A stretch of 64,000 bases of DNA, taken from positions 3,348,753-3,412,752 of the forward strand of contig NZ_LT896716.1 in NCBI RefSeq assembly GCF_900187405.1. The letters run 5' to 3'. Shown here piece by piece: positions 1 to 64,000 of the stretch; position 1 is the stretch's first letter; the number at the start of each line of letters is the position of its first letter. The position numbers and the translations under genes are program-made. The DNA is from Geobacter sp. DSM 9736 (GTDB lineage: Bacteria; Desulfobacterota; Desulfuromonadia; Geobacterales; Geobacteraceae). The notes beneath the pieces were generated by a model. That model was not told the DNA's origin. It was given only the letters and a program-made list of their open reading frames with translations, and did not search any database.

Positions 1-37
1 CAACAAGCGTCCGATGAAGAAAGAGGAAGCTGAGTAA
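1..37 (+). CDS. nuoE: 3' end of upstream gene, probably NADH-quinone oxidoreductase subunit E (partial)
   Basis: The last eleven codons and a TAA stop (35-37) of a plus-strand gene are visible, coding for the lysine- and glutamate-rich tail NKRPMKKEEAE. The tail alone does not identify the protein. It ends 30 bases before nuoF, and nuoE precedes nuoF in most bacterial nuo operons, so NuoE is an inference from gene order. The gene begins outside the window. Confidence 0.5.
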   Translation, partial: NKRPMKKEEAE

Positions 38-67
38 GTTCATCCACTAACCAGGGGATAATTCGTT

Positions 68-1843
68 ATGGGCGAAGCTATAAAAATTTTGATCTGTCAG
101 GGTACCGGCGGTGTGTCGGCAGGAGCGAAACAGGTTGAGGCCGAATTTCTCCGGGTGATCAAGGAGAAAGGGGTCGACGCCACCGTCGGCAAGCGTTGCG
201 ACGTCATCAAGACCGGGTGCCGTGGTCTCTGCGCCAACGACGTTCTCGTCGACATAATCACCGAGGAGCAGGGGCGGATTACCTACGACTTCGTCCTTCC
301 CGAAGAGGTCGAGAAGATCGTCGACGAACACATCGTCAACAAGACGACCCTCGAGAAGCGCAAGGCGAAGCCCTACTACAATACGTTCGTCGACCAGCAG
401 ATGCGCGTCGTCATGACCGGCTGCGGCCAGATCGATCCGGAAAGCCTCGAAGCCTATCTCGAAGAAGATGGGTTCAAGGCCATAGAGAAGTGTGTGAAGG
501 AAATGACCCCGGATCAGGTTGTTGAGGAAGTGAAGAAGTCGGGTCTCCGCGGAAGAGGGGGGGGCGGCTTCCCCACCGGCCTCAAGTGGTCCTTCTGTAA
601 GGCAACTCCCGGCAACAAGAAGTACCTCATCTGCAACGCCGACGAGGGTGACCCCGGCGCCTTCATGGACCGCTCGATTCTCGAGGGTGACCCTTACTGC
701 ATTATCGAAGGGATGATGATCGCTGCCTACGCCATCGGATGCTACGCAGGATACGTATATGTTCGCGCAGAGTACCCGCTTGCCATCGAGCGTCTCCAGA
801 AAGCTCTCGACGTTTGCTACGAGAAAGGGTACCTAGGCAAGAACGTCCGCGGGTGGGGATTCGATTTCGACCTCAGGATCAAAAAGGGTGCAGGCGCATT
901 CGTCTGCGGCGAGGAGACGGCGCTGATGGCCTCCATCGAGGGCGAGCGCGGGATGCCGCGCCCCCGTCCGCCTTTCCCGGCCGTCAAAGGCCTCTGGGGC
1001 AAGCCTACCAACATCAACAACGTCGAGACCTTTGCCAACGTCCGCCACATCATCAACAAGGGAGCGGAGTGGTACGCATCGCTCGGTACCGAGACTACGA
1101 AGGGCACGAAGATCTTCGCCGTCACCGGGAAAGTTAAGCACACCGGTCTCGTAGAAGTCCCCGCCGGTATGACGGTGCGAGAGGTTATCTACAACGTCTG
1201 CGGCGGTATTCTTAACAACCGGAAGTTCAAGGCAGTTCAGGCGGGCGGCCCCTCCGGCGGCTGCATCCCTGCAGAGGTTCTCGATACGCCGGTTGACTAC
1301 GACTCTCTCATCAAGGCTGGAGCCATGATGGGTTCCGGTGGTCTCGTCGTCATGGACGAAACTACCTGCATGGTCGACGTTGCCCGCTTCTTCCTCACAT
1401 TCACGAGGATGGAGTCATGTGGGAAGTGTGTTCCGTGTCGCATCGGCCTCAAGGCTATGCTTGATATCCTCGAGAGGATCACCGAGGGGCGGGGAGAGGC
1501 TAACGACATCGACACCCTTCTCGAAATGGGGGCGACCATCAAGAAGGCGTCCCTCTGCGGTCTCGGACAGACCGCGCCGAATCCTATCTTGTCCACAGTC
1601 AAGTATTTCCGCAACGAATATGAAGCCCATATCAATGATAAGCGGTGCCCGTCGAACTGCTGCAAAGAGCTTCTTCTGTGGCAGGTCGTTGAAGAAAAAT
1701 GCGTGAAGTGCGGAGCATGTTTGAAGGCGTGCCCCTCTGATGCCATCGAATGGGAAAAGGGGAAGGTTGCGTACCTCGTGAAGGAAAAGTGCACCAAGTG
1801 CAAGTCCTGTTATGATGCCTGCCGCTTTATGGCCATCGAGTAG
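68..1843 (+). CDS. nuoF: NADH-quinone oxidoreductase subunit F with C-terminal ferredoxin module
   Basis: This is the NADH- and FMN-binding subunit of complex I, where NADH is oxidised at the cytoplasmic peripheral arm. At 591 aa it is longer than the roughly 445-aa E. coli form because of extensions at both ends. Residues 1-110 form a thioredoxin-like [2Fe-2S]-type domain with Cys10, Cys51 and Cys55; glycine stands where a second early cysteine is usual. The glycine-rich RGRGGGGFPTG segment is near 160, ADEGDPGAF near 191, and the N3 [4Fe-4S] ligands are ESCGKCVPCR near 449 plus Cys near 495. Residues 544-591 carry two CxxCxxC-type [4Fe-4S] motifs, as in ferredoxin-linked NuoF/HydB proteins. 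It starts at ATG after an AGGGG ribosome site, within the nuo operon. Confidence 0.96.
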   Translation: MGEAIKILICQGTGGVSAGAKQVEAEFLRVIKEKGVDATVGKRCDVIKTGCRGLCANDVLVDIITEEQGRITYDFVLPEEVEKIVDEHIVNKTTLEKRKAKPYYNTFVDQQMRVVMTGCGQIDPESLEAYLEEDGFKAIEKCVKEMTPDQVVEEVKKSGLRGRGGGGFPTGLKWSFCKATPGNKKYLICNADEGDPGAFMDRSILEGDPYCIIEGMMIAAYAIGCYAGYVYVRAEYPLAIERLQKALDVCYEKGYLGKNVRGWGFDFDLRIKKGAGAFVCGEETALMASIEGERGMPRPRPPFPAVKGLWGKPTNINNVETFANVRHIINKGAEWYASLGTETTKGTKIFAVTGKVKHTGLVEVPAGMTVREVIYNVCGGILNNRKFKAVQAGGPSGGCIPAEVLDTPVDYDSLIKAGAMMGSGGLVVMDETTCMVDVARFFLTFTRMESCGKCVPCRIGLKAMLDILERITEGRGEANDIDTLLEMGATIKKASLCGLGQTAPNPILSTVKYFRNEYEAHINDKRCPSNCCKELLLWQVVEEKCVKCGACLKACPSDAIEWEKGKVAYLVKEKCTKCKSCYDACRFMAIE

Positions 1844-1885
1844 CCGATCGTCACGTAATACATCTGAGGGAGAACAGAGGTCGAG

Positions 1886-4378
1886 ATGGTAAATCTTACA
1901 ATCGATGACAAACAGGTAACCGTACCGAAAGACGCTACCATATACGATGCGGCCAAAGCTGCCGGCATCAAGATCCCTATCCTGTGCCATGACAAGAAGC
2001 TTCATCCGTTCGGCGGGTGCCGTATGTGTCTCGTTGAGGTCGAGCAGATGAAGGGGCGACAGATACCTGCCTGCACAACCCCGGTCACCGAGGGTATGAT
2101 CGTTAAGACGATGACTCCCGAGATCGTTCAGGCCAGGAAATTAGTCCTCGAACTGCTGCTGCTCAAGCACCCCATCGACTGCCCGGTGTGCGATGCAGCA
2201 GGGGACTGCGATCTCCAGAACCTTACCTATGAATATGAAGTGAACACCAATCACTTCACCGATGAAAAGTTCAACCACGCCATAGACTACGAGAACCCGC
2301 TCATCGAGCGTGACATGAACCGTTGCATCCACTGCGGTAAATGCGCGAGGATCTGCGATGAGATTGTTGCATTCGGAGCATACTCCTTCATCAATCGCGG
2401 TATCGAAGCTAAAATCGGTACGCCCTTCGACGGGCCTCTAAACTGCGAGTTCTGCGGTTCCTGTGTCTCCGTATGTCCTGTCGGTGCCCTTCTTTCCCGT
2501 CCCTTTAAATTCAAGGCTCGCTGGTGGGCTCTCAATAAAGTAAAGACTGTTTGCTCCTACTGCGGAACTGGCTGTCAGCTCACTCTTGGTGTTAAGGACG
2601 ATCAGGTTCTTACAACCGTTTATGACGAGAATCAGGGTTTCCACAACGGCCAACTCTGCACACGCGGACGTTGGGGCTATCAATTCGTCAACAGCGACCA
2701 GCGACTTGCTACGCCTCTTATCAGGAAGAACGGAAATCTTGTTCCAGCGACATGGGATGAGGCGCTAGGCCTCGTTAAGCAGCGACTTGTCGACGCCAAA
2801 GCTGCCGGCGGGTCTTCCGCAGCCTGTCTGGTGACTCCGCGTCTCACAAACGAGGAGCTGTTCCTGTTGAAAAAGCTGTTCCGCGATGCGATTGGTTCAG
2901 GAAATATTGATCATTCGGCGGGGTTCGCTCATGCAGCGCTTACTGAAGGCGCCCAGCAGAGCCTTGGTTATCCGGCATCACCTTCATCTATTGCTGATAT
3001 ACAAAAGGCTGGTCTGCTGCTTGTGGTGAAGACCGACGCCTATGAAACGCATCCCGTCATAGGATTTGAGATTAATCTTGGAGTGAAGCGTAAAGATGTC
3101 GATCTCCGGGTGCTTTCAGACAAGAATGGAAAGCTGTCTCGCCTTCCAGGTGCAAAGACCTATATTCACAAACCCGGCAGCGAAATTTTGATATTCAATG
3201 CAATGGCCAAGGTAATCATTGAGGAGAACCTCATCGACTCCGATTTCGTTGCGACAGTGAGCAACTTCGGAGAGCTGAAGAAATCGCTTGAAAGCTATAC
3301 TCCGGAGAAGGTCGCTTCTGACTGCGGTATCTCTGCAGATGAAATTACTGCTCTCGCCCGTGATTATGCAAAAACTCAGAAAGCATTGATCATGCTGCCT
3401 ATCGGCCTTGCATATCCCGGACACAGCAAGGAGCTGGCACAGGCTATCATAAACCTGGCTCTTCTTACCGGAAAGATCGGTAAGGAAGGCTGTGGTGTCC
3501 TCATAATGGGAGAAAAGAACAATAGCCAGGGCGCAGCTGATCTTGGTATGCATCCTTCGGCCAACGGGAAAAACGCTGCGGCAATCTTCGATGCCTGCTC
3601 TACTGGTGCTATTGATTTCCTCTATATTGTCGGAGAAAATCCAGTTGTATCGTATCCCAACCGGAAAAGAGTCGAGGCTGCTCTCGACAAGGCGCCCTTT
3701 GTAGTCGTGCAGGATCTTTTCCTGACAGAGACTGCCCAGATGGCTGATGTTGTACTCCCCGCGGCATCATTTGCAGAAAAAGAGGGAACCTACACTAGTG
3801 CTGGTCGAGCAGTACAGAAGGTAAACAGGGCCATCAAGCCAGTTGGGGCCTCCCGTAGCGATTTTGAGATATTCAACGACCTCCTTGGTGTTTTTTCTGA
3901 TTCCAATTCGTATGGAAAACCCTCTGAAGTTTTTGCCGAGATCGCGTCCAGCGTACCTGCATACCAGGGGCTTTCCTATGGAGCGCTTGGGCAGGATGGA
4001 GTAGTACTCTCCAGCAACAATGTTCCCGAATTTGTCCCGGTCGCTGCCCCCTCGGTACCTTCAGAGCAGGGTAAATTTGCTCTTCTCACCGGCAGCGCTT
4101 TAAATCATTGCGGTACGCTATCCAGATTTGGTGAAGGCCCGATGTATGTCTGCCCGTCAGGCTACATTGAACTTAATGCTGGAGATGCAGCATCTCTGAA
4201 AATAGCTGAAGAGGACATGGTCACCGTCAAGTCAGCTAACGGCGAAGTTAAACTCCGTGCAAAGGTGAGTCAGAGGCTCCCGAAAGGAACGATGTTCGCG
4301 CCGTACCACTTTGGTGAGCAGTCCATCAACACACTTACCGACGGCTCAGCAGTAACGTTTATCACCGTCACCAAATAA
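1886..4378 (+). CDS. nuoG: NADH-quinone oxidoreductase subunit G
   Basis: This is the large iron-sulfur subunit of the complex I peripheral arm; it passes electrons from NuoF towards NuoB/NuoI. The 830-aa protein has an N-terminal plant-type [2Fe-2S] domain (Cys34, Cys45, Cys48, Cys63) and a His-Cys cluster site near 94-108. Two ferredoxin-type [4Fe-4S] motifs follow (CIHCGKC near 146 and CEFCGSC near 189), then a molybdopterin-oxidoreductase-type domain opened by CSYCGTGC near 222. In this family that domain is a structural relic without molybdenum. It lies 42 bases after nuoF, with a clear AGAGG site upstream of ATG 1886. Confidence 0.96.
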   Translation: MVNLTIDDKQVTVPKDATIYDAAKAAGIKIPILCHDKKLHPFGGCRMCLVEVEQMKGRQIPACTTPVTEGMIVKTMTPEIVQARKLVLELLLLKHPIDCPVCDAAGDCDLQNLTYEYEVNTNHFTDEKFNHAIDYENPLIERDMNRCIHCGKCARICDEIVAFGAYSFINRGIEAKIGTPFDGPLNCEFCGSCVSVCPVGALLSRPFKFKARWWALNKVKTVCSYCGTGCQLTLGVKDDQVLTTVYDENQGFHNGQLCTRGRWGYQFVNSDQRLATPLIRKNGNLVPATWDEALGLVKQRLVDAKAAGGSSAACLVTPRLTNEELFLLKKLFRDAIGSGNIDHSAGFAHAALTEGAQQSLGYPASPSSIADIQKAGLLLVVKTDAYETHPVIGFEINLGVKRKDVDLRVLSDKNGKLSRLPGAKTYIHKPGSEILIFNAMAKVIIEENLIDSDFVATVSNFGELKKSLESYTPEKVASDCGISADEITALARDYAKTQKALIMLPIGLAYPGHSKELAQAIINLALLTGKIGKEGCGVLIMGEKNNSQGAADLGMHPSANGKNAAAIFDACSTGAIDFLYIVGENPVVSYPNRKRVEAALDKAPFVVVQDLFLTETAQMADVVLPAASFAEKEGTYTSAGRAVQKVNRAIKPVGASRSDFEIFNDLLGVFSDSNSYGKPSEVFAEIASSVPAYQGLSYGALGQDGVVLSSNNVPEFVPVAAPSVPSEQGKFALLTGSALNHCGTLSRFGEGPMYVCPSGYIELNAGDAASLKIAEEDMVTVKSANGEVKLRAKVSQRLPKGTMFAPYHFGEQSINTLTDGSAVTFITVTK

Positions 4379-4417
4379 ATTTACTGAGTCCTATAATACA
4401 GAGAGGAAGAGGAGCAA

Positions 4418-5485
4418 ATGGATACGCTAATATTAGGACTGCCGGTCGCATATTACATTGCCATGCTTGCAAAGGTGGTTGTAGCATTCGTCTTCGTGCT
4501 TCTGACAGTGGCGTACGCTACATATGCCGAGCGGAAAATAATCGGACATATGCAGGTACGGCTTGGACCGATGCGGACAGGCTGGCACGGCCTGCTACAG
4601 CCCATCGCTGACGGCGTCAAGCTTTTCTTCAAGGAAGAAATCGTCCCGTCTCAGGCAAGTAAATTTGCATTTCTTATCGCACCACTCGTTGCACTTATTA
4701 CTGCATTTATTTCGTTTGCGGTAATCCCTTTCGGCGATACCGTCGAGATATTCGGATACAAGGTACCGCTGCAGATAGCCGGCTATTGGGACCAGGAGTT
4801 GGACAAGGTATTCGATATTAACGTAGGTGTTCTGTACATTCTTGCTATGGCATCTCTTGGTGTTTATGGCATCGTCCTCGCTGGTTGGTCGTCCAACAGC
4901 AAGTATTCCCTGCTGGGAGGTCTCCGCTCCTCGGCTCAGATGATTTCCTATGAACTGGCCGCCGGTCTGGCCATAATTTCTGTATTCCTGATGTCCGAGT
5001 CCCTTTCGCTGCAGAAGATAGTTGCTGATCAGGCCGGAGGTTTCGGAATTCTCGGCTGGTACCTGTTCCGCAGCCCCTTCACCTTCATCGCCGGAATAAT
5101 TTTCTTTATCTGTTCTCTTGCAGAGATCAACCGTACACCGTTTGACCTTCCTGAAGCCGAGACGGAACTCGTTTCCGGTTTCTGCACTGAGTATTCCTCG
5201 ATGAAATATGCCATGTTCTTCATGGCTGAGTACGCCAACATGGTTACAGTCTGCGCCGTCACCACTACATTATTTCTCGGCGGATGGCACGGCCCCGCCT
5301 TCCTTCCGGGATGGGTTTGGTTCATCGCAAAAGTGTATGCTCTCATTTTCCTCTGCATGTGGATCAGGGCAACTTACCCCAGGTACCGTTACGATCAGCT
5401 TATGCGGCTTGGCTGGAAATTTTTCCTTCCTATTACTCTGCTCAATATTGTGGGGACGGGGATCTGGATACTGATGACCGCCTAA
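4418..5485 (+). CDS. nuoH: NADH-quinone oxidoreductase subunit H
   Basis: This membrane subunit (355 aa) lines the quinone-binding chamber at the junction of the peripheral and membrane arms of complex I. It has about eight hydrophobic helices. Family signatures are visible: [15 protein letters not shown] near residues 37-51, and [12 protein letters not shown] near 245, which holds the acidic residues of the quinone/proton path. The start ATG follows AGAGGAAGAGG. It lies in the nuo operon between nuoG and nuoI. Confidence 0.96.
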
Positions 5486-5545
5486 GGGGTTTATTGTTTG
5501 TAGCACCAGCGCATCCACGTACAATTTTAAGACGAGGTAATACCA

Positions 5546-5944
5546 ATGATAATGCCGCTAATAAATGGACTGAAAATCACCTTTAAGCATCTGTTCATGA
5601 AGCCTGTAACGCTTCAATATCCGACGGAACGGCCCGTGGTTTCACCCAATTTCCGCGGACTGCATGCTCTAAATGTTTCACATGACCGAGCAAAATGTGT
5701 CGCCTGTTACCTCTGCCCGACGGTATGTCCTGCCAAATGCATTAGAGTCGAGGCGATGGAGGATGCCAATCACGATAAGCACGCGGCTGTTTACGAGATC
5801 GATCTTCTGCGCTGCATCTTCTGTGGCTACTGCGTTGAGGCCTGTCCTGTGGATGCACTCAGGATGACACAGGAGTTCGAGCTTGCAAACTACCACCGAC
5901 ATGACTTCGTGTTCGCCAAAGAACGACTCTTAGAAAAGAAATAA
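5546..5944 (+). CDS. nuoI: NADH-quinone oxidoreductase subunit I
   Basis: This 132-aa subunit carries two [4Fe-4S] clusters (N6a/N6b) that pass electrons to the terminal cluster beside quinone. The two motifs are CVACYLCPTVCP near residues 51-62 and CIFCGYCVEACP near 91-102. The first start, ATG 5546, is preceded by GAGGT at good spacing; the internal ATG two codons later has none. The gap of 60 bases after nuoH is the longest within the visible operon and shows no terminator. Confidence 0.95.
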   Translation: MIMPLINGLKITFKHLFMKPVTLQYPTERPVVSPNFRGLHALNVSHDRAKCVACYLCPTVCPAKCIRVEAMEDANHDKHAAVYEIDLLRCIFCGYCVEACPVDALRMTQEFELANYHRHDFVFAKERLLEKK

Positions 5945-5954
5945 AGGAGCAGCA

Positions 5955-6458
5955 ATGGAAACCATCTTTTTTACCGTCGTGGCAGCGATGGCCGTTCTCT
6001 TCAGCATTCTGGTCATTACCTGCAAGAACCCTATCAACAGCGCCTTATCGCTGGTGATGACCTTCTTCGCTCTGGCGACCTTTTACGTGATGCTGGATGC
6101 ACCCTTTATGGCAGCGATTCAGGTAATCGTGTATGCCGGCGCAATCATGGTTCTTATCGTTTTCGTAATCATGCTCCTCAACATCCGGACCGAGTCGAGC
6201 AAGCGAACCAGTCATGCCCTGCTGATCAGCTACATAATAGGTTTTCTAGTTCTGGTAGAGACCTTCTATTTCTTGAGCAAGAGCACACTGACAGGTGCAA
6301 GAGGATCGCTGGATGCAGCAGCTATCCATAGAGTCGGACATACCGAACTCATCGGCAAGGCGCTGTTCACCGACTTTCTGTTGCCCTTTGAAGTTACATC
6401 CCTGCTCTTGTTAGTAGCGATAATCGGTGCGGTTGTTCTATCTAAACGTAAAATTTAA
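5955..6458 (+). CDS. nuoJ: NADH-quinone oxidoreductase subunit J
   Basis: This is a membrane-arm subunit of complex I (167 aa) with about five transmembrane helices. The segment IQVIVYAGAIMVLIVFVIML, near residues 56-75, is the conserved family helix with the pi-bulge involved in gating the coupling path. It follows nuoI by ten bases with an AAGGAG site. The family is short and weakly conserved outside helix 3, but the position between nuoI and nuoK leaves no doubt. Confidence 0.95.
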   Translation: METIFFTVVAAMAVLFSILVITCKNPINSALSLVMTFFALATFYVMLDAPFMAAIQVIVYAGAIMVLIVFVIMLLNIRTESSKRTSHALLISYIIGFLVLVETFYFLSKSTLTGARGSLDAAAIHRVGHTELIGKALFTDFLLPFEVTSLLLLVAIIGAVVLSKRKI

Positions 6459-6480
6459 GAAAAAACAGGGGTGAATAAAG

Positions 6481-6783
6481 ATGATTTCCTTGGATAGCTA
6501 TCTCATCGTGAGCGCCATTCTCTTCGCTATCGGCACCATAGGCGTGCTGACCAGAAGGAACGCCATCGTTATCTTCATGTGCGTAGAAATGATGCTAAAT
6601 GCAGTAAATCTTTCCTTCATCGCACTCTCTCGGTACCTTGGAAACATTGATGGGCAGATCTTTGTCTTTTTCATCATGACCGTTGCTGCCGCTGAAGCTG
6701 CCGTTGGACTTGCCCTGATGATCGCCTTCTACAAGAATAGGGAATCGATCGACGTGGAAGACATCAACCTCTTGAAGTGGTAG
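6481..6783 (+). CDS. nuoK: NADH-quinone oxidoreductase subunit K
   Basis: NuoK is the smallest antiporter-like subunit (Mrp C homologue) of complex I, at the usual length of 100 aa with three transmembrane helices. Conserved glutamates lie in the membrane: [11 protein letters not shown] (second helix) and [10 protein letters not shown] (third helix). These belong to the hydrophilic axis carrying protons across the membrane arm. It starts at ATG 6481, 22 bases after nuoJ. Confidence 0.95.
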
Positions 6784-6828
6784 CAACTGAGACTGATTTT
6801 CTGAATTACTCAATAGAAGGAGTCTGGA

Positions 6829-8832
6829 ATGTTTGATAACGTGTGGCTTATACCTCTGTTTCCCTTAATCGGCTTCCTGATTAACGGACTATTCGGAAAG
6901 AAGATCAAGGAAGAAAAGGTCATCGGCGGGATTGGAGCACTGATGGTGTTCTGCTCTTTCATCGTTGCGAGTATGACCCTTCTCAAAATGATCAGCTTGC
7001 CTGCCACCGATCGGGTCCACAACGTGAAACTCTTCACCTGGATAAAGGCCGGGACATTCCAGGCAGACATCGCCTTCTTGATTGATCCCCTCTCCTGCAT
7101 AATGCTCATGGTGGTAACAGGCGTAGGCTTTTTGATCCATGTCTACTCCATCGGCTACATGCACGGTGAAGAAGGGTTCTACAGATTTTTCGCCTATCTT
7201 AATCTGTTCACCTTCTCCATGCTTCTGCTTGTTATGGGAAATAACCTCCTGCTTATGTTCGTCGGCTGGGAGGGTGTCGGGCTTTGTTCATACCTTCTTA
7301 TCGGTTACTATTTCCATAAAAAATCAGCCGGAGATGCGGGCAAGAAGGCTTTCGTTATGAACCGGGTGGGAGACTTCGGTTTCCTTCTCGGTCTGTTCAC
7401 GCTCTTCTGGTATTTGGGACAGAATCACGGTATATGGACTATCGAATTCACCGAACTGGGTAAGCATGCCGCACTTCTGCCTGTCGGTGGAGTCGTTACG
7501 GTTGTAACCCTATTCTTCTTCCTTGGCGCTACCGGTAAATCAGCTCAGATTCCGCTTTATACATGGTTGCCCGACGCTATGGAAGGTCCCACTCCTGTTT
7601 CTGCTCTCATTCACGCTGCAACCATGGTTACCGCCGGTGTATACATGATCGGCCGGATGAACTTCCTCTTCATCAAAGCACCTGAGACCATGGTGGTCGT
7701 TGCTGTCGTCGGCGCCTGTACGGCATTTTTTGCAGCCACCATTGGTACCGCCCAGAACGATATCAAGCGTGTTCTTGCCTACTCTACTGTTTCTCAGCTC
7801 GGGTACATGTTCCTTGCGATGGGTGTTGGAGCATTCGCTGCTGGTATCTTCCACCTCATGACTCATGCGTTCTTCAAAGCATGCCTCTTCCTCGGGTCTG
7901 GTGCAGTCATCCATTCAATGCACCATGCGCTGCATCACGCACACTCGCATGATGATCCGCAGGACATGCGGAACATGGGCGGGCTCAAGTCAAAGATGCC
8001 GATGACATTCCTCACGTTCCTTCTTGCTACCATCGCTATTGCAGGTATTCCTGGATTCTCCGGCTTCTTTAGCAAGGATGAGATCCTCTGGCAGGCTTTT
8101 GCAAATCCGCATCACGGTCAGCTGAATTTCGTACTCTGGGGGCTGGGAGCAGTTGCTGCCGGTATGACTGCTTTTTACATGTTCCGTCTCGTATTCATGA
8201 CCTTTTTCGGTGAGTGCCGGATCAACCCCAAAGCCAAGGACCACCTGCACGAGTCACCAATGGTTATAGTTTTCCCGCTCATAGTGCTGGCGATCCTCTC
8301 CGTCATCGGCGGGTATATCGGTGTACCCAAAATCCTGGGAGACGTCCTCGGGGGAATTCCCAATTACTTCGAGCATTGGCTTGCTCCTGTATTTGCGTTT
8401 TCCACCGAATATGTCAGTGCCCATGCCCATGGTGCTCACCCGAGCCATGCAGTGGAGTGGGGGCTCATGGGGCTGTCCGTTGTCATTGCCGTAGTTGGTA
8501 TTGCAATCGCCTTTGCTCTCTACGTGATGAGTCCCTCTATCCCTGCGAAGTTCACAGCTGCTTTCCCAGGACTCTACAGAGCGGTGTACAACAAGTGGTA
8601 CATCGACGAGCTGTATGATTTCGTGTTTGTGAACCCCTGCAAGTCTTTCGGTAATTTCCTCTGGAAAGGCTTCGACGTTGTGGTAATAGATGGGATCGTG
8701 GACGGCGTCGGCAAGTTCGTCATGGCTGTCAGTGCGGCCATCAAGAGCCTGCAGTCTGGCTATGTCCACAACTATGCTATGAGCATGGCCCTCGGTGCAG
8801 TTGTAATCGTAGCGTTTTACATATTCCGATAA
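6829..8832 (+). CDS. nuoL: NADH-quinone oxidoreductase subunit L
   Basis: This distal antiporter-like proton-pumping subunit (667 aa) has a family-typical set of some 16 transmembrane helices and a long C-terminal lateral helix ending near the stop. Conserved parts include VGWEGVGLCSYLLIG near residue 145, which holds the key glutamate, and TWLPDAMEGPTPVSALIHAATMV near 245. A histidine-rich cytoplasmic loop (HHALHHAHSHDD) lies near 365. The start is ATG 6829 after AGAAGGAG. Confidence 0.96.
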   Translation: MFDNVWLIPLFPLIGFLINGLFGKKIKEEKVIGGIGALMVFCSFIVASMTLLKMISLPATDRVHNVKLFTWIKAGTFQADIAFLIDPLSCIMLMVVTGVGFLIHVYSIGYMHGEEGFYRFFAYLNLFTFSMLLLVMGNNLLLMFVGWEGVGLCSYLLIGYYFHKKSAGDAGKKAFVMNRVGDFGFLLGLFTLFWYLGQNHGIWTIEFTELGKHAALLPVGGVVTVVTLFFFLGATGKSAQIPLYTWLPDAMEGPTPVSALIHAATMVTAGVYMIGRMNFLFIKAPETMVVVAVVGACTAFFAATIGTAQNDIKRVLAYSTVSQLGYMFLAMGVGAFAAGIFHLMTHAFFKACLFLGSGAVIHSMHHALHHAHSHDDPQDMRNMGGLKSKMPMTFLTFLLATIAIAGIPGFSGFFSKDEILWQAFANPHHGQLNFVLWGLGAVAAGMTAFYMFRLVFMTFFGECRINPKAKDHLHESPMVIVFPLIVLAILSVIGGYIGVPKILGDVLGGIPNYFEHWLAPVFAFSTEYVSAHAHGAHPSHAVEWGLMGLSVVIAVVGIAIAFALYVMSPSIPAKFTAAFPGLYRAVYNKWYIDELYDFVFVNPCKSFGNFLWKGFDVVVIDGIVDGVGKFVMAVSAAIKSLQSGYVHNYAMSMALGAVVIVAFYIFR

Positions 8833-8877
8833 CGCTGTCTGTACTCTCTTGAAATAGTTTAAAAAGGAGCAGATTCA

Positions 8878-10440
8878 ATGAATGAGACCATCATAAGCCT
8901 GATGACATTTCTACCCCTCCTCGGGGTCCTGTTGCTGTTGTTCGTCCCCAAGAACAGTCACGGGCTGCTGAGGGGTCTGGCTCTAGCCATTACGGCGGTT
9001 ACCTTTGTCGTTTCCCTTCCCTTGGTTACCGGCTTTGTTTCAAATGCTGAATATCAATTCGTTCAGAACGTTCCCTGGATTCAGGCAGGGCCTTTCAAGA
9101 TGAACTACCACGTCGGCATTGACGGCATCAGCTTGTGGCTCGTCATACTTACGACCTTTATCATGCCGATTGCCGTTCTTTCGACCTGGACTGCGGTTGA
9201 GACCAAGGTCAAAGAATACATGATCTGTCTCTTGCTCCTTGAAGTTGGTATGCTCGGCGCTTTTGTGTCTCTTGACCTTTTCCTCTTCTACATTTTCTGG
9301 GAACTCATGCTCATCCCCATGTACTTCATCATTGGCATCTGGGGTGGCAAGCAAAAAATTTATGCCGCAGTCAAGTTCTTCATCTACACTATGGCCGGCT
9401 CCGTACTCATGCTGGTCGCTATCATCGCACTGTATTTCATGGGGCTTCAGGCCGGTCTAACCGACTTCACCATCGCCAATTTCTACACGTTGCCTATTGA
9501 TCCTTCGATTCAGGTTTGGATGTTTTTGGCATTTGCCTTCGCCTTCGCGATCAAGGTTCCGCTCTTTCCTGTTCACACATGGTTGCCGCTCGCTCACACT
9601 GAGGCTCCTACCGCTGGATCGGTCATTCTTGCAGCTATTCTTCTTAAAATGGGAACCTATGGCTACGTAAGATTCGCCATGCCTCTGTTCCCGGATGCGG
9701 CCGAGAGATTTACTCCGCTCATTGCCACTCTTGCTGTAATCGGTATTATCTATGCCGCTCTTGTAGCAATGGTGCAGGACGACGTAAAAAAACTCGTGGC
9801 TTACTCGTCGGTCGCTCATCTCGGTTTCGTCATGCTGGGTATATTTGCCCTCAACCAGCAGGGTGTCGCCGGAGGAATGCTTCAGATGCTGAATCACGGT
9901 ATTTCTACCGGTGCACTCTTCCTTATAGTTGGCTTCATTTATGAACGTCGCCATACAAGGCTTATCGCGGATTTCGGTGGATTGTCGAAACAAATGCCGA
10001 TATTTGCGACAATATTCATGATCGTAACCCTTTCGTCCATTGGCCTTCCCGGCACCAACGGTTTTGTGGGAGAATTCCTCGTCTTGATAGGTGCGTACGA
10101 AAGTAACCTGCGATGGTATGCCATCATAGCGACAAGCGGTGTTATTCTTTCGGCTGTCTACATGTTGTGGATGTTTCAGCGTGTCATGTTCGGTGAACTT
10201 AATAACCCAAAAAACCAGAAGCTGACCGACCTCAACAGCAGGGAAATAGCCATAATGGTTCCTCTGCTCGTCCTCATCTTTGTTATGGGAGTGTATCCGA
10301 ACCCGTTCATAGATCGGATGGCTCCTTCAATTGATAAGATGATCCAGCAGAGCAAGGCGAAGAAAGTTGCACTTGTAGCGCCTCCTGCTACCCCTGCTCC
10401 GCAGGAAATTCCGGCGGTACAGCCTTTAGAGCATAAGTAG
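8878..10440 (+). CDS. nuoM: NADH-quinone oxidoreductase subunit M
   Basis: This is the second Mrp-type proton-pumping subunit of complex I (520 aa, about 14 transmembrane helices). FYIFWELMLIPMYFIIG near residue 136 contains the essential glutamate, and FPVHTWLPLAHTEAPTAGSV near 232 is the family signature. The C-terminal 25 residues are a proline- and alanine-rich hydrophilic tail. ATG 8878 follows AAAAAGGAG. It is cotranscribed with nuoL and nuoN. Confidence 0.96.
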   Translation: MNETIISLMTFLPLLGVLLLLFVPKNSHGLLRGLALAITAVTFVVSLPLVTGFVSNAEYQFVQNVPWIQAGPFKMNYHVGIDGISLWLVILTTFIMPIAVLSTWTAVETKVKEYMICLLLLEVGMLGAFVSLDLFLFYIFWELMLIPMYFIIGIWGGKQKIYAAVKFFIYTMAGSVLMLVAIIALYFMGLQAGLTDFTIANFYTLPIDPSIQVWMFLAFAFAFAIKVPLFPVHTWLPLAHTEAPTAGSVILAAILLKMGTYGYVRFAMPLFPDAAERFTPLIATLAVIGIIYAALVAMVQDDVKKLVAYSSVAHLGFVMLGIFALNQQGVAGGMLQMLNHGISTGALFLIVGFIYERRHTRLIADFGGLSKQMPIFATIFMIVTLSSIGLPGTNGFVGEFLVLIGAYESNLRWYAIIATSGVILSAVYMLWMFQRVMFGELNNPKNQKLTDLNSREIAIMVPLLVLIFVMGVYPNPFIDRMAPSIDKMIQQSKAKKVALVAPPATPAPQEIPAVQPLEHK

Positions 10441-10471
10441 ACTTTTTCAGAATAGCCACTGGAGGAATTAG

Positions 10472-11926
10472 ATGGAAACATTTGCGATGCCTGCCATAAA
10501 CTTCGCTGCGGTCATGCCCGAGACGATCCTTTCCGTCTTCGCCATGATTCTGCTGCTGATCAACGTCTTCGTCCCGAGCGAGCAGAAAGCTTATCTCGGC
10601 TATTTAAGCCTCATCGGCATCGTCATTTCTTTTTACTCCGTCGTAAGCGGCTGGGGTAACCCACAACAGGGCTTTAACGGAGCAGTACTTCAGGATAATT
10701 TCGCCTTGTTTTTTAAAGGTATCGTTCTGATATCCGGTGCACTCTCCATTCTAATCAGTGACCAGTACATGAAGCGTGAAGAGTGCAATTGGGGCGAGCT
10801 TTACCCACTGGTTCTTCTTTCCACGGCAGGTATGATGCTAATGGCATCTGGTACCGACCTCATGACGATCTTCCTGGGCCTTGAAGTTCTGTCGGTCTCC
10901 CTCTATGTTCTTGCTGGATTTAATAGAAACAGCTTGAGATCCAACGAGGCTGGCCTGAAGTACTTCCTTCTGGGCGCCTTTTCGACAGGATTCCTTCTCT
11001 ATGGTATGGCTCTCACCTATGGAGCAACCGGAACTACCAAGATTGCCAACATTGCATCATTCATAGCTCAGAATGCCGGAGTCACAGCCAACCCGATGCT
11101 TCTCGTGGGGATGCTTTTGATGGCAGTAGGTTTCTCTTTCAAAATAGCAGCAGCACCCTTTCATATGTGGACACCCGACGTATATGAGGGTGCTCCTACT
11201 CCGATGACTGCTTTCATGTCGGTTGGACCGAAGGCTGCGGGCTTTGCCGCTTTCGTAAGGGTATTCGTTGTAGCGCTCCCTTCGTTTCGTGCAGATTGGA
11301 CGGATTTACTCTGGATTCTGGCTGTTCTTACCATGACCGTAGGTAATATCACTGCTCTTTATCAGAACAACATCAAGCGAGTTCTTGCTTATTCTTCTAT
11401 AGCACATGCAGGTTATGTTCTTGTCGGATTCGTCGCTGGTAACGCTGTGGGCACCGCAGGTATTATGTTTTACATGCTTACGTACGCGTTTATGAACATC
11501 GGTGCTTTCGCAATCATAGTATTGGTCGGAAAAAAGGGAGAACCGAACAACAATGTCAGCGACTACACCGGATTCGGTTTCAAGCATCCCGTGCTAGCTG
11601 TCTGCATGTCAATATTCCTTTTTTCTCTCGCCGGTATCCCCCCCGCAGCCGGCTTTGTCGGCAAATTCTACCTGTTCTCAGGTGCAATTCAGGCCGGCTA
11701 CATCTGGCTTGCAGTCATCGGGGTTCTTAATAGCGCCGCCTCGGTTTATTACTACTTGCGCATCATGGTGTTCATGTACATGAAAGAGCCCGAGGAAGAA
11801 TTCGATTGGCTTCAGGTTACTCCGGGAATAGCCCTATGCTTGATTGTTGCCGTTATCGGGGTTCTTGTTCCCGGTGTTATTCCTTCATTCTTGCTGGAGC
11901 TGGCCCAGAAGGCAGCATTGCTTTAA
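10472..11926 (+). CDS. nuoN: NADH-quinone oxidoreductase subunit N
   Basis: This is the third antiporter-like subunit (484 aa, about 14 transmembrane helices) and the last gene of the nuo operon. Family marks include FLGLEVLSVSLYVLAGF near residue 137, with the membrane glutamate, FHMWTPDVYEGAPTP near 230, and a lysine-bearing helix near 290-310. ATG 10472 follows CTGGAGGAA. A strong intrinsic terminator lies 23 bases after the stop. Confidence 0.96.
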   Translation: METFAMPAINFAAVMPETILSVFAMILLLINVFVPSEQKAYLGYLSLIGIVISFYSVVSGWGNPQQGFNGAVLQDNFALFFKGIVLISGALSILISDQYMKREECNWGELYPLVLLSTAGMMLMASGTDLMTIFLGLEVLSVSLYVLAGFNRNSLRSNEAGLKYFLLGAFSTGFLLYGMALTYGATGTTKIANIASFIAQNAGVTANPMLLVGMLLMAVGFSFKIAAAPFHMWTPDVYEGAPTPMTAFMSVGPKAAGFAAFVRVFVVALPSFRADWTDLLWILAVLTMTVGNITALYQNNIKRVLAYSSIAHAGYVLVGFVAGNAVGTAGIMFYMLTYAFMNIGAFAIIVLVGKKGEPNNNVSDYTGFGFKHPVLAVCMSIFLFSLAGIPPAAGFVGKFYLFSGAIQAGYIWLAVIGVLNSAASVYYYLRIMVFMYMKEPEEEFDWLQVTPGIALCLIVAVIGVLVPGVIPSFLLELAQKAALL

Positions 11927-11949
11927 GCACATAGAAGCCGTAGTTAAGG

Positions 11950-11986
11950 TGGCCCTTCCGGAGATTCCAGAAGGGCCATATTTTTT
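11950..11986 (+). terminator. Intrinsic terminator of the nuo operon
   Basis: A perfect 9-bp stem (TGGCCCTTC at 11950-11958 with GAAGGGCCA at 11970-11978) encloses an 11-base loop. It is followed after two bases by six T residues (11981-11986). It sits just after nuoN and closes the operon. Confidence 0.88.
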
Positions 11987-12064
11987 GATGGGTCAGGCAA
12001 TATCCAGCAAATTGTATGGAAAATTTCGAACAGGCGGCAGCTGAGAGGGGTAAGGACTCCTATC

Positions 12065-12484
12065 ATGGCATGGTGTATTGCTATCCTGATTATTTTGTTT
12101 TCTCCTGATCTCTCTTCGGCAGTCGATTATTCTGAAAAGACTTCGGGAAGAAAAGACTATGATATAGCCCTCGAGTGGAGGGCATGGCAGGAACCTTCCC
12201 GCATAGCCGTTATCGGGACAGTGTCATCCGGACTTGCGTTATACATCCTAGGTGTTGAATTAAGAGCCCGCGTTATCGATGCCGCCCATGCTGAGGTAGC
12301 GAAAGCGGTTTTTGCGTTTCCTCCCCCCAGTGACCCCGCATATTTTTCCATGCCGTATGGAATGGCTCTTCCGGCATATGGTCGAAAAGCTGAAAGAATC
12401 GACCTTCTATTCCTTTACGAGATTCCATTTTCAGAAGACACCTCGATAATTTCGTTCAGGACCATCTCAATCAAATTTCCTTGA
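12065..12484 (+). CDS. Uncharacterised exported or membrane-anchored protein
   Basis: I do not recognise this 139-aa protein. It opens with a hydrophobic segment, MAWCIAILIILFSPDLSSA, that looks like a signal peptide. A second moderately hydrophobic stretch lies near residues 47-63. The rest is mixed, with a proline-rich FPPPSDPAYF patch near 85. ATG 12065 follows a purine-rich GGGGTAAGGA site. It lies after the nuo terminator, so it needs its own promoter. No domain, metal motif or heme motif is visible. Confidence 0.55.
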   Translation: MAWCIAILIILFSPDLSSAVDYSEKTSGRKDYDIALEWRAWQEPSRIAVIGTVSSGLALYILGVELRARVIDAAHAEVAKAVFAFPPPSDPAYFSMPYGMALPAYGRKAERIDLLFLYEIPFSEDTSIISFRTISIKFP

Positions 12485-12622
12485 CCCCATTTTGCCTGAG
12501 AATTTCTTCCCCGCTGCGCTCCAGCAGCGTGTTTCTCTCAAAGATTACGACTTGATTTTCGCCAGTTTCTGCCGATTAGTCTAAGACGGTACTAGCGAAA
12601 CTTGAGAAACAATGAGGGAACT
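12485..12622. other. Short intergenic stretch with weak inverted repeats
   Basis: There is no gene here. CGCTGC and GCAGCG flank a six-base loop near 12512-12529. An imperfect pairing of TCGCCAGT with ACTAGCGA follows near 12559-12599. Neither has a T tract, and no convincing promoter hexamers were found. Confidence 0.3.
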
Positions 12623-12895
12623 ATGAAAAAAATAATTGGATGGGGAGGAGTGATCCTGCTTTTATTGTCGCAGCAGACAGTGCTTATTGATCAGGGTGTC
12701 AGCGGGGCTATATTTTTCCTTGGACTCAGTATGTGTCTTTGTGTCCTGTGCATGGCTACCTTGCCTATTATTATGCAAATAGTCACTGAAAACAGCCGTG
12801 ATCATTACATCAGATTGTATGAACAATACATTGAGAAAAGGCAGGAAGCTATAAAAAGACTGGAGGAGGAGTTACTACAGAAGAGAAGAAAGTAA
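12623..12895 (+). CDS. Small membrane protein with C-terminal coiled coil
   Basis: This 90-aa product has two hydrophobic helices (about residues 4-20 and 26-50) followed by a highly charged segment, YIEKRQEAIKRLEEELLQKRRK, likely a cytoplasmic coiled coil. ATG 12623 has a GAGGGA site just upstream and is preferred over an in-frame TTG at 12602. It ends 10 bases before the converging EAL-HDOD gene. The family is unknown to me. Confidence 0.55.
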   Translation: MKKIIGWGGVILLLLSQQTVLIDQGVSGAIFFLGLSMCLCVLCMATLPIIMQIVTENSRDHYIRLYEQYIEKRQEAIKRLEEELLQKRRK

Positions 12896-12905
12896 AAAAT
12901 CATTA

Positions 12906-14153
12906 TTATTTTAACAAGGTCCTATTAGCCCATTTTACTGCATCGAGCTGAGCGTTAGAGCATTCTGCGCGTGACAGTGACAGCTCCTCTAGAAGCTTAT
13001 CAAGTTCTTCGGTGCGTGACTGTTCGAGGTGCTCAGAAACTATAAGTAACTGACCGAGAACTCCTGTGCGATGGAGAAGAGCATCGCGCATTTCATCTGC
13101 AATGTTACACTGCCCCACAACTTCTTCCATCCGCACATTCAGAAGGACATCTATGAGAGAGAGAACGCCTGTCATGAATGCTCTGTCCGCAGAGTCCTTG
13201 TCCCTTCCCCACGCAGGTATTGCCCTTACGATATTTTCCATGAATTTTCCACGGACTGCCGCCAATTCCATAAGAGGGCTAGCAAATATGCCCTTATTGC
13301 TGTTGAGTGCATAAAGGCAGAGCATTAGCCAGCGCTTGAGATGATCCCGCCCAAGTATGGCCAAAGCGTGCCGCACTGTTTTGATCTTCCCCCGCATGCC
13401 AAGGTACACTGAGTTGACTAGGCGAAGAAGATTATAAATCAGCTCAGGGTGCTGCTTGAAAGTTTCTTCTATTTCGGACGAATCGGCATCCGCCAATACC
13501 TGGTCCATAAGGCGCATCAGTGTGAGTGTGGCGGTATCCAGAGTTCTTTGCTGAATCACTGTGGGCTTCGCAAAAAAATATCCTTGGAACATCTGAAAGC
13601 CAACGTTACGGCAGAAGCTGAGCTGCTCGTGTGTTTCAACCTTTTCCGCTAACAGCGTCAAAGGCCACTCACGCCATTTTTCAAGCATCCCTATGATCTG
13701 GTTAGAGGGAGATTTCAGGAGATCTACCTTTATTATATCTACCAGCTCGTAAAGAGGTTCGAATTCAGGATCATAGACATGATCATCGAGGGCAAGGGTG
13801 AAGCCCTTACGTTTTAATTCCCTGCATCTTGAAACTACTATGGGAGTAGGTCTTATTGATTCCAGTAGCTCTATTACAACCTGCTCTTTAGGCAACAGAT
13901 CAAGAACATCAGCCATCAGGATTTGCTGGGTCAGGTTGATATATCCCTTTTTCTTTCCTAGAGCGTCTGAAAGGCCGAAATCAGAAAGAGTATGGACTAT
14001 GACGTGTGCACATGCTTGGACTTCGTCTGTTACATCGGCAGAGAGAGAATCCGAAGAACGGAACAGAAGCTCGTATGCAACCAGATTTAGTTCAGCATCG
14101 AGAATCGGCTGACGGCCAAGAAAGAGGTTGTTGGAAAAATCGTGGGCTTTCAT
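12906..14153 (-). CDS. EAL-HDOD signalling protein
   Basis: This 415-aa protein joins an N-terminal EAL-like domain, beginning FLGRQPILDAELNLVAYELLFR near residue 10, to a C-terminal HDOD domain at roughly 210-400. The architecture is that of YuxH/CdgJ-type regulators, where the EAL part is usually degenerate. Here the signature is YELLFR rather than an active EAL motif, so c-di-GMP hydrolysis is unlikely. ATG 14153 is chosen over an in-frame TTG at 14213, which would add 20 residues unlike the family. Such proteins are often linked to motility or surface behaviour; a specific role cannot be read from the context. Confidence 0.85.
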   Translation of the reverse strand: MKAHDFSNNLFLGRQPILDAELNLVAYELLFRSSDSLSADVTDEVQACAHVIVHTLSDFGLSDALGKKKGYINLTQQILMADVLDLLPKEQVVIELLESIRPTPIVVSRCRELKRKGFTLALDDHVYDPEFEPLYELVDIIKVDLLKSPSNQIIGMLEKWREWPLTLLAEKVETHEQLSFCRNVGFQMFQGYFFAKPTVIQQRTLDTATLTLMRLMDQVLADADSSEIEETFKQHPELIYNLLRLVNSVYLGMRGKIKTVRHALAILGRDHLKRWLMLCLYALNSNKGIFASPLMELAAVRGKFMENIVRAIPAWGRDKDSADRAFMTGVLSLIDVLLNVRMEEVVGQCNIADEMRDALLHRTGVLGQLLIVSEHLEQSRTEELDKLLEELSLSRAECSNAQLDAVKWANRTLLK

Positions 14154-14210
14154 TGGACTCTGGCAAGGACAGATGAGGTGGTGGTTGTGTTTCTCTTCGG
14201 CGGCGATCGG

Positions 14211-14247
14211 CAAAAGTTAAGCTGCCCAACCGTCATGGTGGGCAGCT
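14211..14247 (-). terminator. Probable terminator of the cytochrome bc operon
   Basis: A perfect 9-bp inverted repeat, AGCTGCCCA (14220-14228) and TGGGCAGCT (14239-14247), has a 10-base loop. Read on the minus strand it is followed by TAACTTTTG, a short T-rich tail. It lies 69 bases past the stop of the cytochrome b gene. Confidence 0.6.
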
Positions 14248-14315
14248 CATGTTCCGGCACCTGCAGTGACCTTTGGAGGCCCTTGTCTGAATGGCCAACA
14301 TTGAGTCAGAGACTC

Positions 14316-15014
14316 CTATCCTTTTGCATGCTCCGCCGGCTTGGGCAGGTCGTGTAGAGGTTCATGTGAACCATGATCCTCGATTTTTTCCCACCCCGTC
14401 CACATGGGGACAAAATGCGCGAACGGTGTGTGGCCCAGTGTCGCAAGATATATGTGAGTGAAGAGAAAGGCGCAGAGTGAGCAGGCCAATAAGAAATGCA
14501 TTCCTACGAGGATTTTCAAGCCGCCAAGCATTATAAGGACTTCACGCAAGGGTGCTATGTTCATCAGAAATATGCCCGTAAGGCTGACAAGCGGCACCAG
14601 GACAAACATTATGGCAAGGTAAGCAGACTTCTGCATGGGATTAAATTTATTGTCGGGTGTTGGGTGATGCGGGCTGGGCTTTCCGCGAAAATAGTTGAAG
14701 AAGTAATAAAATGCCTGTCTCAGAATCCCAGTCTGAAGATCTTCTTTCTTGGGGAAGTAGAGTTGCGCCATCGTCCCGGCTATCATGGTGTAATAAAAGA
14801 ACCAAAGAGAGAAGGAAAGGGATACTACGATCCCGGCCGTGTTGTGAAGGCGAATAGCTGCTTTGTACGAACCAAAGATGTTGATGAATTCAGGGTATCG
14901 GATCTGTGCTCCGGTAATACAAAGAGTTACTATCCCAAGGGCGTTTAGCCAGTGCCATATCCTTACTGGAGTAGGTTGCAGATATATCATGTTGTTGTTT
15001 GTCGTGTCGCTCAT
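14316..15014 (-). CDS. Diheme-type cytochrome b subunit of a menaquinol oxidoreductase (CbcB-like)
   Basis: This 232-aa integral membrane protein belongs to the cytochrome b561/formate dehydrogenase gamma/hydrogenase b group. About four to five helices are visible. Histidines sit in RIWHWLNALG near residue 19, RLHNTAGIV near 56, VGMHFLLAC near 177 and FTHIYLATLGH near 190, fitting two heme b groups. It follows the seven-heme cytochrome with a one-base gap, so the two should form one complex. The pairing matches CbcA-CbcB of Geobacter, which oxidise menaquinol during respiration near the lower energetic limit. The name rests on architecture and gene order, not on an alignment. Confidence 0.8.
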   Translation of the reverse strand: MSDTTNNNMIYLQPTPVRIWHWLNALGIVTLCITGAQIRYPEFINIFGSYKAAIRLHNTAGIVVSLSFSLWFFYYTMIAGTMAQLYFPKKEDLQTGILRQAFYYFFNYFRGKPSPHHPTPDNKFNPMQKSAYLAIMFVLVPLVSLTGIFLMNIAPLREVLIMLGGLKILVGMHFLLACSLCAFLFTHIYLATLGHTPFAHFVPMWTGWEKIEDHGSHEPLHDLPKPAEHAKG

Positions 15015-15015
15015 A

Positions 15016-16086
15016 TCAGTGCCCCTTTCCCATTCTGTTTTTTCGTGTCAGGAATCTCAGAGAGCCATGGCCAATCGGCATTATGAGCCCGCCTGCTATG
15101 ATGAGCAGGCCTATTTTGTCTAAGGTAGGATTGCGCGTAGAGCCTAGCATATAAAAATCCGGGGTTCCATTCATGGCGTCCAGCACGGCACCTTTTTCAA
15201 CGGCAGCCCGAGCAAACGTTCCATTGGGCTTGGGCAGCGCTACATAGCTGGTTTGCATTGCTTCGGGGCCTGATGCGTGGCAGAACGAGCAATCCCAGCG
15301 GTTGCTGAGAACCTGGAAGTTGTGCGTCACTTTTTCCGGCGTCATCATCCCCTGAAGACGTACGTTATCGTGGCCGGGACTGCTGTTGAATAACTTCAGC
15401 TCGGCTAGAGAAATGTAGCTATCGTTGTTGACATCTATCAGGGAACGGATGTCCTGTTCTCCCGCGAGTTTTTTGAGCTCTTCATAAGTGGCAGTTTTAA
15501 AATCACCGTAGCGTCCGCCTCCCACGTCACGTTTTACGATGTACATAGTTATCACATAATTTTCAGAGCCAGAATGGCAGGTGATGCAGGGAAGGGAATC
15601 AATATGGAGTTCGGCCTGAGGCAGCCACTCGGAATGTTTACTGATCATCTCATTGCTCTTGTGGCAATTCCCGCACATAAGATTCATGTCATGACCTGAG
15701 ACCTCAGTAGGAGAGTGTGCTGTGTGAGGGTTATGGCAGTCTCCGCAGGCAGCATTTCTTGCGTGTACGCTCTTGCTGTACTCTTCCATTACATCGGAGT
15801 GACAGTTGGAGCAGTTGGTAGTTGCGAATACTTTCATGCCATCATCAGGATGACCGGCAGTGACAGCGTCATGACAGGTACGGCACCCGAAGTTGGCATC
15901 TCCTATCCGGGCGTGGGCGGTATGTTGATATCTGACAGGGTCAATGAATCGGGAATTATCCACTTTCTCCTTGCTGCCGTGACATGTCAGGCAGCCTTTG
16001 GAGCTTGCTAGTGCCTGTGGACCCGGAGCAATGAGGACTGCAGCAAGGATAATCATCAGTATAAGGTGAAAGTTAGTTGGGTTCAC
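15016..16086 (-). CDS. Seven-heme membrane-anchored c-type cytochrome (CbcA-like)
   Basis: This 356-aa cytochrome has a signal peptide (residues 1-28), seven CxxCH heme sites (CLTCH, CRTCH, CSNCH, CGDCH, CGNCH, CITCH, CSFCH) and a C-terminal membrane helix near 323-340. It should sit on the periplasmic face of the inner membrane and take electrons from the adjoining cytochrome b. Between hemes six and seven, at residues 218-229, is [12 protein letters not shown], which fits an EF-hand calcium loop (Asp1, Asn3, Asp5, Ile8, Glu12). The seven hemes plus C-terminal anchor match Geobacter CbcA. It follows the 73-aa protein gene by about 30 bases. Confidence 0.85.
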
Positions 16087-16115
16087 GTTAGGTACCTCCG
16101 GAAGATAATATTAAA

Positions 16116-16337
16116 CTAGCCTTTTTCCTTTACTTCCTTTCGCTGCAGTGACGGCTTGTGTGCCCGAAGGCTTCGAAACACTGGTACCAGTTGGCCTACG
16201 ACAATGAGGGCGCAGAAAGCAATAAACACCCACACTATAAAATCGCTATTGTCTTCCCGTGCCCCTGCTGCTGCAAAGGCAGGGTGTGCCCATGCTATTA
16301 CCGATATTAACGGGGTGATAAGCGCGTGTTTTCTCAT
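16116..16337 (-). CDS. Small single-span membrane protein of the cytochrome bc operon
   Basis: The 73-aa product has a signal-like N-terminus ending near AFAAAGA (residue 25). One transmembrane helix, FIVWVFIAFCALIVVGQLVPV, follows, then a basic tail. Its place between the receiver-like gene and the cytochrome suggests an accessory subunit of the same complex. Small membrane proteins accompany Cbc-type complexes in Geobacter, but I cannot assign a role. Confidence 0.7.
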   Translation of the reverse strand: MRKHALITPLISVIAWAHPAFAAAGAREDNSDFIVWVFIAFCALIVVGQLVPVFRSLRAHKPSLQRKEVKEKG

Positions 16338-16366
16338 TGGCAGTCTCCTTTGATAGTAAGATGATG

Positions 16367-16792
16367 TTACTTTTGCTCGTGAGTTTTTTTGGTGTTGGCA
16401 AATGCGCAGCCGACTGCTTGGCGGATTTCCTCTTTGTCCTCAGGAGTCGACGGTTTAAGTGCGTGGTAGAAAATACCTTCGCGCCGGATTTTTCGGACTA
16501 CGGGAAGTGAAGCTTCATCGGAGACAAGGATGATGGCGAGTTTTCTGTTACATTTTTTAAGAAGATGGATCAGATCGGCCGATGATACCTTGTTGTCAAA
16601 ATCATTGCCGAGCAGCACTACCGGGGTCTGCTTTTCAAGGATATTGCAGAGAACATGAACTGCCGAGTCTGTGGTCTCCACCTGGTAACCAGCTTCGGTA
16701 AAAATCTCGGCCACTTCCTTCCTGACATCAGTATCTCTGTCCGCTATTAAAATGCCTCTATCATCGTTTTTCACCTCATTGTAGTGCGTCAT
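16367..16792 (-). CDS. Degenerate response-regulator receiver protein
   Basis: This 141-aa stand-alone domain has the CheY-like layout. ILIADRDTDVRKEV supplies the acidic pocket (Asp18, Asp20), hydrophobic VVLLG forms strand 3, and ALKPS near 118 supplies the conserved lysine. The phosphate-accepting aspartate expected after strand 3 is replaced by Gly62 (VVLLGNDF); the nearest aspartate is two residues later. Phosphorylation at the usual site is therefore doubtful. The start overlaps the 3' end of the preceding 86-aa gene by four bases, so it is translated with the membrane complex genes. No partner kinase is nearby. Confidence 0.75.
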   Translation of the reverse strand: MTHYNEVKNDDRGILIADRDTDVRKEVAEIFTEAGYQVETTDSAVHVLCNILEKQTPVVLLGNDFDNKVSSADLIHLLKKCNRKLAIILVSDEASLPVVRKIRREGIFYHALKPSTPEDKEEIRQAVGCAFANTKKTHEQK

Positions 16793-17049
16793 TTCCGTAC
16801 CTCCTCTTGCGTATCCTGCTTTTTGGACACTGATGCGATTCCTCTTATCATGGCGCCGAAAAGCATAAGCCCGGGGATAACCTGCACCGCAATGATGGCT
16901 CCCACAAAGAAAAGAAAAGCTTTCACCATAAATCCGTCTCCGTGTGACACTTGATTTATGCCCAAGATGAAGACAGTCCCTAGAATGATGAGGCTGCTGA
17001 TGAGTACGATTGTGATTCTTGATTTGTTAGCAGATGGTATGACTTTCAT
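16789..17049 (-). CDS. Small two-helix membrane protein of the cytochrome bc operon
   Basis: This 86-aa protein has two hydrophobic helices (near residues 11-30 and 40-68) and a charged C-terminal tail. ATG 17049 is preceded by AAGGAGAC. It lies 19 bases after the 190-aa membrane protein gene and overlaps the receiver-like gene by four bases. It is probably a minor subunit of the quinol-oxidising complex; the family is not recognised. Confidence 0.65.
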   Translation of the reverse strand: MKVIPSANKSRITIVLISSLIILGTVFILGINQVSHGDGFMVKAFLFFVGAIIAVQVIPGLMLFGAMIRGIASVSKKQDTQEEVRK

Positions 17050-17068
17050 GGAAGTCTCCTTTCGCTCC

Positions 17069-17641
17069 TTAGTCTTCGAGGATTCTGCCTGTGGCGGTCA
17101 GTGGCCAGAGGGAGGCCTTCCGCATCAACTCCTTCTTCCAGCATATGGCTGCTTTGTAATAGGCCGAAATCTGGTAGTGTTCGAGCAGGAGAACGGCCAC
17201 TCCGGCTGAAAATACAAAAAGAAAGGTTGAGGGAAGACTGCTGGAAAGCAGGTAGAAAATATAAAAGGCACTGCGGTGGGCGAGTTGTTCGTACTTCCTT
17301 CCGGGTTGCACATCATTGAGTAGCCTGCCTGCAACAATAATTAATCCGGAGATGGTCGAAACACCCAAAATGATATGAATCAGGTAAGGGGCGGGAGGTG
17401 CCCCTATGATCTCTCTGACATGCTCTGGGAAAAGGTCCAGCACAGCAATGTCCTTGATGAGCAGGAAAAGAATGCTGATGAGCAGGAATGCCGCCAGGTT
17501 CCATAATCCCCGCCTGGAGCTCGCGTACAGGGAGTCGATCTCTCGCTGGATATCTGGAATGAGGTTGTGGTGTTTACATGCCGAGGTACAGGGGGTCCTG
17601 AGGTCACTCTGTTTAAGTTGCTTAATGGCTTGTTCTAACAT
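17069..17641 (-). CDS. Membrane protein, first gene of the CbcBA-like operon
   Basis: The 190-aa product has a soluble N-terminal part with two cysteines (PCTSACKHH near residue 17). About four transmembrane helices follow (near 46-68, 84-105, 124-150 and possibly 150-165). No heme-binding CxxCH or quinone motif is visible. As first gene of the six-gene unit it is read from the candidate sigma-54 promoter 52 bases upstream. Membrane proteins of this sort head Cbc gene sets in Geobacter; the exact function is unknown. Confidence 0.65.
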   Translation of the reverse strand: MLEQAIKQLKQSDLRTPCTSACKHHNLIPDIQREIDSLYASSRRGLWNLAAFLLISILFLLIKDIAVLDLFPEHVREIIGAPPAPYLIHIILGVSTISGLIIVAGRLLNDVQPGRKYEQLAHRSAFYIFYLLSSSLPSTFLFVFSAGVAVLLLEHYQISAYYKAAICWKKELMRKASLWPLTATGRILED

Positions 17642-18134
17642 ATCAGTATCCCCCTTAGCTATGGGTTTAAATTAGAGTCTGCACATATAAAAGCAACCTT
17701 GATACCAAGCGGCAGCATGAGATAATAAAAGCGCCCTAAAAAAATAAACACTCGAAATTAAGGCTATTTACGGGTATGAGAATTATTGTTGTAACAACCG
17801 AGTGCGGACTGAGGGAGATAAAAATTCTCACAAAACGAGAAATTTACTACCGGACAGTAAGAGAAGAGTTGTAAGGAAATAAATAGGTGGGGAGATGCAG
17901 CTTAAAAGATGTAGGCATCATTACCTGCAGCCATTTGGGAAGCGCTGCGTTCAGGTATTCAGCGGTATCTCAAGCCGTTGCGGCTTGACAAAGTGGAGTA
18001 GGCGCATACGCTTTCCCTGTCCTTGTAGCACGGCTGTCTTTGGACCCAGATAAAAGTATTCTCACAGTTGATTTAGACCTTCCTTTCCAGGACATCTACA
18101 GTGTATGTCGCTCCGTTAAAAGGTGGGGGCGCAA
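17642..18134. other. 493-base divergent intergenic region
   Basis: The region separates the minus-strand cytochrome operon from the plus-strand hydrogenase protease gene. It holds the sigma-54-like site near 17700 and a small palindrome GTTGTAACAAC (17788-17798). A perfect 7-bp hairpin CAAGCCG-TTG-CGGCTTG lies at 17971-17987. TTGACA (17985-17990) with TACGCT (18007-18012) at 16-base spacing could be a plus-strand sigma-70 promoter. A 32-codon frame at 17776-17874 has no good ribosome site. No GEMM-type riboswitch core was recognised. Confidence 0.4.
17693..17707 (-). promoter_or_regulatory. Candidate sigma-54 promoter of the CbcBA-like operon
   Basis: On the minus strand TGGTAT (17707-17702) is followed by five bases and TTGC (17696-17693). 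This keeps the essential GG-N10-GC spacing; the -24 box matches TGGCAC at four of six positions and the -12 box TTGC fully. A start near 17681 would leave a leader of about 40 bases before ATG 17641. Confidence 0.45.
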
Positions 18135-18623
18135 ATGAAAATTCTTATTTTGGGAACCGGAAATACCTTAATGGGAGACGACGGTGTTGGTGTACACGTG
18201 GTTCAGCAGCTGCAGCAGAGGTACGATTTCCCTTCTGAAGTAAGGCTGTTGGCTGGCGGTGTCCTCGGCCTCGATCTGCTCTCTTATCTGCAGGGGATAA
18301 CCCACCTGTTGGTCGTAGACGCCGTGGACGCCGGTAAAGCTCCGGGGGCGTTCACTCGACTCACAGGGGATGAAATCCCACCTACATTTACTAAATTGCT
18401 CTCTCCCCATCAGATGGGGCTTCAGGACCTTCTGGACGTCAATATTCTTCAGGGAAAATCCCCTCCTTCGGTGGTCCTTTGGGGAATCCAGCCAGCCTCT
18501 CTCGACATTTCACTGGGCCTTTCCCCTTCTGTCGCTTCCCGGATAGAACTGATGGAGTATCTCATATTAGCCGAACTTGAAGAGTGGGGAGTTACTGCTA
18601 TGCCGCAGGCAGATGTTGTATGA
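18135..18623 (+). CDS. Hydrogenase maturation protease (HyaD/HybD family)
   Basis: This 162-aa endopeptidase family cleaves the C-terminal peptide of the NiFe-hydrogenase large subunit after nickel insertion. Visible marks are GTGNTLMGDDGVGVHVV at the N-terminus, whose acidic residue is a nickel ligand, VVDAVDAG near residue 60 and the histidine in LSPHQMGLQDLL near 93. All three expected ligands are present. ATG 18135, behind AGGTGGGG, is preferred over GTG 18123. No hydrogenase structural gene is in the window, so its substrate must be encoded elsewhere. Confidence 0.88.
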   Translation: MKILILGTGNTLMGDDGVGVHVVQQLQQRYDFPSEVRLLAGGVLGLDLLSYLQGITHLLVVDAVDAGKAPGAFTRLTGDEIPPTFTKLLSPHQMGLQDLLDVNILQGKSPPSVVLWGIQPASLDISLGLSPSVASRIELMEYLILAELEEWGVTAMPQADVV

Positions 18624-18625
18624 CT

Positions 18626-20068
18626 TCAGTTGGGATGAGAGTCCAATATTTTTCGCAGTTCCGAGGCATAATCGCGGTATTCCTTTGTCGCGTAGAAAGC
18701 AGCAGCCTTTTCGATAATCCTGCGATCACCAAAACGAACCAGCGATTCCGGGTTTTTGATAGCGGCTTTTCTTCCGCTTTCAAAGAACTTAAGAGCAGAT
18801 GCCTCATCTTTCATGAGGAGGAAGGTGTCCGCGATATAAAAATCGACGGGAAAGCTGCCGTAGCAATCACGGAAGAACTTGAAATATTTTATGGCGTCCT
18901 CATACCGCCCAGAGTCCTTGAGTGCCATGGCAAGTCTGAACTGGCCGTGATCCATTCCGGTGCAGAGGTCGTAACCGCGGGTAAAGAATCTTTCTGCGAC
19001 CCCGAGCTTTCCCTGATCCAGAAGGGTTATGCCGATTTCCGGGAGCCCATAGCAGTAAGACTTCTCCGACATGCAGGCTTTTTCAGCATACCGGAATGAG
19101 TCTTTGGTCAGCCCTAGTCCCCCTGAAGCGCGGGCAGCATAAATGAACAGCGTAGGGTCTGCCCCTTCCCGGGCAATAAGCGGCGAGACTTCATCAAGAA
19201 CCTCCCGGTAACGCTCCATAATAAAAAGGAGGTCTATCCGCTGAAGGAAAGTGTACCTTGGTGGAAGCTCTTTCTGCGCTATGATCGAGGGATTGCGCAG
19301 GATGTCGATGACCAGTTCGCCTATCCAGCGGTAGCCGGTAGAAAGAAACCCTCCGTTGACAGAAAAGGCGACGGTTGCATCCCGGATCTGGAGTTCTTTT
19401 CCCGCCAACGTTTTAAAAGTTTCTCGAACCGCATTGATGATCCGCAGGTTCTTATTCCCTATGAGCTGAGGAAAATAATCGGTGTCGAAACTTAACAAAA
19501 CCGGCTCGTCCAGTTGCGGCAGGTTAGCCGCATCACAGATGGTGATGGGGATGCCGTCGGTCGTGCCGGCGAAGCATGCACCCTTCCGGCTGAAGGTGAC
19601 AATATCTTCATCGGGAAATCCATAGCTTCTGAGGAGAGCGGTCAGGGTGCTCCCGTCATTGGAAAAGATTCCGTACGTATTCGGAATGACCCAATAAACA
19701 CTGCTCAATACTTCTAATTTGGCTGCTGCATGAATGAAGTCGGCATTGGTCACTGGCGGACCTGCGTCATCGGTATTTTTGCACGCCTGCTTGCTTTCTT
19801 TCCCCTGACAGAGTGCCTTCAATACAGCAATATGCTCAGTAGAAACCTTTTTTAGGTCGTCGTGTGCATCTATATTCACAAGCACCGCATTTCGAACTCC
19901 TTCCGAAACCCAGTGCTGCAGCGCATCCCTGTGGTCTTCCAGAATCGTCACTTCGAGTGGGTCTGCCCCCAGAATTGGATAAGCCGGTGCCGTTACCTTT
20001 CTGAGGAAGAAGAGGGGAGGGAGGAGGAGAAGTAGTATCAGCAGAAATTTGGCCAAGGCGATGTTCAT
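18626..20068 (-). CDS. Membrane-anchored UPF0489-like protein with TPR-type C-terminus
   Basis: The 480-aa protein has an N-terminal hydrophobic anchor (residues 5-23). A domain follows with VLVNIDAHDDL near residue 63 and LLSFDTDYF near 190, the metal-binding DxHxD and DxD patterns of the arginase/deacetylase fold as found in UPF0489 proteins. From about residue 270 the sequence is helical with repeated 34-residue-like units (YREVLDEV, GLTKDSFRYAEKA, GRYEDAIKYF, DEASALKFF), consistent with tetratricopeptide repeats. It ends two bases from the converging protease gene. Function is unknown; an enzyme acting on a periplasmic substrate is possible. Confidence 0.65.
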   Translation of the reverse strand: MNIALAKFLLILLLLLPPLFFLRKVTAPAYPILGADPLEVTILEDHRDALQHWVSEGVRNAVLVNIDAHDDLKKVSTEHIAVLKALCQGKESKQACKNTDDAGPPVTNADFIHAAAKLEVLSSVYWVIPNTYGIFSNDGSTLTALLRSYGFPDEDIVTFSRKGACFAGTTDGIPITICDAANLPQLDEPVLLSFDTDYFPQLIGNKNLRIINAVRETFKTLAGKELQIRDATVAFSVNGGFLSTGYRWIGELVIDILRNPSIIAQKELPPRYTFLQRIDLLFIMERYREVLDEVSPLIAREGADPTLFIYAARASGGLGLTKDSFRYAEKACMSEKSYCYGLPEIGITLLDQGKLGVAERFFTRGYDLCTGMDHGQFRLAMALKDSGRYEDAIKYFKFFRDCYGSFPVDFYIADTFLLMKDEASALKFFESGRKAAIKNPESLVRFGDRRIIEKAAAFYATKEYRDYASELRKILDSHPN

Positions 20069-20267
20069 CGTGGAGAACCAACTCGTTAATTACGATACAT
20101 GAAAATCTACTATTACATTCGGCAAGTATTTGCAAGAAATCTCTTGATCGGAGCGCGATAACTGTTGTCTTGTGTGGAAAGGCAGAGCTACTTGACCTTG
20201 ACGTGAAATCTGATGTCGCTATAATAGGCTGCCTTAGATTCGGCTCATCCATCCTTGGAAGTGACAA

Positions 20268-20630
20268 ATGGAAAAACGGAAATTTTCTCGCGTAACCTTC
20301 AGCCTGAAGGCGTTCGTCAACAGCAGGAACATCTCCATCAAAGGGGATGTGGAGAACCTAAGTCTCAAGGGTGCGTTCATTCGGACCGATACGAAGCTGG
20401 AACCTGGCCTCCCCGTGGAGGTGACGCTTTACCTGCCCGGAACGACCAATCCTCTGGACATCTCTGTAAATATTACCGGGACGGTGCTTCGGGTGGAGGA
20501 GACGGGACTGGTTCTTCAGTTCAGGGAGATGGATGTCGATTCATTTACGCTTTTGAAGAACATAGTTGCTTACAATGCGGGGGATGAAGATCAGGTGATG
20601 GATGAACTTCTCGGTCGAGATCGGACATGA
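20268..20630 (+). CDS. PilZ-domain protein
   Basis: The product is a single 120-aa PilZ domain that should bind cyclic di-GMP. The family pattern is visible: MEKRKFSRVTF carries the RxxxR-type arm and ENLSLKGAFI the DxSxxG-like motif, here with N-L-S-x-x-G. The weaker second motif may reduce binding. ATG 20268 follows TTGGAAG. It lies 25 bases before the patatin-like gene, suggesting that the two are cotranscribed. Confidence 0.82.
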   Translation: MEKRKFSRVTFSLKAFVNSRNISIKGDVENLSLKGAFIRTDTKLEPGLPVEVTLYLPGTTNPLDISVNITGTVLRVEETGLVLQFREMDVDSFTLLKNIVAYNAGDEDQVMDELLGRDRT

Positions 20631-20655
20631 TCGCGGCCGTATCAGGGATGGGACA

Positions 20656-21486
20656 ATGGAACGATCTAGTATAAGCCTTGTTCTTGAGGGTGGGGGGATG
20701 CGTTTCCCTGCATTTGTGGGGGCACTTCGGGCTATAGAAGAAAAGGGCCTGTTTGTCAGGAAGATCATAGGTTCAGGCTCTGGCAGCCTCATCGGTTCCC
20801 TTTATGCGGCCGGATTGCCTCTGGAAGATATCCGTCGAGAGGCAGTCGAATTCAATGTAGAGTCGCTTAAAGATTTCAGCGTCAAGAACTTGAGGCGCGG
20901 CAAAGGGTTGTATAGCGGTGACCTACTGGAAGAATGGATCGATAAAAAACTCAATGGGGCTACATTCGGGGACCCGTTCGGAATAGATCCGCACATCATA
21001 ACTACTGACATCATCAACTATAGACCTGTCATTTTCAACTCGGCTGCACATCCACGTGTAAAGGTGTCAACAGCTGTTAGGTGCTCGATGGGTATGCCAT
21101 GGATCCTGGTCCACCGTCGTCTCAACCTTAACGGTCAGGAGCATGTTCTCATAGATGGTTCGTATATGGTTGGAGCTGTCGAAAAAATGCTCGATTACGA
21201 GCGGGAAAAGACCCTAGTCCTAAAGGTAGTTTCAAAACGTACCCTGACGAGTTTGATACCGGGCGAGCTTACAATGAAGAAGTACTTCCTGGAAACGCTC
21301 AATTTCTCACTTCATGCTCTTGAAAAGGAATTCATAAAGGGGGGGCGATGGCGCGACACGATTCTTCTCTACTGCGGCGACATACCTCCAGCAAAATTCG
21401 ATCTCTCAGCAGCTGAGAAGACGTACCTCGTCGAACAGGGGTATGAGCAGACATTGAAATATCTCGAATACAAGTGGGGAATTTGA
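20656..21486 (+). CDS. Patatin-like protein lacking the catalytic serine
   Basis: This 276-aa protein has the patatin phospholipase fold. LEGGGMRFPAFVGAL (residues 10-24) is the glycine-rich oxyanion segment, and LIDGS near 175 holds the catalytic-type aspartate. The nucleophile elbow, normally GxSxG, reads IIGSGSGSL, so residue 41 is glycine where serine is expected. The codons are unambiguous (GGT TCA GGC TCT GGC). Hydrolase activity is therefore doubtful and a binding or regulatory role possible. ATG 20656 is preferred over 20602, which overlaps the PilZ gene. Confidence 0.78.
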   Translation: MERSSISLVLEGGGMRFPAFVGALRAIEEKGLFVRKIIGSGSGSLIGSLYAAGLPLEDIRREAVEFNVESLKDFSVKNLRRGKGLYSGDLLEEWIDKKLNGATFGDPFGIDPHIITTDIINYRPVIFNSAAHPRVKVSTAVRCSMGMPWILVHRRLNLNGQEHVLIDGSYMVGAVEKMLDYEREKTLVLKVVSKRTLTSLIPGELTMKKYFLETLNFSLHALEKEFIKGGRWRDTILLYCGDIPPAKFDLSAAEKTYLVEQGYEQTLKYLEYKWGI

Positions 21487-21512
21487 CATGATCCCGTTAT
21501 CTGCTCTCCTTT

Positions 21513-21540
21513 CCCGGCCATCGTTGTTTTGACGGCCGGG
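21513..21540 (+). terminator. Hairpin after the patatin-like gene
   Basis: CCCGGCC (21513-21519) pairs with GGCCGGG (21534-21540) around a 14-base loop and is followed by TGTGTTATTATTT. The T content is only moderate, so it is a weak terminator candidate. Confidence 0.45.
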
Positions 21541-21595
21541 TGTGTTATTATTTCAGCGGCATAAGCTATTTTCCGAGATATCTTCAGGAAAACCT

Positions 21596-21928
21596 ATGGT
21601 CAAGATTTTAGTAACGCTAGGTTTAATACTCTTCTGCGCTTCCGGATGCACAATGTTCACCGCCTGGAGGACTATACCCCCCCCGGGAGGGTGTGATCAG
21701 TGTCATACCCTGCCTATCGGCAATAACTGGAGCGTTGTGTACAAAGCTGCATATCTTACGGATGAGAGGGACCGGCTCTACTTCCAGACAGAGGAGTACA
21801 ACATGCCGAAGGGGGAGCAGCCCGATTCGGCCCTGGAACTGCGTAAGGTCGAGGAGCTTCAATGTTTCGCATGTCATAAATCCCCCAATGCAGCTCATAA
21901 AGGGAGAAAGGGGCGCTTTCACCATTGA
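21596..21928 (+). CDS. Small diheme c-type cytochrome, probable lipoprotein
   Basis: The 110-aa product has an N-terminal hydrophobic segment ending ASGC near residue 19, close to a lipobox. Two heme sites follow, CDQCH near 36 and CFACH near 92. It is likely an exported electron carrier attached to a membrane by lipid. ATG 21596 has an AGGAAA site; an earlier GTG at 21542 would spoil the signal peptide. The stop overlaps the pyruvate kinase start by four bases (TTGA). Confidence 0.8.
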   Translation: MVKILVTLGLILFCASGCTMFTAWRTIPPPGGCDQCHTLPIGNNWSVVYKAAYLTDERDRLYFQTEEYNMPKGEQPDSALELRKVEELQCFACHKSPNAAHKGRKGRFHH

Positions 21929-23370
21929 GCCTGTCTACGCGTAAAATCAAGATAATAGCTACCGTTGGCCCTGCCAGCGCTTCAGACGAAATGATAGTGC
22001 GTCTTGTCGAAACCGGGGTAGATGTTTTCCGCCTTAATTTCTCACACGGTACCAACGCTGAGAAAGAAAAGATCATACACTCTATCAGGAATATATCGGA
22101 CAGTCGCGGCAGGGCCACAGGGATCCTCGCCGATCTACAAGGCCCCAAGATCAGAACCGGGAGAATGGAGAACGGGGCTATTGCGCTGACCAGGGGGGAC
22201 ACGCTCGATATAACCACCGAAGATCTTCTTGGCACGCGCGGTCTTATCTCTACAATATACAAAGCCCTGCCGCGAGACGTGCGCCCCGGGTCCCGCATTC
22301 TCATGGATGATGGCCTTATCGAGCTCAAGGTCTCTTCCGTTGCCGACAATGTAGTTCGCTGCACTGTGGTAGAAGGAGGAATTCTCAAGGACCTGAAGGG
22401 AATAAACCTGCCTGGTGTAGATGTATCAACCCCGTCTTTGACGGCCAAAGATCGGGAGGACCTCAAGTTCAGTCTCGGGATCGGAGTGGACTACATAGCC
22501 CTTTCTTTTGTGAGGAAAGCTTCCGACATAGAAGAGGTCAAACGGATTATTTATGAGCATGATCTTAATACTCCAGTGATTGCGAAGATAGAAAAGCCGG
22601 AGGCGCTGCGGAATTTCAACGGCATACTAAAAGTTTCGGATGGCGTGATGGTTGCCCGCGGAGATCTCGGTGTCGAAATCAGTCCGGAGAAGGTTCCCCT
22701 CATTCAGAAGAAAATCATCAAGGCATGCAACGCTGCTGGGAAACCGGTAATAACGGCTACACAGATGCTGGAATCCATGATTAGCCACCCCCGTCCGACC
22801 AGAGCGGAGACATCTGACGTAGCAAATGCAATTCTTGATGGAACAGACGCAGTGATGCTTTCGGGAGAAACGGCCTCCGGGCAGTTTCCTATCGAGGCAG
22901 TTAAAACTATGGTAAACGTTGCTCATGATGTCGAGCGTTCCGAGCTGCGCGGGAGCTATACCCGAATTGAGCATACGGGCAGCCCAAGCGTTGCCGAGGC
23001 GGTAGCCGAAGCTGCATGCAGCGCTGCCGTAAATGTAAAGGCCAAGGCAATCGTCGTCCTCACCCATTCGGGGAGCACCGCCATCCGTATAGCGAAATTC
23101 CGGCCACCGGTTCCTATAATAGCGTTCACTCCCTTTCCGGAAATATGTCGCAGGCTCGCTCTCTGCTGGGGTGTGCAGGCATGCAGAATCGGCTCGATGG
23201 AGGGCACCGACCAACAGATCAATGCAGTCGAAGAAACGTTGCTGTGTCTGGGATTCAAAAAAGGGGATGTGGTGGTTATAACAATGGGGGTTCCTCTTGA
23301 AGCCCGCGGTTCTACGAACCTTATGAAGGTTCATAAGCTTGGGACCAAAGGGTTCTACGAGATTTACTGA
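21925..23370 (+). CDS. pyk: Pyruvate kinase
   Basis: This enzyme transfers phosphate from phosphoenolpyruvate to ADP, the last step of glycolysis, in the cytoplasm. The 481-aa protein has the full family layout: KIIATVGPAS at the N-terminus, RLNFSHG near residue 36 and the signature IAKIEKPEALRN near 215. MVARGDLGVE near 240 and MLSGETASGQFP near 310 follow, then the C-terminal allosteric domain with TxSGST-like LTHSGSTA. Translation appears to begin at TTG 21925, overlapping the cytochrome stop; no ATG gives the complete N-terminus. Confidence 0.95.
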   Translation: MSLSTRKIKIIATVGPASASDEMIVRLVETGVDVFRLNFSHGTNAEKEKIIHSIRNISDSRGRATGILADLQGPKIRTGRMENGAIALTRGDTLDITTEDLLGTRGLISTIYKALPRDVRPGSRILMDDGLIELKVSSVADNVVRCTVVEGGILKDLKGINLPGVDVSTPSLTAKDREDLKFSLGIGVDYIALSFVRKASDIEEVKRIIYEHDLNTPVIAKIEKPEALRNFNGILKVSDGVMVARGDLGVEISPEKVPLIQKKIIKACNAAGKPVITATQMLESMISHPRPTRAETSDVANAILDGTDAVMLSGETASGQFPIEAVKTMVNVAHDVERSELRGSYTRIEHTGSPSVAEAVAEAACSAAVNVKAKAIVVLTHSGSTAIRIAKFRPPVPIIAFTPFPEICRRLALCWGVQACRIGSMEGTDQQINAVEETLLCLGFKKGDVVVITMGVPLEARGSTNLMKVHKLGTKGFYEIY

Positions 23371-23397
23371 ACAAATGTGCTTGCGGAAGGGGGAACC

Positions 23398-24522
23398 ATG
23401 CGCAAGGTGTTCGAAGAGACAAAAATCGGCTCAATGCTCCTGCAGAACCGGCTTTTTCGATCGGCCACATGGGAAGGCATGTGCGAAGAGGATGGCCGTC
23501 CTACATCCAAATTAGCTGCCTATTACGGACATCTAGCTCGGGGGAGGATCGGGCTGATCATAAGCGGATACGCCTTTGTCCGTGCTGATGGGAAGCAGTT
23601 GCCCGGGCAGATGGGAATCCAGCAGGACGGATTTGCAGCTTCGATGCGTGTGTTGACCGACGCGGTGCATCGCGAGGGGGGGAGGATTTGTCTACAGCTG
23701 GTGCATTCGGGGGGGCAGACCAGCAGTAGGATTATCAATACCCAACCGATCGCTCCTTCAGCCTTGCAGGTCGACCAATACCCCGAGACTCCGGCTGAGC
23801 TTTCGCTATCGAATATAGAAGAACTGGTTATGCTCTTCGGTGCAGGTGCCCGACGGGCACGTGAGTACGGGTTTGATGCTGTTCAGCTGCATGCTTCCCA
23901 CGGATACCTTATAAATCAGTTTCTCTCACCTCTGACAAACCACAGAAGTGATGCGTATGGTGGCAGCACCGAAAACCGGTTGCGTTTCCTCATGGAGGTG
24001 TACCGGAGCGTCCGTAGCTCCGTCGGAAACGACTTTCCCGTTCTGGTGAAGCTTAACGGTTCGGACAACCTTGAGGGGGGTCTTGAGCTTGAGGATGCAG
24101 TGGAGGCTGCGAAAGCGCTTGACGAGGAAGGGGTCGACGCCATTGAGGTGAGTGGCGGTACTCCTGCGTCAGGTTTACGCACCCCTGTCAGGCAGGGTAT
24201 AGACTCACGCGAACAGGAAGCATACAACCTGCCGCTGGCATATAGGATTAAAAATGCCGTGGATTGTCCGGTTGCGGTCGTAGGCGGAATGAGGAGCCTT
24301 GAGGTGGTGGAGGGAGTCATCAGGAGGGAGGAAGCAGACTATGTGGCAATGTCGCGTCCCTTCATAAGGGAACCCGCCCTGGCGATGCGTTGGGGAGCAG
24401 GGGATGAGGTGAAGGCTCGCTGCATATCCTGCAATGGATGCTTCAAACCCGGGCTGAAGGAAGGGGGAATATATTGTGTGGTGGACAGGATTGAGGCGGA
24501 CAGCAGGGGATCATCTCTCTAG
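23398..24522 (+). CDS. Old-yellow-enzyme-family NADH:flavin oxidoreductase
   Basis: The 374-aa TIM-barrel flavoprotein is of the OYE/2,4-dienoyl-CoA reductase group. Signatures include NRLFRSATWEG near residue 21, QLVHSGGQT near 108, the paired histidines and tyrosine of LHASHGYLINQFLSP near 172, and AVVGGMRS near 300. The C-terminus carries CISCNGC plus a further cysteine 12 residues on, resembling the [4Fe-4S] ligand set of larger dienoyl reductases, yet the NADPH-binding extension is absent. ATG 23398 follows GGAAGGGGG. The substrate is unknown. Confidence 0.85.
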   Translation: MRKVFEETKIGSMLLQNRLFRSATWEGMCEEDGRPTSKLAAYYGHLARGRIGLIISGYAFVRADGKQLPGQMGIQQDGFAASMRVLTDAVHREGGRICLQLVHSGGQTSSRIINTQPIAPSALQVDQYPETPAELSLSNIEELVMLFGAGARRAREYGFDAVQLHASHGYLINQFLSPLTNHRSDAYGGSTENRLRFLMEVYRSVRSSVGNDFPVLVKLNGSDNLEGGLELEDAVEAAKALDEEGVDAIEVSGGTPASGLRTPVRQGIDSREQEAYNLPLAYRIKNAVDCPVAVVGGMRSLEVVEGVIRREEADYVAMSRPFIREPALAMRWGAGDEVKARCISCNGCFKPGLKEGGIYCVVDRIEADSRGSSL

Positions 24523-24560
24523 CTGACTCTGCCCTCATGTTCGGAGCCTGTCGAGTCAGC
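24522..24560. repeat. Inverted repeat between converging genes
   Basis: GCTGACTC (24522-24529) and GAGTCAGC (24553-24560) pair perfectly across 23 bases. The repeat spans the stop of the reductase gene and the stop of prfC. There is no T tract, so terminator function is uncertain. Confidence 0.35.
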
Positions 24561-26139
24561 GGTGCTCGCATGTGGCATGAAATTGCAGGTCTTTCCACCC
24601 TTCCATCGTGTTTTCAAGACGCCATTGGCTCCCCGCCAGGTACGTCAGATTTCCTTCTCCATCCCTGTAAAGGCTAAGAGCTTCTTTTTTCTCGAATTCG
24701 TCCAACTTTTTTCGTTCTCCTGTCACCCATCTGGCGGTGACGTAGGATACTGGCTCATATGCTACCTTAACACCGTATTCATGTTCCAGTCGGTGCATTA
24801 CGACATCGAACTGCAAAACGCCTACCGCACCTACTATCCAATCCGAACCCATCAAAGGCCTGAAAACCTGAGTAGTCCCTTCTTCTGCAAGCTGTACAAG
24901 GCCTTTTTCCAGCGCCTTGGATTTGAGGGGGTTTAGAAGGCGTACCTTCCGGAAATGCTCCGGAGCGAAGCTCGGGATGCCGACATATTTCAGCTCTTCC
25001 CCCAGGGTAAAGGTATCTCCAATCTTTATGGTTCCGTGATTGTGAATTCCGATGATGTCGCCTGGATATGCTTCATCGATATTTGTCCGGTCCTGGGCCA
25101 TGAAAATGGTGGCATTCGAAATCTGAAAATCCCGCTTGAGTCTCAGGTGCTTGACCTTCATTCCACGCGTGAATTTGCCGGAGCAGATGCGGAAGAAAGC
25201 AATGCGGTCCCTATGTGCCGGGTCCATGTTTGCCTGAATCTTGAAGACAAACCCCGAAAAACCTTCTTCATAAGGAGAAACGGTTCGCGATTCCGTTTCC
25301 CGTGGCAACGGGTGAGGGGCCAGTTCAACAAAGGTGTCGAGGAGTTGCTGGACGCCGAAGGTGTTGATGGCGCTGCCGAAGAAAACGGGACTCTGATGGC
25401 CTGCAAGGTAAGCCTGCAGATCGAAGGGATGGGCGGCTCCCTCAAGCAGTTCGATGTCGTTTCGAAGCTCCTCAACCTGTGTGTCGAGCAGGTCATTGAG
25501 GGCCGGATCATCGAGTCCGCTGACCCGCATGGTTCGCCCAGTTCCTCGTTCCGCAGTCGGATCAAAAAAGATCAGTTCCTTGCTCGCGAGGTGGTAGGTT
25601 CCGCGAAATCTTTTCCCCATGCCGATGGGCCACGTCATGGGAGCGCACTGGATCTGCAGGTTGTTTTCTATGTCATCGAGTAGATCGAGAGGTTCCCGTC
25701 CTTCCCGATCGAGTTTGTTGATGAAGGTCATGATCGGGGTATTGCGCAGTCTGCAGACTTCTAGGAGCTTTTTAGTCTGTGCTTCCACCCCTTTTACCGA
25801 GTCTATCACCATAAGCACCGAGTCAACTGCAGTCAGGGTGCGGTAGGTATCTTCGGAGAAATCGTTGTGTCCCGGGGTGTCGAGTAGATTGATTTCGTAT
25901 CCCTGGTAGGTAAACTTCATAACTGAAGAGGTAACGGAGATGCCGCGCTGTTTTTCCATCTCCATCCAGTCGGACGTTGCGTGCCGTGTGGCTTTTCTGG
26001 CCTTGACCTCTCCGGCTTGCTGTATAGCGCCGCCGAAGAGGAGCAGTTTTTCGGTTATGGTTGTCTTGCCTGCGTCGGGGTGACTGATGATGGCGAAGGT
26101 GCGTCTCTTGTCGATCTCCGAGTGGTTGTGCTTCAACAA
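24556..26139 (-). CDS. prfC: Peptide chain release factor 3
   Basis: This translational GTPase removes RF1 or RF2 from the ribosome after termination. The product is 527 aa, the usual RF3 length. GTPase motifs are present: SHPDAGKTT (G1), DTPGHNDF (G3) and [10 protein letters not shown] (G4). [13 protein letters not shown] is the switch region typical of RF3. The chosen start is TTG 26139, six bases after AGGAG; upstream in-frame codons would add residues that RF3 proteins lack. A terminator-like hairpin sits in its leader. Confidence 0.93.
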
Positions 26140-26167
26140 CTTGTACTCCTGAGTAAGAAATTCTGGA

Positions 26168-26198
26168 CAAAATAAAGGCGAAGAGTTTATCTTCGCCT
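26168..26198 (-). promoter_or_regulatory. Terminator-like hairpin in the prfC leader
   Basis: AGGCGAAGA (26176-26184) and TCTTCGCCT (26190-26198) form a perfect 9-bp stem with a five-base loop. On the minus strand it is followed by TTATTTTG and then the prfC ribosome site. It therefore lies between the presumed prfC promoter and its start codon, where it could act as an attenuator. A TATTAT -10-like box lies just upstream, near 26210-26215. Confidence 0.5.
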
Positions 26199-26270
26199 CA
26201 CTGCTGCCGATAATACTGGCATGTTGAGTGGAAAAGGGCAATGTTTTTTTGACAGCGGAAAGGATCAGGG

Positions 26271-26963
26271 ATGACCGATTTGTATCAACTTGTGACTGTA
26301 GACGGAGGCAAGGAGGATAGCAATGCCATTCTCGCCATCCTGAAAGAAATACATGGGGAAAGGTTGCAGAACGATCTTCGACTGCTTAATTATTATCATG
26401 AAATTCCAGTAAGTTATCCTGCAACGGTTGAGAGTATTGAAGATGATATGGTGGATGTTCTCGTTCATCAGCATCAGGCTGTGGTCATGTATCACCAGAA
26501 GATGACATTCTTGAAGAGCAGGCATTTTCCTCACGATGTAGTTGCTGGCGTGTTTCGTGCGGATGTTAATAGATGCGTCGCAGTTCTCAGCAGATTCGCC
26601 TACGCGCATGTCCGGGCGGAACGGCGGCAGTTCCTGCGAGTAAGGATAGAAGGGGATACGCAGGTTACTTTCCGTTCAGCAGCCGGAGCGGTGACAGGTG
26701 TTTTGAGTGACATATCCGTCAGGGGAATCAGCATGTCCGCCAGCGCCGCCGATCTGCAACCGCCTGTAAACGGGACCATTTCGCTCGTTCTTGAAGGCAC
26801 TCCGCTCAGTTTTCCAGCAACCTTTTTAAAAAGTATCGAGAGCAGCGAAGGGCCCAGGTACATTTTTGAGATGGATGCAACCAGCAAAGATGAAGAGAAA
26901 ATCTCGCAGTTCATCATTCGCCGGCAGTTGGAGATAATCCGCGGACTCAAGGACTCGCTCTGA
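26271..26963 (+). CDS. PilZ-domain protein with N-terminal extension
   Basis: The 230-aa protein has an N-terminal 110-residue domain of unknown type followed by a PilZ domain. The latter begins at [11 protein letters not shown], with the RxxxR arm near residue 116-126, and continues with [10 protein letters not shown], a DxSxxG motif near 146. Both c-di-GMP-binding motifs are intact. Two-part proteins of this kind (YcgR-like) commonly tune motility or exopolysaccharide; the target here is unknown. It diverges from prfC. Confidence 0.8.
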
Positions 26964-27056
26964 GGTTTCTCCCGGCGACCCTGCAAGTTCTTGCTGCGAA
27001 TCAAGCTGAGTCTTTCCCCCATTGTTTCTCGCCTGCCTCTCCAGTAGAATTATTTC

Positions 27057-27860
27057 ATGTATCGATACGAGTACCACAAGCCTGTCTTCGTCGATAGTCA
27101 TTGCCACTTGGTTGATCCTTCGCTGCTGACCGTGCTGCCCGAGATTCTTTCACGTGCAAAAACGGAGGGCGTTCATGGATTCATCGTTCCCGGAGTTACG
27201 CGACAGGAATGGGGAATGATCGAGTCTGTGATGCAGCCAGAAGGCGGTGTTTACGCTGCCTATGGCGTCCATCCTCTCCATTCAATCAGCTTCGACGAAA
27301 AAGCAGCTGCGGAGCTATTTGAATATGCTAAACGCGGAGCTGTTGCTATCGGGGAAATCGGCCTTGACTACACCTATGTCGGCATACCTCGAGACATTCA
27401 GATGCTAGCATTTCGGGAGCAGCTGAAAATAGCGGTCGTACTAGGGCTTCCGGTGCTGCTTCACTGCCGTCGGGCGTTTGAGGATCTCATCACAATAGTG
27501 AAAGAAGAATCAAATGGTTTAGTAGGTGGAGTCATGCATGCATTTTCGGGGAGCGTGGAGACGGCAGAGCAGTGCCTGAGACTCGGGCTTCATATTTCGA
27601 TCTGCGGCACGGTAACATACCCCAATGCCGTGAAGCCGATACGTGTGGCAAATCACATTCCCCTGGACAGGATGCTCCTGGAGACAGATGCTCCGGACCT
27701 TTCTCCCGAACCGTACCGGGGGATGGTAAATGAACCGTCATATATCAGGAGGGTAGCGGAGAAGATTTCTGAGGTGAAGGGAGTGTCGGTTGATCGTATC
27801 GCTGAAGTTACGACTGCCAATGCAGAACGGCTATTTTGCAAAATTTTTAAGAAAAATTGA
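27057..27860 (+). CDS. TatD-family metal-dependent hydrolase
   Basis: The 267-aa TIM-barrel protein is of the TatD DNase/aminohydrolase family. Metal-ligand motifs are visible: DSHCH at residues 13-17, GEIGLDY near 98, LLHCRRAF near 137, MHAFSG near 160 and ETDAPDLSPEP near 208. The family shows 3'-5' exonuclease and D-aminoacyl-tRNA deacylase activities. Its stop is 12 bases before tcdA. The ribosome site before ATG 27057 is weak. Confidence 0.9.
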   Translation: MYRYEYHKPVFVDSHCHLVDPSLLTVLPEILSRAKTEGVHGFIVPGVTRQEWGMIESVMQPEGGVYAAYGVHPLHSISFDEKAAAELFEYAKRGAVAIGEIGLDYTYVGIPRDIQMLAFREQLKIAVVLGLPVLLHCRRAFEDLITIVKEESNGLVGGVMHAFSGSVETAEQCLRLGLHISICGTVTYPNAVKPIRVANHIPLDRMLLETDAPDLSPEPYRGMVNEPSYIRRVAEKISEVKGVSVDRIAEVTTANAERLFCKIFKKN

Positions 27861-27872
27861 AAGGAAAGGTAC

Positions 27873-28652
27873 GTGGCGCCATTAAACAGATTCTCTCGAA
27901 ACGAGCTACTGGTCGGCCGTGACGGTCTTGACCGGCTGAAAAAATCTTCTGTGGCCGTTATCGGGTTGGGAGGTGTAGGTAGCTATGCAGCCGAGGCTTT
28001 ATGCCGTGCAGGCATAGGCCGCATTGCTATTGTGGATTTTGACGATATCTGTCTTACGAATGTAAACAGGCAGCTCCATGCAATGGACGGAACCGTCGGT
28101 GATGCCAAGGTGTCGGTAATGGCGGCACGAATGCGGCTCATCAACCCAGATGCGGAGATCTTCCCATTTCGGGAATTCTATTCGGGGGAAACCAGTCGAC
28201 AGCTGTTCGCACAAGAGTTTGATTACGTCGTCGATGCTATTGATCATATCACGAGCAAGCTCCACCTCATTGCCACATGCCGTGAAAGGTGCATTCCCAT
28301 TATTTCGAGCATGGGGGCTGCCGCAAAGCTTGATCCGTGTAAAATAGAGGTAGCTGATATATCACTCACCCATAAATGCAGGATGGCACGTGTTGTTCGC
28401 AAGCTGTTAAAAAAAAGAGGAATAGAAAGCGGTGTAAAAGTTGTGTTCTCTACAGAGGAATACCGGGAACAGGAGGCCCAGGAATCAGGGTGCAGAGGCA
28501 ATTGCATTTGTCCCAACAAGGAAAACCAGATTTTTTCATGTGAGAATCGGAGAGTCATTCTGGGCAGCAGTTCTTTTATTCCCGGCATATTCGGACTTAC
28601 AATGGCAGGAGTAGTGGTGAATGATCTTATAAATTTTCGATCTCTCGGTTGA
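27873..28652 (+). CDS. tcdA: tRNA threonylcarbamoyladenosine dehydratase
   Basis: TcdA cyclises the t6A37 modification of ANN-decoding tRNAs with ATP. The 259-aa protein has an E1-like fold with VIGLGGVGSYAAEALCRAGIG near residue 30, the nucleotide-binding glycine loop, and DFDDICLTNVNRQ near 53. VDAIDHITSK lies near 118, and a cysteine-rich segment GCRGNCICP near 210 is typical of the TcdA/YgdL branch. It begins at GTG 27873 after GGAAAGG. Confidence 0.88.
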   Translation: MAPLNRFSRNELLVGRDGLDRLKKSSVAVIGLGGVGSYAAEALCRAGIGRIAIVDFDDICLTNVNRQLHAMDGTVGDAKVSVMAARMRLINPDAEIFPFREFYSGETSRQLFAQEFDYVVDAIDHITSKLHLIATCRERCIPIISSMGAAAKLDPCKIEVADISLTHKCRMARVVRKLLKKRGIESGVKVVFSTEEYREQEAQESGCRGNCICPNKENQIFSCENRRVILGSSSFIPGIFGLTMAGVVVNDLINFRSLG

Positions 28653-28676
28653 CCCTGGACCGTTTGAATCTATACT
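28649..28676 (+). promoter_or_regulatory. Sigma-70-type promoter for the ferritin-like gene
   Basis: TTGACC (28649-28654) and TATACT (28671-28676) are 16 bases apart. The -35 box overlaps the tcdA stop codon, so the downstream pair can be expressed separately from tcdA. Confidence 0.55.
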
Positions 28677-28718
28677 TGTAATTCAACGTTTCATTAAGAT
28701 TGCAAGGAGGAAAGTGCC

Positions 28719-29216
28719 ATGGGTAAGGAATACACGGTACAGGAAGCACTAAAAATGGCAATTCAGGCGGAGAAGGATAGCATGGATTTCTATCGCAGAG
28801 CTGCCTCAGTTACCAAAAATGAACGTGCGAAAAAAGTGTTCGAGATGTTGGCGAATGAGGAGGTGGGACACCTTAAGGCTTTCTTCGACCATTATCGCGG
28901 AACCGAATACGGCAATCTGACTGATTTTATAGAGTCAGAACCCAACAAGAAAAACGCAACGTACCTGGCTCTGGAGAAAGCTATTGATGAGGGCACTCAC
29001 GAGAAAAAGGCTCTTGAGATAGCCCTTAAGGAAGAGAAAGCCTGTGTTGATCAATATACTCTTCTTGTGAAGGATGTAATCGATCCTCTTGTGCGTGCCA
29101 TCTTTGAACGTGTGATTAAGGAAACTCAGAACCACCATGATGTCATCGAGGATGAATATCGACATATTATGGCTATGGTGGACAGATCTGATCAGGATAT
29201 CTACGTGAGGGAATGA
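28719..29216 (+). CDS. Ferritin-like (rubrerythrin-type) diiron protein
   Basis: The 165-aa four-helix protein carries the diiron pattern in two helical pairs: QAEKDSMDFY and NEEVGHLKAF in the first half, KEEKACVDQY and ETQNHHDVIEDEY in the second. The C-terminal rubredoxin domain of classical rubrerythrin is absent. Members usually deal with peroxide or iron in anaerobes. ATG 28719 follows GGAGGAAA. A monoheme cytochrome gene follows three bases after its stop. Confidence 0.85.
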   Translation: MGKEYTVQEALKMAIQAEKDSMDFYRRAASVTKNERAKKVFEMLANEEVGHLKAFFDHYRGTEYGNLTDFIESEPNKKNATYLALEKAIDEGTHEKKALEIALKEEKACVDQYTLLVKDVIDPLVRAIFERVIKETQNHHDVIEDEYRHIMAMVDRSDQDIYVRE

Positions 29217-29219
29217 GCT

Positions 29220-29501
29220 ATGACAGGGTATTTTTTGTTGTCATTGATGTTTCTGCTTTTGGTGCCAGAGGCAAATGCCAGCGGCGGACAAGGTTCATTG
29301 TCCCCGCAGAACCCCGACATTATAGAGCAGAAATGCATAAGGTGCCACAATCGGGGTCCCATTGAGACGGCTGCCCGTGAAGATCAGGACATACGAGAAA
29401 TATTGCAGCGGATGGAAAAAAGAGGAGCGGTGCTGACTGAAAAGGATCATGAGGTAATCGGCCATTTTTGGCGCCGGAATCCTTTCAAGCCAACGAAATG
29501 A
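29220..29501 (+). CDS. Small exported monoheme c-type cytochrome
   Basis: The 93-aa protein has a signal peptide cleaved near ANASG (residue 20) and one heme site, CIRCH, near 39. A methionine in the later MEKRG segment could be the distal ligand. Only three bases separate it from the ferritin-like gene, so the two are cotranscribed; a shared redox role is inferred, not shown. The ending is followed by a strong bidirectional terminator. Confidence 0.82.
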   Translation: MTGYFLLSLMFLLLVPEANASGGQGSLSPQNPDIIEQKCIRCHNRGPIETAAREDQDIREILQRMEKRGAVLTEKDHEVIGHFWRRNPFKPTK

Positions 29502-29514
29502 CATGGTGACGTTA

Positions 29515-29563
29515 TAACCTCAAAAAAGCGGCATGCCTGAAGGCAGCCGCTTTTTTGAGGTTA
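29515..29563. terminator. Long bidirectional terminator
   Basis: An 18-bp perfect stem (29515-29532 with 29546-29563) has A6 on one arm and T6 on the other, around a GC-rich GCGGC/GCCGC core. The loop itself can form TGCC-TGAA-GGCA. It serves both the monoheme cytochrome gene and the converging transglycosylase gene, whose TAA stop lies inside the stem. Confidence 0.9.
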
Positions 29564-30340
29564 GCTATTGTACGATGCAAGGTAGTTCTTGACCTTGACC
29601 AGGTATTGCCTTGTTTCCCGAGGCAGGGACTCGGGGTGACGATCGACATTGCCTGGTCCCCAATTGTATGCGGCCAGGGCATGATCGATATTCCCGCCAT
29701 ACCTGTTGAGCATATCCTTAAGAAACCTGGTCCCCGCCATGACATTCTGTTGAGGGTCAAATGAATCCTTTACACCGAGCCCTCTGGCCGTAGCAGGCAT
29801 CAGCTGCATCAGTCCTTCAGCCCCGGCGTGTGACACTGCGCGGGGGTTAAAATTACTTTCGGCTTTTATGACGGCGCGGATAAGCGCTTCATCTACCCCA
29901 TACCGGTTCGATGCCTTTTGAATTATTTCATTGATCGACAGATCGCCCAGATTGTCTTCATAAGGAGCTGGGGCGGGAGGAGAGGGGGGCAAGCTTATCC
30001 CTTGTTTTGCGGAAGGGGCTGTTGTGGCAACTGTCTCGGCAGTAGCAGGATCATGTTGCAGGAAAACCGAAAGTAAGCCTTTTACACGTGCAGAAACGAT
30101 CTCCGGCGCCTGAACACCTTCTTGTTCCCCCCCGAGGGAGATGGCATTTTTCATCATTTCAAGCCGCAATATTTCAGCTGCGGCGGCGACATTGGGAATA
30201 CGATCCGGAGCTTCCCGCTGCAGGGCTAAACGAGCCAATTGTTCTTCGAAAGCAGAGGAGGTTGATATGTTCTTGGGTGGGCGGGGCGCCTCTCGTGGTG
30301 CATCTGCCGGAACGAGCTTTTCTAGGGTGTGAATGGACAT
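29561..30340 (-). CDS. Lytic transglycosylase (SLT domain)
   Basis: The 259-aa protein ends in a Slt70-type catalytic domain (about residues 140-255). It has AVIKAESNFNPRAVSHAGAEGLMQLMP, including the catalytic glutamate, and AAYNWGPGNV near 240. It cleaves peptidoglycan glycan strands. The N-terminal half is alanine- and proline-rich linker with no evident signal peptide, suggesting export by a special route or a link to flagellar or secretion assembly. ATG 30340 is used; TTG 30352 is possible. The stop lies inside the terminator stem. Confidence 0.85.
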   Translation of the reverse strand: MSIHTLEKLVPADAPREAPRPPKNISTSSAFEEQLARLALQREAPDRIPNVAAAAEILRLEMMKNAISLGGEQEGVQAPEIVSARVKGLLSVFLQHDPATAETVATTAPSAKQGISLPPSPPAPAPYEDNLGDLSINEIIQKASNRYGVDEALIRAVIKAESNFNPRAVSHAGAEGLMQLMPATARGLGVKDSFDPQQNVMAGTRFLKDMLNRYGGNIDHALAAYNWGPGNVDRHPESLPRETRQYLVKVKNYLASYNS

Positions 30341-30386
30341 GCCATCAAGCAATGCAGAAAACTTGCCAATGTTAACCTGAGTGTGC

Positions 30387-31787
30387 TTATGAACTTGACA
30401 TCATTCTGGGACCAAAAATAAGTTTCTTCTTTTTCAGCTTCTCGATCAGGGTAGTCCGTTTGAGGTTTAACAGCATCGCCGCTTCTTTCTTATTACCCCC
30501 CGTCTTTTCCAGGGCTTGAAGAATGAGCTTGTTTTCGAATTCTTCAACTGCGCTGTTGAGACAAAAACCTTTTTCCGGCAGAGCGAGCGTCTCCTGTATT
30601 ACGGAAGTCCGCACTCCCCTGTATTTGTCCGGAAGGTCATGAGGGGTTATTATCCCATTACCTTTCAGAATTACAAGACGTTCAACCAGGTTCTCCAGTT
30701 CCCGAACGTTTCCCGGCCAATCGTAGCAGCACAGAATTTCCAGGGCGCTTCTGTCGAGGCCTTTGACTTTATGTTGCTTGTCCCTATTGAACTTTTCCAT
30801 GAAGCTGTTGATCAGCAGGGGGATGTCCCCTTTTCTGTCCCTCAGTGGGGGGAGCATTATTGGAATCACCGAGAGCCGGTAATAAAGGTCTTCACGGAAC
30901 TCTTTGGAGCTCACCAGTTTTTCGAGATTCTGATTGGTGGCAGCTATTATGCGGACGTCCACTTTTTTTGAATGTGTAGCTCCTACCGGCTCAAGTTCCC
31001 TGTTTTGCAGCACCCGCAACAGTTTTACCTGTAAATTCGGCTTCATGTCGCCGATTTCGTCAAGGAACAGTGTTCCCTTGTCGGCCATTTCAAATCGGCC
31101 TATTCTCGTCGCTACTGCTCCTGTGAAAGAACCTTTTACATGGCCGAACAGTTCGCTTTCTAGAAGATCATCAGGAATCGCAGCGCAGTTGACTGGAACG
31201 AAGTTTTTGGTACGGCGTCCGCTAAGGTCGTGAATTGCCCGCGCTACCAACTCCTTTCCTGTTCCGGATTCACCTTGCAGTAGTACCGTCGAATCAGAAT
31301 CCGCAACTTTCTCGATGAGCTCGAAAAGAGCCAGCATTCTGTCACTTTCACCAATTATGTTGTTGAGAAGTGACCTGTTCTTAATGCAAGGCTTAGTCCT
31401 GAAGCTCTGGTTTTGCAGGGCTTGGTGCTCTAGCCCCCTTTTTACGTGTGTTTCGAGTTCCTCAAGATTGAAGGGCTTCTCAAGATAGAAAAAAGCCCCT
31501 GCTTTGAGAAGATTCGCAGTCATTTCAGAGTTGGCGAAAGCGCTGTAAGCGATAGTCACGATCTCCGGACGCATGGCTTTCAGCTTCTTGATGAACTCTA
31601 GCCCGTTTACACGAGGCATCATGATGTCCGTAATAACAAGATGGACATCGTTAAGTTCGATTTTTTCCAGGGCATCTTGCCCATCGGAGGCTTGAAAGAC
31701 CTGATAACCCCTGTAGCTCAAAAATGCTGCAACAAAATCCCTGGTTTTCTTGTCGTCATCTGCGATCAAGATGCGGGTTGTTTCCAT
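30387..31787 (-). CDS. Sigma-54-dependent response regulator (NtrC family)
   Basis: The 466-aa protein has a receiver domain at residues 4-120, with the acidic pocket ADDDKK and phosphate acceptor in VITDIMMP near 53. An AAA+ sigma-54 activator domain follows (GESGTGKE near 180, the sigma-54-contacting GSFTGA loop near 230). A Fis-type helix-turn-helix ends it (KKEAAMLLNLKRTTL). All features of an active enhancer-binding protein are present. ATG 31787 follows GGGGAA; an upstream extension to 31880 lacks family similarity. The target genes are unknown, but sigma-54 is evidently used in this genome. Confidence 0.92.
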   Translation of the reverse strand: METTRILIADDDKKTRDFVAAFLSYRGYQVFQASDGQDALEKIELNDVHLVITDIMMPRVNGLEFIKKLKAMRPEIVTIAYSAFANSEMTANLLKAGAFFYLEKPFNLEELETHVKRGLEHQALQNQSFRTKPCIKNRSLLNNIIGESDRMLALFELIEKVADSDSTVLLQGESGTGKELVARAIHDLSGRRTKNFVPVNCAAIPDDLLESELFGHVKGSFTGAVATRIGRFEMADKGTLFLDEIGDMKPNLQVKLLRVLQNRELEPVGATHSKKVDVRIIAATNQNLEKLVSSKEFREDLYYRLSVIPIMLPPLRDRKGDIPLLINSFMEKFNRDKQHKVKGLDRSALEILCCYDWPGNVRELENLVERLVILKGNGIITPHDLPDKYRGVRTSVIQETLALPEKGFCLNSAVEEFENKLILQALEKTGGNKKEAAMLLNLKRTTLIEKLKKKKLIFGPRMMSSS

Positions 31788-31839
31788 TCTGTTCCCCAGC
31801 CTGTTTAAAGTTGCGCCGTTGCCGTCCGATGAGGTTATC

Positions 31840-31867
31840 ACTATAGCAGAAAAATTCCTGAAGTCAA
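31840..31867 (-). promoter_or_regulatory. Sigma-70-type promoter of the NtrC-family regulator
   Basis: On the minus strand TTGACT (31867-31862) and TATAGT (31845-31840) are 16 bases apart, both one mismatch from consensus. A start near 31833 would give a leader of about 46 bases. Confidence 0.6.
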
Positions 31868-32044
31868 TAATATGACACAATCTTTTGGTGAAAAGTTTAT
31901 TTATGAGTGTATATTGCGAAAAACTAATGCATTATTTTGCGGAAATGTCAACAATTTTATCCATTTCCTCTACTTGTCGAGAGCAAGATGAAAAAGTCAA
32001 AAAGCCGTGAAACCTGCTGTGTTCCAATTATCAAGAGAAAGAAC

Positions 32045-32071
32045 TAAACCGCAAAAAGTTCATGCCGATTA
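32045..32071 (+). promoter_or_regulatory. Sigma-28 (FliA) promoter of the chemotaxis operon
   Basis: TAAA (32045-32048) is followed by exactly 15 bases and GCCGATTA (32064-32071). The consensus is TAAA-N15-GCCGATAA, so the site differs at one position. Transcription would start near 32078, about 30 bases before cheW. Confidence 0.72.
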
Positions 32072-32107
32072 CATCACCTACTGAGTAGCGGATACGGGAG
32101 GGTATGC

Positions 32108-32599
32108 ATGGAAACTGCACTGGTACTGCAAAATGAAGATGCCTCTGGGGAACTTATACAGCTGGTCAGTTTTAATCTTGATAAAGAGGAGTACGGGGTG
32201 GATGTCCTGAAAGTACGGGAAATCATCCGCCTGCCTAACATAACCAGGGTTCCGAATACACCTCATTATGTTGAAGGGGTGATCAATCTCCGCGGAAAAG
32301 TCATACCAATAATGTCCATGAGAAAAAAGTTTGGACTCGAAAATGTGGATAACGACAAATTCACACGAATAATGGTAATGGACGTCGAGGGTGAGCTGAT
32401 GGGATTTATAGTGGACGCTGTTTCCGAGGTCATCCGGATTTCAGCCACGGAAATTCAGCCTCCACCGCCTGTTGTAACCAGCGGCATTGATCAGGAGTGC
32501 ATGTCGGGAGTGATCAATCAGGCCGAGCGTTTGCTCATCCTTCTCGATCTTGAGAAGATCACATCCGACGAGGAAAGAAAACTGCTGGGAATAAGATAG
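32108..32599 (+). CDS. cheW: Chemotaxis coupling protein CheW
   Basis: CheW links chemoreceptors to CheA in the receptor array. The 163-aa protein is one CheW domain: LVSFNLDKEEYGVDVLKVREII near residues 19-40, then VEGVINLRGKVIPIMSMRKKFG near 58, the conserved core. It starts at ATG 32108 after GGGAGGG; an out-of-frame ATG sits four bases earlier. It is the first gene of the operon. Confidence 0.95.
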   Translation: METALVLQNEDASGELIQLVSFNLDKEEYGVDVLKVREIIRLPNITRVPNTPHYVEGVINLRGKVIPIMSMRKKFGLENVDNDKFTRIMVMDVEGELMGFIVDAVSEVIRISATEIQPPPPVVTSGIDQECMSGVINQAERLLILLDLEKITSDEERKLLGIR

Positions 32600-32624
32600 A
32601 GAATTTCTGTGAGGGAGTTCAGAC

Positions 32625-34442
32625 ATGTCAATAGAAGTTGAAGACCAAGAGTTATTGGAAGGATTTCTAACAGAAACAACTGAGCTGTTGGAAAAGCTTG
32701 ATGACGATCTGGTCGCTCTGGAGAAGTCGCCGACGGATGCCGACCTTCTGAACAGGATATTCCGGTCTATCCATACCGTGAAAGGCGCTTCCAGTTTTCT
32801 GGGTTTCGAGCTCCTCGTTAAGGTTACCCACAAGACGGAGGATGTTCTTAACCGGCTGCGCAAAGGAGAACTGTTCGTAACACCGGCAATAATGGATGTG
32901 ATACTGGAAGCTGTAGATTTGGTTAAACTTCTTGTCAACGACATAAAGGGGGGGGATATACAGGAGCGGGAGGTAGGTACGACTCTTGATAAGCTGCTGC
33001 CGCTTCTCTCCGAAGGCGCAAGCGAAGCAAAAGTTCTCGAACCGGCAGCAGAAGCTGCGCCGGTGTCCGAGGAGCCTAAGAAACGGAAGAAAAAAAATGC
33101 CGCCGCTGAGGCTCCTGAAGTACAGCCACAGGAGGAAGAGAAGCAGGCACCGAGAGCTGAGGCTGCGCCTGGCGCCATGCCTGTCGTGAAGGCTGCTGTT
33201 ACGCCTCCTCCCAAAGGTGGAGAGGAGCTTGCTGACAATAATACTGTCAGGGTGGACGTGAAGAGGCTCGACGACCTCATGAATCAGGTTGGAGAGCTGG
33301 TACTGGAACGCAACCGCATGATACAGCTCAACTCGAACTATCAAAGCAGCTTGAACCTGAACGACTTCGGCGAAGATTTCAGCAAGCTGTCTAAACGCAT
33401 AAATTTTGTTACTTCAGAACTTCAATCGCAGGTATTAAAGCTGCGCATGATACCAGTAGAAAAGGTGTTCAAAAAATTCCCCCGTATTGTCCGGAATCTA
33501 GCGCGTGATTTGGGCAAAGAGGTTGATCTTCATCTGTTCGGGGAGGAAACGGAGCTTGATCGTTCCGTCGTCGATGAAATAGGAGATCCGCTGATCCATC
33601 TGATCAGGAATGCCATGGATCACGGCCTGGAGACTCCTGATGAAAGGGTTGCTGCCGGAAAGCCACGGGCAGGCACCGTCCTGCTGTCGGCCGGGCATGA
33701 AGGGAACCAGATAGTCATAAGCATAAAAGATGACGGCAGGGGTATAGACCCCGAAAAGGTTGGCAGGAAAGCTTTCGAAAAGGGTTTGGTGACGGAGGAG
33801 CAACTTGCTGCGATGACTCCCCGTGAATTGCTTGACCTCATATTTCTTCCCGGATTTTCCACAAAGGAAAAGACAACAGACCTTTCCGGGCGGGGCGTCG
33901 GCATGGACGTCGTAAAGACAAATATCAAAAAGTTGAACGGTATTATCGACATCAAAAGCGAAGTCGGCAGTGGCTCCGAATTCATCCTCAAGCTACCTCT
34001 TACCTTGGCTATTATCCAGTCTCTACTTGTAGAGGTGAACGGTGAGATCTACTCAATTCCTCTTTCAGCGGTCCTGGAAACATTGCGAGTGGATGTTCGT
34101 GAGTTTCACACTATCCGAGGGCAGGAAGTCCTGAAGCTGAGAGATACTGTGCTACCGCTGGTGCGGTTGCATGATGTTTTTGCTGTGCAAGGCGAAGCCA
34201 TTGCCGACGGTTCATGCTATGTAGTCGTCGTTGGGGTTGCGGAAAAAAGAATAGGATTGGTAGTGACGAGGCTGCTAGGACAGCAGGAGGTGGCCATCAA
34301 GTCACTAGGCAGATACCTGTCCAATCTACCTGGAATAGCAGGCTCTACAATACTGGGTGACGGCAATGTGGCGCTGATTGTCGATCCCGTTGGTCTGCTC
34401 GAAGACAGAGATGCCAGCAGCACGGCACGAATTGCTATCTGA
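32625..34442 (+). CDS. cheA: Chemotaxis histidine kinase CheA
   Basis: The 605-aa kinase has the standard order: an Hpt (P1) domain with the phospho-histidine in SIHTVKGASSF near residue 50, then an alanine- and lysine-rich stretch near 128-205. The dimerisation domain and the ATP-binding domain follow (LIRNAMDHG near 330, DDGRGID near 371, GRGVGMDVV near 423), then a C-terminal CheW-like domain. The middle stretch looks like a linker and no clear P2 domain is seen, so the protein is a little shorter than E. coli CheA (654 aa). Confidence 0.95.
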   Translation: MSIEVEDQELLEGFLTETTELLEKLDDDLVALEKSPTDADLLNRIFRSIHTVKGASSFLGFELLVKVTHKTEDVLNRLRKGELFVTPAIMDVILEAVDLVKLLVNDIKGGDIQEREVGTTLDKLLPLLSEGASEAKVLEPAAEAAPVSEEPKKRKKKNAAAEAPEVQPQEEEKQAPRAEAAPGAMPVVKAAVTPPPKGGEELADNNTVRVDVKRLDDLMNQVGELVLERNRMIQLNSNYQSSLNLNDFGEDFSKLSKRINFVTSELQSQVLKLRMIPVEKVFKKFPRIVRNLARDLGKEVDLHLFGEETELDRSVVDEIGDPLIHLIRNAMDHGLETPDERVAAGKPRAGTVLLSAGHEGNQIVISIKDDGRGIDPEKVGRKAFEKGLVTEEQLAAMTPRELLDLIFLPGFSTKEKTTDLSGRGVGMDVVKTNIKKLNGIIDIKSEVGSGSEFILKLPLTLAIIQSLLVEVNGEIYSIPLSAVLETLRVDVREFHTIRGQEVLKLRDTVLPLVRLHDVFAVQGEAIADGSCYVVVVGVAEKRIGLVVTRLLGQQEVAIKSLGRYLSNLPGIAGSTILGDGNVALIVDPVGLLEDRDASSTARIAI

Positions 34443-34454
34443 GGCTAATACACT

Positions 34455-35330
34455 ATGGGAATAGAGTTAGGCAAGACCATGCAGGTTGGTAGTCCATCAA
34501 AGATCTCCGACAAAGATTTCGAGCTCTTCCGGGATTACATATACAACTTGTGCGGCATTTACTTTCATGCAAGCAAAAAATACTTTCTCGAAAGCAGGAT
34601 TGCGCGCCGAATGGAAGAGACGGCAATAGCAACCCACAGCGACTACTACCAATTCGTGAAGAGCGGCCAGCGGGGCGCAACAGAACTGAAAAGGCTACTG
34701 GATGAAATTACAACCAATGAAACATGTTTTTTCAGAAATCCACCTCAGCTCACTGCCCTAGAAAACAAGCTTTTACCTGAGATTGTAGAAACAAAAGGGA
34801 AAATAGGATTTCGCAAGATCCGGATATGGAGCGCGGGTTCCTCTTCAGGCGAAGAGGCCTACACTCTGGCAATGATGCTAATGGAAAAGCGTAATGCTAT
34901 TCTCAAGGACTGGATTATTGAAATTGTAGGTACAGATATTAATGAAACTGTCTTAGGTCAGGCCAGGGAGGGTGTTTACAGCTCATATTCCGTGAGAAAC
35001 ACACCTGAGTACTACAAAAAAAAGTATTTCAAAGAGGAAGGGGATGGACGGTTTGTCCTGTCGCCTGATGTTAAAAAATTCGTGACATTTTCACAGTTGA
35101 ATCTTTATGACGACACAAAGATGATATTTATGAAGAGTTTCGACCTCATCTTTTGTGCAAATGTGCTTATATATTTCGACATTGCCTCAAAATCGAAAGT
35201 GGTACAACATTTCTACAACAATCTTCAGCAATATGGTTATTTTTTCGTCGGCCAGTCTGAATCGTTGCATGGGGTAAATGAACATTTTAAGACAGTCCAT
35301 TTTCCAGGCGGTTTTGCCTATAAAAAGTAA
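34455..35330 (+). CDS. cheR: Chemotaxis protein methyltransferase CheR
   Basis: CheR methylates receptor glutamates with S-adenosylmethionine. The 291-aa protein shows the N-terminal helical domain, TNETCFFRNP near residue 90, the SAM-binding WSAGSSSGEEAYTLAM near 126 and FCANVLIYF near 233. ATG 34455 comes 12 bases after cheA without a strong ribosome site, so coupling to cheA translation is likely. Confidence 0.94.
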   Translation: MGIELGKTMQVGSPSKISDKDFELFRDYIYNLCGIYFHASKKYFLESRIARRMEETAIATHSDYYQFVKSGQRGATELKRLLDEITTNETCFFRNPPQLTALENKLLPEIVETKGKIGFRKIRIWSAGSSSGEEAYTLAMMLMEKRNAILKDWIIEIVGTDINETVLGQAREGVYSSYSVRNTPEYYKKKYFKEEGDGRFVLSPDVKKFVTFSQLNLYDDTKMIFMKSFDLIFCANVLIYFDIASKSKVVQHFYNNLQQYGYFFVGQSESLHGVNEHFKTVHFPGGFAYKK

Positions 35331-35339
35331 GAGGATGTA

Positions 35340-36239
35340 ATGGAAAAAGCACATAAACTACAAAAAGCGAGTCAGTTGATCGCAGGGACCACCGATCTTC
35401 CTACCATTCCCATAATTGCGACGAAGGTTCTAGAGTTGCTGGAAAAACCGGATGTCGAGTTGGACGAGGTGGCTGATCTTATTCTCACCGACCAGGTAAT
35501 GGCTGCACGAGTCATAAAAATAGTAAATTCTCCCCTATACCGAACTGCTCAGGAAATCTCATCGGTCAAACGGGCTCTTGTTTTTCTGGGATTTCGTCAC
35601 ATCAGGGAATTGGCGCTTACTTGCTCGTTTCTGGAAGCATTCCAGGGAAAAGACGGAGTGTTCGACATCAGAACCTTCTGGGAGCACTCATTTGGCGTTG
35701 GAGTCGTGTCGAAGCTGATAGCACAACGAGCACGTTACCACGATGTGGAGAAAGCATACCTGGCAGGAATAACGCACGATATCGGCGAGGTCTTTTTCAG
35801 CTACAACATGCAACACGATTTTCAGAAAGTGCTTGATGAGATAAAGGGCCGCCCGCACAAGCTTGTGGAAACAGAGGAGCGCTATTTCGGTACTACTCAT
35901 TGCGAGGTAGGTGAGCTGATAGCCCAGAGCTGGAATTTCCCCCCCCAGTACCAAGAGGTAATCGCCCACCATCATGCTCCGGAAAATGCCACTCTTGAAC
36001 CTACCCTGGTGGCGATCGTAAACCTTGCGGATCTCTTCTGCTCGGTCCGCCAACTCGGGTACGAGGGGAGTGAATGGGTCAGCTTCAATCTGGCGGAAGA
36101 AGGAGCATGGGGAATACTCAAAAATTTTGCTCCGCACATGCGTAACCTCGATGTCGAACGGTTTTGTTACGAACTGGATGATAAGGTGTCCGACATTCGT
36201 GAGCTTGTAAAGTCAGTGTTTGAAGGGATGGAGGTTTAA
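35340..36239 (+). CDS. HDOD-domain protein embedded in the chemotaxis operon
   Basis: The 299-aa protein is a single HDOD domain. The pattern starts LPTIPIIATKVLELLEKPDVEL near residue 20 and includes VKIVNSPLYRT and RALVFLGFRHIRELALTC near 60-95. A degenerate HD core follows (GITHDIGEVFF near 140, VIAHHHAPENATL near 205); these match HD-GYP-like metal residues only in part. HDOD proteins bind partners or signal lipids rather than hydrolyse nucleotides as far as known. Its place between cheR and cheB implies a role in chemotaxis or motility. Confidence 0.9.
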   Translation: MEKAHKLQKASQLIAGTTDLPTIPIIATKVLELLEKPDVELDEVADLILTDQVMAARVIKIVNSPLYRTAQEISSVKRALVFLGFRHIRELALTCSFLEAFQGKDGVFDIRTFWEHSFGVGVVSKLIAQRARYHDVEKAYLAGITHDIGEVFFSYNMQHDFQKVLDEIKGRPHKLVETEERYFGTTHCEVGELIAQSWNFPPQYQEVIAHHHAPENATLEPTLVAIVNLADLFCSVRQLGYEGSEWVSFNLAEEGAWGILKNFAPHMRNLDVERFCYELDDKVSDIRELVKSVFEGMEV

Positions 36240-36246
36240 CAGCTCG

Positions 36247-37323
36247 ATGATTCCTTCACAGGGTAGAAAAATCAGGGTCCTAATTGTTGATGACTCCTCT
36301 TTTATGCGTATGGCTATCAGGGGTATACTTTCACGCGATCCGGAGATTGAGATAGTGGGAAGTGCTGCTGATGGTGTCGAGGGCGTTCAGCGCGCAATCG
36401 AGCTGAAGCCCGACATCATTACCATGGACGTTGAAATGCCTCGTCTTGATGGAATAGCCGCATTGAAGCAGATAATGGTCAAAGCGCCCACTCGGGTTTT
36501 AATGGTCTCCACACTGACCAACGAAGGGGCTAGAGCCACTTTCGACGCACTTGAAGCCGGAGCGGTTGACTATATCCCTAAAAATGTTACAGACTCGGCG
36601 GACGCCCAGAAAGTCTTTCGCGAGGAGTTGCTGAGAAAGGTGAAGGGTGCGGTTGTTTCGGTTGCCAGGACAGTCTTGCCGGTTACTGCTCGGATTACTG
36701 CGCCGCCTGTTGCCCGTGTTACCAAATCCCGTTTTGCACAGCATAAGATAAATTATGTCGGAATAGGTGCTTCAACAGGTGGTCCCGTGGCCCTTCAGGA
36801 GGTTCTGTCGCGCATACCAGCTACTTTTCCTTACGGAATAATGGTTGCCATCCATATGCCCAAGGCATTTACCGGTCCGTATGCGGAGCGCCTCAACGCC
36901 AAGTGCTCGCTCTCGATCAAGGAAGCGGCCGATGGCGATGTTCTCAAGCCGGGACAGGTATTGGTCGCACCCGGAGGACGGCACACCTCACTTGTGAGGC
37001 ATGGAGCCGGCGTAACGGTAAAGACCTCCCCGACAACGGATTACCCCAAATATGTATACATCCCTTCGGTGGATCTGATGATGACCTCTCTTGCAGAGGC
37101 ATGTAGCGGCTCAATGCTGGGTGTGATACTTACAGGAATGGGAAACGACGGGTTCAAAGGGATGCAGTTTCTAAAGACCAAGGGAGGGATTACTATCGTT
37201 CAGGATGAGGCTACCTCGACCATTTATGGGATGCCAAAGAGTTGTGTGGAAGGGGGGGTTGCAGATGAGATTCTTCCCTTGACGGAGATAGGGTTCGAGA
37301 TTGCCCGCGTTGCCGGCACCTGA
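36247..37323 (+). CDS. cheB: Chemotaxis response regulator methylesterase CheB
   Basis: CheB removes methyl groups from receptors, or deamidates glutamines, when phosphorylated by CheA. The 358-aa protein has an N-terminal receiver domain (LIVDDSSFMR, phosphate acceptor in ITMDVEMPRLDG near 60). The C-terminal esterase domain has catalytic Ser in GASTGGPVAL, His in AIHMPKAFTGPYAERLN and Asp in GMGNDGFKGM. ATG 36247 is preferred; TTG 36220 would overlap the HDOD gene. It is the last gene of the che operon. Confidence 0.94.
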   Translation: MIPSQGRKIRVLIVDDSSFMRMAIRGILSRDPEIEIVGSAADGVEGVQRAIELKPDIITMDVEMPRLDGIAALKQIMVKAPTRVLMVSTLTNEGARATFDALEAGAVDYIPKNVTDSADAQKVFREELLRKVKGAVVSVARTVLPVTARITAPPVARVTKSRFAQHKINYVGIGASTGGPVALQEVLSRIPATFPYGIMVAIHMPKAFTGPYAERLNAKCSLSIKEAADGDVLKPGQVLVAPGGRHTSLVRHGAGVTVKTSPTTDYPKYVYIPSVDLMMTSLAEACSGSMLGVILTGMGNDGFKGMQFLKTKGGITIVQDEATSTIYGMPKSCVEGGVADEILPLTEIGFEIARVAGT

Positions 37324-37721
37324 TCAACGGGTGGCGGTAACCTTAATTCCGCCACGTTCCACCACAGCCCTGCATGAGGAGAAGCCGGACCGCTTAAGTC
37401 GGAATAGTAGAAAAACAGCTCCTACCGGCAAGCAGCGTGGGAAAAATATCTCGAGATTCCCATTGGGTTGAAGAGCCCTTGCCATGTCAGTAACAATGAA
37501 AACAATCTCTTCGGAAGTTTTGCATTCCACAGACAATTGATGTATGTCTCGATTCAGTGCACCAGGAAACACACCTCCGACCCGATTTCCCAAGACGGAG
37601 CAGCAAACCAGCAAGAGTGTTCTCGATAACCGGCTCTCCAGCAACACCAACCTTGGCAGATTCACACCTGCTCCTTTACTTCACCCTTGTTATTATCTGT
37701 TCTCCCGCGTAGATTCACATC
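37324..37721. other. Intergenic stretch after cheB
   Basis: These 398 bases hold a 113-codon minus-strand frame (37324-37665) without a ribosome site, recognisable family or coding-like composition. I see no clear terminator for cheB and no strong promoter for the methyltransferase gene downstream. Confidence 0.4.
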
Positions 37722-38819
37722 ATGCATCAAACAGAACTCACTTTCCAGGCTGATTTTTCATCCCTGACATTCCGGCAGAATATTGGCAAGCTCCTGAAGA
37801 GCGGCACCTTAGGCGACAAAACACTTCACCGCTGGGTTGAGCGGCTTCAGGAGCGGTTTGATGAATACTGTTCCGTTTACCCGTATGGTTTATGGGGGCC
37901 TGGATTGGTGCCTACTCGTGAGATGAGTGCGCTGACCGATCTCTATCTTCCTATTGTAGAGATACACCAAGCTTTCCATTGTCTATGCCGCAAAGCGCTG
38001 GCGATTTCGCCCTCAGAAGCGCTCCCGCTTTTCAATTACGCCCGTTCCTGGCTAGACATTCTTCCGCGCCTCCCTGAGCAACTCCAGATAAATAATCCCG
38101 CAAAGTTGCTCAGGCAATTGCTGAAGGAAGATGCAATACGGGAATCCCTTCTTTTTGGAACCTTTCTGCCCCGCCGCCATGGAGGTAGTTTTCTCAGGTA
38201 CCCGGGTCAGTATGACGTATTGAGAAAGTGGCTTGAGGATAATCGCAAGAGAATCTCTACGGGGCTACAATGTCTTGATGCTGCCTGTGGCTCGGGGGAG
38301 TGTACCTATCGACTTGCGGCTTTTCTTCTTGAGATGGGTTTTTCTGAAGATTCACTGAGGGTGCACGGTGTTTCGGTCGAGCCACTGGAGGTATTCGCGG
38401 CGGCGCATGCATACTTTCCGCACGACCTGCTCAAGCAGATTTCCTATCGCCAATGGCTCGAGCAGCATGGGGCGACGCTTTGGGGGAGGAGATGCGTTAC
38501 TTTTGCAGCCGGAGACATTACCTCACAGGATACCGTAAGTGCTGAGGCCTACGATATTATCCTATGTAACGGACTGTTGGGAGGGCCGATGCTAAGCGAC
38601 TCAGACTTGACTAAAGCGATAGCTGCACTGGCAGCCGGACTAAAAAAAGGAGGGATCCTTATGGCTGCGGACAGGTTTCATTGCGGATGGAAGAAAAAAA
38701 CCTCTTTCCAGCAATTGACGGAATTATTTCAGGAAAAAGGTTTGACATCCATACCTTCGGATGAAGGGATTGCTGTGATTAGAGAGTATCGAAGTGGTGC
38801 TGCCGCTTCACATACCTGA
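37722..38819 (+). CDS. CheR-like class I methyltransferase
   Basis: The 365-aa protein has an all-helical N-terminal half (about residues 1-170) and a C-terminal SAM-binding Rossmann domain. That domain has CLDAACGSGECTYRLA near residue 184, GVSVEPLEV near 222 and YDIILCNGLLGG near 280. The last resembles the CheR FCANVLIYF motif in place and shape. The aromatic and arginine residues of true CheR are not obvious, so the substrate may differ. It follows the che operon by 398 bases and ends back to back with fabH. Confidence 0.7.
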   Translation: MHQTELTFQADFSSLTFRQNIGKLLKSGTLGDKTLHRWVERLQERFDEYCSVYPYGLWGPGLVPTREMSALTDLYLPIVEIHQAFHCLCRKALAISPSEALPLFNYARSWLDILPRLPEQLQINNPAKLLRQLLKEDAIRESLLFGTFLPRRHGGSFLRYPGQYDVLRKWLEDNRKRISTGLQCLDAACGSGECTYRLAAFLLEMGFSEDSLRVHGVSVEPLEVFAAAHAYFPHDLLKQISYRQWLEQHGATLWGRRCVTFAAGDITSQDTVSAEAYDIILCNGLLGGPMLSDSDLTKAIAALAAGLKKGGILMAADRFHCGWKKKTSFQQLTELFQEKGLTSIPSDEGIAVIREYRSGAAASHT

Positions 38820-39800
38820 TCAGAACCTGATAAGCATTCCTCCCCAGGAGAGCCCCCCCCCGAAGCCCATCATAAGGACCAGGTGCCCTTTCCTGATCTT
38901 GCCGTTACGCAAGTTTTCATCAAGTGCGAGTCCGACTGAGGCCGCGGCAGTGTTGCCGAAACGATCTAGGTTCAGCAGGAACCGCTCCTTGGGTATTCCC
39001 GTCTTTTTCGAAATGAAATCAATGATCCGCACATTGGCTTGATGCGGAATTATATAGTCCAGCTCATTCGGATTTATTTCCGCCCTTTGGGTTACTTCCG
39101 CAATTATTTTCGGAATGACGTCAGTAGCAAAAACAAAGACGCTTTTTCCAGCCATTTTGAAGGTATTTTCTCTAGCAGCTATTGTTTCCGGTGTGACAGG
39201 TGCGCGTGAGCCAGATGAGGGTACCTGGATCAGTTCCCAGCCGTTGCCGTCACTACGGATGAGGCTTTGAAGAATGCCTGTCTTCTCCTGCGTTGCTCCT
39301 AGTATCATGGCTCCTGCGCCGTCACCGAACAGCGGGCAGGTGGTTTTGTCCTGGAAATCTAGGATCTTCGAATAGGTATCAGCCCCAATCACTAGAATTT
39401 TTTTGTATTTACCGGATTTGATGAAGTTGTCCGCCGTTTCCACGGCATATACAAAGCTGCTGCAAACCGCATTCATGTCAAAAGCGAAGGCATTCTTGGC
39501 GCCTATATTTTTTTGAACCATACATGCAGTGGAGGGGAGGATCATGTCTGCTGTTGAGGTCCCAACGATTATGCAGTCCAGCTCCTCCGGGCTGATATTT
39601 CCGGTTTCCAGGGCCTTCCGGGCAGCTACGGTGGCCAGATCAGACGTTGCGACATCTTCTGTCACAAACCGACGCTCACGGATGCCGGTCCTGGAAAAAA
39701 TCCACTCATCAGCATCTTCCACAAGATAACTGAAGAAATCATTTCCAACCACTCTCTCGGGAATTCCGCTGCCTGTAGCGAGAACCTGGGAATACAACAT
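38820..39800 (-). CDS. fabH: 3-oxoacyl-ACP synthase III
   Basis: KAS III condenses acetyl-CoA or another acyl-CoA with malonyl-ACP to start fatty acid synthesis. The 326-aa protein shows the catalytic triad: Cys in AVCSSFVYA near residue 113, His in PHQANVRII near 250 and Asn in RFGNTAAASV near 280. GDGAGAMILG near 163 is also typical. Its stop abuts that of the converging methyltransferase with no spacer. It is 5 kb from the accessory lipid locus, which has no initiating synthase of its own; supply of starter units is conceivable but unproven. Confidence 0.9.
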   Translation of the reverse strand: MLYSQVLATGSGIPERVVGNDFFSYLVEDADEWIFSRTGIRERRFVTEDVATSDLATVAARKALETGNISPEELDCIIVGTSTADMILPSTACMVQKNIGAKNAFAFDMNAVCSSFVYAVETADNFIKSGKYKKILVIGADTYSKILDFQDKTTCPLFGDGAGAMILGATQEKTGILQSLIRSDGNGWELIQVPSSGSRAPVTPETIAARENTFKMAGKSVFVFATDVIPKIIAEVTQRAEINPNELDYIIPHQANVRIIDFISKKTGIPKERFLLNLDRFGNTAAASVGLALDENLRNGKIRKGHLVLMMGFGGGLSWGGMLIRF

Positions 39801-39966
39801 ATGCGCCCTCGATTTTCTTTTGCCTTGGATCGCCGTTTACTGAGAATTAAGCGACGTGTCTTCAAAGACTGTTGAATTTAATGCAGATTCGCAATTATTT
39901 TTACTGTAGCTGAAATATAACGTTATTTTATGGCACACGTGCTCTTGTTTGTCAAAGCAATTCGGC

Positions 39967-40287
39967 CTATTCAAAACTCTTTCGACTTCGTGCGGCGTCA
40001 ACCACGCCGAAGAGCCACAAGCCGACGAAAGAAGCAAGGATCCACCTGCCGGCAGGTGCCAGTTTTTGAAGCTGTTCCAGGAGTTCGGTGCTGGAGAGGG
40101 TGCCGGAGAGATGGGACATTACAAGAGTGGGGCCAACGGCTTTAAGGATGAGGAATAGTGAGGCCAGAACAAAGAGATTTACCAGCAGAATCAAAATGAT
40201 GCCCTTGCCTCTTTCTCCTTTATAAAGCTGGCCAAGTCCGGGAAGCACTAGTGCCGAGAGAAGCACTGCCTTCATATTGAATTTCAT
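39967..40287 (-). CDS. Small membrane protein with TM2-like motif
   Basis: This 106-aa protein has an N-terminal segment LPGLGQLYKGERGKGIILILL. The GxGQxYxGexxkGxxL pattern is known from TM2 and DUF5683-type small membrane proteins. A second pair of hydrophobic stretches lies near residues 30-50 and 80-95. The function is unknown. Confidence 0.7.
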   Translation of the reverse strand: MKFNMKAVLLSALVLPGLGQLYKGERGKGIILILLVNLFVLASLFLILKAVGPTLVMSHLSGTLSSTELLEQLQKLAPAGRWILASFVGLWLFGVVDAARSRKSFE

Positions 40288-40396
40288 TTTTCACCTGTCG
40301 GGGTGGGGCTATACTCTCTGCTCGGAAGCAGGAGGCCGTTCGATACTATCGCAACGGCAAAATCTTTGTCAAACCAATACTACTCCTTTCCCCCTG

Positions 40397-40425
40397 TTGA
40401 CTTTAAGACGTGCGGTGGCTACTAT
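40397..40425 (+). promoter_or_regulatory. Sigma-70-type promoter of radA
   Basis: TTGACT (40397-40402) and TACTAT (40420-40425) are separated by the ideal 17 bases. Transcription would start about 20 bases before the radA start codon. Confidence 0.6.
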
Positions 40426-40451
40426 CCCATCGAAGATCGGAGGAGAAATTT

Positions 40452-41795
40452 TTGAAATTAAAAACGATTTTTACCTGCCAGAAGTGCGGCTATCAGTCTC
40501 CCAAGTGGTTGGGAAAGTGCCCGGACTGCAACGAGTGGAATACACTTGTGGAAGAGATCCCGGCCCGGGCAGTAAGCACTGAAAGCGGTGCCGTAGCAGT
40601 TCCGCTATCCATCAACGCCGTTACAGTAACCGACGAGCTTAGAATTTCCTGCGGAATATCGGAGTTTGATCGTGTTCTCGGGGGTGGGCTTGTAGCTGGT
40701 TCGCTGGTGCTGATAGGTGGAGATCCCGGCATAGGGAAATCCACAATCCTACTGCAGGTGATGAATTACCTTGCCGCAAACGCTGGTCCTGTCCTTTATG
40801 TTTCGGGTGAGGAGTCCGCGCAGCAGATAAGCCTTCGCGGAGCGAGGATGGGGATATCTCATGCAAACCTGCTCCTTCTGCCAGAGACTTCTCTTGAGAA
40901 AGTAATGGGGCAGGTTCATTCCCTAAAGCCGCATGTTCTTGTTGTCGATTCCGTCCAGACTACATTCACTTCTGCGCTCGAGTCTGCACCGGGGAGCGTG
41001 AGCCAGGTGCGGGAGTGTGCAGGACGACTCATGATGCTTGCAAAAGGTCTCGGGGTTCCAGTGTTCCTGGTAGGTCACGTGACAAAAGAAGGTTCCATCG
41101 CCGGACCTCGTGTCCTCGAACACATGGTCGACACGGTGCTCTATTTCGAGGGGGACGCAGGACATTCATTCCGAATACTGCGAGCGGTAAAAAACAGATT
41201 TGGTTCAACTAACGAGATCGGAATCTTTGAAATGAAGGAGACAGGGCTAGCGGAGGTTGCTAATCCTTCCGAACTTTTTCTTTCTGAGCGCCCTATAGGG
41301 GTTTCAGGATCAGTCGTAGTTACAAGCATCGAAGGTAGCCGTCCCCTCCTCGTTGAACTGCAGGCTCTAGTCACCGGATCGCCTTTCGGGACACCAAGGC
41401 GGACAACGATCGGAATCGATCATAACAGGCTTGCGCTCCTGGTGGCGGTGCTTGAGAAGAAGGTTGGACTTAGTCTTGGGGGGCAGGATATTTTTGTTAA
41501 CGTGGCGGGAGGGGTAAGACTTAATGAGCCTTCTGCCGACCTGGGGATTGTCGCCGCTGTTGCGTCCAGCCATCTGGACAAGATCGTCCAGCCGCAGACA
41601 TTGCTGATAGGCGAAGTCGGACTGGCTGGAGAGGTGAGAGCAGTTACACAACCCGAGTTGAGGGTTAAGGAGGCGGCGAAGCTCGGTTTCAAGCGTTGTA
41701 TTCTTCCTGCCGGAAATGTGAAGCAGGTATCGGAAGGAGGCATGGACCTGAGAGGAGTTCGGTCGGTAGAAGAGATGTTGGAGAACCTTTTTTGA
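40452..41795 (+). CDS. radA: DNA repair protein RadA
   Basis: RadA promotes branch migration during recombination. The 447-aa protein has the N-terminal zinc finger CQKCGYQSPKWLGKCPDC near residue 9 and Walker A GGDPGIGKST near 90. The RadA-specific KNRFGSTNEIG near 245 and a C-terminal Lon-protease-like domain follow. Translation starts at TTG 40452, six bases after GGAGGAG; the first ATG upstream (40410) lacks a site and falls within the promoter region. Confidence 0.94.
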   Translation: MKLKTIFTCQKCGYQSPKWLGKCPDCNEWNTLVEEIPARAVSTESGAVAVPLSINAVTVTDELRISCGISEFDRVLGGGLVAGSLVLIGGDPGIGKSTILLQVMNYLAANAGPVLYVSGEESAQQISLRGARMGISHANLLLLPETSLEKVMGQVHSLKPHVLVVDSVQTTFTSALESAPGSVSQVRECAGRLMMLAKGLGVPVFLVGHVTKEGSIAGPRVLEHMVDTVLYFEGDAGHSFRILRAVKNRFGSTNEIGIFEMKETGLAEVANPSELFLSERPIGVSGSVVVTSIEGSRPLLVELQALVTGSPFGTPRRTTIGIDHNRLALLVAVLEKKVGLSLGGQDIFVNVAGGVRLNEPSADLGIVAAVASSHLDKIVQPQTLLIGEVGLAGEVRAVTQPELRVKEAAKLGFKRCILPAGNVKQVSEGGMDLRGVRSVEEMLENLF

Positions 41796-41890
41796 TGACT
41801 GATCCAGTCCTAAATATTGAGAATTTGCTTTACTTGGGATAAAAAATCACTTTTAATAGTACGTCTCTTTACATTTACACGGAGTGGCTA

Positions 41891-42247
41891 ATGGAACCGG
41901 AAAAGTTAGAGTATTTCAGGGGCATTCTTCAGGAGGAGATGAGGATGCTTCTTGAGGAGGCTGGTAAAACAGTCTCAGAGATGACAGCTGATAATATGAA
42001 TTTTCCCGATCCTACCGACCGGGCGACTCAGGAGTCAGACAGGAATTTTGAGCTTCGGATCCGGGACAGGGAGCGAAAGCTTATCAACAAGATCAAAGAG
42101 GCCCTGGAGAGGATTGATGACGGAACTTTCGGCATCTGTGAGTTATGCGGCGAGGAGATCAGCGAAGGAAGACTTAAGGCAAGGGCCGTGACGACACTCT
42201 GTATCGACTGTAAAATTGAAGAGGAACGAAAAGAAAAGTTCCGCTAA
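41891..42247 (+). CDS. DksA/TraR-family zinc-finger transcription factor
   Basis: The 118-aa protein has a predicted coiled-coil N-terminal part (residues 1-75). The C-terminal zinc finger is CELCGEEISEGRLKARAVTTLCIDC (paired CxxC motifs near 84 and 105), the DksA arrangement with all four cysteines. DksA binds in the RNA polymerase secondary channel and works with ppGpp. At 118 aa it is shorter than E. coli DksA (151 aa), as is common in deltaproteobacteria. ATG 41891 follows GGAG. Confidence 0.88.
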   Translation: MEPEKLEYFRGILQEEMRMLLEEAGKTVSEMTADNMNFPDPTDRATQESDRNFELRIRDRERKLINKIKEALERIDDGTFGICELCGEEISEGRLKARAVTTLCIDCKIEEERKEKFR

Positions 42248-42294
42248 GCTTAAAGCACCAACTTTCGCCCATCCCCCTGCGCTCCGGAGCTTTG

Positions 42295-44634
42295 ATGGCT
42301 GTTCAGGACAGATATAACCTGCTGAGCAGGGTGGTACGAATAGCCAATTCCGCCAGACTTTCCTATCCCGCGCGCCTCAAATCCCTTGTGGAATTTCTTT
42401 CCCAGTACTTTCAATTTCCTTCCCTTTCTCTCTACATCCTGGATAAGGAGCATCGTTACCTTGTAAACAAGGTTACATCAGGATTTCCCCGCTCTGTCGC
42501 TGATTGTCGTATTCCACTTGGAGAGGGCATTGCAGGCCGATGTGCCGGTGAAAGCACTCTGCTGATAATGGCAGAGTCGCAATCCCATGAGGATGAATCC
42601 CGGCACGGCGATCCACTTGTGGCAGCAGTGCCGGTGCGGGAGGAAGGAGTCCTGTGGGGGGTCCTGACTTTTGGGCTTCAGAGCGCGGCTGAGTTCAGGG
42701 ATGAAGACGTTGAGGCATTGCAGGACGCCCTTGTGGTGATGGCAGGGCTTATCCACGGCGTGCGCAACGCGGAGAATTCCGACAGCAGGATACGTAACCT
42801 TACGACGCTCAATCAGCTAGGCCAGCTGCTGAACAGGTCGATTCCTCTCCCTTCGCTGGTTCCGTTGGTTCTTGATACCTGCTGTGAGTTCACAGAGGCT
42901 TGTTGCATCGTGCTGCGACTTCTCCCCGAAAGCGGGATGCCTGCCGGAAGTTATCGGAAGTGCAGCCGTGGAATAAGCCAGTTACTTCCTTCTTTGCTCG
43001 ACATAGAAGAGGCTGCGTCCAGACGGGTCGTGAATGACATGGTCCCGCTGCTTGTGTGCGATATCATAGATGAAGCGGACCTGCCTCCTTCTTACGTCAC
43101 TGTCCCCCTTAAATTCGAGGAGAAAATGCTGGGGACGCTGACCTTCTTCGGCAAGAGGCAGGAACATCGGCAATACGTCAACTATGATGAGGAGGACAGA
43201 GAACTTTTAGAAAGCATCGGGATGCTGATATCGAATGCCTTTGCGGGAGCAACGCATTATCAGCAGCTTGTCTCCCTTTCGGAAGAGAACGAAAAAAAGC
43301 TGAAGGAAGGTTTTCTTCTCTATCGGATCAGCAATACCATGTTGTCTACCATCCGTCTCAACAAGCTCATCCACCTCATCCTTACAGCCCTTACATCCGG
43401 GCTAAATCCATTTTTCGACCGTGCGATGCTGTTTCTGATCAACGAACGAGCAGGCATAATGCAGGGAATGCTGGGAGTAACACGTGAAACGGCCCAAGGA
43501 CTCCTCAATCCTGTGAGCGATCTTGAGGATATCCAGGCGAGCAGGTGGGATATTTCCGAGGAGGCAATGGCATGGCAGAGAGATTCGGAATTCAGCAGTC
43601 TTGTGCGAGCCAGTCGTCTTGAGCTGAACCGTGCTCTAAACGTTGCTTCTCGCGCTGTGCTCGACAAGAAGCCTATTTTCGTGCCTGATGTCACGAAGGA
43701 AAAGCGGGTCGATAGGGATTTCATCCAGCGTTTTTCCATTAAGTCATTTGCGGTTGCGCCGCTTATGGCAAAGGATCAAGTAGTAGGTGTCGTGATTGTG
43801 GATAATGCCTTAGGCGGCAGGGAGATCAGCCGTGACGACCTGCGCTTTCTGCAGCTCTTTACTAATCAAGCGGGGATGGCCATAGAGAACTCGATGCTTT
43901 ATAACCGCATTGAAGATACGAACCGAAATTTGAGGGAGGCCCAGGAACGTCTTATTCAGGGCGAGAGGCTCGCAACTATCGGGGAAATGGCGGCTGGCAT
44001 AGCTCATGAGCTGAAAAGCCCGCTGGTTTCAATCGGAGGGTTTGCGCGGCGACTTGAAAGGAAGCTTCCTGCCGGATCGGTTGAGCTTGAATATGCGGAT
44101 ACGATAGTTCGGGAGGTCCAGCGTCTTGAGAAGATGCTAAATGACATCCTGTCATTCACTAAGAAGACAACAATCTGTTATACCCACTGCAACATAACTG
44201 ACATCATCGAAGAGTGCTTGGCCATCGTCGCCATGGCTTTCGAAGAATTTAATATAAAGGTGATTAAGCAGTATCCGAGGAGGGTGATTGTATTTCTCGG
44301 AGACTGCCAGCAATTAAAGCAGGTTTTTCTCAATCTCTTCATAAATGCACAGGAGGCAATGAAGAGTGGCGGCACGCTAAAAATTTCAGTGTCATCGGCG
44401 ACTCTCAACGGTGCATCGGCTGTGTCGGTCAAAATTACCGACTCAGGGGGGGGGATTGCGTTGGAGGCCCTCCACAACATCTTCAATCCGTTCTATACGA
44501 CTAAGGAGACAGGTACAGGACTTGGGCTTCCAATTGCCAATCGCATTGTCACGAACCATGGAGGGAAAATTCAGGTCAATAACAAGGTGGGGATAGGTGT
44601 GGAATTCAACATCATTCTCCCGCGTAACATCTGA
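42295..44634 (+). CDS. GAF-domain sensor histidine kinase
   Basis: This 779-aa soluble-looking kinase appears to have three GAF domains (about residues 20-160, 180-325 and 345-540). A short coiled coil, EDTNRNLREAQERLIQGERLATIGEM, leads into the HisKA domain with phospho-histidine in GIAHELKSPL near 571. The ATPase domain carries LFINAQEAM, DSGGGI and GTGLGLPI. No transmembrane segment is apparent, so it senses an internal signal. No response regulator lies adjacent. ATG 42295 follows GGAG. Confidence 0.92.
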   Translation: MAVQDRYNLLSRVVRIANSARLSYPARLKSLVEFLSQYFQFPSLSLYILDKEHRYLVNKVTSGFPRSVADCRIPLGEGIAGRCAGESTLLIMAESQSHEDESRHGDPLVAAVPVREEGVLWGVLTFGLQSAAEFRDEDVEALQDALVVMAGLIHGVRNAENSDSRIRNLTTLNQLGQLLNRSIPLPSLVPLVLDTCCEFTEACCIVLRLLPESGMPAGSYRKCSRGISQLLPSLLDIEEAASRRVVNDMVPLLVCDIIDEADLPPSYVTVPLKFEEKMLGTLTFFGKRQEHRQYVNYDEEDRELLESIGMLISNAFAGATHYQQLVSLSEENEKKLKEGFLLYRISNTMLSTIRLNKLIHLILTALTSGLNPFFDRAMLFLINERAGIMQGMLGVTRETAQGLLNPVSDLEDIQASRWDISEEAMAWQRDSEFSSLVRASRLELNRALNVASRAVLDKKPIFVPDVTKEKRVDRDFIQRFSIKSFAVAPLMAKDQVVGVVIVDNALGGREISRDDLRFLQLFTNQAGMAIENSMLYNRIEDTNRNLREAQERLIQGERLATIGEMAAGIAHELKSPLVSIGGFARRLERKLPAGSVELEYADTIVREVQRLEKMLNDILSFTKKTTICYTHCNITDIIEECLAIVAMAFEEFNIKVIKQYPRRVIVFLGDCQQLKQVFLNLFINAQEAMKSGGTLKISVSSATLNGASAVSVKITDSGGGIALEALHNIFNPFYTTKETGTGLGLPIANRIVTNHGGKIQVNNKVGIGVEFNIILPRNI

Positions 44635-44647
44635 TGCCAATTTTTGC

Positions 44648-44677
44648 TTTTCAATCTGGTTTCGTTTGCGGTATAAG
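44648..44677 (+). promoter_or_regulatory. Probable tRNA promoter
   Basis: TATAAG (44672-44677) lies 39 bases before the tRNA, with a weak TTTTCA -35 box (44648-44653) at 18-base spacing. A GGGGAGTCGGGG stretch just downstream is GC-rich, resembling a stringent-type discriminator. Confidence 0.35.
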
Positions 44678-44715
44678 TACGGGGAGTCGGGGAAGATAGA
44701 TTTATGTTAATTATT

Positions 44716-44791
44716 GGGGATGTAGCTCAGCTGGGAGAGCGATGCGTTCGCAACGCATAGGTCGACGGTTCGATCCCGTTCATCTCCACCA
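44716..44791 (+). tRNA. tRNA-Ala (anticodon CGC)
   Basis: This complete 76-base cloverleaf includes encoded CCA. The acceptor stem GGGGATG/CATCTCC contains the G3-U70 pair that identifies alanine tRNAs. The D stem is GCTC/GAGC, the anticodon arm ATGCG-TTCGCAA-CGCAT with anticodon CGC, and the T arm GACGG-TTCGATC-CCGTT. It reads GCG codons. Confidence 0.96.
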
Positions 44792-44800
44792 TCAACAGAA

Positions 44801-44824
44801 AGGGGGCAAGGAAGCCCCCTTTTT
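44801..44824 (+). terminator. Terminator after tRNA-Ala
   Basis: AGGGGGC (44801-44807) pairs with GCCCCCT (44814-44820) around a six-base loop, followed by TTTT. It separates the tRNA from the accessory locus that starts 34 bases later. Confidence 0.85.
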
Positions 44825-44857
44825 CTATTGCACGATGTTCAGCGCAGGAAGCGGTCA

Positions 44858-45688
44858 ATGCCTGTTTTAAACGCCCTCACCATCGATGTCGAAGACTGGT
44901 ATCATGTTTGTGATGTGCCGGGAATACCTGTCATCCCGGATGCGGAAAAGCGGGTAAGAAGAAATGTTGAGCTCATACTGGACATGCTCCGTGCCGTTCA
45001 GGTTCGGGCTACCTTCTTCATACTCGGGAGCGTGGCGCAGGATGAGCCGGATCTTGTTCCCAAAATCGTAGCGGAGGGGCATGAAATCGCTTCTCACGGC
45101 TGGTCCCATACGTTGGTTTCAAAATTGACCCCTGAAGCCTTTCGCTCTGAAATCGTTGCCACGGCGGACATCCTTGAACGCCAAGGAGGCAGGAGACCTT
45201 CCGGTTTCCGGGCGCCACAATGGTCTTTATGCAGGTCCTCTACGTCCTGGGCTTTCAGCATATTGCGCGAAGAGGGGTTCCGTTACGATTCGAGTCTAAA
45301 CCCTCTCCCTTTTGTGGGAAACCCCTGCGGTCCTCGGCAGCCGTTCGGGTTGGACACGGCAGCGGGGCGTCTTGTCGAGTTTCCTCCTCTCGTTATGCCG
45401 ACCTGCCTCGGCAACCTGCCGGTAGGGGGGGGCTGGGGGTTCAGGTTTTTCCCCTATGCTTTAGTGAAGAGAGCTATAAATCGTTTAAACAATGCAGGAT
45501 ACCCTGCCGTTCTATATCTACATCCGCGGGAGATAGACCCGGCAGGGCCGAGGCTCGGCCTTTCCCCTGTAAAAAAATTCGCTGCCTACGGACCTCGTTC
45601 CGATGCGTCGGAGCGCCTCAGGAAAATTTTTCTCGATTTTTCGTTTACCTCTCTCGATCAGTTGGTACAGTCTTGCAATACTGTGTAG
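44858..45688 (+). CDS. Polysaccharide deacetylase (DUF3473-type, NodB fold)
   Basis: The 276-aa protein removes N-acetyl groups from a glycan or related substrate by the metal-dependent NodB mechanism. Motifs are TIDVEDWYH near residue 8 (metal and base aspartates), ASHGWSH near 80 and RAPQWS near 118. The C-terminal part, including LHPREIDPAGP, matches the DUF3473 tail found in exopolysaccharide systems linked with exosortase. No exosortase gene is in the window. ATG 44858 follows AGGAAG; a TTG at 44828 lies against the tRNA terminator. It is the first gene of the accessory locus. Confidence 0.87.
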   Translation: MPVLNALTIDVEDWYHVCDVPGIPVIPDAEKRVRRNVELILDMLRAVQVRATFFILGSVAQDEPDLVPKIVAEGHEIASHGWSHTLVSKLTPEAFRSEIVATADILERQGGRRPSGFRAPQWSLCRSSTSWAFSILREEGFRYDSSLNPLPFVGNPCGPRQPFGLDTAAGRLVEFPPLVMPTCLGNLPVGGGWGFRFFPYALVKRAINRLNNAGYPAVLYLHPREIDPAGPRLGLSPVKKFAAYGPRSDASERLRKIFLDFSFTSLDQLVQSCNTV

Positions 45689-46335
45689 TTATTCCTGCAT
45701 ATAACGCTGTCCGTACGCTTGCGGCAGTGGTAAGCGAAGTCCTTGAATGTGGGATAGCTGTGGTGGTGATCGATGACGGTTCCACCGACGGCACTGCCGA
45801 TACCGTAAGGGATCTGCCGGTACAGGTCGTTACGCATGAGGAGAACCTGGGGAAGGGTGCGGCGCTTCGTTCCGGGTTTGCCTGGGCTCTCGCTCATGGG
45901 TACGAAGGCGTCGTTACGCTTGATGCCGACGGGCAGCATGATCCGACAGCAATAGTCAAGCTGGCACTGGAGGCAGAGCGGTTGGAGGCAGATATTCTCA
46001 TCGGTTCCCGCTATGCCCAATTCAACGAGATGGCGGGATTGCGGGCGTGGTGGAACAGGTTCGGAGTCTGGTGCATGCGCAAGCGGACCGGCTTTGAGAT
46101 AACCGACAGTCAGTCGGGCTTCCGGTGGTATTCCGCACGTCTCCTTCGTCAGCTTACGCTTCAATCGAATGGGTACCAACTTGAGATGGAGATTCTCATG
46201 AAAGCCTGGCGGCATGGCTTCTTCATAGCTTCGCTGCCTGTCCCTGCGCGGGTAGCGGATGGGAGGGGTACCAGCCATTTCCGTCCTGTGCGGGATACGT
46301 GGCGTATCTGCAAAATCTTTCTTCGGAATATGTAG
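45673..46335 (+). CDS. Family 2 glycosyltransferase
   Basis: The 220-aa GT-A glycosyltransferase is of the DPMS/Csu-like type. Marks are CVVIPAYNA at the start, VIDDGSTDGT near residue 36, EENLGKGAALRSGF near 57 and TLDADGQHDP near 85, with SGFRWY near 145. No membrane helices are visible. It starts at TTG 45673, inside the deacetylase end (16-base overlap); no ATG exists near the family N-terminus. It probably transfers a sugar to a lipid carrier or to the locus product. Confidence 0.85.
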   Translation: MQYCVVIPAYNAVRTLAAVVSEVLECGIAVVVIDDGSTDGTADTVRDLPVQVVTHEENLGKGAALRSGFAWALAHGYEGVVTLDADGQHDPTAIVKLALEAERLEADILIGSRYAQFNEMAGLRAWWNRFGVWCMRKRTGFEITDSQSGFRWYSARLLRQLTLQSNGYQLEMEILMKAWRHGFFIASLPVPARVADGRGTSHFRPVRDTWRICKIFLRNM

Positions 46336-46438
46336 GCTTGCCTGTCTATGCCGGTTTTGATGAAGCACTTTTGTCTTGCACTCCTAACCCTGCAACTCTA
46401 AGATTAGAAATTCCGGAAAGCTCCGCCAGAGGAAGCCA

Positions 46439-47812
46439 ATGCTGCAGAGCCTCAAAGATTATTCCAGCGAAAAAGTAGTGTCCCTTCTCCTGTCGCTCGC
46501 GACAAGCGCTTCCAATGAGACCCTTGCCCGAATGACTCATATCATGGAGTTCATCGCGAAAAAGGAGTATTACAAGGAGCGCATCCGCTGGATCAGACAG
46601 CTCATACGGGAAAATCACCCGTCCATTGCGTTTCCCTTGCGTATATTGCGGGAACTTCATCCGAACCAGCGTGACAAATGGATCACCAACCTCGCCGTCA
46701 ATCACCTCCTGTCGGGGACAAACCAGCGGAAGGCATGGGCGGATCGGGAGGGGTACTATCCGCCTTCCACCGTAGTCATAAGTCCCACGATGAAATGCAA
46801 TCTTTCCTGTTACGGCTGCTATGCGGGAGACTACCGCAACACGCTGGAACTCTCCCTTGATGAAATAGACTCGGTTCTCATGCAGGTGAAGGAGATGGGA
46901 GTCTATTTTGCGGTAGTTTCGGGTGGAGAGCCGTTCTTCAAGCAGGATATCTTCGAGATTTTCAAAAAGCATAACGACATGGCCTTCCTTGTTTTCACCC
47001 ATGGTGGGCTTGTGGATGAGGCGGTGGTAGAGAAGCTGATCGAGGTGGGGAACGTCATGCCCGCCTTCTCCCTCGAGGGGTACGAGGCGGAGACGGACGA
47101 ACGGCGTGGCCGCGGGCATTTTGCCAAGGTGATGCATGCGATGGACCTTTTGCGGGAAAACGGACTCTCCTTCTGCGGCTCCTTTACACAAACCAGCAGA
47201 AATACCGGCATCGTCACGAGCGATGAGTACATCGACATGCTGGTTGAAAAAGGCTGTTTTGCGTTGTGGCTCTTTACATACGTACCGGTGGGGCGTGAGC
47301 CCGATATCGAGCTTATGGCCAAACCGGAGCAGCGAGACTACCTGCGTCGCCGGGTGACAGAATTTCGGTCTTCAAAACCGATGCTCTTTGTGGATTTCTG
47401 GAATGATGGCCCCATCATCAGCGGCTGTATCGCCGGGGGAAGGAAATACTTCCATGTCAACGCCAACGGCGATATCGAACCATGTGTCTTCTGCCATTTT
47501 GCCGTCGACAACATTCGCCGGACATCCCTTCGGGAAGCCCTCAACTCTCCCCTGTTCAAGAAGATCCGCCAAGTGCAGGGAGAGAATGACAACCTGTTGC
47601 GTCCCTGTATGCTGATCGATCATCCCGAGGTGGGGAGGGAACTTTTCTCAGCTCACGGCACATATCCTACTCACGATGGAGCAGAAGCTATTTTCTCCCA
47701 GCTTGCAACAAGGATAGATGCCTACTCAGCCGATTATGCCGCAATTGCGGATCCGGCGTGGGCGCGGGAATCTTCAGATGGTCGCAGGGCCGAAGCGCAG
47801 GTGAAAAAATAG
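46439..47812 (+). CDS. Radical SAM protein with C-terminal SPASM/twitch-like cysteines
   Basis: The 457-aa enzyme has a helical N-terminal region (residues 1-110), then the radical SAM motif CNLSCYGC at Cys120, Cys124 and Cys127, which binds the SAM-cleaving [4Fe-4S] cluster. VSGGEPFF near 160 is the SAM-binding GGE motif. A C-terminal SGCIAGGRKYF and GDIEPCVFCHF pair near 320-350 suggests a second cluster. HpnH of hopanoid synthesis has a broadly similar layout. ATG 46439 follows AGAGGAAG. The substrate is unknown; its neighbours suggest a lipid or its headgroup. Confidence 0.85.
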   Translation: MLQSLKDYSSEKVVSLLLSLATSASNETLARMTHIMEFIAKKEYYKERIRWIRQLIRENHPSIAFPLRILRELHPNQRDKWITNLAVNHLLSGTNQRKAWADREGYYPPSTVVISPTMKCNLSCYGCYAGDYRNTLELSLDEIDSVLMQVKEMGVYFAVVSGGEPFFKQDIFEIFKKHNDMAFLVFTHGGLVDEAVVEKLIEVGNVMPAFSLEGYEAETDERRGRGHFAKVMHAMDLLRENGLSFCGSFTQTSRNTGIVTSDEYIDMLVEKGCFALWLFTYVPVGREPDIELMAKPEQRDYLRRRVTEFRSSKPMLFVDFWNDGPIISGCIAGGRKYFHVNANGDIEPCVFCHFAVDNIRRTSLREALNSPLFKKIRQVQGENDNLLRPCMLIDHPEVGRELFSAHGTYPTHDGAEAIFSQLATRIDAYSADYAAIADPAWARESSDGRRAEAQVKK

Positions 47813-47829
47813 CGGAGTAGCAACTCGGC

Positions 47830-48750
47830 GTGACACTTTACAGCAGTGCTAACTTGTTTCTAATCAATCTCCTGACGTTTCTGGTGCCGCGTATTCTTAT
47901 CCCGCCGTTCGCATTTGCCACGGCTCTGATTTTTTACACGGCTGCAGGAAGACAGCGTCGGGGGATCCGCGCCAACCTCCGCATTGTCACCGGCCGCAGG
48001 CAGGTGGAACTTCTGGTTGTTTCCAGTTTCTTCAAGTACGCCCGCAACTGGACGGACATCATGCTGATGATGCGGCTTTATGGGCGCCGGCTCTTCTCGC
48101 TCGTGGGGAGGGAGCAGGGGAACCTGATACTTGATGAGGTGCTTTCTGGCGGCAAGGGAGCGATTATCATATCGCCGCATCTGGGGAACTGGGAGCTGGG
48201 GGGGCTTGGGCTTGCCGACAGGGGCTACCGGCTGAATGTACTTACTTTCCGTGAGCCTGACGAAAAGGTGAACGAGCTGCGAGAGGAAGTGCGGAAGCGC
48301 CGGGGAATAGGTGTTATCTATGTCGACCGGAACGACACCTCTCCCCTGGCCATTATTGAGGCCGTAAATGCACTTCGCCGAAATGAGGTCGTGGCGCTTC
48401 TCGGTGACAGGGATGGGTCGTCGCACACCATGACGCTGCAGCTGTTCGGCCGGCCGGCACCGATTCCCGTCGGCGCTGCGTACCTGGCGCTTGCCAGTGG
48501 TGCGCCGGTTCTTCCGGTTTTCGTACCCCTGGAAGGGAGCAGATATGCAACCATCATGGAGCCGCCTATTTATTTTCATTCTCAGCATGGCAGGCATGAG
48601 GGGGCGATTCGGGAGGGGATGCAACAGGTACTGCGGGTATTCGAACGATATATAGGTCGTTATCCCGATCAGTGGTACAACTTTTTTGACTACTGGGACA
48701 ATTCTGAAATAAAGGAAAAGAGATGTCAGAAGAATTTATCACGGAAGTGA
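47830..48750 (+). CDS. LpxL/HtrB-like lipid acyltransferase
   Basis: The 306-aa protein has an N-terminal membrane anchor (residues 5-37) and the acyltransferase motif HLGNWE near residue 117 (HX4E/D catalytic pair), with LLGDRDG near 197 and PVFVPLEGSRY near 236. The family transfers acyl chains from ACP to lipid A precursors at the inner membrane. Here it is followed directly by an ACP gene (28-base overlap), so it probably moves the product of this locus onto a lipid. Aryl-polyene loci carry a comparable enzyme. GTG 47830 is the start. Confidence 0.87.
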   Translation: MTLYSSANLFLINLLTFLVPRILIPPFAFATALIFYTAAGRQRRGIRANLRIVTGRRQVELLVVSSFFKYARNWTDIMLMMRLYGRRLFSLVGREQGNLILDEVLSGGKGAIIISPHLGNWELGGLGLADRGYRLNVLTFREPDEKVNELREEVRKRRGIGVIYVDRNDTSPLAIIEAVNALRRNEVVALLGDRDGSSHTMTLQLFGRPAPIPVGAAYLALASGAPVLPVFVPLEGSRYATIMEPPIYFHSQHGRHEGAIREGMQQVLRVFERYIGRYPDQWYNFFDYWDNSEIKEKRCQKNLSRK

Positions 48751-48980
48751 AACAGCTGATCATAAATGCTCTGCGAATAGAAGGTATGTCACCTGACGAA
48801 ATCGAGACCGAAGCCCCTCTTTTTGGTGAAGGCCTCGGGCTCGACTCCATCGACGCCTTGCAGCTCGTGGTAGCCATGGAAAAGGATTACGGTGTCGTAG
48901 TTGCTGATGCGGCGACAGGCACTGAAGTCTTCAGGTCAGTTCGTTCCATGGCGGAGTACATAGCGGAACACCAAAAATGA
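48723..48980 (+). CDS. Acyl carrier protein of the accessory lipid locus
   Basis: The 85-aa ACP has the phosphopantetheine site GLDSIDAL with Ser42. It would carry the growing acyl chain for the ketosynthase, ketoreductase and dehydratase genes of the locus. It overlaps the acyltransferase gene before it and the radical SAM gene after it (ATGA), so the three are translationally coupled. No holo-ACP synthase gene is in the window. Confidence 0.92.
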   Translation: MSEEFITEVKQLIINALRIEGMSPDEIETEAPLFGEGLGLDSIDALQLVVAMEKDYGVVVADAATGTEVFRSVRSMAEYIAEHQK

Positions 48981-50284
48981 AGATCCTCTTCGTCGCGCCG
49001 GGGTGGCCACGGGGAAGACTCTGGGGGGAACTGGCGTTCCGCTTCCCGGTGCTTTCCCTCGCTGCGCTGGCGGCGGTAACACCTTCCGAATGGGAGGTGG
49101 AACTGTGCGACGAAAACAGGGAGCCTGTCGATTTTTCCGCCGATGTGGATATAGTCGCCATAACTGCCATGACGCCACAGGCTCCCCGTGCATACCAGAT
49201 AGCCGACCGCTTCCGTCTCAGCGGAAAGGCTGTCGTGATGGGGGGCTTTCACGCCAGCAATCTTCCCGACGAGGCGCTTTCCCACGTGGATGCGGTAGTT
49301 GTCGGAGAGGGGGAGCTGTCATGGCCGCAGCTTCTGGCAGACTTCCAGCAGGGGCAGATGGCGCGGATATACCGTCCCGACCGGCTGATGGGGATGGAGA
49401 CCCTGCCGATAGCCCGACGGGATATCTTTGCCGGAAAGGGTTATCTTCTTACCAACACTCTCCAGACTACACGCGGCTGTCCCTTCGACTGCGAATTCTG
49501 CTCCGTGACCGCCTTTTACGGCAGGAAATACAGGGAACGGCCAGTGGATTCGGTGCTCGCAGAGCTGCAGGAACTTCGCAAGAGCAACTCTTTCGCATTC
49601 TTTGTGGACGACAATCTGGTTGCTAACCGCCGTTACGCCCTCCGGCTCTTCGCCGGCATGAAGGGGATGGGTTTCAAATGGCTCTCTCATGCTCCCATCG
49701 ATTTTGCCGACGACCCGGAGCTTCTGGGTGCCGCGAGCGAGGCTGGATGCGTCGGGATGTTCGTCGGATTCGAGTCCCTTGATCAGCGGCAGCTTTCCGC
49801 AATGGGCAAAGTCACAAACATAGCCGACCGTTACCTGGAAAACTCCCTTAAGTTCCGTGACAACGGTATAGGTATACTGGGTTCTTTCGTGCTTGGTTAC
49901 GACGGGGATACCCCGGCAAGTTTCGAGAGCATCTTCAGGTTTTGTGAGGACGCGCGAATCGAGGCGGCTATCTTTCCCATCCTCACTCCCTATCCCGGCA
50001 CTGCTGTGAGGCGGCGGCTTCAGGCGGAGGGTCGCATCATCTCGGACTCATGGGAGGATTACGATATGGAGCACGTCACCTTCAGGCCTTCCTCCATGAG
50101 CGTGGATGAACTTCAGGCAGGTCATGACTGGCTGAACAGCTCCTTCTACTCCTTCCCGTCGATGTACCGGCGGTTATTCAAGCTGCATCGTTCAGTGCAG
50201 GTCTTTGCCCCTATGAACATCGGATTCCGGGGTGCAATTCGCAAAGTCAGAAAACTTAGCGGAATGGGCGGAGCGAGACGGTGA
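48977..50284 (+). CDS. B12-binding-type radical SAM enzyme (first of three)
   Basis: The 435-aa protein has an N-terminal Rossmann-like cobalamin-binding-type domain (residues 1-130, with GGFHASNLPDEAL and GEGE near 112). The radical SAM motif CPFDCEFC follows at Cys168, Cys172 and Cys175. A C-terminal extension near 330-420 resembles the DUF4070-like tail of HpnJ-type enzymes. Such proteins methylate or rearrange unactivated carbon. Its place after the ACP suggests action on an ACP-bound or lipid-bound chain; this is inference. Confidence 0.85.
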   Translation: MKILFVAPGWPRGRLWGELAFRFPVLSLAALAAVTPSEWEVELCDENREPVDFSADVDIVAITAMTPQAPRAYQIADRFRLSGKAVVMGGFHASNLPDEALSHVDAVVVGEGELSWPQLLADFQQGQMARIYRPDRLMGMETLPIARRDIFAGKGYLLTNTLQTTRGCPFDCEFCSVTAFYGRKYRERPVDSVLAELQELRKSNSFAFFVDDNLVANRRYALRLFAGMKGMGFKWLSHAPIDFADDPELLGAASEAGCVGMFVGFESLDQRQLSAMGKVTNIADRYLENSLKFRDNGIGILGSFVLGYDGDTPASFESIFRFCEDARIEAAIFPILTPYPGTAVRRRLQAEGRIISDSWEDYDMEHVTFRPSSMSVDELQAGHDWLNSSFYSFPSMYRRLFKLHRSVQVFAPMNIGFRGAIRKVRKLSGMGGARR

Positions 50285-51129
50285 ACTGTTTCATGTTTCC
50301 GGGGCAGCCGCTGACTACCCCAGCACATCTTCCCGATGACGAACATTTCCGGGCACTGGCCGAACTGGCGAGAGAGCGGACCGGATTCGACATCCCATCC
50401 TTTTCCTGGATTGCCGAACCCGCTACCGAAAACGTGAAGCTTCAGGTGCTAGGTGTGGCTCAGAGCCTTTACCGCGCGCGCCTGCTCTGCGAACAGGGAA
50501 TAATGCCCCACATCATCGCCGAACACAGTCTCGGGATCTACCCCGCTTTGGCCGTTGCCGGGTCAATTACCGAGGGTGATGCTCTTGAACTGGCCGGAAA
50601 AGCAGGAAGGCTCATGGCCGCAATGGGGGCAAGGGAGTTCGCCCTTGGCTGCATCATCGGTCTTTCCGCCGAGACTGTCCTTTCCATCGCCGAGGGAAGC
50701 GGCGTTTTCCTTGCCAACTGCAACACGTCCCGGCACTTTCTTCTCTCAGGCACCCGTGCCGCCATGAAGATGGCCGAAACTGCTGCCCGTGCCCAGGGAG
50801 CCTTTTCGGTCGCACTCTTTCAGTGTGATGCTCCTCTCCACACACCGCTTATGGCGGAGATGGAAGATCATTTTTATTCCCTCTTCAGCTGTTATGACTA
50901 CAGAGAGCCGTCTGTTCCGGTCATGAACCATCTGGACAACAATTTTCTCACTGCCGCCGGAACTTCTGCATTCCTGGTACGTCAGCTGATGGAGCCTGTA
51001 TACTGGGAAAGAACCTACCTGGCGCTTCGCCATGCCGGCGCCTCCTCCTTCTTTGAGACGGGCCAGGGGGAGTCCCTGAAAAAATACAATCGGTGGATCG
51101 ACAGTGAGCGGGAAAAAGAGGATGCGTGA
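50281..51129 (+). CDS. FabD-like acyltransferase with altered active-site motif
   Basis: The 282-aa protein has the malonyl-CoA:ACP transacylase fold. The nucleophile motif reads EHSLG around Ser83 instead of the usual GHSxG, and the general base histidine is in APLHTPL (His187). The arginine that holds the malonyl carboxylate in FabD (in the xRGxxMQ segment) seems absent: the matching stretch is KAGRLMAAM. It may use a different acyl group or act as an editing hydrolase. GTG 50281 overlaps the preceding stop. Confidence 0.78.
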   Translation: MNCFMFPGQPLTTPAHLPDDEHFRALAELARERTGFDIPSFSWIAEPATENVKLQVLGVAQSLYRARLLCEQGIMPHIIAEHSLGIYPALAVAGSITEGDALELAGKAGRLMAAMGAREFALGCIIGLSAETVLSIAEGSGVFLANCNTSRHFLLSGTRAAMKMAETAARAQGAFSVALFQCDAPLHTPLMAEMEDHFYSLFSCYDYREPSVPVMNHLDNNFLTAAGTSAFLVRQLMEPVYWERTYLALRHAGASSFFETGQGESLKKYNRWIDSEREKEDA

Positions 51130-51544
51130 GCACGAAACTATTGAGAGCGTGCGGTTCTGTGAAGTCGATTCTTACGGAGTCGCCTGGCACGGTCACTATC
51201 TGGCCTGGATGGAGGCCGGCAGAAATTCTCTCGGCTCCCGCTTCGGATTGGGCGTTGCCGAGATGGCTGAAGCGGGATACATGGCCGTCGTCGTAGAAGC
51301 AAGCGTCAGATATTTGAGGCCTGCGCGCTTCAACGAAGAGCTGCGGGTTTTTACCACAGCCAGCCGCACGGAAGTTGCAACCCTTGTCTTCAATTCCCGT
51401 ATCGTCGGCCCCGACGGTGCGTTATGCGCCACCGGCCGGACGGTTCATGCCCTTACCGACCGGCAAGGAGTGCTTCAGTACCGATTGCCGGAAGTGATTG
51501 CGGAGCGGCTTGCCTGCCTGCTGGCATGGACGGAGGGGGAATGA
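51122..51544 (+). CDS. Hot-dog acyl-CoA/ACP thioesterase (4HBT family)
   Basis: The 140-aa protein begins with the YbgC/FadM-like signature VRFCEVDSYGVAWHGHYLAWMEAGR, containing the catalytic-type aspartate and the WHGHYL pattern. It would release acyl chains from ACP or CoA. It overlaps the acyltransferase gene by eight bases and the next radical SAM gene by four. ATG 51122 is used; GTG 51104 is possible. A similar small thioesterase is a standard member of aryl-polyene loci. Confidence 0.86.
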   Translation: MREHETIESVRFCEVDSYGVAWHGHYLAWMEAGRNSLGSRFGLGVAEMAEAGYMAVVVEASVRYLRPARFNEELRVFTTASRTEVATLVFNSRIVGPDGALCATGRTVHALTDRQGVLQYRLPEVIAERLACLLAWTEGE

Positions 51545-52926
51545 AGCTGCTGCTGGTTTCCGCCAACAGAGAGCAGAGCCCCTACCCGGTGTTTCCCCTT
51601 GGTCTTTCCTATCTTGCGGCACCGCTTGTCGCGGCAGGCCACACCCTGCGTGTTGCGGATGTTTGCTTTGCACAGCGGCCCGAAGAGGATGTCGCAAGCG
51701 CCCTCGATGAGTTCCAGCCGGATGCAATTTTAATCTCGATCCGGAATATCGATAACGTTACCTGGCCCGGCACCCGGTTTTATCTCGGGGGGGTGAGAGA
51801 CATCGTCGCACAATGCAAAGGTAGGGGGACCGTCATTCTCGGCGGTTCCGGATTTTCACTTATGCCGCGGGAGGTTCTTGAGTACGCTGGTGGTGACTAC
51901 GGCGTTGTAGGGGAAGGGGAAGAAGCGCTTGTGGAGCTGCTTCACCGCCTCGAACGAGGGGGTCCGGTAACGGGCCTTCCAGGCGTCGTGATTCCCGGAG
52001 AGGATGATTTTATTCCCCCGCGGCATCTTGAGCATTTCACCACACCCGACCGGCGGCTCTTCGAGTTGGGAAGATACCGGGACCTTGGCGGTATGGCCAA
52101 TGTGCAAACGAAGCGCGGCTGCCCATTCGCCTGTGTCTACTGCACCTATCCGAAACTGGAGGGGAGCTCGCTGCGACTTCGTCCGATTTCCGACATTATC
52201 GGCGAGCTGCGCGATCTTACCGGGGTGGGGGGAATCGACTACATCTATTTCGTCGATGACATCTTCAACTATCCGATTGAGTTTGCACTGGAGCTGTGCA
52301 GGGCCATACGGAAGGAGGGTTTGTCCTTCGGCTGGTCGGCGTTCATCAATCCCGGGTTCGTCACACTGGAGCTGCTTCAGGCGATGGCAGATGCAGGGTG
52401 TGATGCGGTGGAATTAGGCACCGACTCAGGATCACCTACAATGCTTCGGAACCTCCGCAAGTCGTTCGGTGTGGACGAGATAAGGAATGCCTCCCTACTC
52501 TGCCGCAATCTTGATCTGGCTTTCGCACACTACCTCCTTTTCGGGGGCCCCGGTGAAACCGAAGCTACCATGGCCGAGAGTTTTTCATTGATGGATGAAG
52601 TCGATCCGACAGCCGTCATCGCCATGACAGGCATCCGCCTATTCCCCGGAACTCCCCTCCACGATCTTGCTGTAGCGGAAGGACTTTCCCCTTCCGCACA
52701 AAGGCTCCTGGAGCCATTTTTCTACATATCCCCCGAAGTCGCTCCGCATCTTGCCTCGCTGGTCACAGAACACGCATTGGCGCGAAGAAACTGGGTAGTC
52801 CCAGGGCTCGAGATCAACATGAGCGATTCTATGCTCCAGATGCTACGCCACTTCCCGGTGAGGGGGCCGTTGTGGAAGCTTATGAAGAGGCTCGGGCGCA
52901 CCCGAGTGAAGCCACTGTCCTCGTGA
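51541..52926 (+). CDS. B12-binding-type radical SAM enzyme (second of three)
   Basis: The 461-aa protein has a cobalamin-type N-terminal domain (YPVFPLGLSYLAAPL near residue 15, GEGEEAL near 125) and the radical SAM motif CPFACVYC at Cys194, Cys198 and Cys201. VDDIFNYP near 237 and GTPLHDLA near 380 are typical of this superfamily. It differs clearly from the first copy in length and sequence, so the two likely catalyse different steps. ATG overlaps the thioesterase stop (ATGA). Confidence 0.85.
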   Translation: MKLLLVSANREQSPYPVFPLGLSYLAAPLVAAGHTLRVADVCFAQRPEEDVASALDEFQPDAILISIRNIDNVTWPGTRFYLGGVRDIVAQCKGRGTVILGGSGFSLMPREVLEYAGGDYGVVGEGEEALVELLHRLERGGPVTGLPGVVIPGEDDFIPPRHLEHFTTPDRRLFELGRYRDLGGMANVQTKRGCPFACVYCTYPKLEGSSLRLRPISDIIGELRDLTGVGGIDYIYFVDDIFNYPIEFALELCRAIRKEGLSFGWSAFINPGFVTLELLQAMADAGCDAVELGTDSGSPTMLRNLRKSFGVDEIRNASLLCRNLDLAFAHYLLFGGPGETEATMAESFSLMDEVDPTAVIAMTGIRLFPGTPLHDLAVAEGLSPSAQRLLEPFFYISPEVAPHLASLVTEHALARRNWVVPGLEINMSDSMLQMLRHFPVRGPLWKLMKRLGRTRVKPLSS

Positions 52927-52978
52927 AGCTCCGCTGCGCGGCTGCACAAATCTGGAAAAATTCTGTTCAGGAGGAGCC

Positions 52979-53719
52979 ATGGACTTTGCCGATAAACGGA
53001 TCGTGGTAACCGGTGGAACCAGGGGAATCGGGCGCGCCGTAACGCTACACTTCGCCAGGCTCGGAGCACACATAACGGCAGCCTACCGCGAAAACGAAGA
53101 TGCTGCTCGGACCCTTGCGGAAGAGGCTGCGGGACTTCCGGGTTCAGTTTCCACCTTCAAGTCGGATGTCGCCACCGGCGAAGGGGCCGTTGCCCTCATT
53201 GACGCTGCAGCGGAGGCTACGGGGGGCATTGACATTCTCATCAACAACGCCGGGATAATCAGGGACTGCTACTTGCCGATGATGTCGGAGGAAGATTGGT
53301 GCGCCGTCCTCCACAGCAACGTTTTTCCGCTCTTTCACTGCTGCAAGTGGGGCTTGAGGAAAATGCTCTCGCGGCGCAATGGCGCTATTGTCAATATCTC
53401 CTCCATAGCCGCTTTCACCGGCACTGCCGGACAGACCAACTATGCCGCCAGCAAGGGTGCCATCGTCAGTTTCACCAAAGCGCTGGCCCGGGAAGCAGGT
53501 CCCTTCGGCATCAGGGTGAACGCGGTCGCGCCGGGACTCATAGAAACGGAAATGCTCTCCGGGATGAGCCGTGAGGCGATCGACCGTGTGACGAAGGGTT
53601 CCTCCTTGGGGCGGATCGGCCGCGCGGAGGAAGTTGCAGAAGCAGTGGCATTCCTCGCCTCCCCAAGTGCCTCGTACATTACGGGACAGTGCCTGGTGGT
53701 GGATGGGGGTATTCTTTAG
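52979..53719 (+). CDS. 3-oxoacyl-ACP reductase (FabG family)
   Basis: The 246-aa short-chain dehydrogenase has cofactor loop TGGTRGIG near residue 11, NNAG near 88, catalytic Ser in ISSIAAF and the YxxxK pair in YAASKGA near 152. The C-terminal GQCLVVDGG is the FabG signature. It would reduce beta-keto groups after the ketosynthase step. ATG 52979 follows AGGAG; a 52-base gap precedes it, the widest in the core of the locus. Confidence 0.9.
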   Translation: MDFADKRIVVTGGTRGIGRAVTLHFARLGAHITAAYRENEDAARTLAEEAAGLPGSVSTFKSDVATGEGAVALIDAAAEATGGIDILINNAGIIRDCYLPMMSEEDWCAVLHSNVFPLFHCCKWGLRKMLSRRNGAIVNISSIAAFTGTAGQTNYAASKGAIVSFTKALAREAGPFGIRVNAVAPGLIETEMLSGMSREAIDRVTKGSSLGRIGRAEEVAEAVAFLASPSASYITGQCLVVDGGIL

Positions 53720-53768
53720 CTCCAAGTTTCCTTTGCCTTCCTCGCTTCTTTACGGTTAAGATACCGGA

Positions 53769-54977
53769 ATGTTCCATAAAAAAAGAATAGCCATTACCGG
53801 CCTCGGCGTTTTCTGTTCCGTCGGTCACGACGTCGGCTCCTTCAAAAAAGCTCTCCTTCAGGGCAATAGCGGCATAGGCGGGATAGATCTTTTCGATGTT
53901 TCCTCGTTCCCCTCTCAAATCGGTGCCCAAATCAGGGGCTATAATCCCGGCGATCACTTCGACCGGAAATCTGCGCGCCGTCTCTCCCGTGCCGATCAGT
54001 TCGGAATAATCGCGGCCGGTGAAGCAATACGTTCCAGCGCCATTCTCGGTGCGTATGATCCTTACAGCATAGGCGTGTCCCTAGGTGCCGGGGCTGCAGG
54101 GATGATCGACGGCGAGCAGTGGCTCCGGGAGCGGCTGTCGGGGAAGAAGGGGACTCCATCGCTCCTTCGCGGCATCCTTCCCGACCGGACTTCCACTGCC
54201 GTTGCATCTCATTTTGGTCTCGGCGGCTATCAGGGTAGCGTCACCACCGCGTGTTCATCGTCAGCCACAGCCGTCGGTTGGGGGGCGGATCTCATTGCTT
54301 CGGGAGAGCTGAAGGCATGCGTCTGCGGCGGCTCCGATACCCTTTCTCTGCTCACCTTCGCCGGCTTCAATTCGCTGCGTGTCGTAGATCCCGAGCCTTG
54401 CTCTCCGTTCAGCCTCGGCCGCCATGGAATCTCCCTTGGAGAGGGGGCCGCGTTCGTCGTTCTCGAAGCAGAGGATGACGCCAGGGCCCGTGGAGCTACC
54501 GTATATGGCTACATCCTCGGTTATGCCGTAGCAGGCGAGGCCTTCCACATGACCGCCCCTGAGCCGAACGGTGTTGATGCCGCCCGCGTCATGGAGCAGG
54601 CACTTCTGGCGGCGGGGGTTTCTGCAGCCGACGTCGGATGGGTCAACGCACACGGGACCGGCACTCCACTGAACGACGTGGTGGAGAGCAAGGCGATGCG
54701 GAATGTTTTCGGCGAACATGCCGCAGATGTGCCTCTCGTATCCACGAAAGCCATGACAGGCCACTGCCTCGGTGCTGCAGGTTCCATTGAGATCCTCGCG
54801 ACGGCGTTAGCGCTCGGAGAAGGTATAGTTCCACAAACACTTAATTTCAGAGGTGTTGATCCGGAATGCGATCTTGACCATTGTCACGGCGGCGCCAAGC
54901 CTTCCTCGGCCCGTGTCGCGCTTTCCAATTCCTTTGCATTCGGGGGAAACATAACCTGCGTGGTCATCGGCATATGA
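53769..54977 (+). CDS. Beta-ketoacyl-ACP synthase (FabF-like, catalytically complete)
   Basis: The 402-aa condensing enzyme has all three catalytic residues: Cys162 in TTACSSSATA, His295 in NAHGTGT and His332 in MTGHCLGAAG. FGGNITCVV closes the C-terminus. It extends the chain by decarboxylative condensation with malonyl-ACP. Its stop overlaps the start of the ketosynthase-like partner (ATGA), which suggests a heterodimer as in type II polyketide and aryl-polyene systems. Confidence 0.92.
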   Translation: MFHKKRIAITGLGVFCSVGHDVGSFKKALLQGNSGIGGIDLFDVSSFPSQIGAQIRGYNPGDHFDRKSARRLSRADQFGIIAAGEAIRSSAILGAYDPYSIGVSLGAGAAGMIDGEQWLRERLSGKKGTPSLLRGILPDRTSTAVASHFGLGGYQGSVTTACSSSATAVGWGADLIASGELKACVCGGSDTLSLLTFAGFNSLRVVDPEPCSPFSLGRHGISLGEGAAFVVLEAEDDARARGATVYGYILGYAVAGEAFHMTAPEPNGVDAARVMEQALLAAGVSAADVGWVNAHGTGTPLNDVVESKAMRNVFGEHAADVPLVSTKAMTGHCLGAAGSIEILATALALGEGIVPQTLNFRGVDPECDLDHCHGGAKPSSARVALSNSFAFGGNITCVVIGI

Positions 54978-56017
54978 AAGAACGGTATGATATAGTTGTT
55001 ACGGGGGTCTCTGCCATAACGCCAGCGGGGATAGGCATCGGCCCCTTGCGGACTGCTCTGGTGGAACAGCGGAGCCACCTGCAGCCTGTACCACCGGATT
55101 TTGCCGGAGGGGAAGGGCACTTGTGGGGTAGAGCGGAGGGTTTTAAAGGAAGCGATTACCTGCCACCCCTCAAGGCGCGTCGTTTCGATCGGGGAAGTCT
55201 TTTTGCAATCGTTTCGGCCGGAATGGCTCTCAGGGATGCGCGGATCGATACTTCAGCCGTCAATGCGGAGCGGATAGGCATCGCCCTTGGTTGCGGCTTC
55301 GGCGGCATCGCAAATTCTGTCGAGTTTCTGAGCGGCTATTTCGATAAGGGGAGCAGCGGGCTCGTCCCGATGCTGTTTCCCAATACGGTACCCAATGCTC
55401 CGGCGAGTAATGTCTCTATCGAGCATGGTCTTAAGGGACCCAACATCACGCAGGTTCAGCGCTTTTGCTCCACCGAGTCGGCATTCCAGATGGCATGCCG
55501 CTTTCTTCGGGAAGGGCGGGCTGACGTGATGCTGGCCGGAGGGGTTGATGATTTGAATCCGTCCATCATAGACGGATTCCGATCAGCAGGCCAGCTGTGC
55601 TCCTGGGGGAACGGGTTTGGCGAGGGGTGCGGGATGCTTGTGCTGGAGAGGCTGGATTACGCCGAGAAGAGAGGCGCCCGGCCTATCGCAGCAATCGGGG
55701 GCATTAGGACCGTGGGCCGTTTATTGCCTGGGCGGGAGAAGGAAGGGCTGGAAAAGCTTTGCAGCAATAATGTCCCCGGCCTCGTATCCTTCTCCGGTAC
55801 AGCCGGTCTTATGGAGGAGTTTCGCGAACGTTTCCCAGGCATACCGGCGATTGATGTCGCTCCTGTCATTGGCCGCTCCCTCGCCATGGGAGGGACATCG
55901 CTGGCGTTCTTGGCCGCATCTCTCGAGCCTGAACAGCGGGGGCTGCACCTGGCGGCATCGCCGGAAGGTCCCTATTTCGCCATTGAAACGATGGGAGTCG
56001 CCCCTGTTCGATCCTGA
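54974..56017 (+). CDS. Ketosynthase-like partner lacking both catalytic histidines
   Basis: The 347-aa thiolase-fold protein is shorter than active KAS enzymes (about 410 aa). Cys165 is kept in RFCSTESAF, but the segment matching NAHGTGT reads VSFSGTAG (Ser274 for His) and the one matching GHxxGAxG reads GRSLAMGG (Arg301 for His). It therefore should not decarboxylate malonyl-ACP. In type II systems such partners act as chain-length factors, though those usually lose the cysteine. It is translationally coupled to the complete synthase. Confidence 0.83.
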   Translation: MKERYDIVVTGVSAITPAGIGIGPLRTALVEQRSHLQPVPPDFAGGEGHLWGRAEGFKGSDYLPPLKARRFDRGSLFAIVSAGMALRDARIDTSAVNAERIGIALGCGFGGIANSVEFLSGYFDKGSSGLVPMLFPNTVPNAPASNVSIEHGLKGPNITQVQRFCSTESAFQMACRFLREGRADVMLAGGVDDLNPSIIDGFRSAGQLCSWGNGFGEGCGMLVLERLDYAEKRGARPIAAIGGIRTVGRLLPGREKEGLEKLCSNNVPGLVSFSGTAGLMEEFRERFPGIPAIDVAPVIGRSLAMGGTSLAFLAASLEPEQRGLHLAASPEGPYFAIETMGVAPVRS

Positions 56018-56390
56018 TCCGGCCGCATATCTTCCACACCGGTTCCCCTTCCTCTTTCTCGACCGGATTACCGCCCTCGAACGGGGAAGTTCCGCCCGCG
56101 CCCTGATCGCACAATCCTGGGGTTGCGGAGGGCGCCCGATGTTCTTTTCCATAGAAGCCATGGCGCAACTCGCCGGAATTGCCGCGGCGGCTGATGGAAG
56201 AGGGGGAGGGAGCCTTGCTGCAATTGACCGGGCAGAGCTGCACGGCGACCCGGGTGACGGGGAGGTGACTGTCTCTGTGCGGGTCATCAAGTCGTTTTCA
56301 CCTCTCCACCTGGTTGAGGGGGAGGTAACCGCCGGTGATCGTCTTCTTGCACGGGCGACTCTTACAATAAAGGTAGGTTCCGCCGCGTGA
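55983..56390 (+). CDS. FabZ/FabA-like hot-dog dehydratase
   Basis: The 135-aa protein shows the 3-hydroxyacyl-ACP dehydratase signature: LPHRFPFLFLDRI with catalytic His19, and FSIEAMAQLAG with catalytic Glu58. It would create trans double bonds; without an enoyl reductase gene in the locus these could be kept, giving a polyene. The start is uncertain: TTG 55983 overlaps the preceding gene, while CTG 56004 has a better-placed GGGAG site and would remove seven residues. Confidence 0.82.
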   Translation: MKRWESPLFDPDPAAYLPHRFPFLFLDRITALERGSSARALIAQSWGCGGRPMFFSIEAMAQLAGIAAAADGRGGGSLAAIDRAELHGDPGDGEVTVSVRVIKSFSPLHLVEGEVTAGDRLLARATLTIKVGSAA

Positions 56391-57013
56391 TACGGTTCAA
56401 GAACATCATCGAAACTGCGCTTTTCCTGTCACTTCTCCTCCTTTTTCCTGCTTCAGTGCCCGCGGCAACCCAGCTACCCGCGCTGGAGGGACTGGAGCTG
56501 GTTCGCCGGGGTATGACTGGTATGAACGACTTTACAGCCGACATCACCCAGGAGAAGCAGATCGCCCTGCTCAAGAAGAAACTGGTTTCCACCGGCAGCA
56601 TGAAGTTCCGGCGTCCTGACCTGTTCTTCATGGAGATGAAGCCGCCATACGCGAGCCGGATGCTCCTTCGGGACAACGTGCTGACCATGATGCTCCCGGC
56701 AGAGAATGTCCGGCAGCAAACGGTGCTTCCTCCGGAAGAGGGGCTACTGCGATGGTTCAGGCTTCTGGATAAGCCTGTTACAAAGGTTCCCGAGGGGATG
56801 GGGGTTCGCGCGGAGAAGAGCGGCAATGAGATCACGCTTGTTATGGTCCCTGCGGGGAAACGGGGAGTACGCGAGCTGAAGCTGACCATTCAGGATGATG
56901 GCCGTCCCCGGCGGCTGCTCCTTATCGAGCGGAACGGTGACCGCACCGACATACTTTTCCGGAACGTCAAACGCAATGTGGGGCTGACGGATAAAGATTT
57001 CAAGATCGATTGA
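56387..57013 (+). CDS. LolA-like periplasmic carrier protein
   Basis: The 208-aa protein has a signal peptide (residues 1-27, cleavage near VPAATQ) and a LolA-type beta fold, with QEKQIALLKKKLVSTGSMKFRRPDLFFME near residues 55-83. LolA moves lipoproteins across the periplasm. LolA-like members in lipid or polyene loci are thought to move the lipid product or its lipoprotein instead. GTG 56387 overlaps the dehydratase stop. Confidence 0.83.
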   Translation: MIRFKNIIETALFLSLLLLFPASVPAATQLPALEGLELVRRGMTGMNDFTADITQEKQIALLKKKLVSTGSMKFRRPDLFFMEMKPPYASRMLLRDNVLTMMLPAENVRQQTVLPPEEGLLRWFRLLDKPVTKVPEGMGVRAEKSGNEITLVMVPAGKRGVRELKLTIQDDGRPRRLLLIERNGDRTDILFRNVKRNVGLTDKDFKID

Positions 57014-57038
57014 CACTACTGAATTGAGGGATGGGCTC

Positions 57039-57743
57039 ATGATGTTCTCCAAGGCATACCGGAAGATCTTCTGCTCAGCAATTCTTCTGCTTCTCGCCGG
57101 TTGTGCGACTGTTCCTAAGGCTCCACAGTTTTTCCGTCCCGGCGTTCAGTTGGAAACTCTAACCGCGGCGGTCTCTGTCTCGGTGAAGACGCCGACGGGT
57201 GGTACCGGAGGTAACGGCTACCTGGCGTACCGCAAGCCGGACCGTCTTCGCCTCGTGATGCTCACGCCGTTCGGGACTACTGCCCTGGAATTCTGCACTG
57301 AAGGTGATCGGGCGACCCTGGCCATCCCTTCCAAGGATGTGGCATATGTTGGTGCCGTTGCGGACCTGCCGGAGGGGAACGGCATGCAGGTGTGGCGCCT
57401 AATGAGCTGGGCTGTTGAGGCCGACCCCCTCTATGACCCCGCATTGCCCGGAACCGTTGCGCGATCGGACGCTGGAGGAGGACGGTATCTCGCATATTAC
57501 GGAGACGACGGGCTTCTTGAGCGTAAGGTGACAGAGGAAGGCGATACCGTGCATTACCGCGACTACCAGTCCATCGACGGGGCGCCTCTCCCATCGGTGA
57601 TGGAGTTCAGCGACACCAGAGGAGTGCGGGTGAAGGTGACCCTCAAGGAGCCCGAGATCAACCAGCCTTTGGAGGATGCCGCCTTCTCGCCCCATCTTGA
57701 GGGGCTGTCCATAACACCGCTTTCCCAATTCAGGGGAATGTAG
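57039..57743 (+). CDS. LolB-like outer-membrane lipoprotein
   Basis: The 234-aa protein has a clear lipoprotein signal, LLLLAGCATVPKAP, with lipobox cysteine near residue 22. The body is rich in beta strands (GYLAYRKPDRLRLVML, VTEEGDTVHYRDYQS, VKVTLKEPEINQP), like LolB/DUF4292-type lipoproteins. Paired with the LolA-like gene 25 bases upstream it could receive cargo at the outer membrane. ATG 57039 follows GAGGG. The exact family is uncertain. It is the last plus-strand gene of the locus. Confidence 0.75.
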   Translation: MMFSKAYRKIFCSAILLLLAGCATVPKAPQFFRPGVQLETLTAAVSVSVKTPTGGTGGNGYLAYRKPDRLRLVMLTPFGTTALEFCTEGDRATLAIPSKDVAYVGAVADLPEGNGMQVWRLMSWAVEADPLYDPALPGTVARSDAGGGRYLAYYGDDGLLERKVTEEGDTVHYRDYQSIDGAPLPSVMEFSDTRGVRVKVTLKEPEINQPLEDAAFSPHLEGLSITPLSQFRGM

Positions 57744-57893
57744 GCTAATCATTCTCCCTTTGCCAAATCTCTCCTTTTTGCGATAGCAAAACAGCCTCCC
57801 CCTGCGGCGCAAACTTTGGGGGGAAACCAACCTCCCAGTCTTCTCAGTCACCACTTGCCTTTGTGTTCCTTGTCAGCGCCTCTTCGCCGGAAA
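57744..57893. other. Intergenic region at the end of the plus-strand locus
   Basis: A small hairpin TTTTGC-GATA-GCAAAA (57776-57791) and a C-rich/G-rich pair near 57797-57824 are visible. Neither has a proper T tract; one or both may end transcription between the converging units. Confidence 0.35.
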
Positions 57894-59468
57894 TCATAGT
57901 GCTGGTTTTTGAGGTGCCGGTCGCCACCATCCATGGTAACTGAACGGCACATGATGGGTCAGGCATACGGTGGCGATGGGGCCTGCCGAAGTCCTCTCAG
58001 CGTCCAGAACCGCCAATGAGCTGGTGCGGGTGGTGCTGTCGTAGATTTCCGTCAGGACCCACCCCGGTTCTGCTCCTTCAGCACTGTAGCGATAGCCAGG
58101 AAGAGGAACGAAGTTGGGTTCGCAGCAGTAGACCCCGGCGGGAAACCAAAATTGCTCAACCCGGCCGCTGGTTATATCGAAACGGGTAATGCCGGACCAG
58201 AAGAACTCGCCGGGACGGCTCTCGGCGACGTAGGCGTAGCGGTAGGGAGCAAGAAGAAGCCGGTCGTTGATGCGCGGCCATTCGCAACGCCCCGCGTATG
58301 TAATTTCCTGGGAAGCCTTTCGGCGATTCAGATCTATCCGGTAGCGGCGGATCTCCCCCGGCCACCGATGCTCTCCCGGCCGGCCCTCCATGGCGGCAAA
58401 GATAAAGGGATCGCTTCCGACGATGTGGTCCGGGTTCCGGTACCCGACAAAGTCCGCCACTATCTCATTACCCCGTTCGACTGCATTGATGGAGTGCCAC
58501 ATGAAACGAGCCTCGGTTTCCAGAAGCAGGGGAGGAGATTCGGAATGGCGGTCGATCACCATAAGAAGCGTCCCTTTCTGCGGCTGCCACCGTAGGGAGT
58601 CGGCGAGGCTGCGACGACCGAGAAGGAACCCCCAGACGGAAATTTCCAGTGGGTGAAGGTTGATGATGGCGTGGCGACGGGTGACAAACCAGTCGTGCAT
58701 GTAGACGTAGCGTGGCAGAGGAAACGAACGGTGACCTGTTAGTCTCCCATCGGAACCGAAGGCGGTCAGATGAATTTCCGGCGACGGGCCATGGCGGACG
58801 CCGAAGTGGAGCCACTCTCCCGTCGCAGGATCGAGCTTCGGGTGACCCGAGTAGGTTGTGAGATCGCGGGGCAGTCCGAAAGAGGTTTCCCCCACGGTTG
58901 CCAGCGTCTCCGGATCGATTTCGAAAGGGAGGCTAGATTCATCGAAGGCGAAGAGTTTTCCCCGCCAGAAGACGACCGATATCCCTGCCTGGCTGATAAC
59001 GTCTCCCGCGCGCCAGATATTGGCGAGCCAGCCGCCTGGGGCTTGGGTGCTCCAGGTAGGGCGAGTGAAGCATCCTGCGGCTTCTTCTTCGATGAATTTC
59101 GGGGTACGGACGAAACGGTTGCGGTAGCGGACTCCCCGATCATCGAAACAAAAGGACTGTACCATGCCATCGCCGTCGATCAAGGTTCTCTTCCGGAGGC
59201 CTCCGCGGTCAAAGAGGCCGGGACCGTTGCGGTACAGGGTTCCTCGCAGTGAAGGTGGAATTCGCCCCTCTACCGAAGCCTCGTAATCAAATTCTCTTCT
59301 AAGGGACGTTGCCATACCCAGGTACGGGCGGTTGCTGTCTCCGAAGTCGGGAAAATCCTCTTTTCTCAGGGGGAGATCGCGCGCGCATCCCGGCAGCGCC
59401 AGCGAAAGGCCGGAAGCACAGCAGGCCGCCAGGAACTGCCGCCGGCTCAATGAGGCGAAAGTCATCAT
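57894..59468 (-). CDS. Tat-targeted carotenoid-cleavage-type oxygenase
   Basis: The 524-aa protein is of the carotenoid oxygenase/RPE65 family, non-heme iron enzymes that cleave conjugated double bonds with O2. Four histidines at the family positions are visible: His209 (YSGHP), His258 (YMHDW), His325 (MWHSI) and His512 (SYHGWW). The N-terminus has a twin-arginine signal, SRRQFL, and a cysteine at LPGC near residue 28, suggesting export and perhaps lipid attachment. The enzyme is unexpected in a mostly anaerobic lineage and lies tail to tail with the polyene-type locus. Confidence 0.85.
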   Translation of the reverse strand: MMTFASLSRRQFLAACCASGLSLALPGCARDLPLRKEDFPDFGDSNRPYLGMATSLRREFDYEASVEGRIPPSLRGTLYRNGPGLFDRGGLRKRTLIDGDGMVQSFCFDDRGVRYRNRFVRTPKFIEEEAAGCFTRPTWSTQAPGGWLANIWRAGDVISQAGISVVFWRGKLFAFDESSLPFEIDPETLATVGETSFGLPRDLTTYSGHPKLDPATGEWLHFGVRHGPSPEIHLTAFGSDGRLTGHRSFPLPRYVYMHDWFVTRRHAIINLHPLEISVWGFLLGRRSLADSLRWQPQKGTLLMVIDRHSESPPLLLETEARFMWHSINAVERGNEIVADFVGYRNPDHIVGSDPFIFAAMEGRPGEHRWPGEIRRYRIDLNRRKASQEITYAGRCEWPRINDRLLLAPYRYAYVAESRPGEFFWSGITRFDITSGRVEQFWFPAGVYCCEPNFVPLPGYRYSAEGAEPGWVLTEIYDSTTRTSSLAVLDAERTSAGPIATVCLTHHVPFSYHGWWRPAPQKPAL

Positions 59469-59523
59469 GGCATTAGTATAACAACGTGCGAGGCGTGTGC
59501 AGGAATGAGGGAAGAAGTAGTTG

Positions 59524-60111
59524 CTAATGGAGGCGGGTCAGGCCGAAGAGAAACTTGCTCGAATTGAGCGGCTCATTCGGCTCTGCCGTTCCGGCGTTGG
59601 AAATGTGATGGTAACGGTATTCAGCTGTCAGGGCGGTGCTTTTGCTGAAAAACCAGTTGATCCCTGTCCCTCCCTGATAGGAGAAGTTGAGCCGTGTCCC
59701 CTGGGTTTGCAGGCCCAGATCGTTAATTAGTATTCCCCCGCCCCAGAGGAGGTAAGGGGACAGGTTGCCGCCGGGCGAGAATTTCCAGCTTCCGAGGAGG
59801 TAGCCTCCGACCATGGTGCGGACTCGCGGGTCGAGGGTAAGGTGAACGGGAAGCTCCACAATGATTTCATGGCGACCCCTGTACCAGCCGTTTCCAACTT
59901 CTTCCGAGAGGAAATGACCGTAACGCAGAATGGCGTCGACGGTCTGGACCTGACTTCGGGTGGCGCCGAAACCACGGTGGGTGATTCCGTACCCGCCTAA
60001 AAGTGCAAGTTCCCCTGTGGCAGCCGCAAGGGTAACATTCTCACCTGCGCATGCTGGAGGCGTTGCCCCATAGAACAGCACAAAGACTATAGCCACGATG
60101 AACGCTACCAT
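59524..60111 (-). CDS. Lipid A 3-O-deacylase, PagL family
   Basis: The 195-aa outer-membrane beta-barrel-type protein has a signal peptide ending near CAG (residue 22) and ends in an aromatic-rich strand. The PagL catalytic motif is present in YRYHHISNAG, with His169 and Ser171, and acidic residues follow at 178-180. PagL removes the 3-position acyl chain of lipid A. It follows the third radical SAM gene with a seven-base overlap, so lipid A remodelling and radical chemistry are genetically linked here. Confidence 0.83.
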   Translation of the reverse strand: MVAFIVAIVFVLFYGATPPACAGENVTLAAATGELALLGGYGITHRGFGATRSQVQTVDAILRYGHFLSEEVGNGWYRGRHEIIVELPVHLTLDPRVRTMVGGYLLGSWKFSPGGNLSPYLLWGGGILINDLGLQTQGTRLNFSYQGGTGINWFFSKSTALTAEYRYHHISNAGTAEPNEPLNSSKFLFGLTRLH

Positions 60112-61523
60112 TTCTGCTTCATCTCGAACCGGAGAATTTCCGGCAGATTACGCAGGAAATGGGCAATACTGTGTGGGGACTTCCAGAGCATTTTGGCATA
60201 CCCGACGTGAATGCGGTGGCGGCGGTAAAAACGCCTTATGAACTGATTATAGAGATCTTCCAACTGCGGCTTGCTCATCCCTTTGGGAATGAAGACGAAG
60301 TTCATGCAGTTCATCAGCGGCCACTCTTCGAAGAACTCTCCGTGTTCCCGGATGTCGCGGTATACAGGGGCTCCGGGGAAGGGCGTGAACTTTGTGACGT
60401 TTATTTCGTCAAGTGGGAGCTTCAGAGCGTAGTCAATAGTGCGGAGGATCGATTCTTCAGTTTCTCCCGGCAGCCCGATCATGAAGAGACCCTTCACACG
60501 CATTCCCGATTTTCTCACCAGTCGAAGTTTCGTTTGCACCTCATCAAGACCGTAAAATTTCCGGTGTTTCCTTATCACCTCCGGATCTCCAGATTCGATG
60601 CCGAAATTTACCTGCCAGCAGCCGGACCGCTTCAGAAGCTCAAGCAGCTCCGCATCTACATGTTCGAGGCGAGCGATGCAGTTGTAGGTGACCGGAAGGC
60701 GCTTTTTCTCCTTCAGTTCGCAGAATCGGGCTATCCGCTTTCTATCAAAGGTGAAAAGGTCGTCGTAGAAGAAAACGTGGCGGATTCCGAAGTCCCGGTG
60801 GAGAAAAGCCAGGTGCTCAACGATGTACTCGGGTGAATTGAATCGGAATCCCTGACTGAACACCGACCTGTCGCAGTAGCTGCAGTGGTAGGGGCATCCG
60901 CGGCTGGATATGACGCTGGTGTTTGGAGCAGTCGGGTAACTGAACAGCGGGAGGTTGTACCGGCGGGGGAAATCCGGGAGCCGGTGGTAGGCCGGAAATG
61001 GGAGATCGTCAAGGTTCCTGATGAGCTCCCGTACACTTGATGCTGTTGTGCCGTTGGTGCTGCGGCAAGCCACTCCAGGTATTTTTTCAGCTCCCGTAAA
61101 GCCGGCTGTCGACAGTTCGAGCAGTGTCAGCTCCCCTTCCCCGAGAACAAGATAATCGATGGCGGGAAACATTTCGAGCAGGGGAGGACCCACGGAGCAT
61201 GCGTGGGCGCCGCCGAAAATGATGGGTAGGGAAGGCCGTTTCTCCTTCAGAAGTTCAGCGATACCGTATCCTTCGAGGAAGGAGGAGGTGGTGCAGGAGA
61301 AGGCCACAGCGTCGGGGCTGCGGCTGAGGATATCTTCTGCCAGGGCTGTGCCGGTGAGCGCGGTGCCGTAGCAGTCGATTATCTCTGTAAGTATGCCGTG
61401 GGATTCAAGATAGGCAGCGATGCTCAATATTCCCAGGGGGGGCATCAGGTTGAAGATGGTGCTGATGTCTTTGCCGCTCCCCATCCAGTTGGACCCGTGC
61501 GGATGTACGAACACTATTTTCAA
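60105..61523 (-). CDS. B12-binding-type radical SAM enzyme (third of three)
   Basis: The 472-aa protein has the cobalamin-type N-terminal domain (FNLMPPLGILSIAAYLE near residue 24, GGAHACSVGP near 104, LGEGE near 127) and the radical SAM motif CPYHCSYC at Cys210, Cys214 and Cys217. GIESGD and FTPFPGAPVY further on are typical. A basic C-terminal helix-rich tail follows. Translation starts at TTG 61523, five bases after GAGG; an extended start at 61595 lacks family similarity. It heads the minus-strand unit with pagL. Confidence 0.85.
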   Translation of the reverse strand: MKIVFVHPHGSNWMGSGKDISTIFNLMPPLGILSIAAYLESHGILTEIIDCYGTALTGTALAEDILSRSPDAVAFSCTTSSFLEGYGIAELLKEKRPSLPIIFGGAHACSVGPPLLEMFPAIDYLVLGEGELTLLELSTAGFTGAEKIPGVACRSTNGTTASSVRELIRNLDDLPFPAYHRLPDFPRRYNLPLFSYPTAPNTSVISSRGCPYHCSYCDRSVFSQGFRFNSPEYIVEHLAFLHRDFGIRHVFFYDDLFTFDRKRIARFCELKEKKRLPVTYNCIARLEHVDAELLELLKRSGCWQVNFGIESGDPEVIRKHRKFYGLDEVQTKLRLVRKSGMRVKGLFMIGLPGETEESILRTIDYALKLPLDEINVTKFTPFPGAPVYRDIREHGEFFEEWPLMNCMNFVFIPKGMSKPQLEDLYNQFIRRFYRRHRIHVGYAKMLWKSPHSIAHFLRNLPEILRFEMKQKW

Positions 61524-61675
61524 ACAAACCTCGTGAGATGAAGCCGGACGTGTAATTGCAGAGTTGATGATAGAAGCCGGGGTGGGAGGTGTCAACGTAT
61601 TCGTGCTGCTTTGCGAGATGGCGGGCGCTACGACGGAGCGCTGGCAGGTATGGCATTAAAAAAGGCCAGCCGGTC

Positions 61676-61708
61676 AAAAAAAAGGGGGCTGCCGGATCGG
61701 CAGCCCCC
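61676..61708 (-). terminator. Terminator of cbcL
   Basis: A 10-bp perfect stem (GGGGGCTGCC at 61684-61693 with GGCAGCCCCC at 61699-61708) has a five-base loop. It is followed on the minus strand by eight T residues (61683-61676). It lies 21 bases after the cbcL stop. Confidence 0.93.
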
Positions 61709-61728
61709 TTGCCTTCAGGTGCTGTGTG

Positions 61729-63585
61729 TCAGTGTGCTCCGCCGTGCAGGAAGGCGATGATCATCAGGATCAGGAGTCCGATCCCGATGGCAAGGGCGGT
61801 GAAACCGAAGCCCTTGATGATGAAGTCATATGCGACGCCACTGGTTTTATGGGCACGGAATGTCTCGGTGATGCCCATTTCCTCGTAACGTTTCCACTGG
61901 TCGCCACGCTCCTCGATGAACTCGTGCTTCGACATCTGGCCGTTGAAGATGACGAAGTCCATCGGGAATTTTTCAGGCCGCCCGTGGGTGTTGAAGAAGT
62001 GGACGGTGAAGATGAAGCCGGTGGCAAGCAGCGCCTCGTCCGAGTGGACGATGGTGGCTACGTTGAACATCCAGCCCGGGAGGAACAGACCGAAGAACTC
62101 GGGGAACCAGAGCATCAGGCCGGAGCCGCCGATGGCGAACATACCCCAGAAGACTGCGATGAAGTCGAATTTCTCCCAGTAGGTCCAGCGTTCGAAGGTC
62201 GGCTTCGGACCTTTGAAGAGGAACCAGCGGACCATTCCGGTGACATCCTGGATGTCACGCAGGTTCGGCATGAGCGAATCGGGACCGAAGAGCCGCTGCA
62301 GGAAGTTCCCCTTCAGGTCCTTACGGATGAAGAGGAAGTGGATGCTGAGGAAGATGGCTCCCATGAAGTAGACGAAGGTGATGCCCGCACAGTAGCGGTG
62401 GATCAGACCCGCGTTCGCAGAGCCGCCAAACCAGCCCATCAGTACCTTTGCCCAGGCCTGATCGCTGAACTTGAGCGGGAGCCCGGTCATAGACAGGCCG
62501 AGGAAGCTGATGATAACGAGCAGGTGGAGGAAGATGTGGCGCCTCTGGAAGCGTCGGTACTGCTTGTGCCCGTCGGGAATCGCATGTTCGACGTGCCCTT
62601 CTTCCAGGGCGGCCTGCTTCTCACGGTTCTCGACGAAGCCGCGGAACATCCAGAGGAGTGTGTGCAGCCAGAAGACTGCGAAGGTGCCGACCAGCAGGCC
62701 TGTCATTGCGATGAATGTATAGAAGAGAATCGGGTACTTCTCACGGTTGCCGTGCTCGCCGTGGGAATAGAACTTTCCGAACAGTGGGGTTGCTTTCGGG
62801 TGACACTGACCGCAGGTGTTCACGAGATTGTTCGGATTAACGCTCGAATTCGGATCTTTTGAGGGGAGTACCGAGTGGGCAGTGTGACAGTCGGCACAGC
62901 CTGCAACCTTTTCCGGGAATCCGAGACGGTAGTTCTTGCCGTGGTAGCTGTCCATGTAGGTCTTCACGGCGACATTGAAGACGTTGTTGCGAGCCATCAT
63001 CTTCTCGTCGCTATGGCACTTCATGCAGACCTTGGTGTGGAATTCCCGTACCTCATGAGATTTTCCGTCACCTATCGGCTTTATTTCATGGAGGTTATGG
63101 CAGTCGTGGCAGGCGGCGGAGTCCTGATTGCCGGCGGCGACTGCTTTGCCGTGAACGGAGTTGCGATAGACGGCGGCCTTGTCGTGACACTGGATGCACT
63201 TCGCAACTGCAATCCGTTTCTCCTTTTTCCAATACCGGTGGGTGTGGATGTCGGTGTGGCAGTCAGCGCACATTACTTCTTTCTGTACGTGAACGCTGTC
63301 GTAATGCTCTGCATTTTCCTTCTTGTGGCAACGCTCGCAGTGAACCTTGCCGACCTTTACTTCGCCCCGCATGTGTCTGGCGAGGTCGGTGATCTCCACG
63401 TGGCAGCTCGTACAGGCATTCTTGCCATGTACCGAAGCGGCAAAGGCGGCGGCCGAGATCTTGTTGCTGTGGCAGCCGAGACAGGTGGCCGGATCGATGG
63501 CCATTCCCTGCTCTGCTGCCACAGGGGCTGCAAGCCCCAGGGCCAGGATCAGCGCGGGGAAGAGGCGGTAGATGGTGTACAGCAT
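61729..63585 (-). CDS. cbcL: Nine-heme cytochrome c fused to cytochrome b domain (CbcL)
   Basis: The 618-aa inner-membrane protein has a signal peptide (residues 1-24), then nine CxxCH heme sites within about 260 residues: CLGCH, CTSCH, CERCH, CADCH, CIQCH, CHDCH, CMKCH, CADCH, CGQCH. A C-terminal membrane domain follows with about six helices of the HydC/FdnI cytochrome b type, whose histidines lie in RRHIFLHLLV, LIHRYCAG and LSIHFLF. Nine hemes plus a b-type domain is the CbcL architecture of Geobacter, required for respiration to low-potential acceptors. ATG follows AGGAGGAG. It is a single-gene unit with its own terminator. Confidence 0.9.
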   Translation of the reverse strand: MLYTIYRLFPALILALGLAAPVAAEQGMAIDPATCLGCHSNKISAAAFAASVHGKNACTSCHVEITDLARHMRGEVKVGKVHCERCHKKENAEHYDSVHVQKEVMCADCHTDIHTHRYWKKEKRIAVAKCIQCHDKAAVYRNSVHGKAVAAGNQDSAACHDCHNLHEIKPIGDGKSHEVREFHTKVCMKCHSDEKMMARNNVFNVAVKTYMDSYHGKNYRLGFPEKVAGCADCHTAHSVLPSKDPNSSVNPNNLVNTCGQCHPKATPLFGKFYSHGEHGNREKYPILFYTFIAMTGLLVGTFAVFWLHTLLWMFRGFVENREKQAALEEGHVEHAIPDGHKQYRRFQRRHIFLHLLVIISFLGLSMTGLPLKFSDQAWAKVLMGWFGGSANAGLIHRYCAGITFVYFMGAIFLSIHFLFIRKDLKGNFLQRLFGPDSLMPNLRDIQDVTGMVRWFLFKGPKPTFERWTYWEKFDFIAVFWGMFAIGGSGLMLWFPEFFGLFLPGWMFNVATIVHSDEALLATGFIFTVHFFNTHGRPEKFPMDFVIFNGQMSKHEFIEERGDQWKRYEEMGITETFRAHKTSGVAYDFIIKGFGFTALAIGIGLLILMIIAFLHGGAH

Positions 63586-63883
63586 ACAACTCCTCCTATG
63601 TTAGATTTCTGTGTGAAAAAGACGTTCTACTGCCGAAGCAAAGGACGCTCTGTAAACTCATATTATTAATTAAAACATGGCAATGATCGGAGAATAGGGC
63701 AGAGTGATCGCAGCGAGAAGCAGAACAAGGTTTTAAAAAATTGCCTGATATATAAACAGAAAAATCCGCGACATACTAATACCGGAACCAATAAAATGCA
63801 ACACAAAATGTATACTTTTTCAATACACTTGGCTGCTTAAGCCTCATGAGAAAAGGGTAGTTTTAGGAGGAGGCAGTGAAATT
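63586..63883. other. cbcL leader and upstream intergenic region
   Basis: These 298 AT-rich bases contain the candidate cbcL promoter near 63787, giving a leader of about 180 bases. I looked for a c-di-GMP/cGAMP riboswitch core and for a GG-N10-GC sigma-54 site on the minus strand and saw neither. Confidence 0.4.
63773..63801 (-). promoter_or_regulatory. Candidate sigma-70 promoter of cbcL
   Basis: On the minus strand TTGCAT (63801-63796) and TAGTAT (63778-63773) are 17 bases apart. The start codon is about 180 bases downstream. Confidence 0.38.
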
Positions 63884-64000
63884 TCAGGTGAGGATGATGA
63901 TGCCTTCTGCTGCCGCGAATTCCAGAAACTCCGCAGCCTCGGCTTTGCCCAGACCGGCTTCGTCGATCAGATTCGCCGCAGGAGTGGTGCCGTTCAGGAG
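63884..64000 (-). CDS. C-terminal end of an unidentified protein (partial)
   Basis: An open minus-strand frame enters from the window edge and ends in TGA (63886-63884), coding for 38 residues. The fragment is alanine- and glutamate-rich with LIDEAGLGKAEAAEFLEFA, a likely helical segment. I cannot name the family. It ends about 82 bases before the candidate cbcL promoter, in the same orientation as cbcL. Confidence 0.55.
   Translation of the reverse strand, partial: LLNGTTPAANLIDEAGLGKAEAAEFLEFAAAEGIIILT

Follow-up and report, generated by a model that had tools for sequence, protein, structure and literature searches.

What would a bacterium make with a type II fatty-acid-like gene set interleaved with cobalamin-type (B12) radical SAM enzymes? 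Such a locus was found in Geobacter sp. DSM 9736, in a 64,000-nucleotide stretch of DNA (the window). The initial annotation proposed an envelope-bound acyl chain, possibly ladderane-like, that is methylated, cyclised or otherwise rearranged. We compared its genes with those of related genomes, of the anammox ladderane-candidate cluster and of aryl polyene clusters.

Gene content and conservation of the locus

Fifteen plus-strand genes form a tight operon (44858-57743), with overlaps at 9 of 14 junctions when starts are taken as in the gene table. Domains were scanned with Pfam and NCBIfam in 18 proteins, 15 from the plus strand and three from the minus strand. Every gene class named in the initial annotation was recovered as an open frame with family support at the coordinates below, the dehydratase (DH) scoring below the cut-offs and LolB being matched by Pfam only.

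The operon begins with a DUF3473 polysaccharide deacetylase (DAC, 44858..45688; PF11959, 117.6 bits; PF01522, 77.8 bits) and a family 2 glycosyltransferase (GT2, 45673..46335; PF00535, 89.1 bits), whose start was assumed to be TTG 45673, with GTG 45727 as the alternative. These are followed by a 457-aa radical SAM/SPASM protein (SPASM, 46439..47812; PF04055, PF13186), an LpxL-like acyltransferase (47830..48750; PF03279, 97.8 bits), an acyl carrier protein (ACP, 48723..48980; PF00550, 39.7 bits; NF006617, 77.7 bits against a cut-off of 70) and the first cobalamin-type radical SAM enzyme (B12a, 48977..50284; PF04055, 59.1 bits; PF02310, 42.2 bits). A FabD/MdcH-like acyltransferase (AT, 50281..51129; PF00698, 36.5 bits) and a 4HBT hot-dog thioesterase (TE, 51122..51544; PF13279, 61.4 bits; start ATG 51122 used, alternative GTG 51104) precede the second cobalamin-type enzyme, B12lad (51541..52926). 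The remaining synthase genes encode a FabG-type ketoreductase (KR, 52979..53719; PF13561, 206.8 bits; TIGR01830, 256.6 bits, below cut-off), a complete ketosynthase (KS, 53769..54977; PF00109, PF02801), a KS-like partner (KSL, 54974..56017; PF00109 only) and the FabZ-like DH (55983..56390; start TTG 55983 used, alternative CTG 56004), which was matched weakly (Pfam FabA-like, 18.8 bits, cut-off 23; NCBIfam FabZ, 40.5, cut-off 113). The operon ends with a LolA-like periplasmic carrier (56387..57013; PF03548, 56.7 bits) and a LolB-like outer-membrane lipoprotein (57039..57743; PF03550, 37.3 bits).

On the minus strand lie an RPE65-type carotenoid oxygenase (57894..59468; PF03055, 374.8 bits), a PagL-like outer-membrane deacylase (59524..60111; PF09411, 67.1 bits) and a third cobalamin-type radical SAM enzyme (B12c, 60105..61595; PF04055, 97.1 bits; PF02310, 64.4 bits). 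As the initial annotation had reported, enoyl reductase, CoA ligase, MMPL exporter and ammonia lyase were not found among the 18 scanned proteins, nor were AMP-binding or SAM-methyltransferase domains. The MMPL exporter is nevertheless present in the genome: an orthologue (54% identical) is encoded elsewhere, unlinked to the locus.

The initial annotation had named a lack of co-occurrence in related genomes as an argument against its reading. Among 141 genomes of the order Geobacterales, KSL orthologues were detected in 83 and B12lad orthologues in 81; both occurred together in 80 and neither in 57. Neighbourhoods were fetched for 39 of the 82 other KSL-positive genomes, where some gene absences reflect contig or stretch ends. 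KS and DH were present in all 39, and with the same reservation B12lad was found in 32 and SPASM in 25. Gene order was kept across the fetched loci, and the conservation and co-occurrence are beyond chance. Between SPASM and KSL, 15 of the 25 full loci carried two B12 radical SAM genes and 10 carried three; a fourth hit in one locus (L078) was a single gene split across two frames. Two or three such genes per locus would suit position-specific tailoring.

The flanking genes were less constant. An MMPL exporter stood beside the locus in 29/39 neighbourhoods. PagL (11/39) and B12c (8/39) were variable neighbours. The carotenoid oxygenase, which the initial annotation had included, appeared in 0/39; it sits after LolB, the position of the MMPL exporter in many relatives, and was rejected as part of the system.

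Conserved residues and the ketosynthase pair

Catalytic residues of the synthase were conserved across the relatives. The KS motif residues Cys162, His295, Lys327 and His332 were intact in 40/40 sequences, as were His19 and Glu58 of DH. Ser42 of ACP was kept in 26/26, Ser83 and His187 of AT in 30/30, and the His and Glu of the HxxxxE motif of the LpxL-like acyltransferase in 25/25. In KSL, Phe164 replaces the catalytic Cys in all 40 sequences, and HGTxT and KxxxGH motifs were found in none of them. By these residues KSL is a catalytically dead KS partner; it may serve as a chain-length factor.

The predicted fold of KSL is of the KS type. By E-value, the first Foldseek match was the shorter subunit of AntDE (PDB 6smo/6smp; 1.1e-22), which we take to be AntE. 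FabF structures came next (3e-22), with equal or higher TM-scores by query length (0.74-0.78 versus 0.71-0.73 for the AntDE subunit). The match to the AntDE pair was at 19-20% identity with a small margin over FabF, and Foldseek did not single out a chain-length factor.

The radical SAM proteins also kept their cysteines: CxxxCxxC of B12a in 26/26 sequences and the six examined in SPASM in 26/26. B12a and B12c reached no NCBIfam cut-off, so that the name methylase would be a guess for both.

B12lad and the anammox ladderane-candidate cluster

B12lad (P0009) matched TIGR04072 (rSAM_ladder_B12) with 379.1 bits over positions 1-440 of 443, above the NCBIfam curated cut-off of 360. The best families after it were BzaD (172.2 bits), PhpK P-methyltransferases (133.8) and tryptophan 2-C-methyltransferase (126.2). 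Six matches from Geobacterales in a phylum sample scored 379-401 bits, and scores of up to 651 and 683 were seen for other members; the enzymes of the order formed a separate clade.

The AlphaFold model of B12lad (pLDDT 90.4) had TsrM as its nearest fold (Z 37.4, rmsd 2.3, 446/461 residues; next best Z 29.9). The second fold match was the dehydratase AprD4, which also matched by sequence. Excerpts of PMC8992657 describe TsrM as a cobalamin-dependent tryptophan C2-methylase (PDB 6wte/6wtf) in which Glu273 ligates the cluster and keeps SAM away from it. The likeness extends over the whole length of the fold and to the arginine beneath the cobalamin: Arg68 of B12lad aligns with TsrM Arg69 at the lower axial site. 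This position held Arg in 79/81 family rows (one Lys, one gap), and among 11 distinct B12 radical SAM proteins compared in this genome only B12lad and its paralogue had the equivalent residue. Glu273, in contrast, is not conserved. The position is Ile241 in B12lad, mostly Ile/Val in the family and Glu in 0/81 rows, so the mechanism need not be the non-radical one of TsrM; the substrate, too, probably differs, being an ACP-bound acyl chain. The fold and one motif residue point towards TsrM-like methylation rather than ring formation.

The anammox locus used for comparison (L245, kuste3352-3335 type) came from a genome with hydrazine synthase. Both loci contain a deacetylase with PF11959 and PF01522 as in DAC, KS beside a short KS-like gene, a radical SAM/SPASM gene, a TIGR04072-type enzyme, KR, ACP, DH and GT2, and the anammox cluster shares an MMPL transporter with this genome. 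Only the anammox cluster has an AMP-ligase, two SAM methyltransferases, an amine-oxidase/phytoene-desaturase-like gene and further KS; none of these ligase, methyltransferase and desaturase-like genes was found among the 18 window proteins. A genome-wide search of this genome, run without a positive control, returned no desaturase-like protein. AT, TE, B12a, LpxL, LolA and LolB, in turn, are found in the window locus.

In the phylogeny, built without the Desulfotalea psychrophila enzyme, the B12lad clade was sister to the anammox-cluster clade (bootstrap/SH-aLRT 100/98), a placement that a first tree with long branches had left unsettled. The alternative topology, in which the clade of the window joins the rest of the core rows, gave p-AU 0.0067 for a group defined after seeing a tree. 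Asp240 occurred in 27/27 rows of the two clades versus 1/54 other rows. TIGR04072 membership and this sister placement support a real gene-level link to the anammox cluster through B12lad. Of the other genes that the initial annotation had proposed for phylogeny, KS and KSL of the order formed clades of their own, apart from anammox KS genes though with weak deep forks. The locus SPASM is not a reciprocal best match: with the anammox SPASM it scored 57.1 bits, less than two other sites in this genome (102.7 and 60.9 bits).

Proposed product and rival readings

The locus is best read as encoding a type II synthase of the aryl-polyene kind, coupled to Lol/MMPL export, in which B12 radical SAM enzymes replace the SAM methyltransferase. 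As far as described in excerpts of PMC8253772, the E. coli aryl polyene cluster (ApeA-R) has nearly the same functions, bar starter, ApeG and methyltransferase genes. KS with a KS-like partner, KR, DH, ACP, TE, an acyltransferase and a glycosyltransferase are common to both, and the export set of LolA, LolB-like protein and RND/MMPL exporter (unlinked here) is found in this genome. The locus lacks ApeH (acyl-ACP synthetase), ApeB (SAM methyltransferase) and ApeR (third KS), and no ApeG-like protein was found among the 18; unlike ApeA-R, it has B12 radical SAM enzymes, SPASM, AT and a deacetylase. Because aryl-starter genes are missing, it is not an ordinary aryl polyene cluster.

The odds are about even that the 15 genes of the operon synthesise a polyene-type acyl chain for the cell envelope, decorate it, anchor it and export it. 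AT would load malonyl or starter units onto the dedicated ACP, and KS would elongate them with the dead KSL as chain-length factor. KR would reduce and DH dehydrate; with no enoyl reductase encoded in the locus, the chain would remain (poly)unsaturated, although a housekeeping enzyme of that kind could still act on it. B12lad may methylate the ACP-bound chain as TsrM does, passing the methyl group from an arginine-capped cobalamin to a carbon that is sp2 or activated in some other way, and B12a and the extra paralogues of relatives may methylate it at other positions. TE and the LpxL-like acyltransferase, the likely anchoring enzyme, would transfer the chain to a glycolipid built by GT2 and the deacetylase, and the MMPL transporter, LolA and LolB would bring it to the outer membrane.

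A ladderane-like or otherwise cyclised lipid, with rings closed on the ACP-bound polyene by the B12 radical SAM and SPASM enzymes, seems highly improbable. The sister placement of B12lad, the shared Asp240 and the recurring deacetylase, KR, ACP, DH, MMPL and GT2 matches speak for it. The anammox-side clade, however, also includes three loci from Desulfobacterota, the phylum of the window, and one Nitrospirota locus, and ladderanes were not detected in D. psychrophila, whose cluster is syntenic with the anammox one (excerpts of PMC2649909). Ladderane synthesis is unsupported: the locus has none of the desaturase, ligase and methyltransferase genes, the KS pair stands apart from the anammox KS genes in a tree with weak deep forks, and SPASM is no reciprocal best match. 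Of the initial proposal, a type II synthase accompanied by genes for anchoring and export at the envelope was supported, as was a gene-level connection to the ladderane-candidate cluster through B12lad; ladderane-type cyclisation was not, and the fold and arginine of B12lad point to methylation.

An anaerobic pathway that makes polyunsaturated fatty acids or hydrocarbons, which Rattray et al. (2009) proposed for Desulfotalea, is quite unlikely here. Those authors had noted similar clusters in Geobacter and grouped them with that of D. psychrophila, where polyunsaturated hydrocarbons were found, and the single KS/KSL/KR/DH set agrees with this route; the anchoring and Lol/MMPL export genes indicate an exported lipid rather than a free hydrocarbon, and the locus has no desaturase-like gene. 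Modification of LPS, in which the LpxL-like enzyme would add a special acyl chain to lipid A and the deacetylase, GT2 and PagL would make further changes to that molecule, is unlikely. The three locus genes and the occasional PagL fit, and in excerpts of PMC8253772 lipid A was considered as one aryl-polyene anchor; LolA, LolB and MMPL, however, are described there as the aryl-polyene export set. PagL was not found in 28/39 stretches, some of which end early. LPS travels by its own Lpt route.

For the exported, methylated polyene, we suggest a wider possibility, which we regard as doubtful: TIGR04072 enzymes, the anammox one included, may be TsrM-type and arginine-capped and may methylate or form another cobalt-mediated C-C bond on ACP-bound polyenes, with ladderane loci derived from an exported-polyene methylation system. 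If true, that ancestral system would persist in Geobacter-like bacteria, and the long-suspected TIGR04072 enzyme would not be what closes the rings by a radical cascade when ladderanes are made. When the proposed anammox genes were expressed in E. coli, neither ladderanes nor intermediates were detected, according to excerpts of PMC4790861. Geobacter-like anaerobes, which include laboratory strains, hold a sister form of one ladderane-suspect enzyme within a simpler, export-linked locus, and the structure-based guess of TsrM-like methylation for B12lad is testable. If right, it would give a function to a widespread radical SAM family and leave fewer candidate ring-making enzymes.

Organization and conservation of the operon

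The window corresponds to G000:C1:3348753-3412752 of a genome assembled as one contig of 3.96 Mb. Fifteen genes were located on its plus strand from 44858 to 57743, beginning with a deacetylase and ending with LolB, and between them GT2, a SPASM radical SAM protein (P0003), LpxL-like, ACP, B12a, AT, TE, B12lad (P0009), KR, KS, its short KS-like partner KSL, DH, and LolA. With the start codons adopted in the feature list, 9 of the 14 junctions overlapped and the largest gap was 103 bp, which indicates one operon. On the minus strand 3' of it, a carotenoid-type oxygenase gene is followed by PagL and then by a third B12 radical SAM gene (B12c). Every gene named in the initial annotation was recovered at 44858-61595. 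A strong terminator-like stem of 13 pairs (10 G-C) with a T tail was observed between B12c and a cytochrome gene (61682-61710, minus strand). A further B12 radical SAM gene encoding 633 aa (L058:1137-3038, minus strand) lies about 1.4 kb beyond the end of the window, adjoined by a 190-aa frame.

A tRNA-Ala gene (anticodon CGC, 44716-44791) immediately precedes the operon. Apart from one tRNA, an Rfam scan of 40000-64000 returned no cobalamin riboswitch or other RNA above threshold. G+C content was 0.48-0.53 across the 5 kb preceding the locus versus 0.52-0.60 within it. A tRNA island was considered and set aside, as none of 24 relatives scanned carried a tRNA upstream of the operon; this count says little, since only 15 stretches held at least 470 bases 5' of the deacetylase. 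Promoter-like sites (9 versus 7.3 in shuffled sequences) and terminator-like sites (13 versus 17.5) were both within one standard deviation.

Among 141 Geobacterales genomes, KSL orthologues were found in 83 (cut-off 140 bits) and B12lad orthologues in 81 (cut-off 400 bits); 80 genomes carried both, 57 neither, three KSL only, and one B12lad only (Fisher test, p 1e-34, shared ancestry ignored). Neighborhoods were compared for 39 KSL stretches out of the 82 other KSL-positive genomes. KS, KSL, and DH were present in all 39, KR and LolA in 38, B12lad in 32, TE in 31, AT in 30, LolB in 27, B12a in 26, SPASM and ACP in 25 each, GT2 and LpxL in 24 each, and the deacetylase in 23, some absences reflecting contig or stretch ends. 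Gene order was kept across these neighborhoods, and the same operon was present in L154, a record titled 'Geobacter sp.' that groups with the rows of the order. Six loci (L041, L043, L055, L056, L059, and L075) contained only the segment from KR onward, with B12lad elsewhere in all six genomes, and unrelated genes separate B12lad from KR in other relatives. The locus is thus built of two halves.

PagL and B12c were found in 11 and 8 of the 39 neighborhoods, respectively. The carotenoid-type oxygenase, which had been counted into the locus, was found in none and was rejected as a pathway member. This RPE65-type protein (57894-59468) has a weak twin-arginine signal match in a presumed anaerobe, and its gene occupies the position held by the exporter gene in many relatives.

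An MMPL-family protein (PF03176 in L076) was encoded in 29 of the 39 stretches, as a rule directly after LolA or LolB. The initial annotation had seen no MMPL exporter, which was correct for the locus. An orthologue with 54% identity (944.6 bits) was found elsewhere in the genome, at G000:C1:331957-334500 (L132:6957-9500); on a circular chromosome, this would be about 0.9 Mb from the locus. It adjoins a histidine kinase and a response regulator of the sigma54 type. Loss of export was thus rejected, and by orthology the unlinked exporter belongs to the operon's system.

Active sites of the synthase and radical SAM proteins

Catalytic residues were compared across the order. The Cys, the Lys, and the two His of KS were intact in all 40 sequences, the window's included. 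KSL carried Phe at the catalytic Cys position in 40 of 40, and neither HGTxT nor KxxxGH occurred in any of the 40; Phe is printed at the same position for G. sulfurreducens NP_951518 in Table 2 of Rattray et al. (2009; PMC2649909). A KSL structure model had a KS-type fold (pLDDT 87.0). Foldseek placed AntDE chains first by E-value, with FabF chains close behind at equal or higher TM-scores; assignment of KSL as a chain-length factor is therefore based on the dead active site and the adjacency to KS. The remaining residues were invariant in all sequences examined, with the Ser of ACP in 26 of 26, Ser and His of AT in 30, His and Glu of DH in 40, Tyr and Lys of KR in 39, and CxxxCxxC in B12lad (32), B12a (26), B12c (7), and SPASM (26).

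P0009 scored above the cut-off of TIGR04072 ('rSAM_ladder_B12'; 379.1 versus 360 bits). Its model (pLDDT 90.4) matched TsrM over the whole length (Z 37.4), followed by AprD4 (29.9), MgmA (29.6), and OxsB (27.7). In the profile alignment, Arg68, counted from aligned residues, fell on TsrM Arg69, which lies beneath cobalamin, prevents a lower ligand, and is required for tryptophan methylation according to the available text of PMC8992657. Arg occupies this position in 79 of the 81 rows of the family. Among 11 distinct B12 radical SAM proteins compared from this genome, which gives 20 B12-binding matches, the Arg was present only in P0009 and a paralogue at G000:C1:1470248, and was absent from B12a and B12c. 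In contrast, TsrM Glu273, which keeps SAM off the cluster, is replaced in the B12lad family. The nearest fold, the nearest families, and this one Arg suggest that B12lad may be a methylase, acting by either polar or radical chemistry.

Relation to the ladderane-candidate cluster of anammox bacteria

Hydrazine synthase alpha was found in 8 of 16 genomes checked. One of these (4,406,153 bp), presumably Kuenenia, contains a cluster (L245) in the order deacetylase, KS, short KS-like, methyltransferase, KS, small protein, AMP-ligase, SPASM radical SAM, B12 radical SAM, KR, ACP, DH, methyltransferase, MMPL, desaturase-like, and GT2. This order fits the kuste3351-3335 labels as far as they go in the available text of PMC2649909 and PMC4790861.

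The ladderane-like link proposed in the initial annotation stood for B12lad. Its clade and the anammox-type enzymes formed one side of a branch (support 100/98; 48 rows, among the matches listed), and the alternative that instead joins the window's clade to the other core rows gave a p-AU of 0.0067 in the same tree, among the matches listed. The rows came from several searches and are an uneven sample of the matches listed. The grouping was not settled in the first tree, where long branches were kept; it emerged once 10 long or deep rows were removed, and it persisted in the careful 48-row tree, thinned by 23 more. Asp240 was common to both clades (27 of 27 rows versus 1 of 54 others). The link did not extend to the other components. 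KS and KSL of the order formed clades of their own, the anammox SPASM protein matched two other places in this genome better than P0003, and the window's locus lacks the desaturase-like, ligase, and SAM methyltransferase genes of the anammox cluster, all of which count against a common product. Rattray et al. (PMC2649909), in the available text, report similar clusters in Geobacter members and Pelobacter carbinolicus, and a syntenic cluster in D. psychrophila, yet found no ladderanes in the latter. The locus is related to the ladderane-candidate cluster, yet distinct from it.

A second lipid-like cluster was observed in this genome (L109:8740-14663; G000:C1:1470239-1476162). It contains a TIGR04072-like B12 radical SAM gene (348 bits), a SAM methyltransferase, a U32-peptidase-like protein, and a chalcone-synthase/FabH-like synthase, with another B12 radical SAM gene on the opposite strand. 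Its TIGR04072-like protein and the synthase occur together in three hydrazine-synthase-positive genomes (L246, L249, and L254), at 35-37% and 51-54% identity, respectively.

The TIGR04072 family and the proposed product

Around TIGR04072-type genes, KS or ACP matches were found in 16 of 19 stretches from the window's phylum and, among the matches listed, in 28 of 37 named-record stretches, including Victivallis vadensis, Ferrimonas, Bacteroidota, Omnitrophota, and Planctomycetota. The family thus mostly accompanies type II synthase genes. Among the matches listed, and with several stretches short, LpxL was matched in 8 of the 19 phylum stretches and in 18 of the 37 from named records, GT2 in 9 and 15, and TE in 8 and 14, respectively. 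The MMPL query matched no more than 5 and 8 of these stretches; at this sensitivity, export genes were seen with a minority of these loci. An Acidobacteriota record (L165) carries B12a and B12lad at 65% and 55% identity, and three loci beyond the order's own set (L117, L123, and L151) fall inside the window's B12lad clade. Transfer of such loci between phyla is possible.

In the open-licence literature, no paper joining Geobacter, aryl polyene, and ladderane was found, and nothing was found on TIGR04072 by accession or name or under the guessed locus tags GSU0458-0463; the available text of PMC9821293 contains nothing decisive for the locus. A product published in a subscription journal is possible.

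Judged from its genes, the locus would resemble an aryl-polyene system in its working, although it lacks the starter and methyltransferase features of that family. We infer every chemical step of the pathway. The product is probably an exported, likely polyenic acyl lipid of anaerobes, tailored by B12 radical SAM enzymes.
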